From Lepidurus packardi (lineage: Eukaryota; Arthropoda; Branchiopoda; Notostraca; Triopsidae), in the NCBI GenBank assembly GCA_023053545.1, contig JAKZAN010000001.1, positions 7,150,565 through 7,214,564 on the forward strand: a stretch of 64,000 nt of DNA. Reading direction: 5' to 3'. The translations under genes were made by a program, and so were the position numbers. The notes beneath the pieces were generated by a model. The model was given only the letters and a program-made list of their open reading frames with translations, was not told the origin of the DNA and did no database searches. Position 1 is the stretch's first letter. Every line of letters starts with the position of its first letter. Shown here piece by piece: positions 1-64,000 of the stretch.

Positions 1-69
1 TTTAAAAGACTAGATACTAACCACTTGTGGCACCGACTACAGCTCACGAGTAAATATTTTCGTCCTTAG

Positions 70-887
70 AGCAAAAACACAAAATCGAGACAAAAATTAT
101 CGCCGTGGACTTTACCAGAGCCGACATCTATGAAACGATTCGCAAAGATATCGCTGGATTGGACATCGGGATCTTATATAACAATGTAGGAATGTGCTAC
201 GAGTATCCGGAATGGTACGAAGAACTGGAAAACGGGGATCAGCTCTGCTTAGACCTCATCAACTGCAACATTACCTCCGTAGCGCGGATGACTCGGCTTG
301 TGCTGCCTCAGCTCATTGAGAAAAGGAAAGGAGTCATTGTCAACATATCATCCATATCGGCTGCCGTTCCAACTCCGTTGCTCAGCCTCTACGCAGCTAG
401 CAAAGTAAAACCTTCTAAATTTTCTTGTCTTGAAAAACTCTCTAACCTTGAATATGTATGTCCCTTTCACGTTCCTCATTAGGCGTTTGTAGATAAATTT
501 AGTTTAGATATAAGTCTCGAATGCAAGCGGCATCCAGACATCGTCGTTCAATCAGTCCTTCCTGGATTCGTAGTAACTAAGATGCCAGGTTTGAAACGTT
601 CCAGTATGCAAGCACCCTGGCCCGAGCAATTCGTCGAAAGTCAATTGCGCACGCTTGGTTTAGAGCGCCGAACTTCTGCCTATTGGTTCCATAAACTTCA
701 GGTAAAACTCGCGAAGAAAAATAACAAGTAAAAAATCATTTGACCTTTATCTAAATACTCTTCTATGGTTCTTTAGCTTTACTGGTCAAGCATCGGTATG
801 ATGGTACTTCCGAATATCGTCGAAAGTATTACTTACAACAAACTCACGGGCAACCGGGAGCGAAAGAAGAACAAGAAGGTGCAATGA
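70..887 (+). CDS. HSD17B12: Very-long-chain 3-oxoacyl-CoA reductase / 17-beta-HSD12-like SDR (3' part)
   Basis: Short-chain dehydrogenase of the HSD17B12/LET-767 group, which reduces 3-ketoacyl-CoA during fatty-acid elongation in the ER membrane. Three exons are readable: 70-404, 483-701 and 777-887, with introns of 78 and 75 nt. The 5' part lies outside the window; base 69 is a splice acceptor. Visible signatures are GILYNNVGMCYEYPEW (the NNVG element typical of the group), the active-site serine in NISSISA and the YAASK catalytic Tyr/Lys. The second exon carries SVLPGFVVTKM, the usual segment after the active site. The C terminus ends KKNKKVQ, basic as in ER-resident relatives. The initiating residue of the long open frame at 105 is a GTG inside the exon, not a start. 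The family assignment is from remembered homologues; orthology to HSD17B12 rather than a close paralogue is inferred. Confidence 0.88.
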
Positions 888-3800
888 GCATGTTATTGAA
901 ATACCCTGATGTCACTATTAGGTTTTATTAAATACAATTACCGAGTCTGAAATCAGCCTTAATACCAAACCCAAACAACGTCTTCAATAACAGATTTTAC
1001 GTTTAAGTCGAATTTTAAGTCGACTTAAAAGTCTATCCATGACTTGCGCTTATAAGCTTTGAGATGGATAAACTTCGGACTTATAAGCGTTTTATTTAGC
1101 TAGTCGAATTAGAACTTGAAAGTCAACTTTGAATTTTATCAAGTCAGGCAAGTCGAGTACTCATGTGCTCAGATTTAAGCTTAACCCCGCCCCTTGTTTA
1201 TTATATTTTGTTTATTACGCGTATGCCGAGAGACTGTGTGCTTTTCAATAACACGCTACTTTTAACATATTAATTGGGTTTTGAATCATTTAATTGGCAT
1301 TCAACGATTTTTTCATCAAAGCATTGCATTCTACGATAAGAAGCACGAGCGCAAGTTGCAAGCAACCAATGGGAGACAATTATCCCATCAACATCTTCCT
1401 CAGCTACATCTTCAATTGTCCGGATAATATTAAAACAGATTCAAGAATGTACGAAACTAACTGCCCAACAGAACAAAACAATAATTTGTTACTGAAGTCC
1501 CTTGTTCCGAACTGCCCCGGAAGGACGCACGTCTTGTATACATGAACGTTGACCCATGACTCCGTTTTACGGTTAATTGACGAGACCTACACTGTGACTT
1601 GACCTTTACATATGACAAATTCCTTCTTGTCAACGATAGCGATGTGACTAAGACATTACCTGACCTTTCGTAGAATCATCTCTTCTGACGTCAACTATAC
1701 GGCTGACCATTGACTATATAACCCCCATATTTAACGCTAGTTAGTCAGTCCAAACCGAACATCAGTACATCAGCTTTTCACTAAAGAGCTAGGTGTTTAA
1801 TTTCTGTCTTTCACAGACGCAAAAGATAAATTGCTCTGCCTCCGAAACGGCCAATTCTTATCAAAAGAAACTCCAGCCCTTTTAACTTTTAAACTGGCCC
1901 AAAGCCACTTTCCACGCTGAAACTTACATCCAAGGCGCTGAGCAGAACGGGATTCACTCAAGCAAAGCAGTGACTTGAGATCTTTTGCGTCCAAGCCCTA
2001 AACCTTCCACCATAAGGGAAAGTAATGCGGGAAGACTGTAATTTCATCCTGAGTCAAAATCAGGTTTAACAAGAATATCTTATGACACTTTTCTCTTACC
2101 ACAATATTGCAGTCCCTGGACCGAAAACTTTTACATAAAAAAAGAAGAAAATCAAGGACTTTTACGACCTGCTTTTTGTTAAGTTGTCACAGTAAATACC
2201 AGTTTGATTAGTCTGCTTCGTTTGGAGCCAAGACGAAGTTTCTGCCTATATTTATGGACGCCCGAAATAATAATAAACGAGCGAAAGCGTCATCGCTCCG
2301 CTGTGATCATAACGCATGAGTTGTGAAACCCAATCTCTTGCTCCACCAAGAGCAACTAGCAATAAGACCATACTATACACCCAGCTACCACATGTCAATG
2401 GGATTCATTATGCAAAAGGGGGACGTTGGAAATCAAGGCAAGAAAGGTCAACGGTTTTCTGGCGCTGACGGAAAACAGAAATCTTTTTCCATCCAATCTT
2501 ACTGGAAAGAAAAACGACCAAGAACGGACTCTTAAAGCTCAAGAGTCAACCATCACACCATCGGGGTGTGTCTTTCGGGTCACGAGGTTAACGTTCTCAA
2601 AAAAAACTTGATTCAATAAATAGGAACCTAAAGTTCTATTACTAAGCGAAAAAAAGTCCCCAATGTGTAAGCTTGGAAATACCATGCAAGAAATCAATCT
2701 TAAACAAGCACAGTGCGCCGCCGTCGAACATTTGGGATAAATGATGATGAATTAGGACACCATTCACTGTCTAATCCAATAGGCAGGCGGAAATGTCAAA
2801 GAATAAGGGAAACATAGGCTTTCTTGCTTGCGGTCTGGCAAAGAAAAGGGAGATAGATTTAATGGTGGAACCAGATGGTTTTACATTATGTCGTATTATA
2901 CGTCCACGCAGCTTGGTGCATTAGTCAGGGCGGCAAAGAGGAAGATTGTTGTTTTAGGTGGAGGCCGGCTTAACAACAAGTGGCTGTTACATCTGTAAAA
3001 GACCATCAGAAGCCCCATGACGCTTTGATGTGTTTTATAAAACACTAAATACCACCCATCTCGTCAGCCATAGACTTCCCCCCACAACCTTCCAAGTTTT
3101 GCGCGTTTTTTTCGCATTCCCAAATTCTGAGACAAATTGAATAAGGGTTATTTCAAATATTTAAGCAAAATTACAGCGCCACGACACAGAAAATTAGACA
3201 ATTGGCCACTGAAACTGGTAGGAAAGAATACTTCAGCGCTCCCCTAGAAATACGATATAGCAATAACATGCCCCACCCTCATGTAAAACTGCACCCTTCT
3301 CTTCCAGCAAAGAAAACTGCAGCTCTTGAACAAGTTCGCTTGTTGGACATCGGAAAAAGGGAACCGTCATATACCTACCAAGACTCCCCTCTTCTCTCTC
3401 TTTCTCACACAGTTTTTAACTTTTTTACCCCTTATCCAACCCGTAAAAGAGTCCAGCAAGCCCAAATCCCCCCCCCCCCCCCGTAACTCCAGACACAGAA
3501 TTAAAACCACGCTCGAAAAACGCCTATTTAACGTCGCCCATTAAAGTTAACCAAATCTTAACTGCCCAAGCTTCATGGTTCTGTTCCCAGCCGAATGTGA
3601 AAGCACCACTTGAGCCACGCTGGGCCAAGCAGAAAATGGGAGCCATGTGCAAATTCAACACACACTCTTGGAAATCTCGCAAGAACAGAACTCCGTAAAC
3701 ATAGAATCCGACCCTTGATCTTCATCTCGGCCTCTTCACCGTCTGTTCACAGCCTTGGCTGTCATTAATCTCTCGCCGACTGGAACTGCATATAAGTATC

Positions 3801-5327
3801 TCCCCTGTCGACACACTTCATTAGACATGAACAATTAGTCGCGATCAAATAACACAGACTTTTTGCTCCACTGTTCCCTTGTTCCCCTCCTCATTAGCAA
3901 TTCAAGAGCTGCTCTCCCAAAGAGCACAGGTGTGATGCTAAACAGCAAAAAGGTTTCCCCCACCTCCATACTATTTCATGTGTCAAGAATTCAAAACTCA
4001 AACATGGGAAAATATTTCTCTGTCGAAACTTTTTTAAAGCTATATGGTTATGGGAAATATCTGAATTATTTATATACATCAACTCAAACATACACATCCT
4101 GCAATGAAACGGACGGTTACTAAAAAAACACGAAACAAAATAATAAAATAAAAAGATTTCAGGCTAAAATCCTGTTGCCTTATTCCTACACTCAATTCTT
4201 GAAAAAAAATACATATAAACCCCAATGGGCTATTTGCATTCTAGAATAGGAAAAACGCTTTAATATCCATAATCTGTTGTACGTTATTTTTAATTTATTC
4301 CAATAATGGAAATTTGAACATTAGACATTGCTGCACAAAAATAAATAAAAAATAAAGCAATTAGTTTTGTCACTGCTTCAAGCTATACTTCTATTGTGAA
4401 AACACTTCAGAGGGATTTCTATGTTCGCTTTTTTTGGGGGGTCAAATCTAGATTGACCGCTTAACAGGCGTTAAACAGTTTTGTAAGTATTTTCAAAGAA
4501 CCTAGGCTATCAATCCCAGCTGTCGAAGAATTTCTCGTCTGGAAAAACATTTCGAAGGTTTTTAGTATTAGACATAGGCCAATGGTGTGCTATAAACACC
4601 TCAACAATAGGATATGTGAAGCTCCAAGAGCGACCACAACATCATTATTCATGAGAGACGAGGACGGGGAAGTAGTCGATCAGTCCCGGTTTGTAAAAAG
4701 AAAGGGACCTTGAGGGCCTAGGGCTCTCTCCACTTCTCCAGCACGGATACTGACTTCTCCCTTTACTCACTGTCGTCAACCATGCTGACGACAGAGCATA
4801 GCATTCAGTTAGCATTCGAACACCATCCAGTCAAGTTACTCACCAACACGCAGGAATTTACATAAAGTGAACTGGTAAAAGGGAACTTGTTCACTAAACT
4901 AAGTAACAGTGATCGATTTCTGTCCGCAAAAACCTGCTAATTCCCCGACACCAACTTCACGTACTTCCTGGTTAAGTTTTGTAAGTGGAGGGAGCACTGG
5001 CCCTTTTCTAAACGACTTAAGATTTATTCCATCCTAATCTTTGGACGGTCCTTGGTGTCCAAGTCTTAACTGCTTAACCGTCTTCCTCATCACCAAAGTC
5101 CACAGTCATAAGGTAACGCAGAGCGCTTCAAGTTACAATTTGGGTTGAGCTCAAAAATCTTTTTTCTTGAAAAAAAGTGGACCACAAGGTTAAAAACAGA
5201 GTTGCACAATGAAACGGAAGTGATTCAACACATCGCGAAATTCGTGAAGGCGTTAAGTTTACACTGAAGCCGTCTGGCAACTTTTTTAATAAAAAAGTTT
5301 GGGCAAGATCGTGAGCGATACACCAAA
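888..5327. other. Intergenic stretch with no recognised gene
   Basis: No open frame here resembles a known protein and none has convincing splice sites. It holds a promoter-like block near 1655-1730 (listed separately), a perfect 12-bp inverted repeat (1816-1827 with 1980-1991) and a C homopolymer near 3467-3482. The part just before 5328 should contain the promoter of the downstream GPCR, but I see no clear TATA box. Confidence 0.6.
1655..1730 (+). promoter_or_regulatory. TATA-type promoter block resembling the Helentron promoter modules
   Basis: The block reads like the modules found four times in the two Helentron copies (around 23590, 25200, 39050 and 40670). It has a CGTAGAATCATCTCTTCT stretch, then CGTCAACTATACGG, then GACTATATAA at about 1712-1720. 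The order and spacing match the Helentron version, which has CGAAGAATCTACTCTTCC, CGTCAACTCTACG and CGACTATAAAAG. The similarity was judged by eye. It may be a relic of an older related element; no gene follows it. Confidence 0.4.
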
Positions 5328-7830
5328 ATGGAAACGGAGCTTTTATCCCAAACGGAAGACTACGGCCAAGGCAACAGCTCTGCTGGGATTATTGTCTTGC
5401 CGGACGGAAACCAGACCATCATTCACTACCCCCGAGAAGCGTCGTACTTTGCCGCAGCATGCGCCATTCTCTTTACCCTTGTTGGGGTTGCTGGTGAGTT
5501 CTACTTTGCATTCGAGACCAAAGATTTGAAGTCAGAACCAAAAGAAACTTGCAATGCTATTCAGTAGAAAAAATTCTAGTAAAACTAGATCTAAAAGACA
5601 AATTCCATGGTACCCAACTTGCTAAAAACTTGGATTTTCCCGCTAAACAGTTCACAAAACAACCAAGTTCCTCTAACCGTACGTCAACACTCACATTTTG
5701 ACAAAGTAACCAGCTAAAAAAAATCCCCAAAAAACTGCTGGTTTTTTCAAATTGAAAACAAGAATTCATTAAAGAGAATGAATAGCCTTGCTAGAATCCT
5801 TGCTAGAATCCTTGCTGTCATTTGGCACAATTTCAAGCGTAGAAAAGGGTTGCTCCGCAGGGGAAACCATGAAAAGAATCGTTGGATCTCATTATTAGTC
5901 CTAGCAGGTCTCGTCTAATACTTGGCAAACCAGGTAGTACATGTCCAAACGCCCCGTGCGGAATGACGATTTGAGATTCCAACTACAAAGCCGAGGAGAC
6001 AGACAGCAGAGACAGTAATTATGTGCGCTATACTCTATGATAACTATCGCCATATCCGGAATTTGCATTTTAATAAGGTTTTCCAACCATACTTTAACAT
6101 CCTGGCAATATCGAACTTGAGTTTTACGGTGGGATTCTTCTGGAGTCATGAATTGTTAATGTGAACTATGCCAGGTCAGGGGCAAAAAAGGTTTGGAAGA
6201 TAGGGTTGAAGGTTTCTTTGTGTTCATGCTTTCTTCGTTCTATGGGGGCATTTTCACTGACAGGCCATCCGGACTTTGGTTTGTATTGATTTGACAGTGA
6301 AAGACTCTAATGCATGTTCCTAATTCTACAGGGAATTTGCTGACCATGATAGCCTTAGCACGAAGCCGCAAACTGCGCTCGCATGCAACCACAGCCTTCG
6401 TGATGAGCTTAGCCGCATCGGATCTGATCTTTTGTTTATTCAACATGCCCCTAACGGCTTCCCGGTACATCCATGAATCATGGGTATTAGGCGAAACCTT
6501 GTGCGAATTGTTTCCCTTTTTCTTCTACGGGAATGTGGCGTGCTCGCTCATGAGTATGGTCGGAATCACCCTCAACAGGTAAAAATAAAAAAAGAAAGAA
6601 AAAAAATCCGTCTGAATCACGTCTTTATAACTTATTAATGCATATCGTAAAACCTCTTATGACATCCAAACACCCGTAAAACCTGCTAGTGGTTGGCGAT
6701 TTCCCCAAAACCGTCAACTTCTCACGCAAGAATGACCTAGTGACACTAAATTGCATGTTAACCGATGATTGTCTGCAGCTTCAACGAATTTATAATGTGC
6801 ACTTAACTGTTCGCCTACAAATACTAACCCTGGACCAGAACGATGCCAGGGATAATTTTTTTTTCTTAAATTAATCAAGTTTTTTTTTACCAAAAGGTAC
6901 ATTCTGATCGCCTCACCATCATGGTACAACAAGCTTTACCAACGGAGGTTCATCGCTTTGATGATTTTCGGAATCTGGGCCTTCAGCTTTTCGATCTTGA
7001 TCCCAACTTTGATCCAGAAATGGGGCAAGTTTGGTTTGGATCCGCCCACGTTTTCTTGTACTATTCTGAGGAAAAACGGGAAATCGCCCAAGAAGTTTTT
7101 GTTCGTGTTTGGCTTCCTGCTCCCGTGCCTGGCAATTATCATCTCGTACACATGCATTTTCATTAAAGTGCGTCGCTCCAGGCGGAACGTTCTCTCCCAC
7201 AGGTAACAATGAATGCGCCAAAATCACAGTGTTGGCGAGCTCCCTATTCTTTTCATCGTAAAAACTTTTTTTTACTGTCCCTTAGCCCGGCAGCTCATAC
7301 CAATTCAAGCATGATAACCAACGGCGCTGGCTCCACGGCCCACAAGAAGTCCAACACTGAAAAGCAACAAAGACGCGAAGACTGGCGCCTCACCAGGATG
7401 ATGCTCACGATCTTCTGCTGCTTCTTACTCTGCTTCTTGCCGCTCATGGTTGTCAATGTCGCAGATGATGACGTAAGCAACATTAAAATCCACTTAGTAA
7501 CACAGCAATCCCTAAAATAATCCTCTTTTGTGTCTTTTTTCCTGCTTCCAACAGGTGACAGTCCCGGCCATCCACGTCCTTGCTTCGGTTCTAGCATGGG
7601 CTTCAAGTGTCATCAATCCTTTTATCTACGCCTTTGCAAATCGTCAATACCGCTCCGCGTACCGTCACTTATTTACTGGCCGAAGACCTACCAGCACCTC
7701 CCTCACCCAGTCACGTTCTTCGGGCAAGACGTTTTTCACCGATATGCTGCACTACACCACGCATGGCGACAAAGTTAAAGTCGTTCGTGCCCAAGTCGAG
7801 AGCAAACACTCCCAAGGAGGCCTTCTTTGA
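5328..7830 (+). CDS. Class A GPCR, moody/Tre1-like
   Basis: Five-exon rhodopsin-like receptor of 393 aa: 5328-5493, 6332-6578, 6897-7202, 7286-7472 and 7555-7830; all phases close. In the insect members, moody acts in blood-brain-barrier glia and Tre1 in cell migration. Visible features are N-glycosylation sites in the N terminus (NSS, NQT), GN in TM1, SLAASD in TM2, a TM3 cysteine (GETLCELF), and NRY in place of DRY across the exon 2/3 junction. The ECL2 segment WGKFGLDPPTFSCTI and TM5 start SPKKFLFVFGF are close to moody/Tre1 as I recall them. The NPFIYA motif is in TM7. Intron 1 is long (838 nt); the others are 82-318 nt. The start codon is the first ATG of exon 1 in frame with TM1. Choosing between moody and Tre1 would need a tree. 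Confidence 0.85.
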
Positions 7831-8135
7831 ATCTCCAGCTGATTAAAAGCATTCTAAATTGTCCCAAACTGTACAAATATGTACATACCTGTCGCTCGAA
7901 AGCTTGATACTTGTTGCCTCTTACAATCCAACCTGATCATTTAAAATGTAACTGTTGACAATGTTAACTTGGTTATATAGTTAATCCGCAGTTTATACTT
8001 ACGTTCGTATTTTTCAAGTTTATTTCTGATGTATGGGACCTATCAAGTTTATATTACATAATCATCCATTGGGAACTTTACAAAATAGCTTGTGTACAAG
8101 CGCTAGCTTCAACCTCATTTATTTTTGTTTTTTTG

Positions 8136-9480
8136 CTAACCCATGTTAGACTTCAGGACGGATAAGAACTGTTTCCGGAACGTCTCCCGGAATTGGGCGT
8201 ACCAGTTCACGATGGTGGCTCTTCGTGCCACTTTTTCTTCAATGGTCATGCGCTTTTCTTTGGCCAAAACCTGTGGCAACTCACTCCATGACTTGACGAA
8301 GATGGCAGGCACCTCATACCGCTTCAAGTGCCTCAGAGGGGAGTTACTTGTAACATTATCGCATTCACCGGGCGTCAAAACGTCTTCGATTACGGGAACA
8401 CTGCCTAACGACAACGCTTCGTAAATTCGGTAGCATTCAGTGTTCTTGCCCACTGGGCTGAGCGTTAAATCTGAGTTGGACAGAATATCGATGTAGCCAG
8501 AAATGGAATCTTGCGACTCATTAGGACTCCATTCGGTTCTATCCTGGACGTAACAATCCATTGAATGCAACTTCTGTTCTTTTATTATATTTAGCAAGGT
8601 TTCCCGGGAAGTTCCCTTGTAAACCGTAGCCATGTAATTACACAGATATGGCCGGGGAGTAATTATATCCACCTCAGCTGGGGTGTATAAAGGGAAATGG
8701 CGGTAGGTGGCCACGCCCAGTGGCCATTGCCAGATCTCTTTATCGTCTACCAGTGGACTGTCATAAACGACAAAAGCGTATTTTATAGGTCCCCCATAGG
8801 ACTCCATATACTGCAATAGCCACTCGTTGAGGCACTGTTCATTGCCAAGAATCATCAACGTGAAGGTCTGCACGTTAATGAAATCGCCGGTAGCTATAGC
8901 ATCCAGCCAAGATTTGGCGAACGTAGTTTTCTCATCCGACATCCCATTTAGGACCAGAACCACGTTATCGGCTTGACGAGGAACAGAGTACGTGGTAACG
9001 GAGTAACCTGTTCGGTAGGTGAAATGGATATTGTCCATCGTGAGTTGGCCCACCCGAGTCATGCGATCTGCTTGTAAGTCTGTCCGCCCGTGCAGTATGT
9101 GCTGCCATAAATAATCTCCAATAGCTGCCTTGCTCCATATTTCCACCGTGTAATTCGGGGATGGCGAAGAGGTGGAAAGACTTGGAGGTTTGGAAGTAAT
9201 TTGCGGTTGCATAGCTCCTTCTAACGACCAAGATTTATGAGCTAACTCAGATTCTAATGGGTTTCAAAATCAAACCTTCGGGAATTAACCCACTGAAAAA
9301 GAATAAGAGTACATTACCTTCTTTTCTAATGTTGCGCTGACCTAAAAAAAGCTCTTTGACTTCGCTCTTCCGTTGAAAAACTGAGTAAGTTGAATAAATC
9401 GTAGCCACCACATAGAAAATGAGTAAAACTGCTAGCACATTCCGGGATAAGTGCAGGCATAACCTGCCAGACCAAGCCAT
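8136..9480 (-). CDS. RXYLT1: Ribitol-5-phosphate xylosyltransferase 1 (TMEM5)
   Basis: Golgi type II membrane enzyme that adds xylose to ribitol phosphate on alpha-dystroglycan O-mannosyl glycans. Two exons: 9480-9318 and 9253-8136, joined by a 64-nt intron. The acceptor at 9254 was chosen because the nearer-looking one at 9293 runs into a stop. The product is 426 aa (human about 443). Exon 1 encodes a short cytosolic tail and one signal anchor (NVLAVLLIFYVVATIYS). Exon 2 has conserved blocks: VEIWSKAAIGDYLWQHI, VLVLNGMSDEK, ILGNEQCLNEWL, YDSPLVDDKEIWQWPLGVA, RPYLCNYMATVYKGTSR, SDLTLSPVGKNTECYRIYEA and GSVPVIEDV. The last two belong to the exostosin-like catalytic region. The gene is convergent with the moody-like receptor, with 305 bp between their stops. 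Confidence 0.93.
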
Positions 9481-10249
9481 TTTTCTTTACTGGTAATGTA
9501 CTGTCTTTCGACGTAATATAAAGGACAAATTTTGCCACTAACACGTTGGCTTCCCTTCCTTAGAACGCTAATTGTTCTGAAGAATTTCAACCCTCGCACG
9601 ACATATACTCTGCGCAGCAAATCCTCAACCATATCGGTCGTTCACTCTCCATCTTTGTCCTTGATGGACATGAAACATAGCACGCTATACTGAAACTATA
9701 ACCACGCCAAAAAAACTAGGCAACCAAGAATGTGGAGACCTTTCACCCCAAGTCCTGTCTTAGGTAAAAAAAAATAATCTCAGAGCGCTTTAGAAGTTAT
9801 CTGAAGTTCTTACAACTCCACAATTCAACATAACTATTCTATGCTCTGAAATCTCAAAAAGAATAATAGTTGCAGTTCACGGGCAAGCAAGCGCTTCTTG
9901 TTTTCTTGATAATACGTTAGTTGGAGCACAAGTGTGAACAACAAATATAATTTCGCCGAGTTCCTTTCACTTGTCTTGTTTGAAATTTCACCGGTAGGAT
10001 AAACGATTAAACACACTTAATCGTATTTACAAGGAAAGCCCGATTTCTAGTCTAAACGCATAGGTTCAGCATTCGTAAACGGACAGCAAAGGAGCATCTA
10101 AGTTCTGTACAGAAACGCCATCTAGTTGTAAAGAAGGATAAGAACGACGTTTTTATTCTCGTTTCGTTTTCTCCAATTTGCTTGCATTTAAGTCTGTTGT
10201 GAACAGAATTTTCGTAGGAAATACGAAAGTTTCGTTTTCGAGCTTATTT
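9481..10249. other. Intergenic, nothing recognised
   Basis: This is the upstream side of RXYLT1. Only short frames without recognisable similarity occur. Its right end merges into a decayed acyl-CoA-ligase-like gene copy. Confidence 0.5.
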
Positions 10250-11410
10250 TTACGGGATGACAGAAGTTGTGTACGTGTCTTCTACGTACATGAGTGAAAC
10301 CACTTCCGAAAGAGGCATTCAACGTACGTGTCGCTACAGAAAAGGCAAATTGTAGAATAAAATGTTTACTTTGTAATTCTCATTTAAAAATTAAATTCAC
10401 GAATACATCTTTACTGATCTTGATAGTTTGTCACTAAAGAAAACCATGTTATTCTGGTTGGTTGTTACCCGGAATATCCTTAGAAGTATTGGAGAATATT
10501 TTTATGTATTCTTGGATTTTTCACGATTTTCTACATCTAGGTTATCGATTAGGTAACTGGGGAGGTACTGGAAGCAGGGAGCGGTATGGGCCCAAACGCC
10601 TACGCCAATAAAAGGATACTTGGCAAATCAATGGTTATTCACTCCAATAATTAGGCTACTCTGATCGGCTATGAAATGCGCTTAGCAACGCATTGGACGA
10701 AAATCGGTTTCCAGAAGAACACGAGGTCGGAATAAAGTCGAAATAAATGTACACGATGAGAGGTCGATGATTTTAGGACTAGTTGTTTATTTCCCACCCA
10801 AATTACCACTAAAGACAAGCATACAAAAACACATGAACTAACAAATAATAATTTTCGAATTTCGAGAGTATTGTACTAGTTCAGAGTTCGAGAGTAACTG
10901 TACTTAGTCTCGCAATTGCCAAGACCCCTAACCTCTCCTCGAATAGCTGGTAAGCCAACTTTTTCCATTCCGCAGAAAAATGTCAAGGTCCGGTCACAAT
11001 AGGGTTGACCCTTGACGATTAGCCTGACCTTGGCCTTCCAGCAGGAACAGGCTAAGTTAATCAAATTATAGGCAAGCGAAGAGTTCTCAATGACGGCTGG
11101 GTTTTTACGGGAGATTTTGGGTATTATGACGAAGACGAAAAAGTTTTCATAACTGGTAGAGGTTTTCATAGTTCAAGTTATCTTGTTTCCTTTCAAGAAT
11201 TAACTAAAAGAAGGTTTACGTTGGGTGGTACTAGCGAAAACTGAAAGCACGTTATGTTCACTGGAAGACGTAGCCGATGCCTGCTTGTCTAGAGGGAATT
11301 CCACATGAAATGGACGCTGCTGTCATACTCAAATTGGATGCTAAACTTTAGGCTGACGAAAATCCAAAACTATGTTAATCGTACGTCCAATAAGAAAAGA
11401 GACGAAAAAA
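10250..11410 (+). pseudogene. Decayed 4CL/luciferase-like ligase copy A (late exons)
   Basis: Matches, exon by exon, the 3' half of the nearly intact ligase gene at 60724-63213. Recognisable blocks are the GMTE exon (about 10255-10330), the SGWLLPG-type exon (about 10436-10490), the [15 protein letters not shown] exon (about 10555-10625), the [13 protein letters not shown] exon (about 11090-11160) and the C-terminal-domain exon with VGIPHE and DAKLT equivalents (about 11225-11375). Frames are broken repeatedly and some splice sites are gone, so this is a pseudogene. The fourth block is separated from the third by about 460 bp of unrelated sequence, longer than the intron in the intact gene. 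Confidence 0.75.
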
Positions 11411-11669
11411 TTAATGAGGAACACTTTTGGAACTTGCGTGTTCCTTACTTTGAGGAACACGCGAGTTCCAAAAGGTCGTCGTTTCCATCTCCTGGTTTAG
11501 TTTAAATGTTCCATTTTGGCTTGGTAATCCGAACCAAACCGTTATGACGCGGGTTGCTTCCTCTGCTCGGTTTATCATTAGAAAATGCCTGCATGCGTAA
11601 TGCTCACCATGGAGACTAAGAGGTTTGCGGTTCTACATCTATTTGCACCTTTGTTAGTAGCACCACTTC

Positions 11670-12150
11670 ACCATACTAATATTTTTCCCAACTTGAAAAA
11701 TGAGCAGCAGTGTACGTATAAAACAAAATGAAGTTTATTCTTTCAAATAATACCTTACGTTGAAATAATACCTTAATAATAAAATAATACCTTACGTAAA
11801 ACAGAGTTATGGGATGACCGAGCTTGGGAATGTTTGTTCTGCTCAAATAAGAATAAAGACATCCGAAAAAAAGAATCAAAGGTATTGGCTTAAAGCATTA
11901 AAAACATAACAGTGTAAGTAACATGGGAACTTTTTCTCGATATCTAATTCCCAGTCTTTTAACTGTTTTAGAATTCCGAGTCAAGCTTACTAATTTATCT
12001 TAACAATTTTCGCTTGTATTCCAGGAAGAAAACAAGATAGTACGAGTTGGTTGTGTACCGGGTTCTCCCTGAAGTTGATGGAGAAGTAAGTTATAGATAT
12101 TTTCTTACATTCTCAGGTTATTTAGATTATAGATCCCGTGATTGGGGAGG
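11670..12150 (+). pseudogene. Decayed 4CL/luciferase-like ligase copy B (middle exons)
   Basis: A second relic follows copy A. It contains the end of the exon ending FPNLKNFST (about 11680-11715, followed by GTACGTATAAAA as in the intact gene), the GYGMTEVG exon (about 11800-11840) and the [11 protein letters not shown] exon (about 12020-12075). All are out of frame. Because exons 6, 7 and 9 recur after the exon 9-12 relic of copy A, at least two separate tandem copies have decayed here. Confidence 0.6.
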
Positions 12151-12796
12151 TTTTTAGGATACTGGAAGATTTATAGGCAAATTTAAGGGTATTTATAATA
12201 ACAGGGTGAATTTTGTGTACTTCGGATGTCAAATGAAACTCGTTCAGCGGACCTAATCTCTAAATTTTTTCTGGAAGAAAATTGTGTACCTCTAGCTGCT
12301 TGGTACCCGAAGCTTTCCTGAAAGTTTTTTTTACAAAGTACAGCCACGAACTTCGAATTATACTGTGTTCGAAGAAACAATGGAAGAAATAGCATAGACC
12401 AGCTTCATTATACAGCTTCAACCTCTGTTTGCAAACTTGCATTAAATATACAAACGTAACTAATGAAGTTTGTTGGCAATGTGATATGTGTTACAGATTG
12501 CTTATCAAGTTATGCATTCTTGATTTTTGAGGGTCAATGGGCTTAGGTTTCTCTTGTGAGATTCGATTCTCTTGTGTCCAAATCAATCTGAATCGGCAAG
12601 GTGTTAGAAGTAGCCGTGTTCTTGTGAAGCTGTTTTGTGAATTGGGATTGCTTTAAGTACAAAAAAAAAGGACAATGGAAGGGAAGTTTAAACTCACTTA
12701 GCAATTACCACGCAAAAATAATTCGATAACCGATCTCTGCGGGTAGGTTTTTCTATCTGTGATAGTACATCACTTACGCTCACGCCAGTACTTACA
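12151..12796. other. Intergenic, nothing recognised
   Basis: Lies between ligase relic B and the hAT-type MITE. No credible coding frame or repeat was seen. Confidence 0.4.
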
Positions 12797-13515
12797 GTTC
12801 AGATCACAGTATAGAGGTTTACACAGTATGGTAATATTACACAGTATGGCTTATATGGGGGATGGATTACCAGACTGTGCCATGTACCTCCATGTAGGCA
12901 TTCCTAATCTACTAGAAAAAGGGTTCGAGAAGAGAAGAAAACATTCAGAAAACGGGGGACTGGTGACCTTTCTCTCGGGCACTCTAGGGAGTTTTGGGCT
13001 GACGTAGGGTCCTACCGGCAACGCGCGCATTTGAAAGTGTTAAGAAAAATACTAAACTTGCAAAAGTTAGTAACATTTAGGAACAGTTGCAAGGTACCAA
13101 TGTAATGGATAACTCGTATATAGACATAAATAGTCATAACAACACATATAGACATTAATATACATGGGTATTTTATAGTATATGGAGTTAAACCTGTATA
13201 CTATAAAACACCTATGTATGGGTTGCAAAATAGACTGCCTCCTCGTGGTGCAACCTGGGTAATGCGAAATAGTCTATAATGTGTATATGTGTTGTGCTTT
13301 GACCTAGTTAATTCATCTTTTATTTTAAGCTCACATAGTTTAAAGCAATAGATTTAAATTACGCGCTTTGTAAACCGTCGTGACCTTTTTTGAACTGCAC
13401 TGGGAGGTTTGCGAATGTACCCTTTCGTCTTCTGCCCTTTTAGCTGAATATTACTCTGGGGACCGAGAAGGTCGTGAGAAAACCTTAACATTGGAAGATA
13501 GCCCTGTTACCATAC

Positions 13516-13781
13516 TGTAGCGTAAATTTGTGATTTACACTAACGGATTTCAAACTAAAAAGGAGGAAAACTGGCCTGGGAAAAAGGTGTACACAGTTTT
13601 AATTTAATTTAGATAGGATAGTTTATTTAAAGTGGGGATTTAGCTCGGGGCTTCTACAACAATCAAAACGGTAACTCCGTCTTTTACACTCGCGCGCTTT
13701 TCCTCTCGCTCACTCTCTCTGACTCTCTCTTTGCCTTTCACAGGCGTTCTCCTTGCCCCTCGCACGCCATCTGCCGCTACA
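13516..13781 (-). repeat. 3' LTR of the Gypsy-type element
   Basis: A 266-bp copy starting TGTAGCG and ending GCTACA, matching the LTR at 19398-19663 with about two differences seen by eye. It contains a CT-rich stretch near 13697-13735. Its outer edge abuts the 4-bp target duplication. Confidence 0.9.
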
Positions 13782-14614
13782 CTCGGCCTTTCCTGACCAC
13801 CACCACTCGTCCTCGAGTGGTTTGTTTGCATGTTTCTTCATTAAATAAGCGCTGCGCCAAGCCCACCATAACTGGCGTCTGTGTGGATCTCACAGCTCAG
13901 ATCGTCTCGAAAATGTTGGAGGATGGGAGAAGATGATAATCTCGTCTGGAGTTCTTCAAAGGCAGTGGACTCTGCTGGTCCCCATGACCAACGACGACCC
14001 TTTTTAAGGAGTGCATACAACGGACTGGCAAGGTGCGAAAACCCTGCTACGAATCGTCGGTAATAGCCTGTCATCCCCAAGAACTCCCTAAGGTTTCGAA
14101 TGTTGGTGGGTACTTTGAACTCGCGAATACCTTGAAGTTTCTCGGGGTTTGGCCGAATTCCATCTTGGTCAACGAGGTGTCCAAGAAAATGAATCTGCGC
14201 CATGGCAAAGTGACATTTCTTCTTCTTGAGGGTCAAACCAGACTCTCGGATGGCGTTTAACACTGCTCGCAGACGTTTTTGGTGCTCTTCAAAGCTGCGT
14301 CCAAGTACCATAATGTCATCCAAATATACGAGGCAGTGCTCCCACTTAAGCCCTGCTAACACGCGATCCATCAAACGTTGAAAGGTAGCCGGTGCGTTTG
14401 ACAATCCAAACGGCATCTTTTTGAATTCAAACAGCCCATCTGGAGTGCTAAAGGCTGTCTTTTCACGGCAAGACGATTCGATTGGCACCTGCCAATATCC
14501 ACTGGCTAAATCTAAGGAGGTGAAAAACGTTGTTCTTCCAAGACGATCCAGCACGTCTTCGGTACGGGGAAGCGGATATACGTCGCGTTTAGTGATGGAA
14601 TTGAGTCGACGGTA

Positions 14615-16642
<2,028 letters not shown>

Positions 16643-17051
16643 TAGTCAACACAGAAGCGTATTTCGCCCGTCTTCTTCCAGACCAGTACTACCAGGGACG
16701 CCCAAGGACTAGCGGATGGGATGATGACGTCATTGGCCAGCATTTCTTCTACTTGCTCGGTGATAATTCGGCGCTCACCAGAGGATACTCGTCGTGGCGG
16801 TTGGTAAATAGGTTTACTGTCCCCAACATCAATGGTATGGGAGACTAATGTTGTACCCGTAATCGGCTTATTGGGACCATCGAAGCAGTCTTGGTACTCT
16901 CCCAGTAGAGTACTCAACTCTTCACGCTCAGAATTGGACAAATCTTCCCCCATACTCCATTCTGTAGTGGACGCTTGATGCTCAGGTGTCGCTTTAGAAA
17001 GGGAACAACATAACCGGCTTCCGTTTGTCCCCAAAGGGGCACTTACGGCGT

Positions 17052-18193
17052 CTACGTATTGGGCGTGACCAAACGCTGTTTTGGAGTAAGGCGAAGCGTA
17101 CGTTGACCAATGTTAATTATGGGGATCATCACGCTGTTTTCGTGAACACTTAGCAATGACGCTGGACTAATCCATTCTTTACCAGGCTTTCCACACAACG
17201 TCGTCGGGGTACTGATAGTATCTGGGGCTGTTCCTGGTACCTTTGCTTCGACAAACACGTGTGTACCGGGGGCAATGTTGACAACCTCCGCGACGGTTAG
17301 TGTGCCATTGGTGTTGGGTTCTTCTCGGTCGGTTATGTCGATCTCGCTCATCTGCCGTGTCACAGTTTCCCAATCGTCCGACTCCCTTCCCCTGACATCC
17401 ACTGCTCCACCAGGCCGCAGTGACGTCATCTCTGGACGGTGCTCGTCATCACCAGTCAGTTTGGCCTCTGCTTGGCCATCCCCCACCGTGACCTTCATCC
17501 CACCGTTACCATCGGGACACAGAGAAACTTTGCTTTTGGCGATCCAGTCCATACCCAAAATTAACTGAAAAGGAGACGACTCCACCACCGGTACGCTGTC
17601 CAATTGTACTTCTGTGTTTTGAAATGTAACCCTAAGTTGCACCATCCCCAAGGGACGCACCAAACTTCCATCGACGCTACGTAGGTCTACTCCATTAGTC
17701 GGTATCATGTCGTTTGCCAGAGATTTCGCCGCGTCCGCTCGAATGACGCTGACACACGCTCCAGTGTCTACGAGTGCGTCATATCCACCAATAGGATGAA
17801 CAGTCACCTGGACCAAGGGTAACTGTCCTTTCGTCGTCGTCAAGCTTACTATTGGGTTTGCCGGACCTGGTCCCGTGGACCGGCTTCCCCGTTTCCCGAA
17901 GCAGTACGTTGCGGGCATTCGCGCGACATGTGTCCTTCTTCTTGGCAGGTATAGCAAACACCCCGTCGTTGACGCTGGGGTTGCGGGCATTCACGGGCCA
18001 GGTGTCCTTGTCCACCGCAGTTATAGCATCCAGCACGTCGTTCACGAGGCTCTGCAAGAGTGTGAGGTACAAAATTGGCGGGTGGTGTTTGGACATTTCT
18101 TCGGACATCGACGTCGGACATTCGGACAGGGACTCCGGGGTTGCGGTCAATTCGGTTTTCCAAGCTCGTGAGGCGGTTCAACATCTTCTCCAA
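17052..18193 (-). mobile_element. Gypsy-type element: zinc knuckles and aspartic protease region (fossil)
   Basis: Two CCHC knuckles are visible (CYNCGGQGHLARECP and CYTCQEEGHMSRECP, about 17980-18095), typical of nucleocapsid. They are followed by a retropepsin-like segment with the DTGA active-site motif (YDALVDTGACVSVI) and the later LILGMDWI block. Family knowledge places these between gag and reverse transcriptase. Confidence 0.8.
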
Positions 18194-18226
18194 AACTTCA
18201 TCGATGGTCCTTGCTGACTGAGGAGG

Positions 18227-19096
18227 TTATAAGGGTGGTGTTCCAGAGACCCTGTGTGTCGAATGGATGGGCGGTGCAGTGTTTGGGTACACCGGTGTAA
18301 TAGATGTTATTGCGGCGACCGGCGAAGCGATTGCTGCGCTGCCCATTCCTTGTTCCACGTTATTAACCTGCGCAATGAAGGCGTCCACGGTAGCTGGCGC
18401 ACCCGCCATGACCGCTGCTGCTATTTCTGACCGGAATAGCCCCCAGGCCAATCGCTTGACCTGCTCGATTTCCGGAAGAACTACCGGGCATAATCGACAA
18501 AGGCGGAGTTTGTCGTAAATGTACACAGTGGTCGGCTCTCCAGGAAGCTGTCGTCTAGCCTCCACCATACGCACCCATTCCTCCGACGTCAACGTCCTTC
18601 CAAACGCGCCTACGAGAGCCGTTCTCCACGAGTCCTAATCCTGGTTGTCCATTCCTTTGGCTGCATGCCAAAGGTAGGCTGTGTCCGTGATCTTGGATAA
18701 GGCGGCTCGTAGACGATCCTCTGCAGTCCATCCTTCTACTGTTCCTACACGGGCAATCGTGTCCAACCACGAATGTACGTTTTCCATGGGACCCCCGGTA
18801 AAATGGGGAATCGCAGCTAGGCTCGCTTGTGAAAGAGCTCTTGGTGGATTAGCTTGGCATGGAACAGCTTGGTTACCCAGTTGACCAAGAAACGCCTCTC
18901 GTTGAGCCTGAAGTTCTTCGCGAAAAGCTAATCTCTCCCGCTCCATGACGCCGACTTGGCGTTGCACCACAACTTCCAACAAGCGTTCGACGTCGTTAAC
19001 ATCCATCTTCGGTTCTTGATAGTAGTCCCGGCCGCTACGCGTTGGCATCCAGGGATAAAAACAAAAAGGGAATTCGAAAACAGATTCTGACAACAA
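18227..19096 (-). mobile_element. Gypsy-type element: gag-like region (fossil)
   Basis: Part of the broken LTR element. The segments resemble gag of Gypsy elements: an early coil rich in Glu, Arg and Gln, then IPHFTGGPMENVHSWL and EDRLRAALSKITDTAYLWH, which match the retrotransposon gag core pattern (small Trp-containing motif followed by helices). It sits directly upstream of the zinc-knuckle segment in element order. Confidence 0.75.
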
Positions 19097-19397
19097 TCAA
19101 CTTTTGGAAAAATAAGTTTCAATGAACTTGCAGGATCGTCAACACTGAATTGTTCTTTGGACATACAACACACAACGCAATAATGAAAAATTAAGAGCCA
19201 CCGGACTACGCAACAGAGGAATTTGATTAGCTCGAATTAGGCAACAATGAAATTTTGGAGAAATCTTATAAAAGTTTTGGAATTTTAACAATTTTGAAGG
19301 TGTTAACCAACTTAACTTTTAGCAAAACTACCCTTTACAATCACGAATTACGCAACTGGGCGCCACTGACACGTTCTATCCCACTCCTGACACCAAA

Positions 19398-19663
19398 TGT
19401 AGCGTAAATTTGTGATTTACACTAACGGATTTCACACTAAAAAGGAGGAAAACTGGCCTGGGAAAAAGGTGTACACAGTTTTAACTTAATTTAGATAGGA
19501 TAGTTTATTTAAAGTGGGGATTTAGCTCGGGGCTTCTACAACAATCAAAACGGTAACTCCGTCTTTTACACTCGCGCGCTTTTCCTCTCGCTCACTCTCT
19601 CTGACTCTCTCTTTGCCTTTCACAGGCGTTCTCCTTGCCCCTCGCACGCCATCTGCCGCTACA
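19398..19663 (-). repeat. 5' LTR of the Gypsy-type element
   Basis: Upstream LTR for this minus-strand element. The primer-binding-like sequence follows its inner edge (about 19378-19397) and the target duplication ATAC follows its outer edge. Confidence 0.9.
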
Positions 19664-20312
19664 ATACTGTGTAAACCTCTATACTGTGGTTCAGATCATT
19701 AGCGAGCTGATACTTCGTAGGGAAAGCTATTTTTAAGATCAACTCTTCAGACATGGTGGAGGAAGATAAAATCCTAAAATGTGACATTCAATGCGGTACG
19801 ATGCCGAACATTCCATTCCCTGATTATATTCTGCAGCAAGTAAAATTTTTAGCACATGAAAAAGCTGCAGATATATGGCTCGTAAGTACATAAATACACA
19901 TATTTTAGTAAGCAATAGGTTATTCTTCGACATTTCAATTCATCCGTAGAGCCTTTTACGTATTTTGTCTAAATTTCCCCATCGAACAAAAACTCTGAAT
20001 ATTTTTTAAATACGCATGATATACACACAAATCCTAACCAAGTCAGATGTTGGCCACTTTTACATTTCCTTATAAAAAGAAAATCGGACAGTTTAAACGA
20101 TTAAAAAACAATAAAAATAAAAATGAATATATGGAAAGTGCTCTGGCTCATAAGCTAGTGTGTGCATAAAATATTCGCCAATATCTTGACAGCTTTAGAA
20201 GATTATTCGGAATGAAGAGCGACTACGGAATGGCACAACACCGGTGGAAAAGCGAGAGACATAGTCTTGACGACAGACCAGGATAACAAGTTCATGAATA
20301 GATATCCCAATC

Positions 20313-20386
20313 ATCATTCAGCCTTGAATGTCACCTTTTAAGATTGTATCTCCCCCCATTTCTAAAGACATTCAAGGCTGAATGAT
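20313..20386. repeat. Perfect 20-bp inverted repeat (hairpin)
   Basis: Arms 20313-20332 and 20367-20386 (ATCATTCAGCCTTGAATGTC and its exact complement) flank a 34-nt spacer. It lies in the duplicated upstream/exon-1 relic of ligase copy C. Confidence 0.8.
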
Positions 20387-20449
20387 GCGGAACATTCCCT
20401 TCCCAGATTATGTTCTGCAAGTAATTCGATTATATTATGCAAGTAATCC

Positions 20450-22019
20450 GTACTCTCGGTAGAAATAGTCTTTATTATCCGTTATATTGTACGTATAATA
20501 TAATGTTATTCGACTACAGGCGCTTAACGCCAAGTCGTCCATATAGACGTGCTTTCGACTTGGGATCGAGAAATTAGCAAATGACTTTTAAACCAGACAA
20601 ACAAAGATCACTGTTATAAACTAGAATTTGACACAGACTACGAGGAATTGGCATTTCATTATATAAACCTGATCCAAGCAAGCAACTATACAGCCACTTG
20701 ACTTGTAAGGAAATGTAAGAACTTCCTTCGAACCATATGATAATGTCGACCATGCAGACATCTATTTGCCCCATTTTTAGTAGCACCACTGCACTGTACT
20801 AAACAGCATGGACAACAACATAACGAAACTACCACTGACTATTACACGCAGTAAGGAGCTAAAAAACTGAGCTCCGTCTGAATTAAAAAGAAGAACCATA
20901 TTAGAAGTACATTGAACGAAGACCTGAGCCTAAAAACATGAATGGGCGAGTGAACGCAAGTGTGATATTTAAAAAGGGTGGCACAGGTAAATGCCAACAT
21001 CGTAAGCTTATAGAGAAATACGGTGAACCGGGGTGCGTTACGTAGGTTAGGAAACAGTCATGTGCTGCTGACTTAAATATATGATAATGATAATACAAGT
21101 AGAGTAAAAATTGATATAAAAATTACAGATGCAGTTATCCGCGACTATATTTGTTCACCAATTTTGTTTGCGTATAGCTATACACCAACTAATACAATAT
21201 TTATATTTTAATTATAAACGGGTTTGCATTGTACACATTCCTATTTTCTGAAGAAATACAACACGTAGCAAGATTTAGTGTTTCTCAATATAGAATAACG
21301 ATGGTTGTGATTCGAACAAGGGGATTGTGCAAACATTGAAATGTAGGGCGGACATCGGTTGCCCACTTCTAACTGCAAGCCCTACATTTTCCAGGTAAGC
21401 GTTCAGTAACTGCCCAGAAAAGACTGCAGGGTAGCTCAACCAAGTCTCAAAGCATTAATGAACTAATACCATAGATACAGGAGGTTCCCTCCAAAAAAAC
21501 GAAGAGGAGATAGAGGAAAAGAGGGAAAAGAGGAGAAGATAGAAGGAGAATAGGATAGAGGAGAAGAGGAAAATAGGATAGAGAATAGGAAGGAGAATAG
21601 GATAGGAATAGAAGAATAGAATAGAAGGAGAAGAGGATAGAGGAGAAGAGGAAAAAGAAGAGATATTGTCGAAATTAATTCTATATATTTAAATTTTGAC
21701 TTTAAATGCATGCTTCCAATATCAAAACATTTTCAAGTGAACTTGTGAAATATTTGGAATATGTTATTTTCGTTTTCATAGATTTTATTTGCAACTACCT
21801 TATCCATACGCCCTTATCCAAATTTCCTTGTCTGCCCTATCTCTCCCTGGAAACTAAGGCTTTCTTTGTTTCATAGCTTTTTCATTGAATACAATATTTG
21901 CGACACAGTCAATAAGATAAATAAGAATTCGCCAATTATTGTAAGCTTATAAATTACTTAAATCTGAATATGTGTCAGGAAACCTCTTTTCGATACAAAC
22001 CACGAAATTCGTCTTAGCA
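20450..22019. other. Long intron of ligase copy C / no gene seen
   Basis: No convincing coding sequence. A purine-rich low-complexity tract of GAGGA/GAATAGGA repeats fills about 21490-21665; the open frame on its complement is an artefact. Confidence 0.5.
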
Positions 22020-22159
22020 TGATTGGTCAACCAAGACGAAAATTCGATTCTGTGAAATAGTCTCGTTGGTGGCCCGTCTCAACGTAGGTATGCAAAAGCG
22101 TGCTTTCGAATCAGGCACCGTAATTTGTATGTACACGTCCAATCACGTCGAAGTCCCCT

Positions 22160-22259
22160 NNNNNNNNNNNNNNNNNNNNNNNNNNNNNNNNNNNNNNNNN
22201 NNNNNNNNNNNNNNNNNNNNNNNNNNNNNNNNNNNNNNNNNNNNNNNNNNNNNNNNNNN
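22160..22259. other. Assembly gap (100 N)
   Basis: Exactly 100 N, a conventional placeholder for unknown length. The left side ends inside a ligase exon; the right side starts 25 bp before a Helentron 5' end. Confidence 0.99.
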
Positions 22260-23584
22260 ACTCCTCAGTTTGTATGTATCATTATTTTTAGCTGTGACAA
22301 CAGCTTAATATATCGTCCAGACTTTAGCCTTGCCAGTGGGAGGGTGGGTTGCTGAGCTTGGCTCGGGTTTTTCCCATAAGGGCTGTGTTATTTTGGGGTG
22401 GGTTTGGTGGGTGGGAGATAAGGACATATTGCCATCGGCCAGGTCGTTCGTGCTCCTTTCATGAGATTCTCAGAAGTGGGCAAATTGGATCACAAAACGG
22501 GTTAGAACGTACCAGCACGTGATAGTTTTTGGGCTTGTGACGTCACGTCTGTAGGATCAATAGGACAGGGTAGCAGATCAACGTTGGTAAACGTTTGTTA
22601 TTAGCTGTGACAAAAGCTTACTATATCGTGCAGAGTTTGAATTTTGAGGACTCATAGGTAAAAATAAGATCAATTGCTAAAATTGTATTCTGTTTTTATT
22701 GGTAGCTTTCTATGCTGATATTTCTTATGTCAGCACTTACGTTAGTTTTGTGAACTGATTTCTTCTTATGTCAGCACTTACGTTAGTTTTGTGGACTGAT
22801 TTCTTCTTATCTTATATCTAACGGGTAGACATTTTTCCTGTTTGGACGATTGATTTCTTGCTTGGATATTTGGAAAAATTCTTGTTTTTTGTTTTCTCCG
22901 ATCCGGCAGTCACCTGCTCTAATTTTTGTGACTGCAATGTTAATTAGACTTGTTTCTTGTTTTGTACTGTTTGCAGTACTGAACTGAACGAACTGAACTC
23001 ATTGTTTGCATTGTCATTAGACGATTCTTTCCCGTATGATAAGTGGATAATTTCTGAATAATTATTCCGGCTGGTTATCTTTTGGAATTTTTAGGAGTAT
23101 CAGGTAATGTTCAATGAATAACAGTTTCATATGTTTCAGCACTTCCTGTTACCTTCGTGAGCTGATTACTTCTATTTTATGTACTAGAAGTTTTGGAATT
23201 CGGACGATTTATTTGTTGGAGATTTGGATAATTGCTGGATTCCGTTGTTTATTGAGATTGTTGGATTTTTCACGATTGATAGGTAATTCGTGGTTGAAAA
23301 TATTTATTTACATTTCACTATACGGTTGCTTTCTTTTACACAGTTAATTCATAATACATCTGCTCGTTTTTTCTGGTATTAAAGCATGAGGTTGATCTGT
23401 AGAGCGCCGTATTCGCAATTTGCGCATGTTTTTTCTGCTTCTAGTCGTGGTGCTCAGTGCACACCGATGGCTTTTGTATCTATTGCATGGAGTTATTTTC
23501 ATTAACAAAGCGAGGAAAATGACTTGACTAATGACTTAAACCTTTCTCCTAATGATTCAACTTTGACCGAACTTGACTTTACGA

Positions 23585-23640
23585 AGAATCTACTCTTCCA
23601 CACGTCAACTCTACGATAGAACCCGACTATAAAAGACCTC
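23585..23640 (+). promoter_or_regulatory. Helentron promoter module P1, copy 1
   Basis: A TATAAAAG box at 23628-23635 in the context CCGACTATAAAAGACC, preceded by the conserved ACTCTTCC, CGTCAACTC and TACGATAG blocks. About 60 nt downstream is a splice donor (ACTTTCG then GTAAGC, about 23695) leading into the small exon-like units. The same module recurs at P2. Confidence 0.6.
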
Positions 23641-23659
23641 ACACGGAATGACAGAAAAC

Positions 23660-24135
23660 AGTTGGACCGATACATATGGATTTGTTCAACTTTCGGTAAG
23701 CGTTTTTATTGACCTTAACCACGTTACTCTTTCACTTATAACGTCATGAATATAATTTTTGTTTCTTACAGTCCACATAAACTATGGCGAAATTCCCTGT
23801 CGTATCAAGACATCGAGTAGCTTCAGCCCTGATGAGTACAAACGTAAACATACGACATAAAGAAAAAAGTCCCCTACACCCTTTTTGAACTGAAACGTAA
23901 GAATTTTGCAACTTTCGGTACGTTAACAAAATAAATGCTTTAACAACAAAATTCACTACTTTCAGTAATCCCTCGATCGACAGCACTTTCAAATACGTAC
24001 CTTGTCTTATTACTGCAGGCTACACGGAATACGCCACTTACACACAATACAAATAAAAAAAGGAAAACTCCCAACCACACCAATTTATACATGCTGTGCC
24101 GAAGCCCAAAAATTTGTTCAACTCCCGGTATATTC
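23660..24135 (+). ncRNA. Splice-bounded mini-exon units downstream of P1 (putative spliced noncoding leader)
   Basis: After P1 the sequence alternates consensus donors and acceptors: donor at about 23696 (CAACTTTCG, GTAAGC), acceptor at about 23771 (TTCTTACAG), donor at about 23921 (CAACTTTCG, GTACGT), acceptor at about 23965 (CTACTTTCAG), donor-like site at about 24128 (CAACTCCCG, GTATAT). The intervening 'exons' of about 150-165 nt have stops in all frames. The same units recur in copy 2. The noncoding interpretation is an inference; no transcript is known. Confidence 0.4.
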
Positions 24136-25199
24136 AGATCATAAAGTTGTTTACATTCAAATGTCAGACTTGTAAATACGAAGCTACAAAACATGCCATA
24201 ATCACATCATATAGCTAAGCAGTACAAAATTCCGCATCGCAAAAAGACAGACACAATAATATACTCCGCAAACACCCAGTGACAGTAAAATGTACATTCA
24301 GATCACACATTTTAAATACATTTTTCTGCTATTAATCATAAATAACAAATCGAATATTCCACGTTCTTAACACGGACAGTTACGCAGCTCAGCAATAATC
24401 AGGTGAAACTATAATGTTGTTCTATAAGTATTTCCTTATAGTAGGTATGGAATAGGACAACATTTCCCATGAGCACCAATACCGGCATAGATACCACCGA
24501 TTCTATTTCGTTTGTAAAAATAACAATCCAAAAAATTTCCAACCATTCTAAAATCATCAAGTCGTAAAACGAATTGCCCTACGAATAAATGGCTTCGATC
24601 ATTATCGAAAGCTATTTTAAGGAAAAGCATTCCCTATTAATAAGGGAACGTCCATAAATGCGGCGTCATACAAATTTCACGACGTTTGGACCCTCCCACC
24701 CAATTAAACGGTCAACACTTTTTTTACCAATTTTAGTACATTTCAAAATATTGGTATGTTTTAAAACAAATATGATGTTTTCATTTTCAAAGATTTACCT
24801 CAGGTACATAATATATATTTCTTGCATTTTAGATAAATAGTTTGGGATTTCCGTATAATACAAAACCATCATGTATTTTTCTCTATTTTAACTCGATATA
24901 CGCATAACCCAACTGCAATTTAACTGCCTTCCACAACGTGACACCTTTTAAAAACACACCAAAAGCGGCAAACAATAAGACAACTGCATCCAGCTACTAA
25001 GCAAGAAAACTTCAAAATGTGCTTTGACACTCGAACTAAGGATACAAATTTCAATTGACCATCCCTAACTGCTGGTACACCTTTGAAATTTTTTCTTTCT
25101 AAATTGTACCCTTTTCATTAACAAAAGGAAGAAAATGACCTGACTAATTGACTTGAACCTTTGCCTCCATGATTGGACTTTGACCGAACTTGACTTTAC

Positions 25200-25260
25200 G
25201 AAGAACCTACTCTTCCAGGCATCAACTCTACGATAGAACCCGACTATAAAAGACCTCACA
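25200..25260 (+). promoter_or_regulatory. Helentron promoter module P2, copy 1 (upstream of the RPA-like gene)
   Basis: TATAAAAG at 25245-25252 with the same upstream blocks as P1. It is followed by a leader exon, a donor at 25389 and an acceptor ending at 25476 (88-nt intron in the 5' UTR), just 11 nt before the ATG of the RPA-like gene. This arrangement makes P2 the likely promoter of that gene. Confidence 0.65.
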
Positions 25261-25487
25261 CGGAATGACAGAAAACAGTCCACTCACAGCTCCCAAACAC
25301 TAAGTGCAAATCAATATTCATCATACAGTTCCAAAAAAGAAATTGAAAGCAATTTCACCTCACCATTCCGAAACACCCTATTGCAAAAGTAAGTAAATAG
25401 TTTCATTTCACAACTTTTTAATCCAATAGTTCTTCACTGCAACTCTTCTCATCATGTCTTATTCTCTTTCCACCAGAAACGGCAACC

Positions 25488-26543
25488 ATGGGAGCAGACG
25501 CTTACACCGGGTACGTCCATGACATAACCCCTTTGCGCCAAAACCAGAGTCCATCGAAGTACACCAAAATTCCAGGCCAAAATTTTCGCTTTTTTCTGCA
25601 GACGTCGGACAATACATACGAAGAATGTTTGTCGTTTATTGCTGGCTCCTATAGCAGAATTAAACGTTATTCGACCGCCAAGATACCCATCACCATCCAA
25701 ATCCTACCGAATAGCTCACCTTCAGGTCAGACTCCACAAAAAAGAACTAAATACGATCTTATTAAGATTACCCAATCTTCGCAAATCAGCGAGACAAATC
25801 AAACGCTCAAATTTAATTATTCGCCAAGAAAACAGCAACAAGCCACACTTCAAACTTGTATAGAGTTTCCCGACACCCGTTACAAAATCATCGTTCAAAT
25901 CCAAAACATTAGCGAAGAGAAGACAACGAACAAAGGGCAAACGTTCCGCGAAATAACAATTGGAGACGATACCTGTACTTCCACACTAATTACCTGGAAA
26001 AACCAAACAGTTACTATCGAAAAAAACAAAGTTTACGAAATTACCGATGTCATCTATAATCAAGATTATCAAAACTTCGCCTTGACGCAGCAATCGTTCT
26101 TTACAAGAACAGAAGCCCAACTGGACATCCAGCAACCCATTTTAGACGACACAACGGAGCCCATCATACTGGAAGCCATAGCCCACTGCAACATTGGTAT
26201 TTTCCAAACCTGCCTAGCCTGCAAAAAAAAAACAGAACGACAACCGACCATTCCAGATAACGATGACCCTACCATTACGTGCACAAACTGCAAAAAAATT
26301 CAACTTAGACAAACGACTCCACTAACTTTCCAAGGCACAGTCGGTTTCTTCAACGATAATAACATTATCGAAGCATCGATGACAGAAACCATACTAAAAG
26401 ACTTCTGCAAACAAGAAGAAACTCTACAACTGACTCCAGACACTGCGAATGCTGTCATCGTGAAATTACTAACGACAAAAGACTTCGACTTCACGGTAGA
26501 CCTAGAAAAAAAAGAAATCGTCAACGTCACCAAGAAAAAATAA
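25488..26543 (+). CDS. RPA-like OB-fold protein of the Helentron, copy 1
   Basis: 351 aa, single coding exon after a spliced leader. The pattern is that of the RPA70-related single-strand-binding proteins carried by many Helitrons/Helentrons. There is an N-terminal region with an OB-like beta pattern, then a second OB region around residues 125-215 (YKIIVQIQNISEEK, GQTFREITIGDD, STLITWKNQT, YEITDVIYNQ, FALTQQSFF). A four-cysteine zinc site follows (CLACKKK and CTNCKKI, about residues 240-270), as in RPA DBD-C, and then a C-terminal OB half. The reading frame is intact and the predicted protein is identical to that of copy 2 at 37732-38787. It would bind ssDNA during rolling-circle transposition; that role is inferred from the family. 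Confidence 0.82.
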   Translation: MGADAYTGYVHDITPLRQNQSPSKYTKIPGQNFRFFLQTSDNTYEECLSFIAGSYSRIKRYSTAKIPITIQILPNSSPSGQTPQKRTKYDLIKITQSSQISETNQTLKFNYSPRKQQQATLQTCIEFPDTRYKIIVQIQNISEEKTTNKGQTFREITIGDDTCTSTLITWKNQTVTIEKNKVYEITDVIYNQDYQNFALTQQSFFTRTEAQLDIQQPILDDTTEPIILEAIAHCNIGIFQTCLACKKKTERQPTIPDNDDPTITCTNCKKIQLRQTTPLTFQGTVGFFNDNNIIEASMTETILKDFCKQEETLQLTPDTANAVIVKLLTTKDFDFTVDLEKKEIVNVTKKK

Positions 26544-27191
26544 TATTGTTTTGTCAACATTTTTATTCTAAATAACCTAGATTTGTATTTGCATTGCATG
26601 TAATAGTGAATTCACTGTATTAGCGAAAAACTTACAAAATATATATCTACCAATAACGCAAATGTCTTCTGATATTATAATCACAGCTAATAACATTAAT
26701 AAAAATCACAGCTAAAAAGCAAACCATTAAAACATGCCAATAAAAAAAAAAAAAAAAACATGCAATTTCAGTTCGTTATCGTTTCGCATTTGGTTCGCAT
26801 TTTAATTCGCATTTCTGATAAATTTTGATACAACTTAATATCTATTGATAAATGCTTTGATACATATAACTTGATAACATTTCATATTTTTACTGACCAT
26901 CTTTTCTCCTATCAGTCAAGTCCGTTTTCTGCTCTATATCAAATAGTTTTAGGACTTACAGAATACCATAATTAATGCCATAATAATGACATGACATCAA
27001 ACAAAGCCGTTTCTTTAAAAATCAACAGTAAATAAAAATCATAGACTGGCACAGCTAAAAACCTCTACACATTTCAAAATCGACCACAACAGACCACCAA
27101 CAGACGAACCCAGAACAGCCACCTACCCACGTTCACCACTACTAACATTCCGTTGTCACAGCTTATTCGGCAGTCCAACCTGTCGTCTTGT

Positions 27192-27220
27192 TATTATTAC
27201 AATTAATTGAGAAAGTAAAG
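27192..27220. other. 29-bp leader between Helentron 3' end and the next start codon
   Basis: Only 29 bp of non-element sequence separate the Helentron 3' end from the ATG at 27221, so any core promoter of that gene must lie within the element or inside the gene. Confidence 0.6.
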
Positions 27221-28773
27221 ATGACTTCCCCGTGTTCCTCAACTGCACTAGCAGCCAAGGCATTAAAACTAGAAACGCTGCTAATAGAAGCAATTGAATT
27301 CCACAAGGTATGTGTTTTGTCTATGTTCAGTTCCTCAGTGAAGAAAGCAATCGAAATGATATTCTACGGGTAGATTTTTAGACTTAACATAATAACAGAT
27401 ACTCTTTATTCTTTCGCATGTTGTCGGTACAGATTTCCTGGGAAAGGATGGCTTCATGTCCGCAAGTATGGATGCATTTTTTGTATGGAATTCGTTAAAA
27501 ATGTAGACTTTTTTCTCTTATTAACTTATGCAAGCAATTAACTTAAGTTAATTGCTTGCATAAGTTAATACGAAAAATCCTAATAAGAGTCATCCTAATT
27601 AGGATGACCTCAAATGGCAAGAAAATTTGCAAGACTTGGAAGCCCGGATCTATCTTTACGACAAGCAGTTAAAATCAGCGCTACAGATGATTCAAAATAA
27701 CGCGACTCAAGGATTTGGATCTTGGGACGGTAAGTTTCATGTTAATTAAAAAAATGTCATTTAAAAATCAATTGTGTCTTTGCAGTACCATCGGATGTTT
27801 CCAAAAGTTCAAAATCAAAATGCCGAGCCGATTCAGCCAAGCCTCCTTTTTTAAGGAGGGAAGGATGCCAAGAATCACCTAAACTTTACCAACGGCCAGC
27901 AGGGTAAGGTCAACTAATAACGAATGGTAGCAGTACTTCACCGGAATGTTCACTAAAGTATTTACACTCTACACTAGAAGCCAGTCGACGGAACCAAGGC
28001 CCTGCGTCAAAAGCTCTAGATTAGGTTTGGAAGACACCGAGCAAGTTACATGCCGTGATGTATTTATGACAGCGTTAGGTAATCATACTATAATATGTCT
28101 GAATTTTAGTGAAAGATTTCGTTTTTCTAGCACTAGTAAGCGTCGAGGAAACCAAAGACGCGAGCGAACCTGTGGAGGATTCAAATTCCAGTTCAGATTG
28201 TAGTAGGAAAGAGGTTACGCGTCCGTTTGATACGCCGCCTTTGATTGAGCCGTCAATTACTTTCTCTCTCAGCGCACCAAAAGACATCGCAACAAGATAC
28301 CTAGGTGAGTGGCAGTTCCAAGTACAAGTGTTTTCTTTTCATTTTCTACTTTACGACATGAACAGGTGAATAGTGTTAACAGAAGGTTCCAATTTGGTTT
28401 GATAGAAAGCGACTTGATGTACCCGACCGTGGACCGAAATGTGAGAGTGACGCAGGAAACAAACTTGGAAAGCAGTACAGTACCTGTATCTTCATCTAAA
28501 GATCTTCTTAGTGAAAAAGTATATAGCCCAACATTGTCGAAAGTTAACCTTTTGAAACGTAGCAATCCAAGCAGCGTTTCTAAGAAAACCTTAACTTTGA
28601 GTTCCCCTTTTGTGCATATGGATGCAAGCGAAAACGTCAAAGCAGAAGGTTCACCGCAAGTTATACTGCCATCAAATATTTCAGAAATTCAATCTTCGGT
28701 GCACATTAAGCGGCTCGAAGAAAATAATGACATTATGTATGTCAATATAAAAGTGTCTTCCGATGTTGATTGA
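27221..28773 (+). CDS. Unrecognised multi-exon gene, Ser-rich C terminus
   Basis: I do not recognise the family. Exons supported by splice sites and phase: 27221-27307, 27433-27465, 27603-27729, 27786-27903 and a last exon 28406-28773. An exon about 28120-28304 joins in phase to the last one. Splicing between 27903 and 28120 is unresolved, because the obvious acceptors lead to a stop or a frame clash. That could be a misread exon or two genes. The N terminus is helical and charged (KALKLETLLIEAIEFHK, then DDLKWQENLQDLEARIYLY), suggesting a short coiled coil. The C-terminal half is low-complexity, rich in Ser, Val and Pro. The gene is immediately downstream of a Helentron 3' end and 290 bp from the USP gene. 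Confidence 0.55.
27520..27608. repeat. Two perfect palindromes (50 bp and 20 bp) at the end of an intron
   Basis: 27520-27569 is a perfect 50-bp palindrome centred on AACTTAAGTT. 27589-27608 is a perfect 20-bp palindrome, GTCATCCTAATTAGGATGAC, which contains the splice acceptor at 27601-27602. A short outer pair (CTCTTATTA with TAATAAGAG) encloses the first. Both would form strong hairpins in DNA or RNA. Confidence 0.85.
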
Positions 28774-29063
28774 TGTACTGTAATTACAGCTCTTTTTTGT
28801 ATGGACAATAAAAGAAGTTTATGCAAAGTTGTTATCCGCTCAATGCTAGGAGCCGCCACAGTAAGTCCGAAACGTGGCAAGTTGGTATTTACTTTTATCT
28901 CTCAGTATAGAACTTGTAAACATTTTCGGATTTTGTAAATTACGTTAGGAATTATAAATGTCAAATTCAAGTCAAGTTCGTGAATTAACACCTATGTGAT
29001 AATGCTGTCAATTCCTGTCACGTTTATAAGATTATTTTAAAATTATAACTCCATTATATAAAC

Positions 29064-30586
29064 ATGGTAAGCCATATTTATCGGTCTTGTTTTTCATTCA
29101 TTTATTTGTATAATGTAAATAATATAATATACTCTAAAACAAAATAGGGAACGAACGCCTCGCAGTTAGAACGGGATATAGGAAGTGAGCAGTTCCCTCC
29201 AAATGAGCATTATTTCGGGTTGATAAACGTAAGTCTTGTATATAAATTTTGACAAGAAGTTCTCTCTAATGCTTTTTTCTTACCCAAAGTTTGGAAATAC
29301 ATGCTATAGCAACTCTGTTCTTCAAGCACTTTACTTCTGCAAGCCTTTTCGAGAAAAGGTGCTGGAATACAAAGCAAAAAACAAAAGAACCAAAGAGACC
29401 CTTCTGACCTGCTTGGCAGATTTATTCTACAGTATTGCTACTCAGAAAAAGAAGGTTGGAACTATAGCCCCCAAGAAGTTTATAGCCAGGCTGCGAAAAG
29501 AGAAAGAGGAATTTGACAATTACATGCAACAAGATGCTCACGAGTTTCTCAACTTTCTTATCAACCACATAAACGAAATTATAATTGGCAAGTCAAAGGT
29601 AACATGATGACAATGCTTTAATTTTTTTTTTACCTATAGCTGAGCGGCAACAAGCATGCACCAAAAATAAGCCAGTAAATGGGAATAGTACTTTACCTCC
29701 CGAACCTGGAGGCGGTAATCACCCCACAGAGCCCACATGGATTAGAGAAATCTTCCAGGGAATTTTAACCAGCGAAACACGATGCCTCAACTGCGAAACA
29801 GTAATTCTATTAGTGTGATTTGATTTCTGTCTGAACCTCATATTAATTTTATTGTTAGGTCAATAGCAAAGATGAGGAGTTTTTCGACCTGCAGGTAGAT
29901 GTAGGGCAAAACACGAGCATTACACATTGCCTACGTTGTTTTAGTTCGACCGAGACACTTTGCTCGGAAAATAAGTTCAAGTGTGAGGTTTGTTGTAGCT
30001 ACCAAGAGGCCCAGGTATTGTTGAACACTTTAATGACTTCATTGTGAATAACATTTTGGGGATATTTTTTTTAGAAACGTATGCGGGTCAAAAAACTCCC
30101 CTTGATTCTGGCCCTACATTTGAAGCGGTTCAAGTACATGGAACAGTTCAACAGGCACGTCAAGGTATCTCACCGAGTTGTTTTCCCGTTGGAGCTTCGA
30201 TTATTTAACACAGTATGGACAGATAATCCCCTCCCAATGTTCTTCACGTGTTTTAATAAAAAAAATATGTTAGTCAGACGATGCGGTGAATCCTGACCGT
30301 CTTTATGACCTGGTCGCTGTTGTAGTACACTGCGGAAGTGGTCCTAATAGGGGCCATTACATTTCTATTGTGAAAAGCCACGATTTTTGGCTACTCTTTG
30401 ATGACGACATTGTTGATGTAAGTATTCGTAAATCATGCCGCCTGTTCTGCGATATGCTTAAACTCTTTCTCTTGATAGAAAATCGATGCGACGGCCATAG
30501 AGGATTTTTATGGGCTTACGTCGGATGTACAGAAAGCATCAGAAACAGGTTATATATTGTTCTATCAGTCTCGAGACGGTTGTTAA
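29064..30586 (+). CDS. USP46: Ubiquitin-specific protease USP12/USP46
   Basis: Deubiquitinase activated by WD-repeat partners (WDR48/UAF1 and WDR20 in animals). Eight exons: 29064-29066, 29148-29228, 29290-29587, 29640-29800, 29859-30014, 30075-30212, 30274-30417 and 30479-30586. All phases close to give 362 aa (human USP46 is 366). The first exon is only the ATG. Visible landmarks are the Cys box [28 protein letters not shown], the CLNCET and CEVCCS zinc-binding pairs, [13 protein letters not shown], and the His box [17 protein letters not shown] with FDDD. Exon 3 must end before GCAAGT: using the nearby GT (29599) puts a stop in exon 4, while the GC-AG intron gives a perfect phase. The product follows the family closely throughout. 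Confidence 0.95.
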
Positions 30587-31006
30587 CGTGAGGTCATATA
30601 TTAAATTATGCCTTTAAGTCCCAGGCAGCGTGCATGAATTGACATTTTTCCTGTGAAAAAAGATCACCTTACTACCAGTTTCTAGTAGTATTTTGAGCAG
30701 ATCATCGAACATTCACCTTTTTGTAGTGGGAAAGAATCCTGATGAAGCAGTTAATAATAAATACGCATTTCTTTAACCTATCTCGCTTTCCTATACAGAA
30801 TCTATCCTAATTCTAAATTCTGTTCCCAAAATTCTCTTAGCCTTATCACGCAAAACTATCCGGTTTCATGTAAACATTCGCCGTCGATTTGACGAAGATA
30901 TGATTACACCATCCAAGCTGCGCTGAGAACAAATACAACCATTCATTCGTTGAGTACCGTTGAGACTAGTTAGAAAAGGTATATGTGTTGTTTTTAGTGT
31001 CGAAAA
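30587..31006. other. Short intergenic region
   Basis: Contains the 3' end of the USP gene and the presumed promoter of the receptor gene. No further gene was seen. Confidence 0.5.
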
Positions 31007-32405
31007 ATGGAGAATGGATTGCTTCTCGTTAAAAACAACTGCACTAGCTCCGGGAAAAGTTATGAATTCAATGATGAAGTCAATTCGACGTGTTTGCGCC
31101 CCCCACCCGTGTTTGACCAGAACGCTTTGCTACGCACAATAATCCTAACACATATGGCCCTCTTCTCACTAATTGGTAACGTAATTACAGTGATAAGTAT
31201 CGTCCTCAAGTACCGGCGGAAAAATATTACCGGCAAACTGTATCGTCTTTTGCTCCAGTTGGCCATCGCTGATCTCCTCGTTACCGTCTGGTGTATTGTG
31301 GGAGAAGCTGCGTGGACTTTCACTGTGGCCTGGGTTGGCGGAAACTTTCTGTGTAAAATCATGAAATTTGCTCAAGTATGAGGAACCCATTCCTTTTTTG
31401 TTTGGCCCCATTAAAAACGACTTCTGACTTCTGGATTTCTAATGAACAGGTGTTCAGCCTCTACCTTTCAACTTTCATTCTGGTTCTGATTGGAGCAGAT
31501 CATTTGCAGGCGATACGAAATCCTATAGACAGAGCCATCAAAGTGCCTAGGTGGTGCGATACACCAATTGTTGTAATCTGGGCTTTGAGTGCTGTACTGG
31601 CAATTCCGCAAGTAACCCTTTCCAAGACTAAAAAAAATCTGGTTTACTAATAGCGCTACTATTTTGCCTTAGCTGGTTATTTTCAAGGTACAGCGTGGTC
31701 CTTTTAACGAGTACTTTGTGCAGTGCGTTACGTATGGATTTTACCATGCGAACTGGCAGGAGAAAGTTTACGCTTCGTTCAGCCTTCTGTCAATGTTTGT
31801 TTTCCCTTTGGTTGCCTTGGGTGCCATCTACTCGTGCATTTGCATTACTATTTCCGGTACGTACCGGCAGTGTTCCATGAGAACAATATCCTCTGGTAGC
31901 TCAATTAGTAGAGCGGTGGACTGTAGTCCATGAGAAAATTTTCTAGGTCTATTCTTGATTATTGATAGGACTGCATAACGTTTGTTTTGCTTTCGTTTTG
32001 TCTGTTTCTTGCAGAAAGACAGAGTGACCTTTTCTGCTCCAAGACCGCCAACAGGCCCCATTTCTGTGACCAACGAATAATACGTTTGCAGCGCGCCAAA
32101 GTCAAATCACTGCAGATGTCGCTTCTTATCGTAATGGCTTTTGTACTGTGCTGGACCCCGTACTACATCATGATGGCCCTCTTGGTTTTTTTCGATTTAC
32201 CTGAAGACGTAAGTTCTGGCGGAGTACTTTCCCAACACAATCGCTAAGTTTCCAAAAGACTTTTGGTTTAAGGACTGGCATATTTTTCTTTGGTATGTCC
32301 AACAGCGTCATAAATCCTTTAATTTACGGCGCTTTTCATTTGTGGTGGCCAAACAAAAAGGGCGTGGTAAACCGACCTGTGGACTTGCGCAGAAGCCGAC
32401 CTTAA
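31007..32405 (+). CDS. AKH/corazonin/GnRH-type neuropeptide receptor
   Basis: Class A GPCR, 351 aa from five exons: 31007-31375, 31450-31611, 31673-31856, 32015-32208 and 32259-32405. The last acceptor was chosen because it alone gives the NPLIYG motif in frame. Landmarks: N-glycosylation sites, GN in TM1, LLLQLAIADLLVTVW in TM2, WTFTVAWVGGNFLCKIMKF leading to TM3, FVQCVTYGFYHANWQEKVY in ECL2, LQRAKVKSLQMSLLI before TM6, LCWTPYY in TM6 and SNSVINPLIYG in TM7. This set matches insect AKH and corazonin receptors; which peptide it binds cannot be told from sequence. Oddity: the DRY motif at the end of TM3 reads ADHLQAI, so the near-invariant Arg is His. The C-terminal tail is short. Confidence 0.85.
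31889..31931 (+). ncRNA. tRNA-Tyr-like 5' half inside a receptor intron
   Basis: TCCTCTGGTAGCTCAATTAG followed by TAGAGCGGTGGACTGTAG resembles a tRNA-Tyr 5' half: acceptor strand, D-arm with A-box, and anticodon region with GTA at 31923-31925. No T-arm/B-box or 3' acceptor strand follows within range, so it is not a complete tRNA gene. It may be a tRNA relic or the head of a SINE. It lies in the intron 31857-32014. Confidence 0.45.
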
Positions 32406-32650
32406 AACTCGTAGATTCTGGAAAGCATATACATGACTGTAAGAGATTGGACACCAATTTTCTTTCTTTTTTACCGTTTTACATAATACACCTTTTCTAG
32501 CTGGTAGTGAGAAAGTATTCATAGAAAGAGTATCGTGCAGTTTTATTGAGTTGCCCATTTTATTGACCGCCTTTTCTCCACCAACACCCTAATTTAACCT
32601 TGCCATACTTAGAGAATTTTTAACTTTTTAAAGTGCAGCATAAATTAATT

Positions 32651-34746
32651 TCAGTAGGTCGCAGGCCTCTCAGGAAGGCAAAGATTGTAAAACGAGTCTT
32701 TACTCCAAAAGGACATTCTCTTCCACCCGCACCACCCTTTCCGTACAACAGTGGTTAAGTGCTCCTCCCCTTCGAAATGGGGATCCAAAACCAGTAATTC
32801 AATATCTTCTGTTGACTCACTCCAGGCAATCCCTAGGATTGTGTGAGCCAGCACTCCGCCGCCTATTTACACCATAACCTTTAATTTTATTTGGAGAAAT
32901 CTAGGGAGCAAGAGGTTACCAATCATGACAGGCGTTCCAACCTCTTGGAAATGATGGGCTAATTGACGAGCATGCCGAGGTAACTCTGCGCCTCGTTGGA
33001 CGGTCATGATGTGGGAGTTTATGCCTAGATAGCTCTGGAGAACAAAACTGACCTCTAGCGATCCTAGCCATTTCTGGGAACCTTGGAAAGAAGCTGGCTT
33101 ATCCCCGATGTCCACCAAACACTTTTGAATAGTAGCGTGTGATGGGGTCCGTTGATCCGTGTACCCTTGCAGCCTATTATCATATAATAAGACGGTTATC
33201 TTAATCTTGTTTTAGACGGAAACTACCTAAACCAGGAAATCAAGGTTTGCAAAGACCTGTACGCACAACCCCAGCCGCTATCACGAACACCGTCTTGCAA
33301 ATAATGATGGTAGACATAGTCTCCTTTTACCACCGATATATGCTCTAGGTCTGAAATAGGCAGAACAAAAAAAAAAATAGTATTCTATAAAACTCTGTGC
33401 GAGGACATCGTATACCGTATCCAACCGGATCGGGCACAGCTTTGTGGGGTGACGTTAGGTAACCCGAGATATTCGAAAGTCTGTCCAAGCAATTCCACCG
33501 TCGAAAATATGGTCGGTCCTGTGAAAGAAAGAAAGCTCGGTGCAATTCTTCCCTTGTTTTTCCTATGAAAAGTGTGCAGCAGTAAGTACCACGGGGAACA
33601 TAATTTCAATTGGCTTACGAAGGTCGTCGTCAGTTTGGCTGCTGTCCATCACTAGGGAAACGTAGTGTTGCAATTCTTTGGGTTCTACGTGCAGTATTTC
33701 CGGCACTTGCAAGATTTGTTTTCTGGTCCACTGCGATGACAGCAGTGTCTCAACTGAAACAAGTTGTTTTAGTAACGCTTGGATAAGCGCTTTAGAGATT
33801 TTGTCGGCAGGCGCTTTTCTTTCTACATAGGCTAGGGCCACTAACCGTACGGGAAGATGAACAGTATCCGAAGATTCTGAAAGAATGCAAACAGATTTAA
33901 AAATTATAAAGGGAGATTTTAGATTTACACTCACTTTTCCCCAAATATAATACAGGCGCACAGGTCTTGGGGATATCGTTGTACAGGGATGACCATAGCA
34001 GTGTAAAAGACAGCTGGGAATCGAAATTGCCCTTCTCAGGGGGTTTCAAGCTCAACACATCTTCTACGGTGCTATCGCTTGGCATCCCAATGAGCCGGGC
34101 TTTCTCTCCCCCGATCCAGAGATAACTGGACCCTTCCAAAAGGAAGGAACTTGCGGCAGAATTTAGCTTGTCTCTATACGATTGGAGTGCAAGTTTTAAC
34201 TTAAAGGTCGAATTCGATACCACCAAGTCTAGCGGGGCTGTGACTTTTAAAGGCACGAGATTTACGTCCTGCACGTTAGTAAATGAGAGCTCTTCTTCTG
34301 TGAGGACCCCGCTCTTGTAACGGAAAGATATTAAAGAGTTCCCAACACGGCAGACAACGAGGTAAGGCGCCGTCTCCTTAATAATTAACTTGTATACAAT
34401 ACAAGAGATGTAATATATTTTATACCTCCATACCTCATCAGCAATGGCAGACAGAACACTCGGCTTGACGTCTTCCAAAGGGTCGGAAATGTAGAGAAAC
34501 AAGCCAACTCGGCAAAAGGGAAAAGGCAAAGTGTGTTCCCATAGGGGGGATGTCAAAGAAGTAAAGAGTGTAACATCATCTTGTCGTTTTATCCCGTATA
34601 TATACGCCGACTTCGTTGCCAAGCGTAGCCTCTGAGGAAAGGATTTATTTGAAATGATGAACTACCGAACGGTGTAACCCAACAAAAAAAAGTTAAAATT
34701 CGATATAAAAAATTACCTGTGCAAGGCTGTTTACACATAAAACCAT
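32651..34746 (-). CDS. UFSP2: Ufm1-specific protease 2
   Basis: Cysteine protease that matures and removes UFM1, acting mainly at the ER. Seven exons: 34746-34717, 34631-33935, 33876-33619, 33562-33416, 33350-33227, 33173-32920 and 32862-32651, all in phase, 573 aa (human 469). There is no ATG at the start of the second exon, so the 10-codon first exon ([10 protein letters not shown]) supplies the start. Conserved blocks: [20 protein letters not shown] (catalytic Cys), [74 protein letters not shown] (catalytic Asp and His) and [12 protein letters not shown] 57-nt in-frame stretch (residues VWRYKIYY... through ...LIIK) has GT...AG ends and could be an intron, which would give 554 aa. Confidence 0.93.
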
Positions 34747-35554
34747 TATTGCTGCAAGAGCTGGGTGAATTAACTATATTAAACAATTGAAAGTAATTTG
34801 TAAACAGGGTTATGCTAAACCCAAATTAACGTGTTTACGGACTTTGCATGTTATTACTAAAGAAGACGGTTGCTTAACTAACGACTGAAATGCGGAACGA
34901 GAAAAGCGAAAGATCTAAAATGCGAATAAGCGCTCTGAAATTGTGCTCTCCGCGCTGTCTGCTTTATATTTGCCGTTTAATTCTATGAAATAAATATACT
35001 CATGTATGTATGCATTCAAGTCAACACTTTTTAAACTGGAGTCAGTACGTCACAAGTTCCACTCACGGACAGCACTGAAAGTATTGAACGCCACATGGAC
35101 TTTGCAAATTGACCAATGACATTACTTTTCCATTGTTTCAACTTATCTTGTCAGTTCCAGCGTACGCGTAGGGAAGGAAAATCCTTCTAAACTCCCCAGT
35201 CAAATGAAAAGAGGTCATTTAATTGAATTTAATTGAACTACTTGCTCCTTTAATTGACTGTACTGGTAGGTAGCGAAACTGCGTAGATAGGGAAAAGCTG
35301 AGTAGGTAGGGGTAAGCTGCTTAGGTAGTGAAAAATTGGCTGTAAGGTAGGGACACTCCTTCTAAACTTCCCTGTCACTTAAATGGGCAGGCCATTGTAG
35401 AAGGTCCAATAGTGTTGATGGCGGATATTTTAAAGAAATCACATTTTGTATTGCAAACCTTACCACCTTTTAGAATACTGTCAAAGTAAAAAGTTTGTTT
35501 TCGCATTGAAGGTTGTAAAGTACAGCTTTCCTTCAAATTGAGAAGCACTCCATT
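34747..35554. other. Intergenic region between UFSP2 and the glucuronyltransferase gene
   Basis: No gene was seen. It carries a short diverged direct repeat (CCTTCTAAACT followed by CCC and GTCA, near 35183 and 35360) and runs of GTAGGTAG-like sequence around 35265-35350. Confidence 0.5.
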
Positions 35555-36980
35555 TTAAAACTCCATACCATCCATAGACGATTTCCCCTCTTTGGCCATC
35601 TTGTCTTCTTGGACCAATTTGGGATTTTCTGTCCTGGTATGCCATACCAGTACCTATGAAAGTAAGCTTGAATAATGAACGACAGGGTTGAATACAGAAC
35701 CGCGCTAATAGAAGCTTTACCTTGGTACAGTTCTTTGCTTTAACGTCCAAATCATCTTTGGTAACAACTGCACCGAGTATAGCCGATTCTTGATAGCCAC
35801 GTGGCACATCAAAAGAGAACTGGGCTTCCGGCTTGCTCAGCAACAAAGGTACACTAATGGCAAAGCCAGCCATGTCAATAGCGAATGGACGCTCCGGTCT
35901 CCATTTCGTTGACCAACCGGTCACCTTACCTTGAGTATTTAATAACGGCTTTTCAACAAGCAAACCCCCCGCCAAACCAACAGGCCAAACTGAAGCTTTT
36001 GAAGTGTATCGCATCTGAAGTTCAGTAAATATGTTTAATTCTCGTTCACTCGTTAAAGACATTTTTAAATACCTCTTCAAACAGCTCCAACGAGTAAGTA
36101 TTGTCATCGTCAGCGAAATAAAGCACCGCAGGTTCCCTGGAATCTGCATTTTGACGTAACCAATCCAAACCAGCATTCCTTTGCTTAACACCTCGAGGTT
36201 TCTGCCACTGAGGATCCTAAAGAAAATAAAAGTCTAGCAAAATATTATGAAAATAGTAAATGGTTAAACGCACATCAAGCTTCAGTTTCCACTCCTTGGG
36301 AGTGCCAGCATTCAAATGAGTATAGGATAAGCCCGATTTGGACAACAAATTGGCCACTAAAGGAGTCTTGCTTTCAGAATCTTCTATTACTATCCAATGG
36401 AACCTTGGCACGAGCAGGAATGTTTGAGATATCCTACAGAAAAGATATGGATTAGAATACGTGTCTAAACGTCTTCGGAAAGGATTACCTCGTCAATTCT
36501 GCTACCTGTACGGGTCTTGTATGTGTAGGTGTAATTGCATAAATCTTGGGGAAAACGTGCAATTTAGTATCGACCTCTTTCCCACTATTTGCCAGTTCTC
36601 GCTTGAGCCCAGCAATCTATGAGAATAAATAATTCCCAAAAAATACAATCCAACATGTTTGTTAAAGATGCTATAAAATACTGGACGAGAAAAATGTAAC
36701 TCTTCTTTTACCTCAGATCTAAGCAGTTTAATCTCAGGGGACAACTCTGATTTTGCAATAGGGAATAACGGGTTGTCGGATGTATCTGCTAATATAAATG
36801 CCTTTCTGTTAAGTTTAGTTAGAGACGGAACGCTACTGTACTACCTCTCAAGCTGATGATGAGAATGAAAAAGAATGAACTATTTAAAGCTAAGAACACC
36901 ATTCCCCTTATTCCAAGGCCTTGGTATAACTTCCCCAACAAAGAATGTCTATGTTCCTTTTCCCCGTGATATTGGTACAT
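35555..36980 (-). CDS. B3GAT3: Beta-1,3-glucuronyltransferase (GlcAT-I/B3GAT type)
   Basis: Golgi type II enzyme of the GT43 family; GlcAT-I adds the glucuronic acid that completes the proteoglycan linkage tetrasaccharide. Seven exons: 36980-36845, 36788-36712, 36616-36489, 36433-36274, 36216-36073, 36014-35721 and 35653-35555, all in phase, 345 aa (human B3GAT3 335). There is a signal anchor in exon 1 ([18 protein letters not shown]). Landmarks: [44 protein letters not shown], the metal-binding [42 protein letters not shown] and [13 protein letters not shown]. Exon 2 may start one NAGNAG triplet later. Assignment to GlcAT-I rather than GlcAT-P/S is by overall likeness. The start codon lies 104 bp from a Helentron 3' end. 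Confidence 0.92.
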
Positions 36981-37731
36981 CTTCAGTTAGTTAATGCACT
37001 TAAAATAAGTGAATTACATGTAAATACAAAATTAACAAAACGAAATTAGTAAACTAAAAACATACTACACTTGAACAATAAATACAAGACGACAGGTTGG
37101 ACTGCCGAATAAGCTGTGACAACGGAATGTTAGTAGTGGTGAACGTGGGTAGGTGGCTGTTCTGGGTTCGTCTGTTGGTGGTCTGTTGTGGTCGATTTTG
37201 AAATGTGTAGAGGTTTTTAGCTGTGCCAGTCTATGATTTTTATTTACTGTTGATTTTTAAAGAAACGGCTTTGTTTGATGTCATGTCATTATTATGGCAT
37301 TAATTATGGTATTCTGTAAGTCCTAAAACTATTTGATATAGAGCAGAAAACGGACTTGACTGATAGGAGAAAAGATGGTCAGTAAAAATATGAAATGTTA
37401 TCAAGTTATATGTATCAAAGCATTTATCAATAGATATTAAGTTGTATCAAAATTTATCAGAAATGCGAATTAAAATGCGAACCAAATGCGAAACGATAAC
37501 GAACTGAAATTGCATGTTTTTTTTTTTTTTTTTATTGGCATGTTTTAATGGTTTGCTTTTTAGCTGTGATTTTTATTAATGTTATTAGCTGTGATTATAA
37601 TATCAGAAGACATTTGCGTTATTGGTAGATATATATTTTGTAAGTTTTTCGCTAATACAGTGAATTCACTATTACATGCAATGCAAATACAAATCTAGGT
37701 TATTTAGAATAAAAATGTTGACAAAACAATA

Positions 37732-38787
37732 TTATTTTTTCTTGGTGACGTTGACGATTTCTTTTTTTTCTAGGTCTACCGTGAAGTCGAAGTCTTTTGT
37801 CGTTAGTAATTTCACGATGACAGCATTCGCAGTGTCTGGAGTCAGTTGTAGAGTTTCTTCTTGTTTGCAGAAGTCTTTTAGTATGGTTTCTGTCATCGAT
37901 GCTTCGATAATGTTATTATCGTTGAAGAAACCGACTGTGCCTTGGAAAGTTAGTGGAGTCGTTTGTCTAAGTTGAATTTTTTTGCAGTTTGTGCACGTAA
38001 TGGTAGGGTCATCGTTATCTGGAATGGTCGGTTGTCGTTCTGTTTTTTTTTTGCAGGCTAGGCAGGTTTGGAAAATACCAATGTTGCAGTGGGCTATGGC
38101 TTCCAGTATGATGGGCTCCGTTGTGTCGTCTAAAATGGGTTGCTGGATGTCCAGTTGGGCTTCTGTTCTTGTAAAGAACGATTGCTGCGTCAAGGCGAAG
38201 TTTTGATAATCTTGATTATAGATGACATCGGTAATTTCGTAAACTTTGTTTTTTTCGATAGTAACTGTTTGGTTTTTCCAGGTAATTAGTGTGGAAGTAC
38301 AGGTATCGTCTCCAATTGTTATTTCGCGGAACGTTTGCCCTTTGTTCGTTGTCTTCTCTTCGCTAATGTTTTGGATTTGAACGATGATTTTGTAACGGGT
38401 GTCGGGAAACTCTATACAAGTTTGAAGTGTGGCTTGTTGCTGTTTTCTTGGCGAATAATTAAATTTGAGCGTTTGATTTGTCTCGCTGATTTGCGAAGAT
38501 TGGGTAATCTTAATAAGATCGTATTTAGTTCTTTTTTGTGGAGTCTGACCTGAAGGTGAGCTATTCGGTAGGATTTGGATGGTGATGGGTATCTTGGCGG
38601 TCGAATAACGTTTAATTCTGCTATAGGAGCCAGCAATAAACGACAAACATTCTTCGTATGTATTGTCCGACGTCTGCAGAAAAAAGCGAAAATTTTGGCC
38701 TGGAATTTTGGTGTACTTCGATGGACTCTGGTTTTGGCGCAAAGGGGTTATGTCATGGACGTACCCGGTGTAAGCGTCTGCTCCCAT
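37732..38787 (-). CDS. RPA-like OB-fold protein of the Helentron, copy 2
   Basis: Predicted protein identical to that at 25488-26543: 351 aa, OB-type regions, and a CLACKKK/CTNCKKI zinc site. The upstream 88-nt leader intron and TATA module (39023-39030) are conserved. Complete identity at protein level between two copies, one of them on a defective element, means either very recent duplication or gene conversion. Confidence 0.82.
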   Translation of the reverse strand: MGADAYTGYVHDITPLRQNQSPSKYTKIPGQNFRFFLQTSDNTYEECLSFIAGSYSRIKRYSTAKIPITIQILPNSSPSGQTPQKRTKYDLIKITQSSQISETNQTLKFNYSPRKQQQATLQTCIEFPDTRYKIIVQIQNISEEKTTNKGQTFREITIGDDTCTSTLITWKNQTVTIEKNKVYEITDVIYNQDYQNFALTQQSFFTRTEAQLDIQQPILDDTTEPIILEAIAHCNIGIFQTCLACKKKTERQPTIPDNDDPTITCTNCKKIQLRQTTPLTFQGTVGFFNDNNIIEASMTETILKDFCKQEETLQLTPDTANAVIVKLLTTKDFDFTVDLEKKEIVNVTKKK

Positions 38788-39014
38788 GGTTGCCGTTTCT
38801 GGTGGAAAGAGAATAAGACATGATGAGAAGAGTTGCAGTGAAGAACTATTGGATTAAAAAGTTGTGAAATGAAACTATTTACTTACTTTTGCAATAGGGT
38901 GTTTCGGAATGGTGAGGTGAAATTGCTTTCAATTTCTTTTTTGGAACTGTATGATGAATATTGATTTGCACTTAGTGTTTGGGAGCTGTGAGTGGACTGT
39001 TTTCTGTCATTCCG

Positions 39015-39075
39015 TGTGAGGTCTTTTATAGTCGGGTTCTATCGTAGAGTTGATGCCTGGAAGAGTAGGTTCTTC
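39015..39075 (-). promoter_or_regulatory. Helentron promoter module P2, copy 2
   Basis: On the minus strand a TATAAAAG box (39023-39030 on the plus strand as CTTTTATA), preceded by the same upstream blocks as in copy 1. It is placed about 240 bp before the RPA-like start codon, including the 88-nt leader intron. Confidence 0.65.
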
Positions 39076-40079
39076 GTAAAGTCAAGTTCGGTCAAAGTCC
39101 AATCATGGAGGCAAAGGTTCAAGTCAATTAGTCAGGTCATTTTCTTCCTTTTGTTAATGAAAAGGGTACAATTTAGAAAGAAAAAATTTCAAAGGTGTAC
39201 CAGCAGTTAGGGATGGTCAATTGAAATTTGTATCCTTAGTTCGAGTGTCAAAGCACATTTTGAAGTTTTCTTGCTTAGTAGCTGGATGCAGTTGTCTTAT
39301 TGTTTGCCGCTTTTGGTGTGTTTTTAAAAGGTGTCACGTTGTGGAAGGCAGTTAAATTGCAGTTGGGTTATGCGTATATCGAGTTAAAATAGAGAAAAAT
39401 ACATGATGGTTTTGTATTATACGGAAATCCCAAACTATTTATCTAAAATGCAAGAAATATATATTATGTACCTGAGGTAAATCTTTGAAAATGAAAACAT
39501 CATATTTGTTTTAAAACATACCAATATTTTGAAATGTACTAAAATTGGTAAAAAAAGTGTTGACCGTTTAATTGGGTGGGAGGGTCCAAACGTCGTGAAA
39601 TTTGTATGACGCCGCATTTATGGACGTTCCCTTATTAATAGGGAATGCTTTTCCTTAAAATAGCTTTCGATAATGATCGAAGCCATTTATTCGTAGGGCA
39701 ATTCGTTTTACGACTTGATGATTTTAGAATGGTTGGAAATTTTTTGGATTGTTATTTTTACAAACGAAATAGAATCGGTGGTATCTATGCCGGTATTGGT
39801 GCTCATGGGAAATGTTGTCATATTCCATACCTACTATAAGGAAATACTTATAGAACAACATTATAGTTTCACCTGATTATTGCTGAGCTGCGTAACTGTC
39901 CGTGTTAAGAACGTGGAATATTCGATTTGTTATTTATGATTAATAGCAGAAAAATGTATTTAAAATGTGTGATCTGAATGTACATTTTACTGTCACTGGG
40001 TGTTTGCGGAGTATATTATTGTGTCTGTCTTTTTGCGATGCGGAATTTTGTACTGCTTAGCTATATGATGTGATTATGG

Positions 40080-40600
40080 CATGTTTTGTAGCTTCGTATT
40101 TACAAGTCTGACATTTGAATGTAAACAACTTTATGATCTGAATATACCGGGAGTTGAACAAATTTTTGGGCTTCGGCACAGCATGTATAAATTGGTGTGG
40201 TTGGGAGTTTTCCTTTTTTTATTTGTATTGTGTGTAAGTGGCGTATTCCGTGTAGCCTGCAGTAATAAGACAAGGTACGTATTTGAAAGTGCTGTCGATC
40301 GAGGGATTACTGAAAGTAGTGAATTTTGTTGTTAAAGCATTTATTTTGTTAACGTACCGAAAGTTGCAAAATTCTTACGTTTCAGTTCAAAAAGGGTGTA
40401 GGGGACTTTTTTCTTTTTGTCGTATGTTTACGTTTGTACTCATCAGGGCTGAAGCTACTCGATGTCTTGATACGACAGGGAATTTCGCCATAGTTTATGT
40501 GGACTGTAAGAAACAAAAATTATATTCATGACGTTATAAGTGAAAGAGTAACGTGGTTAAGGTCAATAAAAACGCTTACCGAAAGTTGAACAAATCCATA
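40080..40600 (-). repeat. Splice-bounded ~210-bp units, group 1 (copy 2)
   Basis: On the minus strand, donor-like sites ACTTTCG/GTAAGC recur at about 40578, 40357 and 40146 with acceptors (TTTCTTACAG, CTACTTTCAG) between them, spaced about 211-222 bp. They correspond to 23690-24135 of copy 1. No long open frame. Confidence 0.5.
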
Positions 40601-40631
40601 TGTATCGGTCCAACTGTTTTCTGTCATTCCG

Positions 40632-40690
40632 TGTGAGGTCTTTTATAGTCGGGTTCTATCGTAGAGTTGACGTGTGGAAGAGTAGATTCT
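40632..40690 (-). promoter_or_regulatory. Helentron promoter module P1, copy 2
   Basis: TATA box at 40640-40647 (complement), followed downstream on the minus strand by the donor at about 40578 and the same mini-exon units as in copy 1. Sequence beyond it (about 40790-41640) is a diverged repeat of about 39170-39900, so promoter and flank were duplicated as a block. Confidence 0.6.
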
Positions 40691-40899
40691 TCGTAAAGTC
40701 AAGTTCGGTCAAAGTTGAATCATTAGGAGAAAGGTTTAAGTCATTAGTCAAGTCATTTTCCTCGCTTTGTTAATGAAAAGGGTAAATTAAGAAAGAAAAA
40801 ATTTCAAAGGTGTAGAAGCAGTAGCGACAGTCAATTGTAATTCTCATCCTTATTTCGAGTGTCAAAGCACGTTCTGAAGTTTTCTTGCTTGGTAGGGAT

Positions 40900-41050
40900 A
40901 AGGGGTGGACTGGCCTATGGGGCATTGGGGCAGGTGCCTCATGTGCCGGCTCAAATGCCCCATGCGGCGGCTCAAATTCCTTCTTTATTACTCAGCGGCA
41001 CCGGCAGGTAGAAAATCCCCATTGCCCGCTGTAGAGCCAGTCCGCTCCGG
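40900..41050. mobile_element. hAT-type MITE nested in Helentron copy 2
   Basis: 151 bp with imperfect terminal inverted repeats (AAGGGGTGGACTGGCC against CCGGAGCGGACTGGCT) and an 8-bp target duplication GTAGGGAT (40892-40899, 41051-41058). GGGGTGGACTGGCC-type ends are widespread in hAT MITEs. It has no coding capacity. Confidence 0.7.
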
Positions 41051-42283
41051 GTAGGGATGCAGTTAATTGTCACTGATGTTTGCCGCTTTTGTGTGTTTTT
41101 AAAGGGTGTCATGTTGTGGAAGGCAGTTGAGAAATTGTAGTTGGGCTACGTATGGAGTGGAAATATAGAAAATACTTGATGGTTTTGTATGACAGGGAAA
41201 TCCGAAACTATTTATCTAAAATGCAAGAAATATATATTATGTACATGAGGTAAATCTTTGAAAATGGAAACATCGTATTTGTTTTAAAACTTACCAATAT
41301 TTTGAAATGTTCTAAAATTGGTAACAAAGTGTTGACCGTTTGGCCGGTTTGGGTGGATGGGTCTAAATGGCGTGAAATTTTTATGACGCCGCGTTTACGG
41401 ACGCTCCCTTATTAATTGGGATACTGGTTTTCCTTGAAGTATAGTTTTCGATAATGATCGAAGCCATTTATTCGTAGGGGAATTCGTTATACAAGCTGAT
41501 GATTTTATAATGTTTGTAAATTTTCTGGATTGTTATTTTTACAAACGAAATAGAATCGGTGGCATCTATATATATAGTCGTGTTATGGGAAATCTTGTCA
41601 TATTCCACCCACTATGAGGAAATACTTGTAGAACAACGTTTTAGTTTCAGTTATTTACTTACTTTAGTCTGTGGGAGTTTGGAAATGGCAGCTGAAGGCG
41701 GTGGGAAAGTGTGCTAGTGTTTGATGTAGTGTTTGTTGTAAAATGAGAATGAACGTAAGTGTTGCGGGACAGCAAGACGTGAAAGGTCTGAGTGTGATAC
41801 GCACGGTATTGTTGATGAATCCTGTATCTTGTTGAATACATGATATTCTAGGCAAAACTGTGAAAATCAATATTTGTCAAATAGTTGTATTCCAAATTCT
41901 AGAGTGAAAGGAGCTGATTAGACTATATGTGTAGTTATATATATACACTTTTGTAGACTTTGGGACGATTGTATAAATCTTTTTTGTTTTCGGTATTCTT
42001 TAGAATTATTTTCACATATCGTATTTGCAGATGAATTTATTTGAATTATTATTTACTTATGTACATTTGCTTTGTATAATTATATTTATATAATTTAACA
42101 GGCATTGCCCATTTTGTTATGTATTCGATGAGGCATATACATTTGTGTGATTCTGATAGGCTTGAAGCTCCGTATTTGGTAATTGAATGAAAATAACTTT
42201 GTGATCTAATAGTACGTTTCATGAACAGTTGTAGAATTAGGTATGTTTGAGTAAATATGATGTAACGTTAATGATGAATATAG

Positions 42284-42410
42284 CAGGCCCGTATCAGGGG
42301 GGGGGGTTTGGGGGTTCAAACCCCCCTCCCCGAAATGTTTTTTCTCCATGACGATATTATATACTACCCCCCAAAACCCCTCCGGAACCAAAATCCTGGA
42401 TAGGGGCCTG
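42284..42410. mobile_element. hAT-type MITE with CAGGCCC ends
   Basis: 127 bp. Terminal inverted repeats are CAGGCCCGTATC and CAGGCCCCTATC (from the right end). Flanking 8-mers GAATATAG and GAGTATAG form a one-mismatch target duplication. It contains GGGGGTTCAAACCCCC, a strong hairpin. A second, left-truncated copy starts at about 42648 through the tandem duplication. Confidence 0.65.
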
Positions 42411-42992
42411 GAGTATAGTCATATGAAGTAATATATATGTTGGTTTGAGTCAGGGGTTTGAGTATGTCAGCAATTTTGAGAGCTTATGTACTGTGAGTAA
42501 AGAGTAAAAATACAACAATCGTTTTGTAGCTTTGTATCGTTGTGAAGCAGGAATTTATTAGTACGAGACTGTGGGAATACACATTTTGTAAGTTACATAT
42601 AGAGTCAGGCTTGGGCGACCTTGGAGTTGAATTGGACACGGGGTTTGGGGGGGTTTGGGGGTTCAAACCCCCCTCCCCGAAATGTTTTTTCTCCATGACG
42701 ATATTATATACTACCCCCCAAAACCCCTCCGGAACCAAAATCCTGGATAGGGGCCTGGAGTATAGTCATATGAAGTAATATATATGTTGGTTTGAGTCAG
42801 GGGTTTGAGTATGTCAGCAATTTTGAGAGCTTATGTACTGTGAGTAAAGAGTAAAAATACAACAATCGTTTTGTAGCTTTGTATCGTTGTGAAGCAGGAA
42901 TTTATTAGTACGAGACTGTGGGAATACACATTTTGTAAGTTACATATAGAGTCAGGCTTGGGCGACCTTGGAGTTGAATTGGACACGGGGTT
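42300..42992. repeat. Direct tandem duplication of ~345 bp in Helentron copy 2
   Basis: A block running from the G-rich part of the CAGGCCC MITE to GACACGGGGTTTG occurs twice in direct order (about 42300-42645 and about 42649-42992) and is essentially identical. The junction lies in GGGGTTTG, which occurs at both ends and would serve as the homology for unequal exchange or slippage. Confidence 0.85.
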
Positions 42993-43079
42993 TGTGTTGT
43001 GTACAGACTGCTGAACTCGGGAATTAACGTGGAAAAAGCCAATGCTACCTAACATGTTGCTCAAGGCAAGTTGGGCGAA

Positions 43080-43740
43080 GTGAATTTCTTTGTCGGTAAA
43101 TAGAACGATTCGGTCTCCGAGAAATAGAACGGTTTTTCGAAGCGGTTTTCGAAACTGTGGCGTCTTTCCTGGAGAAGGTTATCTCAATTTGCCTCTTTCA
43201 AGGACTGCTGAGTTCTGGCTGCGTGACTGGCAGGCTCTAATACGATATCGAGGTGGCAGGAATTTGTGCCCGTGATTTGGTTAAGTACGAAATTTGGCTG
43301 ACTTTTTTTCGGCCCATAGTGCCTGGAAGACATGACATACTTTTCTTGGCCTCTCTTACAGAGTCTCAAGTTGTGGAGCACGGCGTCTTTCAACAGGACA
43401 GGACCAGGACGTATGGTGGACAGATCAGCTTTATATGAGCAACGCGATCGGGATAGCCATTGACCTTGGTCAAGACTTTTGTTGGAGACTTGCTGTCACT
43501 AGAGTCAACAAGGCGCAAATCTTCTTCCGTATTCTCGTCAACAGCAACGTAAAAATAGAAGGCTACTTCGTCGTCTTCAAGTTTTGGGACCTGGAAGGAA
43601 AAATTGACTTTGTACTGGAATTAATTGTTATTATTGCCGGAACGATAACAACAAATAAGTACGGATTATTATGCCCAGTTTTTAACGACAATTTGTACGA
43701 ATCAACCCTATTTGACTGACACGTTTGTGAACGTCAAGTC
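43080..43740. other. Unassigned gene-like island inside Helentron copy 2
   Basis: Composition looks more coding than its AT-rich surroundings. Open stretches exist on both strands (43090-43275 and 43435-43719 on plus, 43184-43393 on minus), but I recognise none. It has no counterpart in copy 1, where this region is deleted. It could be captured host sequence or a decayed part of the element. Confidence 0.3.
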
Positions 43741-45099
43741 CTACTCGTATGACTTAGACAACTCGTTGGTGGAAACTCGCTGAGTTAATTAATTTACCCT
43801 AGGTTTTGCTGTAAATCTTATAGTACAGTCAACTAAGACATGTTCATCTAGCGGCTGCTTAACAAACGCGGTTTCAAGTTCTAAGTATCCATTGGGTATA
43901 TGTTGAACACCAAAGGTATGTCCGTCATGCTGAAGCCAACCATAGCTGTTCACCTTACCGCCTTGGTCGCAAGTATGTTTTGAAAATAATTACGAAATTG
44001 TAGAACGCTCAGAAATGAAGCGGGATTTGACGAACCGTAGACCGCTGTGTCTCTGGCTGACTCGGCTCATGGCGAGACATATCAAAGTGGAATCAAAGAC
44101 GCCAGATCGTGGGTGTGGAGGCCCAAGTAAACTGGTATGCCGGTAAGTACCCCAAATCTAGCTCAGGTACAGTAAGGCCAGTGACAACCACCACCTTACA
44201 AGTCCAGTTTATTAAATTCACTTTCGAATTCTGGAAGTAACGATATAGTTTTTATCAAGATACCTTATTGGGCTCACTTGGGCTTACTTAAAGTCTTTAC
44301 TCGAGTTTCCAGATAAGTTTGGTAGACGAAGTAAAATACAACTGATACGACTGCAGTAGGGAGGATACTGTAAACGCTACTGCTTTTTGAAGTACGCCGG
44401 CATGGTTTTCCTTTATTCTCTAAATTAAATAATTTGAATGTGATTTTCTATATAATATTAATAGGTTCTACATTACTGACGTTACCGGGATGCTTTACAT
44501 GATCTATCTCATTATCGCTCTTGAAAGAACGGTTTTGTCTGTAGCTTTCTTAATTTGTCGAGTACATAACGATCCGCTATTATCTTTATAGGTATAGCAT
44601 GGCTTCCCTTTGTCCTTGCGGGCTTGCGCTGTTGGGCCATTTACTGTAATATAAGTAAATTTTGTTAGCCGTTTTCATGTTTTTATATTAATATTGGGAT
44701 TATAAGTTAAAAGAAAAAGGACTTCACTCGTGAAAAACTTACAGAAATACAGTATAGTAGAAATCTAATGTAAAAGAATATAAAAAAATACGTCTGTTGT
44801 TTTGAAAAAGTATGTAGAGGGCAGGCGCGTCACTTTTGCTATTGGTTGACACAAAATTAAGCCGCGCTTGTTTTGACCAACTGGCTATTAGCAAAAGATT
44901 TGAGTAACTTTTTCATGACTTCAATTTAAATTCGATACATCTGAATCAAATTTATTGGTATTTTAATTTAAAAAATAATATTTTTTTATTCATGAATTGT
45001 GTTGGAGTGCATGAAATTGATACACTCCAAAACAGTTGATGACTGGAATAGATTTTAAATGTAATTAACTGTTAGTGATGTGACGAATTCACGGATATG

Positions 45100-45990
45100 G
45101 TTAAATTCAATAAGAAAAAGCTTACCGAAAGTGTTATATAAATCCTTTTGTTTTGGCTCAGAAAGCTTGTCAGAGACTTCTTTGTGTGTGCATGTGGCCG
45201 AATCCATGAAGTTGACAATGTGAAAGGGTGTAGGAAATCAAATTTGCGTCTATGAGTTTACTGAAAGTAATCGTAAATGTCGGTATGATAATGCAATTAA
45301 TGAAAGTTAATGGAAAAGCTTACCGAAAGTGACAAAGTTTTTAGGTTTCGGCCCGTAAAGTGAGGGATTGATACTTTTCTTGTTCTTTTTTTTATGTCAT
45401 GTAGGCTATATCAGTGGCGGATTCCATACAGCCTGCACTATAACGAAGGGTATGTATTTGAAGGTGTCTAGACAGGTTTGAGTGAAAGTAGTGAACTTTG
45501 TTATAATAAAGATTCATGTTGTTGAATTCTAAAAGGAAAACTTACCAGGAGTTGCAACATTTCTAGGTTTCATCTCATTAAAGGGGTGTAGGGGACTCTT
45601 ATTGTTATAAAGTGATGATTCCGTAAAACCAGCAGTCTGAAAGGGGTACGCGCGTAGTTGTATTGGTCTAGCTGTTTACATTGTCTGTCTCTGAAAAAGT
45701 AATAAACCTTGTTATTATTATATATAAGCTTTATATTCTTTACTTCAAGAAAGCTTACCAAAAGGTTCAGGAATCTTTAGGATTGGTCTCGAAAAGTGTA
45801 TTTGGGACCATACAGCATGCAGTGTGAACTTGAATTAGCTTCGTGTATGCAATAGTGACTTGTTTTTCACGTACAGCGTTGCTATAGTATTCAGCATTTA
45901 CGGCTGTTGTATCATTAGATTTCACTAGGGTAGGAACTACTCAGTTTCTCAATATTATACCACCGGGAATTCTGACATATGCTTTATGTG
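45100..45990 (-). repeat. Splice-bounded ~210-bp units, group 2 (copy 2)
   Basis: Four diverged units on the minus strand with donor-like sites at about 45758, 45545, 45323 and 45125 (complement of GCTTACCGAAAGT and variants), spaced 198-222 bp. Each unit carries a recognisable core (AGGTTTCGGC / TGTTTTGGCT, then GGGTGTAGG). They precede the RPA end of the element. Confidence 0.5.
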
Positions 45991-46179
45991 AACTGTAAGA
46001 AAGAAAGGGTATTTTGCATTTTACCGGAATTTTTTGTTTTTGCCTGCAAACAACTTTTTTAAGCATTTTAAACGTCGCTGATTCCAAAAAAAAACAATCA
46101 TTTTGCGCGGAAAGTATTATTTTACTATGTTTTATGTTGCTGTGTTTTACTATGGTTGCTGTTGAAGACAGGTATGTGA

Positions 46180-46545
46180 TTAGGTTAGGTTAGGTTACGT
46201 TAGGTTAGGTTACGTTAGGGCCGATTTCCACTGAAGGTTAAGGCGCTTAGCCTATATGCTTAAGACAATTCAAACAAAAATAATTCACCAAAAGGATAAT
46301 TCATGATAATTCACCAAATAATTCAGTTTGATGAAGGAGGCGTAACCTCATAAAACTGAATTATTTGGTGAATTGTCATGAATTATCCTTTTGGTGAATT
46401 ATTTTTGTTTGAATTGTCTTAAGCATAGGCTAAGCGCCTTAACCTTCGGTGGAAATCGGCCCTTAGGTTAGGTTAGGTTACGTTAGGTTAGGTTAGGTTA
46501 GGTTAGGTTAGGTTACGTTAGGTTAGGTTAGGTTACGTTAGGTGA
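46180..46545. repeat. Interstitial TTAGG/TTACG telomere-like array, split by a MITE
   Basis: Left part about 46180-46217 and right part 46463-46543 consist of TTAGG repeats with regular TTACG variants. TTAGG is the ancestral arthropod telomere repeat. It lies deep inside a transposon, so it is not a chromosome end. Confidence 0.85.
46218..46462. mobile_element. Palindromic MITE, PIF/Harbinger-like
   Basis: 245 bp, almost entirely a palindrome, with ends GGGCCGATTTCCAC and the exact complement, flanked by TTA on both sides (46215-46217, 46463-46465). A TTA target duplication with GGG-starting ends is typical of PIF/Harbinger. It is inserted in the TTAGG array, whose repeats supply TTA targets. 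Confidence 0.7.
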
Positions 46546-46799
46546 TGTCGATTTGGAATAAATGTTTTGTCGAAAAGGAATGATTATTACATACATAAGA
46601 TTTCCATCTTTTGTGTTGCAAATTTCCATGATACAGTGTTTTCCGCGCGAAATGATTGCTTTTTTTTGGAATTACCGACCCTTAAAATGCCAGAAAAAAT
46701 TGTTTGCAGGCAAAAACAAAAAATTCCGGTAAAGTGCAAAAACTCCGAAAGAAAATATGTATTCATGAAGTTAATTGAAGGAATTATATTATTACATTC

Positions 46800-47060
46800 A
46801 AATAGCGAAAACTTACCGAAAGTAGTACGAATCCTTATGTTTTGGCTGACAAAGGGTGTTGGAAACTTTTTTTATATGTTTATATGTCCCGAGTCCATAA
46901 AGCCGGTAGTGTCAAAGGGTAGGTAATTGAATTCGTCTATTAGGAATCACTGAAAGTAGTAAAGTTGTTATTATCATATTGTAATGCGATTTGAATTATG
47001 AAAGTCAATAGGATAAGCTTACCGAAAGTTCAACAAGTTTTTAGGTTTCGGCTCGGATTT
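46800..47060 (-). repeat. Splice-bounded ~210-bp units, group 3 (copy 2)
   Basis: Two further units with donor-like sites at about 47021 and 46816, separated from group 2 by the inserted foldback element 46007-46746. The groups probably form one array of at least six units before that insertion. Confidence 0.5.
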
Positions 47061-47434
47061 TCGTTTACCAATACCAATATTAGTAAAAAGTGGTGAGTTA
47101 ACGGGTGGGTTGAACAGCAAACATCTGTTACTTAGGTTTGTGGGTGGTCCCGTAGAAGGGAACCAATCCGTGGTTTTTTCGTGTTAGTTTCATGCATGAT
47201 GGTTTCATGCGATCCTGCTAATTTCATTCAGTAAGTATAAGGACATATATACGTACGGAAGTTTCACGGCGCGTGGCTGAATTGTGAAATAGTGTTAATA
47301 GTAATCGGTGATAACTTGTAGTATATCCATATTGTTGAGTATCTTGTATTGTAATTGCTGACCATCTTGTCACTTTTAGTATACAGAATATTTAACTGCT
47401 TATCCGTAGGGTATAAGAATCGGAAATGTCGTGC

Positions 47435-48211
47435 TTATGACTTTGGGATTTCAATGTAAACAATTTTATGATCGGAGTAATATGTTTCGTATACGCCGGT
47501 TTTGGGTTGATTAAAACTGGTGTAAATATGATCTAGTGTTGACATATAGTCAGTGGTATAGGCGGTTATGTGTTGTTGAAGACGTAGGGGTTTAAGTATT
47601 TGTGTTACTTTCGATAAATCTGTTGCACGAGTGTGTATGTCTATATTGAAATCACCTATAATTACTATATTTTCATAAGATGTATCTATATCACTTATTA
47701 AATTGTGTAGCGCATCAAAGAAATTTTCGACGTTGAACCCGTGGTGTCTGTACAAAACGTAGATTGCAAGTGATAGTTGTGCAATATGTAAACTGCAAAG
47801 TTCGAGGTATTTGTTGGAACAACGTCTAGTGAACATTCCGTCGAGTTTTGAATACATAACCATTCCATAAGGTGAATTTCCTTTGTGATTTGTAGTGAAA
47901 TCCATACGGTGTAGATCAAAAGAATCTAGTTTATAATCAGCGTCGTAGTCTGCCGCGCATAAACGAGTCTCACATGCAGCAAATACAGTAGTTGCTTTGA
48001 TGAACGGATCATTTACAAGGTCAAGGAAATGTTTACGCAATGAGACTATATTTAAAAATGCAATCATTTTTGTTTTTGTATGAACAATAGATCTTGGATC
48101 TAATAACGTTAACTGTTGAGGTTTCGTTCGTAAACGATCCATTTCTTTTTTGGTGTCGGAGGAAATTTTAATACCAGGTTCATTGAGATCTTCTATAAAA
48201 AAGTCCCTCAA
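47435..48211 (-). CDS. Helentron endonuclease (EEP fold) domain
   Basis: Open region of 258 codons, the C-terminal part of the Rep-helicase protein. EEP (exonuclease-endonuclease-phosphatase) landmarks: IAFLNIVSLRKHF near the start (the N of the strand-1 metal site), FAACETRL (E motif), VIIGDFNIDIH (GDFN motif), STLDHIYTS (LDHIY) and YYSDHKIVYI (SDH). The order and spacing match the AP-endonuclease-like domains of Helentrons and LINEs. It directly follows helicase motifs, so this is the Helentron fusion rather than a LINE. There is no intact start; the first ATG is internal to the fused protein. Confidence 0.8.
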   Translation of the reverse strand: MRDFFIEDLNEPGIKISSDTKKEMDRLRTKPQQLTLLDPRSIVHTKTKMIAFLNIVSLRKHFLDLVNDPFIKATTVFAACETRLCAADYDADYKLDSFDLHRMDFTTNHKGNSPYGMVMYSKLDGMFTRRCSNKYLELCSLHIAQLSLAIYVLYRHHGFNVENFFDALHNLISDIDTSYENIVIIGDFNIDIHTRATDLSKVTQILKPLRLQQHITAYTTDYMSTLDHIYTSFNQPKTGVYETYYSDHKIVYIEIPKS

Positions 48212-48214
48212 GCC

Positions 48215-49613
48215 GTTTGGCCCCTACTGATAGCAACGTAATGCATGTTTGACGTAGCTCTTCCTAAATTGACAATTACCTGCTCCATTGTTTGTCCTTG
48301 TGCACGGTGAATTGTTTTCGAGCTGTTTGGCCGTAGTGGATACTGGAGTCCTTTCAAATTCAGCTCGGTTGTAGGTGTATCTACAAGTTATTGGAAATAT
48401 TGGCGTCCAGTTAGGGCTGAAGGGTACAATCTTGCTTGTAGAGATGAGAGTACTTTTGACGACACTGTTTTCCTATCGTCATTTCCTTGAACTCAACCCA
48501 AATAGGAGTATAAGCGGCTGACTGTAGAACTAAGCACTCGCAGACTGAGGAAGATTTCAATATTCCTTTGTCTGCAACTGGTAAGTGTAAAGGTAGTTTC
48601 TTATAATGCATTCTGACCCCATTAGCCAAGCCATCATTAACATCAGAGTTCATACTGTATTCGAAAGGCAAATTCTATTGCTATATGTAAATAACGAATG
48701 CAATTGGTATTAGTAATTTTATCCGGCAGTGTGTTTAAAAGACATTTTATATCAACGCCTTTACACCCTCTTACTGGAAGGTCGGTACTGATAATTATTG
48801 CTCTCTCTTGTTTTGCGTTTTCCCATTCCTTTTGGTTGTAGAAATCAATATCATTATTCCGGTAACTGATTCGTTGTACACCAATTGGGAGACGTTGAAG
48901 TGATTCGGCTACGTAGGATAGAAATATCTTCAGGAGTTTGCTTGCCTTCTCGTAACCTGTTTAGGAGTTCCGCGAAGAGAAGGTCGTCTTTTTGACGCAT
49001 GATCTGCTGTAGCTCAAACATTTTAAAGTTGTCTAAACCAAAGATGCTCAGATAAGCAGCGTGCTCCCGTATTCGAATATTTAAAAACAGGCTGAGCTTT
49101 CGTTGGTGGTAGTTGAAAGAGGTCTCCGACACAAACAATACTGATTTACCTCCAAATATCTGCGACGAGCCAAAAATTTCTTTTAAGCGAAAGTCAATGT
49201 AATAAAGCATATTTATTCCTACCATAGAAATTTCGTCTATTATGAAAAGTTCTACATCGCGGAACAGTAAATATAATTCCGAGCGCACTTGAGATTGCAA
49301 ACACAAAAAAAGTATTATTAGCGTCGAACATTCTTCCTATAGGAATATGAAATGTGCTGTGTATCGTTGATCCGCCTACATTAAAAGCGGCTTTGCCAGT
49401 GTAAGCTACAATAACCACTTTCTTTGTATCGGGATTTGAGTTCGGACCTTTGTTAAAATAACGGGTTACACATGCGTCAATCGCTCGAACAACTAAACTT
49501 TTGCCTGTTCCGGCTCCACCGCTAAGGAATCTACAATAATTGCCAGCTTTTGTTTTATGCATGTATAAACAGGATCTAAGACAAATAGTCGTTGTTCTAT
49601 ATTTAAACAACAC
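48215..49613 (-). pseudogene. Helentron PIF1-type helicase domain, frame-broken
   Basis: Walker A is LSGGAGTGKSLVVRAID (near 49530) and Walker B is LFIIDEISMVG (near 49235). VVIVAYTGKAAFNVGGSTIH is motif Ia. FELQQIMRQKDDLLFAELLNRLREG follows motif III; motif V is TIHRAQGQTMEQVIV (about 48300) and motif VI YVAISRG (about 48240). Together these are a complete set of SF1B/PIF1 motifs, but spread over several frames: the 49613-49194 and 49306-48854 frames overlap around the expected QLPP motif, and further shifts lie before motif V. The helicase is therefore not translatable as a single exon. Confidence 0.8.
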
Positions 49614-50583
49614 GCATCATAGAGAAATACTCCTCATCCTCGTATACCATACTTTTCGACTGACGAAGCTGTTTTACCTAAGCTCAGATCATTAGGGTGG
49701 GGGTATTTGGTAAATCTCTTCCTATGTCTGCTTCAGGCATGCAGTTGTACTCAGGGTCGAAAATTTGATTGGAATCAGTTTGCAATTCCTTCAGAGTTTC
49801 TTCGTCTTCCGATTCTGAACCGTTGAAAGTGTTATGATCCACTAACTCGTGTAAAGGTTTGCTCAGTATATCGTCTACCAGCATCACTGCTGGGTTCAAA
49901 AAATTGGCGTTCTTTTTGAATACGGTTGAAAACATCACGCTGGAAAAATGTAGTCTCGTAAGTTTCTTGAGTTTTAAGATCATTGTGATCCCTCCATGGC
50001 CAGTACAAACATGAGTTTACTATGGAAATATTTTTCAGGGTTTGTGTCACAGACGGTAGTTCATGAACCTTAAGATTCGATGTTTTGTTCGTACATTATA
50101 GGACCGAATGTTTCTTCTCTTTTTTGTCATTATCGAAAGACTCTTTATTGTCATCTTCAAGTTCTGATTCGCCAGAGTATTCGGTTTGTTCTATACAATA
50201 ACCATCGTCACCAACAATATTGGAATCATTGTTATGATATTTATTGCGTGTAGTTTGTGACATATTCTGCTAAGCTTGTGTTCTCTAGGTAGTTCGGTCT
50301 CTTCGAATATCTATCTAAAAAATTTTCAGATATAACCATTTTCGTTTTCATCGTCCATTTTCTTAATGACTGGCAAAAGGTTTCGAAAGAATTACTCTAT
50401 CCTCAGGTTGACATGTGGGAACGAACACAACAGCCCTGCTGAATTTTCTTAAAGGCAACCTGAAGAAGTAAAAAAACAGCTTCTTGCACACACACCTCTG
50501 TGGAATTTAAGAATTTGTTGCCCACCACTTCTAACTTTTCTCTAAGCGTAAAATTCTTCCATTCATGTACTTCTTTTACCACG

Positions 50584-51773
50584 TTACGAAGAGTTTCGCC
50601 TCATACCCTTTTGCGATTTGGTCATGTAACTTGCAATATATGAGGCAGCTGCGTAAGCATCAAATACATACTGAATGTCCATATTTGCGTCCCAGAATTC
50701 TAGGAGTAATGGATTAAAAGCATTTACCATACATTCGTTAGGCGCACGTTTCAAGAACAATGTTGTTTTGGTAATACGTGTTCGCAAAGCACCAATATAA
50801 GTTTCTAAATTAAATCCACACTCGCACAAAAAGGAGTCAAAGGTGGCAAATGTTTCACAAGAAAGGTTCATTAATTCCTTAATTTTTTTCCAAGCAAGAC
50901 TATATTTATTTATGTTGTCTTTTGGCTCGTTGGACTCGAAAGGTTTGAGCAACATTGTGTTCGGGACGGGAGGTTTCGGGAAAGCGAAGCGGCATTTCTT
51001 GTTTTTTTTCCCTTTTACTTTACAGGTAAATGTGTGTCTGTGTTTTTGTACTTCAATGGCCTTTTCTGTGTACGGACCAGATAATTGACAAGAAACGTAC
51101 TTGTCTACATACCGGATTAAGGCTTCGTCGAACGACTGTTCATCTTGAAAATCAGCCGCGTAAGGGGTTGGGTTATCACACCAAAACGAACAAATGAATA
51201 TGGGGGGAGCCACGTTGTTGAAATTCCACACGTATTGCATAATCTTTAACTTTGCCAAGTGGTTCGATTGGGTCTCTGAATAACTGTAGAAGTTTGTCCT
51301 ACGCGGTAATTAAAGTATCTTGCACAAGTGACGTTGTCTTTGAGTAAACGACATTTGTCTAACCATGCTAACGATTTAAGTTCAACATCCGTGTACAAGC
51401 GTTTATCAACCGTTTTTCCTAATATTCGCAGGAGGTCAAGCCATCTAGTTTCTGCTGCTGAAAAGCTTAAAAAAAATGCAGGGGGTCCCAGTTGACGAAT
51501 CATGGCAAATAAGTCATGGCATACGCGCTGGAAATAAGGAGGCGATCCACGTACAGATTTTAGGAAATTGAAACCTCCGTCAAACTGCAATGAACGTAAG
51601 ACTTCCGGGTTTTTCAGCATCCGTGCGTTAAAAGAAGTTCCTGGTCTTTTATCCTTAGCCTTTAAAATTCTCGTCCCGAAGCGCATAGTGTCAGCTATCT
51701 TCTTTATTTGTAGTTTCTTAACTTTGAAAAAATATGTTAATTTCCGTCTATTGAGCAACACGACGATCGACAT
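50584..51773 (-). pseudogene. Helentron N-terminal and Rep (HUH nuclease) region
   Basis: Two overlapping frames. 51773-51246 carries the Helitron-like N-terminal domain (GSPPYFQRVCHDLFAMIRQL, PPAFFLSFSAAETRWLDLL). 51258-50584 carries Rep features: QKHRHTFTCKVKGK as the two-histidine metal site, CRFAFPKPP, and near the end YIASYMTKSQKG, matching the two-tyrosine plus lysine catalytic helix of Helitron Rep. They appear to be one protein separated by a single shift near 51250. Rep nicks the donor strand and starts rolling-circle transposition. Confidence 0.78.
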
Positions 51774-51927
51774 GTTGTAACTCAGCTTTGGGCAAAGAGA
51801 ACTGTAAGAAACCGGTCGAGATCGAAAATGACCATTTGTATATTGATCGTTAGGATTGAGACAGTAAGCTGGTCTTGCAAAGCCACAAAAGATGTGAGGG
51901 AAGGCAAGTTCTTCGCAGTCCTTATCG

Positions 51928-52200
51928 CTAAGTTATACCCAATGGTCGCTTGTTTTCTCCAGGTGCTATAATATGAATAACGTCGTCACCTTCCCCATGT
52001 AAAAAATTTTCGTTCAATAATATAGTATCCATATTGACTCTAGCAATATCTTCAGAAATTTCTGTGTCACTACTATCACTGTGTGGCTTTGTTTTTGGAA
52101 ATATAATAGAGTCCATTGATTCTGGATCTGATGCACCATCAGTGATGACGCTTTCTTCAACACACACTTCCGGAACATCTTCCTCTGTACAAATTGCCAA
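51928..52200 (-). pseudogene. Helentron polyprotein linker segment
   Basis: Acidic stretch (EEDVPEVCVEESVITDG, SDTEISEDIARV) ending IIAPGENKRPLGIT. Past its stop the next frame reads DKDCEELAFPHIFCGFARP, the 'FP..F' block that precedes the Helitron N-terminal domain in related elements. It is unusual only for its acidity. Confidence 0.5.
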
Positions 52201-53663
52201 TTCTCTGCAAATGAGATATTATGTTCAATAAATAATGGGACGTGTGACTAGCAGTTTAGCTGCGTTACGCACCAAGTTAGGACGAAACAGTTTCTACAAA
52301 CTCTGGTCGAGTATAAGTTAACTTTCTTTTCAAGGCCACTTTTATTGTTTCAAAATCTCTAAATTTTCGCGGTTAATTCTGTAATGGTTTCATCAATATC
52401 ATGTGGAATATTTACGACATTTCCTTTCAATTTTGACTGACCTCCTTGTCGCTGTGGTTGTAATCTTAAGAACATGAGACGAGGGGATATCAATCTTCGT
52501 TCCATAGGGTTTAAAATCTTCAAGAACTTTAGGCAATTCTGGGGAAGCCAACTTTATTTAGTTTTGACATTGGAGGAATTTTACCCTTCTGCAGATATCT
52601 GAAACCCACGTTATGCACACGAATTCGGTGTGTATGGCTCGGAAAACACGAAACAAATAACTGGCTTGCGCAAGATATGTCATTATCGTTAAGTTCATCG
52701 ATGGCTGGTTTGCAGTTTTTTGGCAGGAAACAATGAACGCTTAAAAAAAAGTTGGGAACAACTTCCGCATATAAAATCTGGTCCTTGACTCAGTAAAGTT
52801 TTCTCTCTTTTCAAAGCTATATCAACACACGTATCTGAAGAATTTTCATTGCTCATAGAAAATTAAAGGCAGTGTACTCTGTGTTTATATCTATATTCAC
52901 TTGTTTTTTCTTCGTGACGGTTCCCAGCAGAAGCGTTAATACGCGTTGTCTTAATTTCCGTTTTCATACAAACCAATTCTGGATCTTCATTATGCATATA
53001 AGGACACATTACTATGCTGGATTTATGACTAATACATACGTTATTGAAGTCCATAATGCATTCGAAGACACCAAGAGGGCGTCATTGTCCTTTTAAGCAA
53101 CGTGTTGTTTCTAAGGTAAAGCAGTAAATACTGAAGTGATGTAAGTCATTCAACCCAATAAAACATTCTTTCAGTAACATTAGGCAGAGCAAAAGTAGTA
53201 ATATTTTTGATCTGTGCACAACGATCCCAATAACGCACAATGCACGCTACAGCTCCGTTTTTGCATTATTATGACTAGTGAAAAGGTTAATAGTGTCATT
53301 TTCTGTTTTAAAGATACCAATACAGTAATTTCTTGTATTCAACGACGAAGTAACTACCCTCTCGCGAAGGCTAAACTGAAGTACGTACTAAATTGTGAAG
53401 GTAAAACTTTTGTACACAAAATTCGTGAAAAACACGTGAACGAAAGTCCCATATCTGGGAAAGAAAACTTACTAGGTATCTTTGTAAGTGATATTTGAGA
53501 CTTGTAATCTGCGTACAAGTTATATAACGGTCATTCCAATTTTACGTATATGTCGAATCATCTCAAAGTTAGTATAGTCAATTTGAAGTAGCCCTCTAAA
53601 AAATAGCACAACGTAACGCCAAAAATACCAACAGTGAAAGCTACTGATTGACCACATTTGCGA

Positions 53664-54743
53664 TCAATGTAAAAGTTGTCTGCGATTTTCTATACCCTTA
53701 CATAAAACAGAATGCCGAACTAAATGGCTACGATTTGAAAGCTGTAAGCCACATTCAGGACATTCAAAACTCGTAATACTGGTGGATAATAAGTTTTGAC
53801 AACTAAGCTTGTGTTTATGAAGCAGGGCTCGATTAACGATAGATTCACCACAACCTAGGCATTGCACTTCCTGGCTATTAGACGAAGAGTTACTGGTTAT
53901 ATTAGTATGGTCCTTAAGTAATGTTACGACTTTCGGAGAATGAGGATTTCGGATATCGTTCTGTAAGTCAGCTACTTTTGTCCCTAACTTTTTGAATGAA
54001 GTTCTCCTTACTTAGAGTATCTGTTTGACAATGTTTCCCACTGTCATTTGCAGGTTTTAAGCATATATTCGTAGTCTGTTGAGAAAAAAGGGAGACATAT
54101 TTTGAAATGTCTTTGTAAATTCGAAGAACGAGTAAAAAATCCTATAGCAGTTCTCACATACAAATTCTTTTCGCTCCTGTTCACTAATTTCTAAAATGTT
54201 ACTCGGAAGATCATACACTAAAGTTGCAGTATTCCTTATTTCTTACATTAGCCGCATGGTGCTGTACTTTCCTTATCCACATGAACAACTCCGATTTGTC
54301 TGTCAAATCCTGACTTAGGCGAAAAATGTGTTAGTTGTGCAAAACGAGGAATGTCGATTTAATCCACGGCGCGTAGAAAATGTTCGCAGGCAATTCCCAC
54401 AAGTATTTTCATTCTTTTGTGACGTTTCACTGCCACTAAGTCTCTCCTCAATAGTCTTGGCCTTACTGATCTGTAAGTCTTCATTTCCTTCACACTTTAT
54501 ATTCTTAGGAGCGTGCTTACTGTAATAACTAAATGCTGAATCGTGAGTAGTTACCGTTGTCTTATTCTCTTTTGGCAAATCTGCATTCACTTTGTGGTAT
54601 GTCATCACATTTAACAGCAATGTAGGCTGACAGCTGTCATCTAGATGTTGTACCTTTTTATTGTTTAACGTTAATAATATCTTTCGGGAAGCAAGGTCAG
54701 CATTCCTTTTATAGGTTTCTTTGCTAGCATTTGAACCAGTCAA
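53664..54743 (-). pseudogene. Helentron C2H2 zinc-finger region
   Basis: Three finger-like motifs: CGNCLRTFSTRRGLNRHSSFC (near 54340, last ligand Cys), CLGCGESIVNRALLHKHKLSC and CPECGLQLSNRSHLVRHSVLC (53867-53680). They are the C2HC variant, commonly found between the N-terminal protease-like domain and Rep in large Helitron proteins, where DNA binding is presumed. The frames between them are not continuous. Confidence 0.6.
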
Positions 54744-55099
54744 ATCAATTTACTACTGGTACTTCGTTTCCATGTATAAGCGGAAAAGATTTCAACTTTT
54801 GCTTCATTTCAGTCGCGATGGTAAGGTCTTCTCCACAAAATGAATTTTGACAATCGTTCTTTTCTGATTTCAAATTTTTCGTATTATTCATTTTCGATTT
54901 TTTCGGTTTCTCTGATGTCTTTTTATCAACATCAGCAGGAAGGCACATATTAGTAGCATAGCTAGCAGTTATATTACCGATAGTTACAGCCCGTGTTAGC
55001 CTTTCATTGCATATACCACGACTACAGCCTACCTACAGTTTGTACAAGTGTATTCAGACGTGCATTTCCCTAATTCTTTGCAACAAACTGGCACAATGT

Positions 55100-55640
55100 C
55101 ATACTGCGGATTACCATGCGATAACACCGAACCAATACATGTTCCGTAGGTACCCAATTAATTCATGGAATTCTAGTTCTAGCAGGACAGCAGTACCCAT
55201 ACTATCAGGTTTACCAGAGGCATCTCGTGCATGCGAATCAAAAAGAAAGTATTTTCCATTGCGCTCCATAATGCTTGTACAATGTGAGCAACTAATAAAA
55301 AGCACACCAGCACAGCTATGTGCAGCTCTTACGGAATCTTCCAAAGTGGTAGCATATGGATGAGTTTCCCGTGGACATATAAAACCAAACGCATCTTGCC
55401 CATGCAGAACGTCTCTAATATACCAAATTCTTTAAAATCCAAGTATCCCGGTAGTTCGGCAGAAAAAAAATACCTCTCACGGGTGCTCGTAAGTTCGGTA
55501 TAATTTCATCTCCCATCGTCATTATATCACACATGTTTTTTTCAATCCACTCGTTAGGAGGAACCAAATAACTCCATGCAATAGATACAAAAGCCATCGG
55601 TGTGCACTGAGCACCACGACTAGAAGCAGAAAAAACATGC
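55100..55640 (-). pseudogene. Helentron cysteine-protease-like domain (OTU/C76-type fold)
   Basis: On the minus strand RGAQCTPMAFVSIAW (Cys near 55606), then WIEKNMCDIMTMGDEIIP, then HSCAGVLFISCSHCTSIMER, YFLFDSHARDASG (His and Asp context) and GTAVLLELEFHELIGYL. The GxQC start, the LFDSH block and the GTAVLL-F-YL tail match papain-fold proteases found in large transposons; the nearest named families are OTU and the C76 tegument-type group. The two halves are in different frames. Its role in Helentrons is unknown. Copy 1 keeps only the first ~20 codons before its deletion junction. Confidence 0.55.
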
Positions 55641-55879
55641 GCAAATTGCGAATACGGGCGCTCTTACAGATCAACCTCATGCTTTAATTACCAGAAAAAA
55701 CGAGCAGATGTATTATTAATTAACTGTGTAAAAGAAAGCAACCGTATAGTGAAATGTAAATAAATATTTTCAACCACGAATTACCTATCAATCGTGAAAA
55801 ATCCAACAATCTCAATAAACAACGGAATCCAGCAATTATCCAAATCTCCAACAAATAAATCGTCCGAATTCCAAAACTT

Positions 55880-56330
55880 CTAGTACATAAAATAGAAGTA
55901 ATCAGCTCACGAAGGTAACAGGAAGTGCTGAAACATATGAAACTGTTATTCATTGAACATTACCTGATACTCCTAAAAATTCCAAAAGATAACCAGCCGG
56001 AATAATTATTCAGAAATTATCCACTTATCATACGGAAAGAATCGGTCTAATGACAATGCAAACAATGAGTTCAGTTCGCAAAGGCACTGCAAACAGTACA
56101 GTACATAATATAAAAGTAATCAGCTCACGAACGGTAACAGGAAGTGCTGAAACATATAAAATTGTTATCATTGAATATTACCTGATACTCCAAAAAATTC
56201 AAGCCGGAATAATGATTCAGAAATTATCCAGTTACCATACGGGGAAGAATCGTCTAATGACAATGCAAACAATGAGTTCAGTTCGTTCAGTTCAGTACTG
56301 CAAACAGTACAAAACAAGAAACAAGTCTAA
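55880..56330. repeat. ~200-bp tandem duplication near the 5' end of Helentron copy 2
   Basis: Two direct, slightly diverged units (about 55890-56080 and about 56100-56290) share GAAACATAT, ATTACCTGATACTCC and TCTAATGACAATGCAAACAA blocks. Copy 1 has a single unit (about 22985-23190), so this is a copy-specific change. Confidence 0.6.
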
Positions 56331-57003
56331 TTAACATTGCAGTCACAAAAATTAGAGCAGGTGACTGCCGGATCGAGAGAAAACAAAAAACAAGAATTTT
56401 TCCAAATATCCAAGCAAGAAAATCAATCGTCCAAACAGGAAAAATGTCTACCCCGTTAGATATAAGATAAGAAGAAATCAGTCCACAAAACTAACGTAAG
56501 TGCTGACATAAGAAGAAATCAGTTCACAAAAACTAACGTAAGTGCTGACATAAGAAATATCAGCATAGAAAGCTACCAATAAAAACAGAATACAATTTTA
56601 GCAATTGATCTTATTTTTACCTATGAGTCCTCAAAATTCAAACTCTGCACGATATAGTAAGCTTTTGTCACAGCTAATAACAAACGTTTACCAACGTTGA
56701 TTCTGCTACCCTGTCCTATTGATCCTACAGACGTGACGTCACAAGCCCAAAAACTATCACGTGCTGGTACGTTCTAACCCGTTTTGTGATCCAATTTGCC
56801 CACTTCTGAGAATCTCATGAAAGGAGCACGAACGACCTGGCCGATGGCAAATATGTCCTTATCTCTCCACCCACCAAACCCACCCCAAAATAACACAGGG
56901 GTCAGCCCTTATCGGAAAAACCCGAGCCAAGCTCAGCAACCCACCCTCCCACTGGCAAGGCTAAAGTCTGGACGATATATTAAGCTGTTGTCACAGCTAA
57001 AAA

Positions 57004-58055
57004 CGCAAGTGAGCACATGCCATGTGATCCTAAGTACTGAAAACTGAAATGCAAACGATCATATGAATAAACCGCCAATGAGCATAACGGAATCATCGAA
57101 CGAAACTAGGGGGGTGAAAATTTTTTTTAATTTGTATTGTGAAATGTTATATATGTAATTTAAAAACCTTACACACAATAGATATCCAGGAGTCGAGCTT
57201 AAACAAGAGTGGGTTTTACACTTCTCTTCCATTATCTATCTTGTGTCGAAACCAAACCGAGTTTGCAAAAGGAGCAAATAGGTCATACAAAATTCAGAAT
57301 TTGAGGAGTGTATTTGCAAATTTCAAGGGGATAACAAAACTCGGGCGGTATACGGTATACTTTTTGAACACTATTACATTCGAGAAGTAAAATGGTTAAA
57401 ATGCTAAATTAGCTAATCTATGTTAAGTAATATAGAAATCATTTGAAAATCTTGTCTGAATTAAAGTTAAAACTAAGATTAATTAAATCTAAGATTAAAT
57501 CTGATTAAACTAAGATTATTTTTCGTAAGTTCGATTATTTAGATACTGGCATCGTTTATTTCTAATTTGATACACCCATCATTTCTCCTTTTCGTAATGA
57601 ATACTATTCGGCCATTGCACCGCTTTCGTGTACCGACAGTTTTACTCGAAGACAAGACAAGGTTAACAAAGGGAATTCCGATATTGACCATCCTATTCTT
57701 TTAGCCTATAGGCACATTTATTTTACTTCAATACAGTGTTACAAATCAAGCGTGTTGGGAAACACAGAGCACCTAGGATGATTTGAGCTTACTTCCGATT
57801 TACAACCCTGTCATTTCGAAACCCGGCAGGGTTTTATTTTTGGCTACTTCGTTTCGCAAATTCTAATTCGCGTTTTTACGCCTTTTGTTTAGCAAGCTGC
57901 CAGACTTTGCTTTTCGCGTGTCAATGTTTAAAATCGCGTCTTTCGACCAACCCGTGTGAATCTTGTCTTGAGCTGCATGCATACGATATAAACAATAACA
58001 AACAAAATTGAATAAATTCAGAAAAGGTAGAATAATCAAATCCGAAAGTGCCAGC
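57004..58055. other. Intergenic, nothing recognised
   Basis: AT-rich stretch between the Helentron 5' end and the RRP36-like gene, with a short ATTAAATCTAAG repeat near 57475-57515. No coding similarity was seen. Confidence 0.5.
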
Positions 58056-58407
58056 AATGGATGTAGATATTTCGGACTCAGAAGATTACGAGGAGGACCA
58101 AGATATTGGACAGGAGGAAGAGACAGGGTAGTGAAGATGATATTCCAGCCACCATGCCCATGCTGAAAGCGTTCGATGCGAAGTTCCAGCAGAAGCTAAA
58201 ATGCGACGACTGAGGCTTCAGAGTCACCCAGAGCCAACAGCGACGACGAAAGAGTTGAGCAAAATACTGCAGTATTTTGTCAGGGGCGTAACAACAATAT
58301 GTTTTCTCCCTCCGTTTGCAGACTGAAATCCGGAAAGAGCTTCTCAACTTTGTCCTTTGAAGAACTACAGAAAGTTAAACAGAGAATTGGCTGCAAGAAA
58401 TATCAGG
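58056..58407 (+). CDS. RRP36: RRP36-like rRNA-processing protein, 5' part (cut by gap)
   Basis: RRP36 is a nucleolar factor needed for early cleavages in 18S rRNA maturation. The exon 58322-58407 encodes KSGKSFSTLSFEELQKVKQR then IGCKKYQ, which matches the 'MSFEELLELQSQVGTKTYKQ' core of RRP36. Upstream, ATG at 58056 begins an acidic N terminus (MDVDISDSEDYEEDQDIGQE), also usual for the family. How the acidic segment joins exon 58322 is not settled: the frame hits a stop at about 58128 unless a splice or shift occurs. The rest of the gene is missing in the gap; the sequence after the gap belongs to something else. Confidence 0.6.
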
Positions 58408-58507
58408 NNNNNNNNNNNNNNNNNNNNNNNNNNNNNNNNNNNNNNNNNNNNNNNNNNNNNNNNNNNNNNNNNNNNNNNNNNNNNNNNNNNNNNNNNNNNN
58501 NNNNNNN
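58408..58507. other. Assembly gap (100 N)
   Basis: Exactly 100 N. It interrupts the RRP36-like gene on the left and opens in the middle of a ligase exon on the right. Confidence 0.99.
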
Positions 58508-59890
58508 ACCGTCGAAGTCCCCCTTAATTCATATCGCAGCATGGTAACTAAAAGGCATTACTAGTACGGTTTCATCTAAACTACCAAGTAAATTTACCAG
58601 CGCTTAATTATACTACATTAATAAATAGTTTATCATGACTTTCAGACGCAGTAGCAGCGCGTTGCAATACTTGCCAGGCCAGAATCATTTGCTATGACCT
58701 AAAGAGAGCTGCCAATGCTCTACTTGCAAAGGATATGTGCTGTACAGTCTAGGAAATTTAGGTAATTGGCGGGAAATTTGAAGGATGTGTATCCTTGGAT
58801 CAACTTCAATGTGACACATCGGAAGCACAAACGGGTACGAAAAGCTATAATCGTTTTTCCTTTTACGAAATTGTATTCCTGGATTAAGAAACTGTCGTTA
58901 CGGACCGCGAGCACAATCCTGACGACGTTTTCTGGTACCCTTCTTCAGCGGAACAATTGGATTACCAAAGGCATTACGCACACTCACAAGACGTTATTTT
59001 CCATGATACCATGGGAAGGTGATCTCTTAAAACTAGTTCCGAGTATCTCTTAGGACAAGTATTTATTTTCTGGAGCAGTTCACGTGAGATGCATGTGCCC
59101 TTTAAAAGGAGCGCATCTATTTATGAGTGAAATTACGTACATGGTAGGACTGGTTTCGGCATTCCATAGTATGGCCACAGCCAGACAATCTATTAAATTT
59201 TTCGAATATCCCGATATTTCATTAGGGAAAGCTATAGCTGATATTAAGATTCTGTAACTTTTCTTTGACACATTTAAAGGAAAACCTTAACTCGGGTAGC
59301 CTCATACGGTACGGGACAAAACTCCGTAACTGTCATGGCTGATACGCAATTCAGAAATTCAACGGTACGATTTGAGCAGCATAGAAGGTTTATTCATAGG
59401 AGGGTCAACTTGAAATATGGACGATGAAGCTGCGATCTTCACCGTGTTTCCCAATTTGAAATACTTCAACACTGTAGATTGAAAACGACTTCAGAAAGAT
59501 TATTTTAAATAATACGACCTTTCCGCTGAGTTTCAACAGAGTTATGGAATGACCAAAGTTGGCTGTATATATTCCACTCATCTACGGAAAAGCACTTCCG
59601 AGAAGGCGATTCAAGGTTAATTCTACTTTATATTCAGAACAGTAAATTCTATAGCTTACTTACATGGGGCCAAGGACCATCTTTTCTAGTATTGGTCAAT
59701 TATTAGTCCAATTTTGCTTAATCACCTTAACTATAATCTTATTTGATTACCAGAAGAAAAACATTTCTACGTCTGGCTGGTTGTTTCCCGGAGCGTCTTT
59801 AAAGGTAACTGAAAAATGTCTCATAAGCTGGGACCTTCACCACATCCCATTTAAGGTGCTCGATGCCCTAATTGGGGAAGTCTGAGTAGT
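58508..59890 (+). pseudogene. Decayed 4CL/luciferase-like ligase copy C, second part
   Basis: Begins CGTCGAAGTCCCCCTTAATT, continuing the exon that stops at 22159 (CGTCGAAGTCCCCT). It then matches the intact gene in order: the rest of exon 2, exon 3 (about 58645-58840), exon 4 with the SGTTGLPKG-equivalent region (about 58895-59020), exon 5 (about 59075-59180), exon 6 (about 59340-59475), exon 7 (about 59533-59590), exon 9 (about 59755-59805) and the start of exon 10 (about 59845-59885). Frameshifts and stops are frequent and the AMP-binding motif is damaged. Confidence 0.75.
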
Positions 59891-60723
59891 TAACTATAGA
59901 CAGACGGGCAGCGTTAAACATGAAAACTGTATGTAGACTACTACATATAGTCTAGGTCTTACATAAAAAACTTTGCTGCACTAGATCTTAATTCACACGT
60001 TTCGCCTATTTCGTTCGTCGCTCTTATGGTAAAAACGGGGCCTTTAGATGGAGGTTCCACTGGGATGAAGTTCCAGGGGACGGATACCCGGAGCCACCTC
60101 TACCTAGAGTCTCCACCAAATTCGAATATGCATGAGAATAGATGAAAGCTTGATATGGGTCATTTCGTAGAAGTCCTTGTCAGTTAATTAGTTTACTTTT
60201 CTGTCGTCTGTTAATCGTTGCTTATTGACCTATTGTCGACGTCGATCGTCCGTCGTCTTTTGACGTTCTTCACTGTCAGTGTTCAATCTGCGCATTACCT
60301 CGACATGTCTCGGTAGAGGATTTCTTTTAATCTAACGTGAGAAACTTAAACATTAAAATTATTTTAAACAGGAGACCTATACAAACGCACGTATACAGCA
60401 AAGTTTCAAAATTCGAGCATGTATGTATGCATGATAATTTTTATAATCTGCTGTAAATGTAGTGACAACGGAATGACGCAACATCTGTGGACTGGGATCG
60501 CAAGTTCATGAAAGGATAATGCCAGTGCTTCTAGTACTCTTAGAACATCTTTAGAATTGCTTCGTCACTTAAGTTTACTTTGGGGAAGTTTTTTTTAAAA
60601 AAAGAGTGAAGATAAGGGCCTAACAGATAAAAGATAAAGTATTTGCATAGCAAGCACGTGTACCGCAAAGAGTCAATGCAACAGTGAGCTTACGGACAGA
60701 AAAAAAACTAACGAAATTTCGAA
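59891..60723. other. Intergenic / promoter side of the intact ligase gene
   Basis: No coding sequence recognised. The segment near 60450-60515 (GACAACGGAATGACGCAACA, then GCAAGTTCATGAA) is also present, diverged, at about 20225-20300 in copy C, so the upstream region was duplicated with the gene. Confidence 0.5.
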
Positions 60724-63213
60724 ATGGTGATTGTAGACAAAATTCTAAAATGCCCCATTCCACCTGTGCCGATTCCGAATGTAGCGCTGCCTGACTTTAT
60801 TTTGCAGCAAGTGAAATCTTTCTCAGAGGAAAAAGCTGGACAAGTATGGTTGGTAAGTGCAATGTGTTTATTATTTAACAAAACTACTGAAATACACTCC
60901 TGGTAGAACGACTGGTCAACCAAGAAGAGGGTCCTATACTCCGAAATAATCCCCTTCATAGCCCGTCTCAAAACGGGTATGCAAAACCGGGGTTTCCAAC
61001 CGGGCAATGTAGTTTGCATGTATGCATCTAATCATGTCGTCTATCCGTTAATTGTTGTCGCAACTTGGCTGCTCAAAGCTGTTGTAACTGGTGTGTCTAC
61101 AACATCACCACCAAGTAACAAGGTTTAAAACAGTACACTCATATTCGCTAACATGTAACATAGACGAAGTCGCAGAGCGCTGCGACGATTGCGAGGCAAA
61201 AATCATTTGTTGCGATATAAAGAGAGCACCCAGTGCTCTTAAAGCTAAGGAGATGTCCACAAATGTTGAAGAAGTCTGGGTAATTGACGGCGAGTACGAA
61301 GGATGTGTTCCGTTGAAACAAGTTCAATATGACACACTGGAAATACACACGGGTATAAATATGTAAATTTTCTCCTTTAAAATTAATTTATTAAACCTCC
61401 TTTAAATCTCCTATAAAATGTCCTTGAAAACTCTTATTAAATATCCTTTAAATTAATCCTTATTCAATTGACTTTTTACAATCTAACTATTTTTAGGGTA
61501 AATTATTTTTTACATATTAAATTTAAAACTAATAAATTTTTTACAAAATTGTTTTTGTTGCTGGAATAAGAAAGTGCAAACGTACACGGGGAACACAATC
61601 CCGATGACGTCGTTTGTCTACCCTTCTCAAGCGGAACTACTGGATTACCGAAAGGAATTATGCACACACACAAGACGTTACTTTCATTGATAACACTGGG
61701 CAGGTAATACCAGAACCATTTGTAAAGTATTTACTAGTAAAAATAATGAAATTATGTCTTTATGTAGTATACGGGCCAAATTGGATCTTTCCAGAGGTTC
61801 ATTCCTGTTTATTAACTCCTTTGCGCACATTGCAGGATTGTCTTCGGCACTTAGCAGTATGACTGGTGGAACCACGGCTATTACTTTTTCCGAGCTTTCC
61901 GACGACTCATTTCTGCAAGCTATAGTTGACACTAAGGTACAGTATCAGCTTTTTGGCTTTACGTAACGCCGAATAATGAAACTACACATCAAGTAGCCTT
62001 ATGTTGTAATGGCGTACTCTTCGCAAATGGCATGGCTCGTACGCAATCCCGAAGTCCAAAAATGTGATCTCAGCAGTGTCGAAGTATTCTCGACTGGAGG
62101 TTCAACGTGGAATGCGGACGATGAACCTGCAATCTTTTCTGTGTTCCCCAACTTGAAAAACTTCAGCACTGTACGTATAAAACGGAGTAAATATAACTTC
62201 TTCAAATTAATATCAGACGTTGACTATAATAGGGTTACGGAATGACTGAAGTTGGGTTTGTTAGTTCCACTTTCATGCACACCATCATTTTTGGTAAAGA
62301 AAATCGAGGTATTGTTCATATTGAAATCGGAAATTATTGAGTCCAGGTTATGTTGATCCTGGATTTGACGGTTTTGAAATAAACCTTCCCATAGGTAAAC
62401 TAATGTTGGTTATTTTCCCCAGAAAGAAAACGATGTACTTCTGGTTGGTTGTTACCCGGAGTATCCTTGAAGGTAGTCGACTAGACAATTAATTTATTCT
62501 TCTAGTCTTCACGTTTTTGATTAAGGTAGTCGATACTACAACCAAGGAAGTACTGGGAGTTGGAAAGCAGGGTGCGATATGGGTCCAAACACCTACACTA
62601 ATGAAAGGGTACTGGCGCAATCCAAAGGTAACTTGCCACTTTCGTTACTCTTGCCTAATTAAATTAGTCAAATACAGGCAACTGAAGAATTCTTCCAAGA
62701 CGGATGGGCTTTTACGGGAGACATAGGGTATTACGATGAAGACGAAGAAGTTTTTGTAACTGGTAGAATGAAGGATCTTATCAAGTACAGAGCAGCTCAC
62801 GTAAATTCCAAGAACTTATCTATTTTATTTTAGCGTAAGGTTAATAATTTAATTTTTCGTACAGGCAGTCCCTGCGAAACTTGAGAACATGCTCTGTTCA
62901 TTAGAGGGCATAGCTGATGCATGTGTTGTGGGAATACCACATGAAATAGACTCACAACATCCAGCTGCTGCTGTGGTCCTCAACCTGATGCTAAACTCAC
63001 TGCTGAGAGCATTAGAGATTACATCAATCGTATGTGAAATAAGAATAAAAACGGCACAAGCTAATTGAGTATGATTATTTAGAGCGAGTCGGTGACGAAG
63101 AGAACCTAAGAGGAGGAGTCTATTTCCTGAAGCAAATACCTTACAATGAAAACGGGAAATCCCTCAGAAAACAAGTGCTAAAGGAAATAACCACTCAAAT
63201 AAATTCACGTTAA
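60724..63213 (+). CDS. 4-coumarate-CoA ligase/luciferase-like acyl-CoA synthetase (one frameshift)
   Basis: ANL-superfamily enzyme that adenylates a carboxylic acid and makes the CoA thioester; substrate unknown. Exons: 60724-60852, 60907-61114, 61164-61352, 61571-61703, 61795-61936, 61997-62170, 62233-62293, 62423-62472, 62526-62627, 62678-62800, 62865-63029 and 63083-63213. Visible motifs: the AMP-binding loop [70 protein letters not shown] and the C-terminal catalytic-lysine region [10 protein letters not shown]. All exons are in phase except one: near 62980-62983 (CTCAACCTG) a single base is missing relative to the CTCAAA of relic A, shifting [15 protein letters not shown] out of frame. 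It is either a fresh pseudogene or a consensus error. It ends INSR, with no SKL-type peroxisomal signal. Confidence 0.82.
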
Positions 63214-63599
63214 TAAAAGCTCTATAATTAGACATTATAACCATCACCAACATAAGGTAGTGTATGTAGTTTACGGGTGCAAAATACAGACAAACAAAAC
63301 AAATACCGCTGAACTTTAGTCACGTAAACTAAAGATGGGTTTAAAATTCAAATCAGAATTCAAATCAGTCAGAATGTTAGAATTCAAATCAGTCTCGAAG
63401 GGGCAGGTCTCAAGGTTAGTTGCTGTCCATTTTGTCAGTAGCCAAGATACCCTGAAGGCTTAGAATCAAGAACGCAGTATCAGAAAACGGAAGTGTTTCG
63501 TCTGTTCAGTTAACACCTCGAAAACTCAAGCTACTGCCAAAAGTAAAACTTATACTTTCACGTTTCTGAATTAACTATTTTTTAAATCTAAGTTTAAAC
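63214..63599. other. Intergenic
   Basis: Short spacer with a local direct repeat of AATTCAAATCAG (near 63345-63390). It presumably holds the promoter of the glycerate kinase gene. Confidence 0.5.
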
Positions 63600-64000
63600 A
63601 TGGAGAGCGTAAAGTCTATATACAGAGCAGCCGTGGACGCTGTTAGTCCTATAGCGTTAATACAAAAGAACGTAATTTTGCGAGGAAATGACCTATATAT
63701 TGGAGAACAAGGACCCTTCGAACTAACGGGAAGCCTACATGTCATAGGTCTTATTTTGCACATCAATTAATTGTAATCATCGCTTTGATTTTAAGGATGT
63801 AGGCTTTGGCAAGGCTGTCCTCAATATGGGAATTGAGCTGTACAACTTACTGGGTACTAGGATAAAATCAGGAATCCTTAGTATTCCAGAAAACTCCACG
63901 TGTGGCGTAAAACTGAGTTCGAAATTCTTAGAGGCGTTTATTTTACGAGAGGGAGCACGAAATAATCTTCCTGACGAGAATTCTTTTCATGCAGCCAGGG
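63600..64000 (+). CDS. GLYCTK: Glycerate kinase (GLYCTK type), 5' part
   Basis: Enzyme of serine and fructose catabolism that phosphorylates D-glycerate. Exon 1 is 63600-63740; exon 2 starts at 63796 and runs off the window. The donor CAT/GTCATA was chosen because it joins in phase to GATGTAGGCTTTGG, giving SLHDVGFGKAVLNMG, equivalent to the LVGFGKAVLGM block of the human enzyme. A donor seven bases later would shift the frame. Other matches: IYRAAVDAVSP at the N terminus, KSGILSIPENS and FILREGARNNLPDENS ('VFEGAEDNLPD' in human). The product is truncated after about 115 residues by the window edge. Confidence 0.88.

Follow-up and report, generated by a model that had tools for sequence, protein, structure and literature searches.

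Ligase copy C and the piece within its exon 2

The window, by which we mean the whole stretch of 64,000 nucleotides analysed here, is C1:7150565-7214564 of the Lepidurus packardi assembly; this assembly (108.6 Mb, 344 contigs) was the one searched, and other places in it are cited in the same form. The features discussed are collected in Table 1. The name of ligase copy C is taken from the initial annotation. We take the ligase copies to be of the acyl-CoA ligase type; of three ligase exon pieces run against Pfam, none was given a family. In-frame stops are found within exons 2, 3 and 6 of copy C. Elsewhere in the window, 13516-19663 is marked by LTR-like direct repeats (266 bases, 99%), the frames within which are presumably reverse-transcriptase-like and gag-like, and a long AT microsatellite lies inside it at 16088-16321.

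Table 1. Positions of the features in the window
Feature	Position	Strand	Basis or remark
Stretch resembling exon 1, upstream of ligase copy C	19753-19884	+	57% to paralogue exon 1
Exon 2 of ligase copy C, left part	22018-22159	+	cut by contig end at 22159
N gap, 100 long	22160-22259	.	N-run count
Contig of 36,148 bases, almost certainly misplaced	22260-58407	.	N gaps, exon collinearity, C4 alignment, shared end
Short Helentron copy, internally deleted	22285-27198	+	inverted relative to the long copy
Stretch fully matching only itself in the assembly	27199-36949	.	dispersed ~180-bp repeat inside
Ubiquitin hydrolase	29233-30591		Pfam match
7TM receptor pieces	30998-31650		Pfam, one just below cut-off, one just above
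UfSP2 N-terminal domain match	33563-34042	-	Pfam
Glycosyltransferase family 43	35481-36230	-	Pfam
Flank of the long Helentron, 127 bp	36950-37076	.	one other copy found, opening the C4 contig that starts at C4:5401399 (its first 127 bases)
Long Helentron, ~20 kb	37077-57003	-	
Error-rich tail, 10.2 kb	48197-58407	.	comparison with C4; end shared with two other contig ends
RRP36 exon fragment	58320-58407	+	cut by gap; intact gene on C4
N gap, 100 long	58408-58507	.	N-run count
Right contig start, 17 bases	58508-58524	+	overlaps 22145-22159 with two extra Cs
Ligase copy C, exon 2 remainder and exons 3, 5, 6	58521-59476	+	

The window holds exactly two runs of N, each 100 long, and these bound a piece of 36 kb just as the initial annotation had described, including a start 25 bp ahead of a Helentron end. 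The same annotation had exon 2 of copy C broken off at 22159 and taken up again past the second gap, and comparison with the paralogue bears this out: of the paralogue's exon 2 (60907-61116), residues 1-47 are matched by 22018-22158 and residues 47-68 by 58521-58586, the latter with an E value of 0.02 when taken alone. Among 101 join offsets tested, the best is the one by which 17 bases of the right contig are dropped, with 34/60 identities just past the join against 24/60 for the second best, and this offset preserves the reading frame and leaves exon 2 gapless against the paralogue. Since a single offset is outstanding, the overlap of the contig ends is read as 15 bases on the left (ACGTCGAAGTCCCCT) against 17 on the right (ACCGTCGAAGTCCCCCT), the difference being two extra Cs; thus an overlap does exist as had been proposed, although not in the proposed form of about 13 bp with 4 against 5 C. 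It had also been said that the remaining exons follow in order, which holds for exon 3 (58627-58824), exon 5 (59105-59251) and exon 6 (59300-59476), and for pieces 4 and 7 of the paralogue, which are short exon pieces, no match in copy C was found at E<=1. A DNA search of the whole assembly with 22000-22159 gave, apart from itself, just the paralogue (73%), and one with 58508-59500 gave no match but itself.

How, then, did 36 kb come to lie within one exon? A real insertion into the ligase pseudogene would account for the 13 identical bases on either side as a target-site duplication, and CGTCGAAGTCCCC is found on the plus strand at 22146 and 58510 only, window-wide. Against this, both borders are N gaps, the repeat fits 15 versus 17 bases better, and the elements near both borders are Helentrons, which produce no target-site duplication according to the part of PMC4067079 on which we draw.

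The inside of the piece, between the two Helentrons, is a stretch of 9.75 kb with several Pfam-recognisable genes. When this stretch was searched against the assembly (40 of 397 candidates scored, 50 matches listed), nearly all of the non-self matches listed fell on one dispersed repeat of ~180 bp. The 25 bases at the left end of the piece were considered as a possible tie to an adjacent contig and were rejected: they are part of a dispersed repeat, because there are 21 matches at no more than two mismatches (two exact, in the window and at C1:4402972, and 19 with two mismatches), and they give no placement. No Helentron end was seen in the 601 bases of C1:4402600-4403200.

The Helentron copies

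The piece contains inverted arms, 23496-27198 and 37077-40779, each 3,703 bases long, 100% complementary and 9.9 kb apart. These arms are parts of two Helentron copies, one of which has a large internal deletion, with its junction near 23496-23498. This short copy has one tandem 207-base unit fewer than the copy on C4, and it retains a frame of 373 codons (25422-26543), which we take to be RPA-like and for which Pfam gave no family. Judged from its sequence, the element is a Helentron, having one frame with three domains in order together with subterminal inverted repeats. The frame is open over 2,722 codons on C4 and broken into pieces in the window copy; in the C4 frame (2704 aa), Pfam finds Helitron_like_N at 1341-1466, PIF1 at 1986-2206 and Exo_endo_phos at 2554-2694, the last with 25.8 bits against a cut-off of 24.5, and the OTU family is absent from the Pfam listing for this frame. 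The inverted repeats of 11 bases, GCTGTGACAAC and GTTGTCACAGC, were read by eye, without a chance estimate. In both copies the outer end begins TTTTTAG. The long copy also has two tandem 347-base units at 42300-42994, as does its counterpart on C4.

A single frame with Helitron_like_N, a PIF1 helicase and a C-terminal endonuclease, as well as subterminal inverted repeats, are shared with the Helentrons described in the part of PMC4067079 on which we draw. The repeats of mite Helentrons are given there as 12 to 15 bases, in contrast to 11 here, and the RPA and OTU parts are without a Pfam match here.

With a 3-kb probe, for which 40 out of 152 candidates received a score and all counts are thus lower bounds, at least 15 places matching the probe over its full length were found at a listed identity of 100%, the window copy included, in addition to at least three partial places at 99%; the same table has a related family at 71% in at least 12 places. 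Furthermore, C2:9190660-9191873 is 100% identical to the first 1,214 bases of the short copy (bases 26-1239 from the contig start), the missing 207-base unit included, and is probably a second copy of the deletion derivative, as far as the match goes. It is tempting to imagine a very young, perhaps active family of ~20 kb, with an open Rep/helicase/endonuclease frame of 2,722 codons, and a deletion derivative which has spread while keeping only the 373-codon single-strand-binding-like frame; we regard this as a tentative picture, for which the chances are somewhat short of even. The near-identity of the copies could be inflated by the assembler.

Comparison with C4 and the shared contig end

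When the window was compared by blastn with C4:5310001-5470000, 36950-58407 was found to be collinear with C4:5401399-5422752 over 21.5 kb at 99.4% identity, and C4:5401399 is the first base past a 100-N gap. The differences are far from even. From 36950 to 48196 there is one homopolymer indel over 11.2 kb, and from 48197 to 58407 there are 36 substitutions and 96 indels, about one indel per 106 bases, 89 of which are extra bases in the window. This texture, rich in insertions of one base, appears to be that of poorly corrected long-read sequence. Three Helentron ends were also compared with one another. Columns in which a single copy stands apart number 18 (inserted) and seven (substituted) for the right window copy and one for the C4 copy. 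For the left copy there are 201 deletion and 19 substitution columns of this sort, most of them due to the absence of one 207-base tandem unit and to flanking sequence that is unrelated; in five columns no two copies agree.

The last 1,398 bases of the piece (57010-58407) have copies of 100% identity in C3:5715616-5717013 and C1:6300158-6301555, and one of 99% on C4. The final 24 bases before the gap are found at four places, namely three contig ends and C4, and 100 Ns stand directly after the shared tail in the window, at C3:5717013 and at C1:6301555. On C4, the sequence continues past the equivalent of 58407 into a frame of 195 codons matching RRP36, so that the earlier statement that the piece ends inside an RRP36-like exon has been substantiated, with a fragment at the gap and an intact gene elsewhere. 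A search for the RRP36 family listed C4 alone, the short window fragment not being reported. Over its final 3,256 bases the tail at C1:6.30 Mb is identical to that of the window. The C3 tail sides with C4 against the window as far as about 56.0 kb; from there on it has the window's differences, and it also has a few private ones. The left flanks of the Helentrons at these three ends differ from one another, so that, given a single RRP36 locus, at most one of the tails truly adjoins RRP36. If RRP36 is indeed at a single locus, at least two of the three RRP36-tailed contig ends are wrong extensions.

As read from these comparisons, base 58407 is an artificial end, because the tail recurs at two other ends bounded by Ns and C4 reads on, and for this reason it is not an insertion boundary. 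An insertion would need a right border that two other contig ends happen to share to the base before their Ns, with the continuation of RRP36 intact on C4 only. We thus give a biological insertion, which the initial annotation had kept as possible, next to no chance and consider it effectively excluded. The piece is almost certainly a misplaced contig, as was proposed from the start, in view of its N-gap borders, the ligase exon running collinearly across it, its collinearity with C4 and the right end it has in common with two other contigs.

Origin of the piece

Where does the piece belong? C4 is the likeliest home because the unique left flank of the long Helentron is shared with it and RRP36 lies on the right: when 36780-37090 was searched for, it turned up at just two places, in the window and where the C4 contig begins. 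The piece would probably sit immediately upstream of C4:5401399, with an overlap of 21.4 kb. The left flank is the better pointer for this placement. The RRP36 tail was rejected as sole proof of an origin from C4, the identical tail being present on three contig ends. To the left of 36950, no second copy tying the sequence to C4 appeared in the search with 27199-36949 (40 of 397 candidates scored), and C4:5400001-5401298, the contig end left of the gap, matched only itself and gave no link. Left of the likely home contig there is a 44-kb contig between two 100-N gaps, C4:5357401-5401298.

It might be argued that the misplaced piece has its origin elsewhere than on C4, the RRP36 tail and the C4 start both being wrong extensions through the Helentron. 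The same tail is indeed found on the C3 and C1:6.30 Mb contigs behind other left flanks, and at least 15 near-identical Helentron copies are there to confuse the assembler; yet two reciprocal coincidences are needed, the right flank of C4 on the piece and the left flank of the piece on C4, and we consider such an origin unlikely. It is a variant of the explanation preferred here, and its odds overlap with those of the latter. The start of the C4 contig is possibly a wrong attachment, therefore the assignment to C4 is weaker than the exclusion of the piece from the ligase exon.

Another possibility is that the piece is a haplotig, i.e. an alternative haplotype of the C4 locus misplaced on C1. 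The 99.4% identity across 21.5 kb would suit such an origin, though Helentron sequence makes up nearly all of the clean 11.2 kb, whose identity alone is therefore not decisive. The differences are uneven, from one indel in the first 11.2 kb to about one per 106 bases, with 89 of 96 indels being extra bases, and those in the Helentron end are private to the window side and recur in other contig ends. The step from near identity to insertion-rich sequence sets this reading back, and we regard it as quite improbable, though less so than a real insertion.

Preferring a misplaced contig, we explain the window best by three assembly events. The assembly broke inside exon 2 of ligase copy C, leaving contig ends that still overlap, as is seen in the sequence. 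Elsewhere, a contig made of the short Helentron, the single-copy genes and the 20-kb Helentron met a repeat beyond read resolution, and its right end was filled with poorly corrected sequence; that this sequence is common to two other contig ends is seen, and the filler was probably a single long read or a single branch of the graph, a read being our inference. Finally, the scaffolder set the contig, small as it was, in the gap of the ligase copy on C1.

Taken at face value, the assembled window would show a large insertion with genes in a ligase pseudogene as well as a surplus RRP36 fragment, and both look false; the genes of 27199-36949 would map to C1, though they are probably on C4. That this contig end recurs on C3 and at C1:6.30 Mb makes gaps adjoining this Helentron family suspect assembly-wide. 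Biologically the case is ordinary, and its value is that of a warning for annotation.

Which kind of assembly error is this? The closest known kind is homotype false duplication at contig boundaries, combined with misplacement in scaffolding. For the latter, gene structure alone indicates that the contig ends on either side adjoin each other in the genome, and no paper turned up when the literature was searched for contigs misplaced during Hi-C scaffolding. Homotype false duplications are described, in the part of the VGP paper PMC8081667 on which we draw, as lying at contig boundaries, being about as long as a read, having unequal consensus quality and being followed by a gap; they are ascribed to graph branches sharing a small overlap, often of the length of a corrected read, or to sequencing errors. 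Here, too, the duplicate is at a contig boundary, all three tails standing directly before 100 Ns, and, as judged from the assembly alone, consensus quality is unequal between the copies; the error-rich part is 10.2 kb long. Unlike in that part of the source, the duplicate here ends three distant contigs beside copies of a 20-kb dispersed repeat, where a figure legend of PMC8081667 has tandem duplicates with a gap between them, and the contig here has also been set inside another gene.
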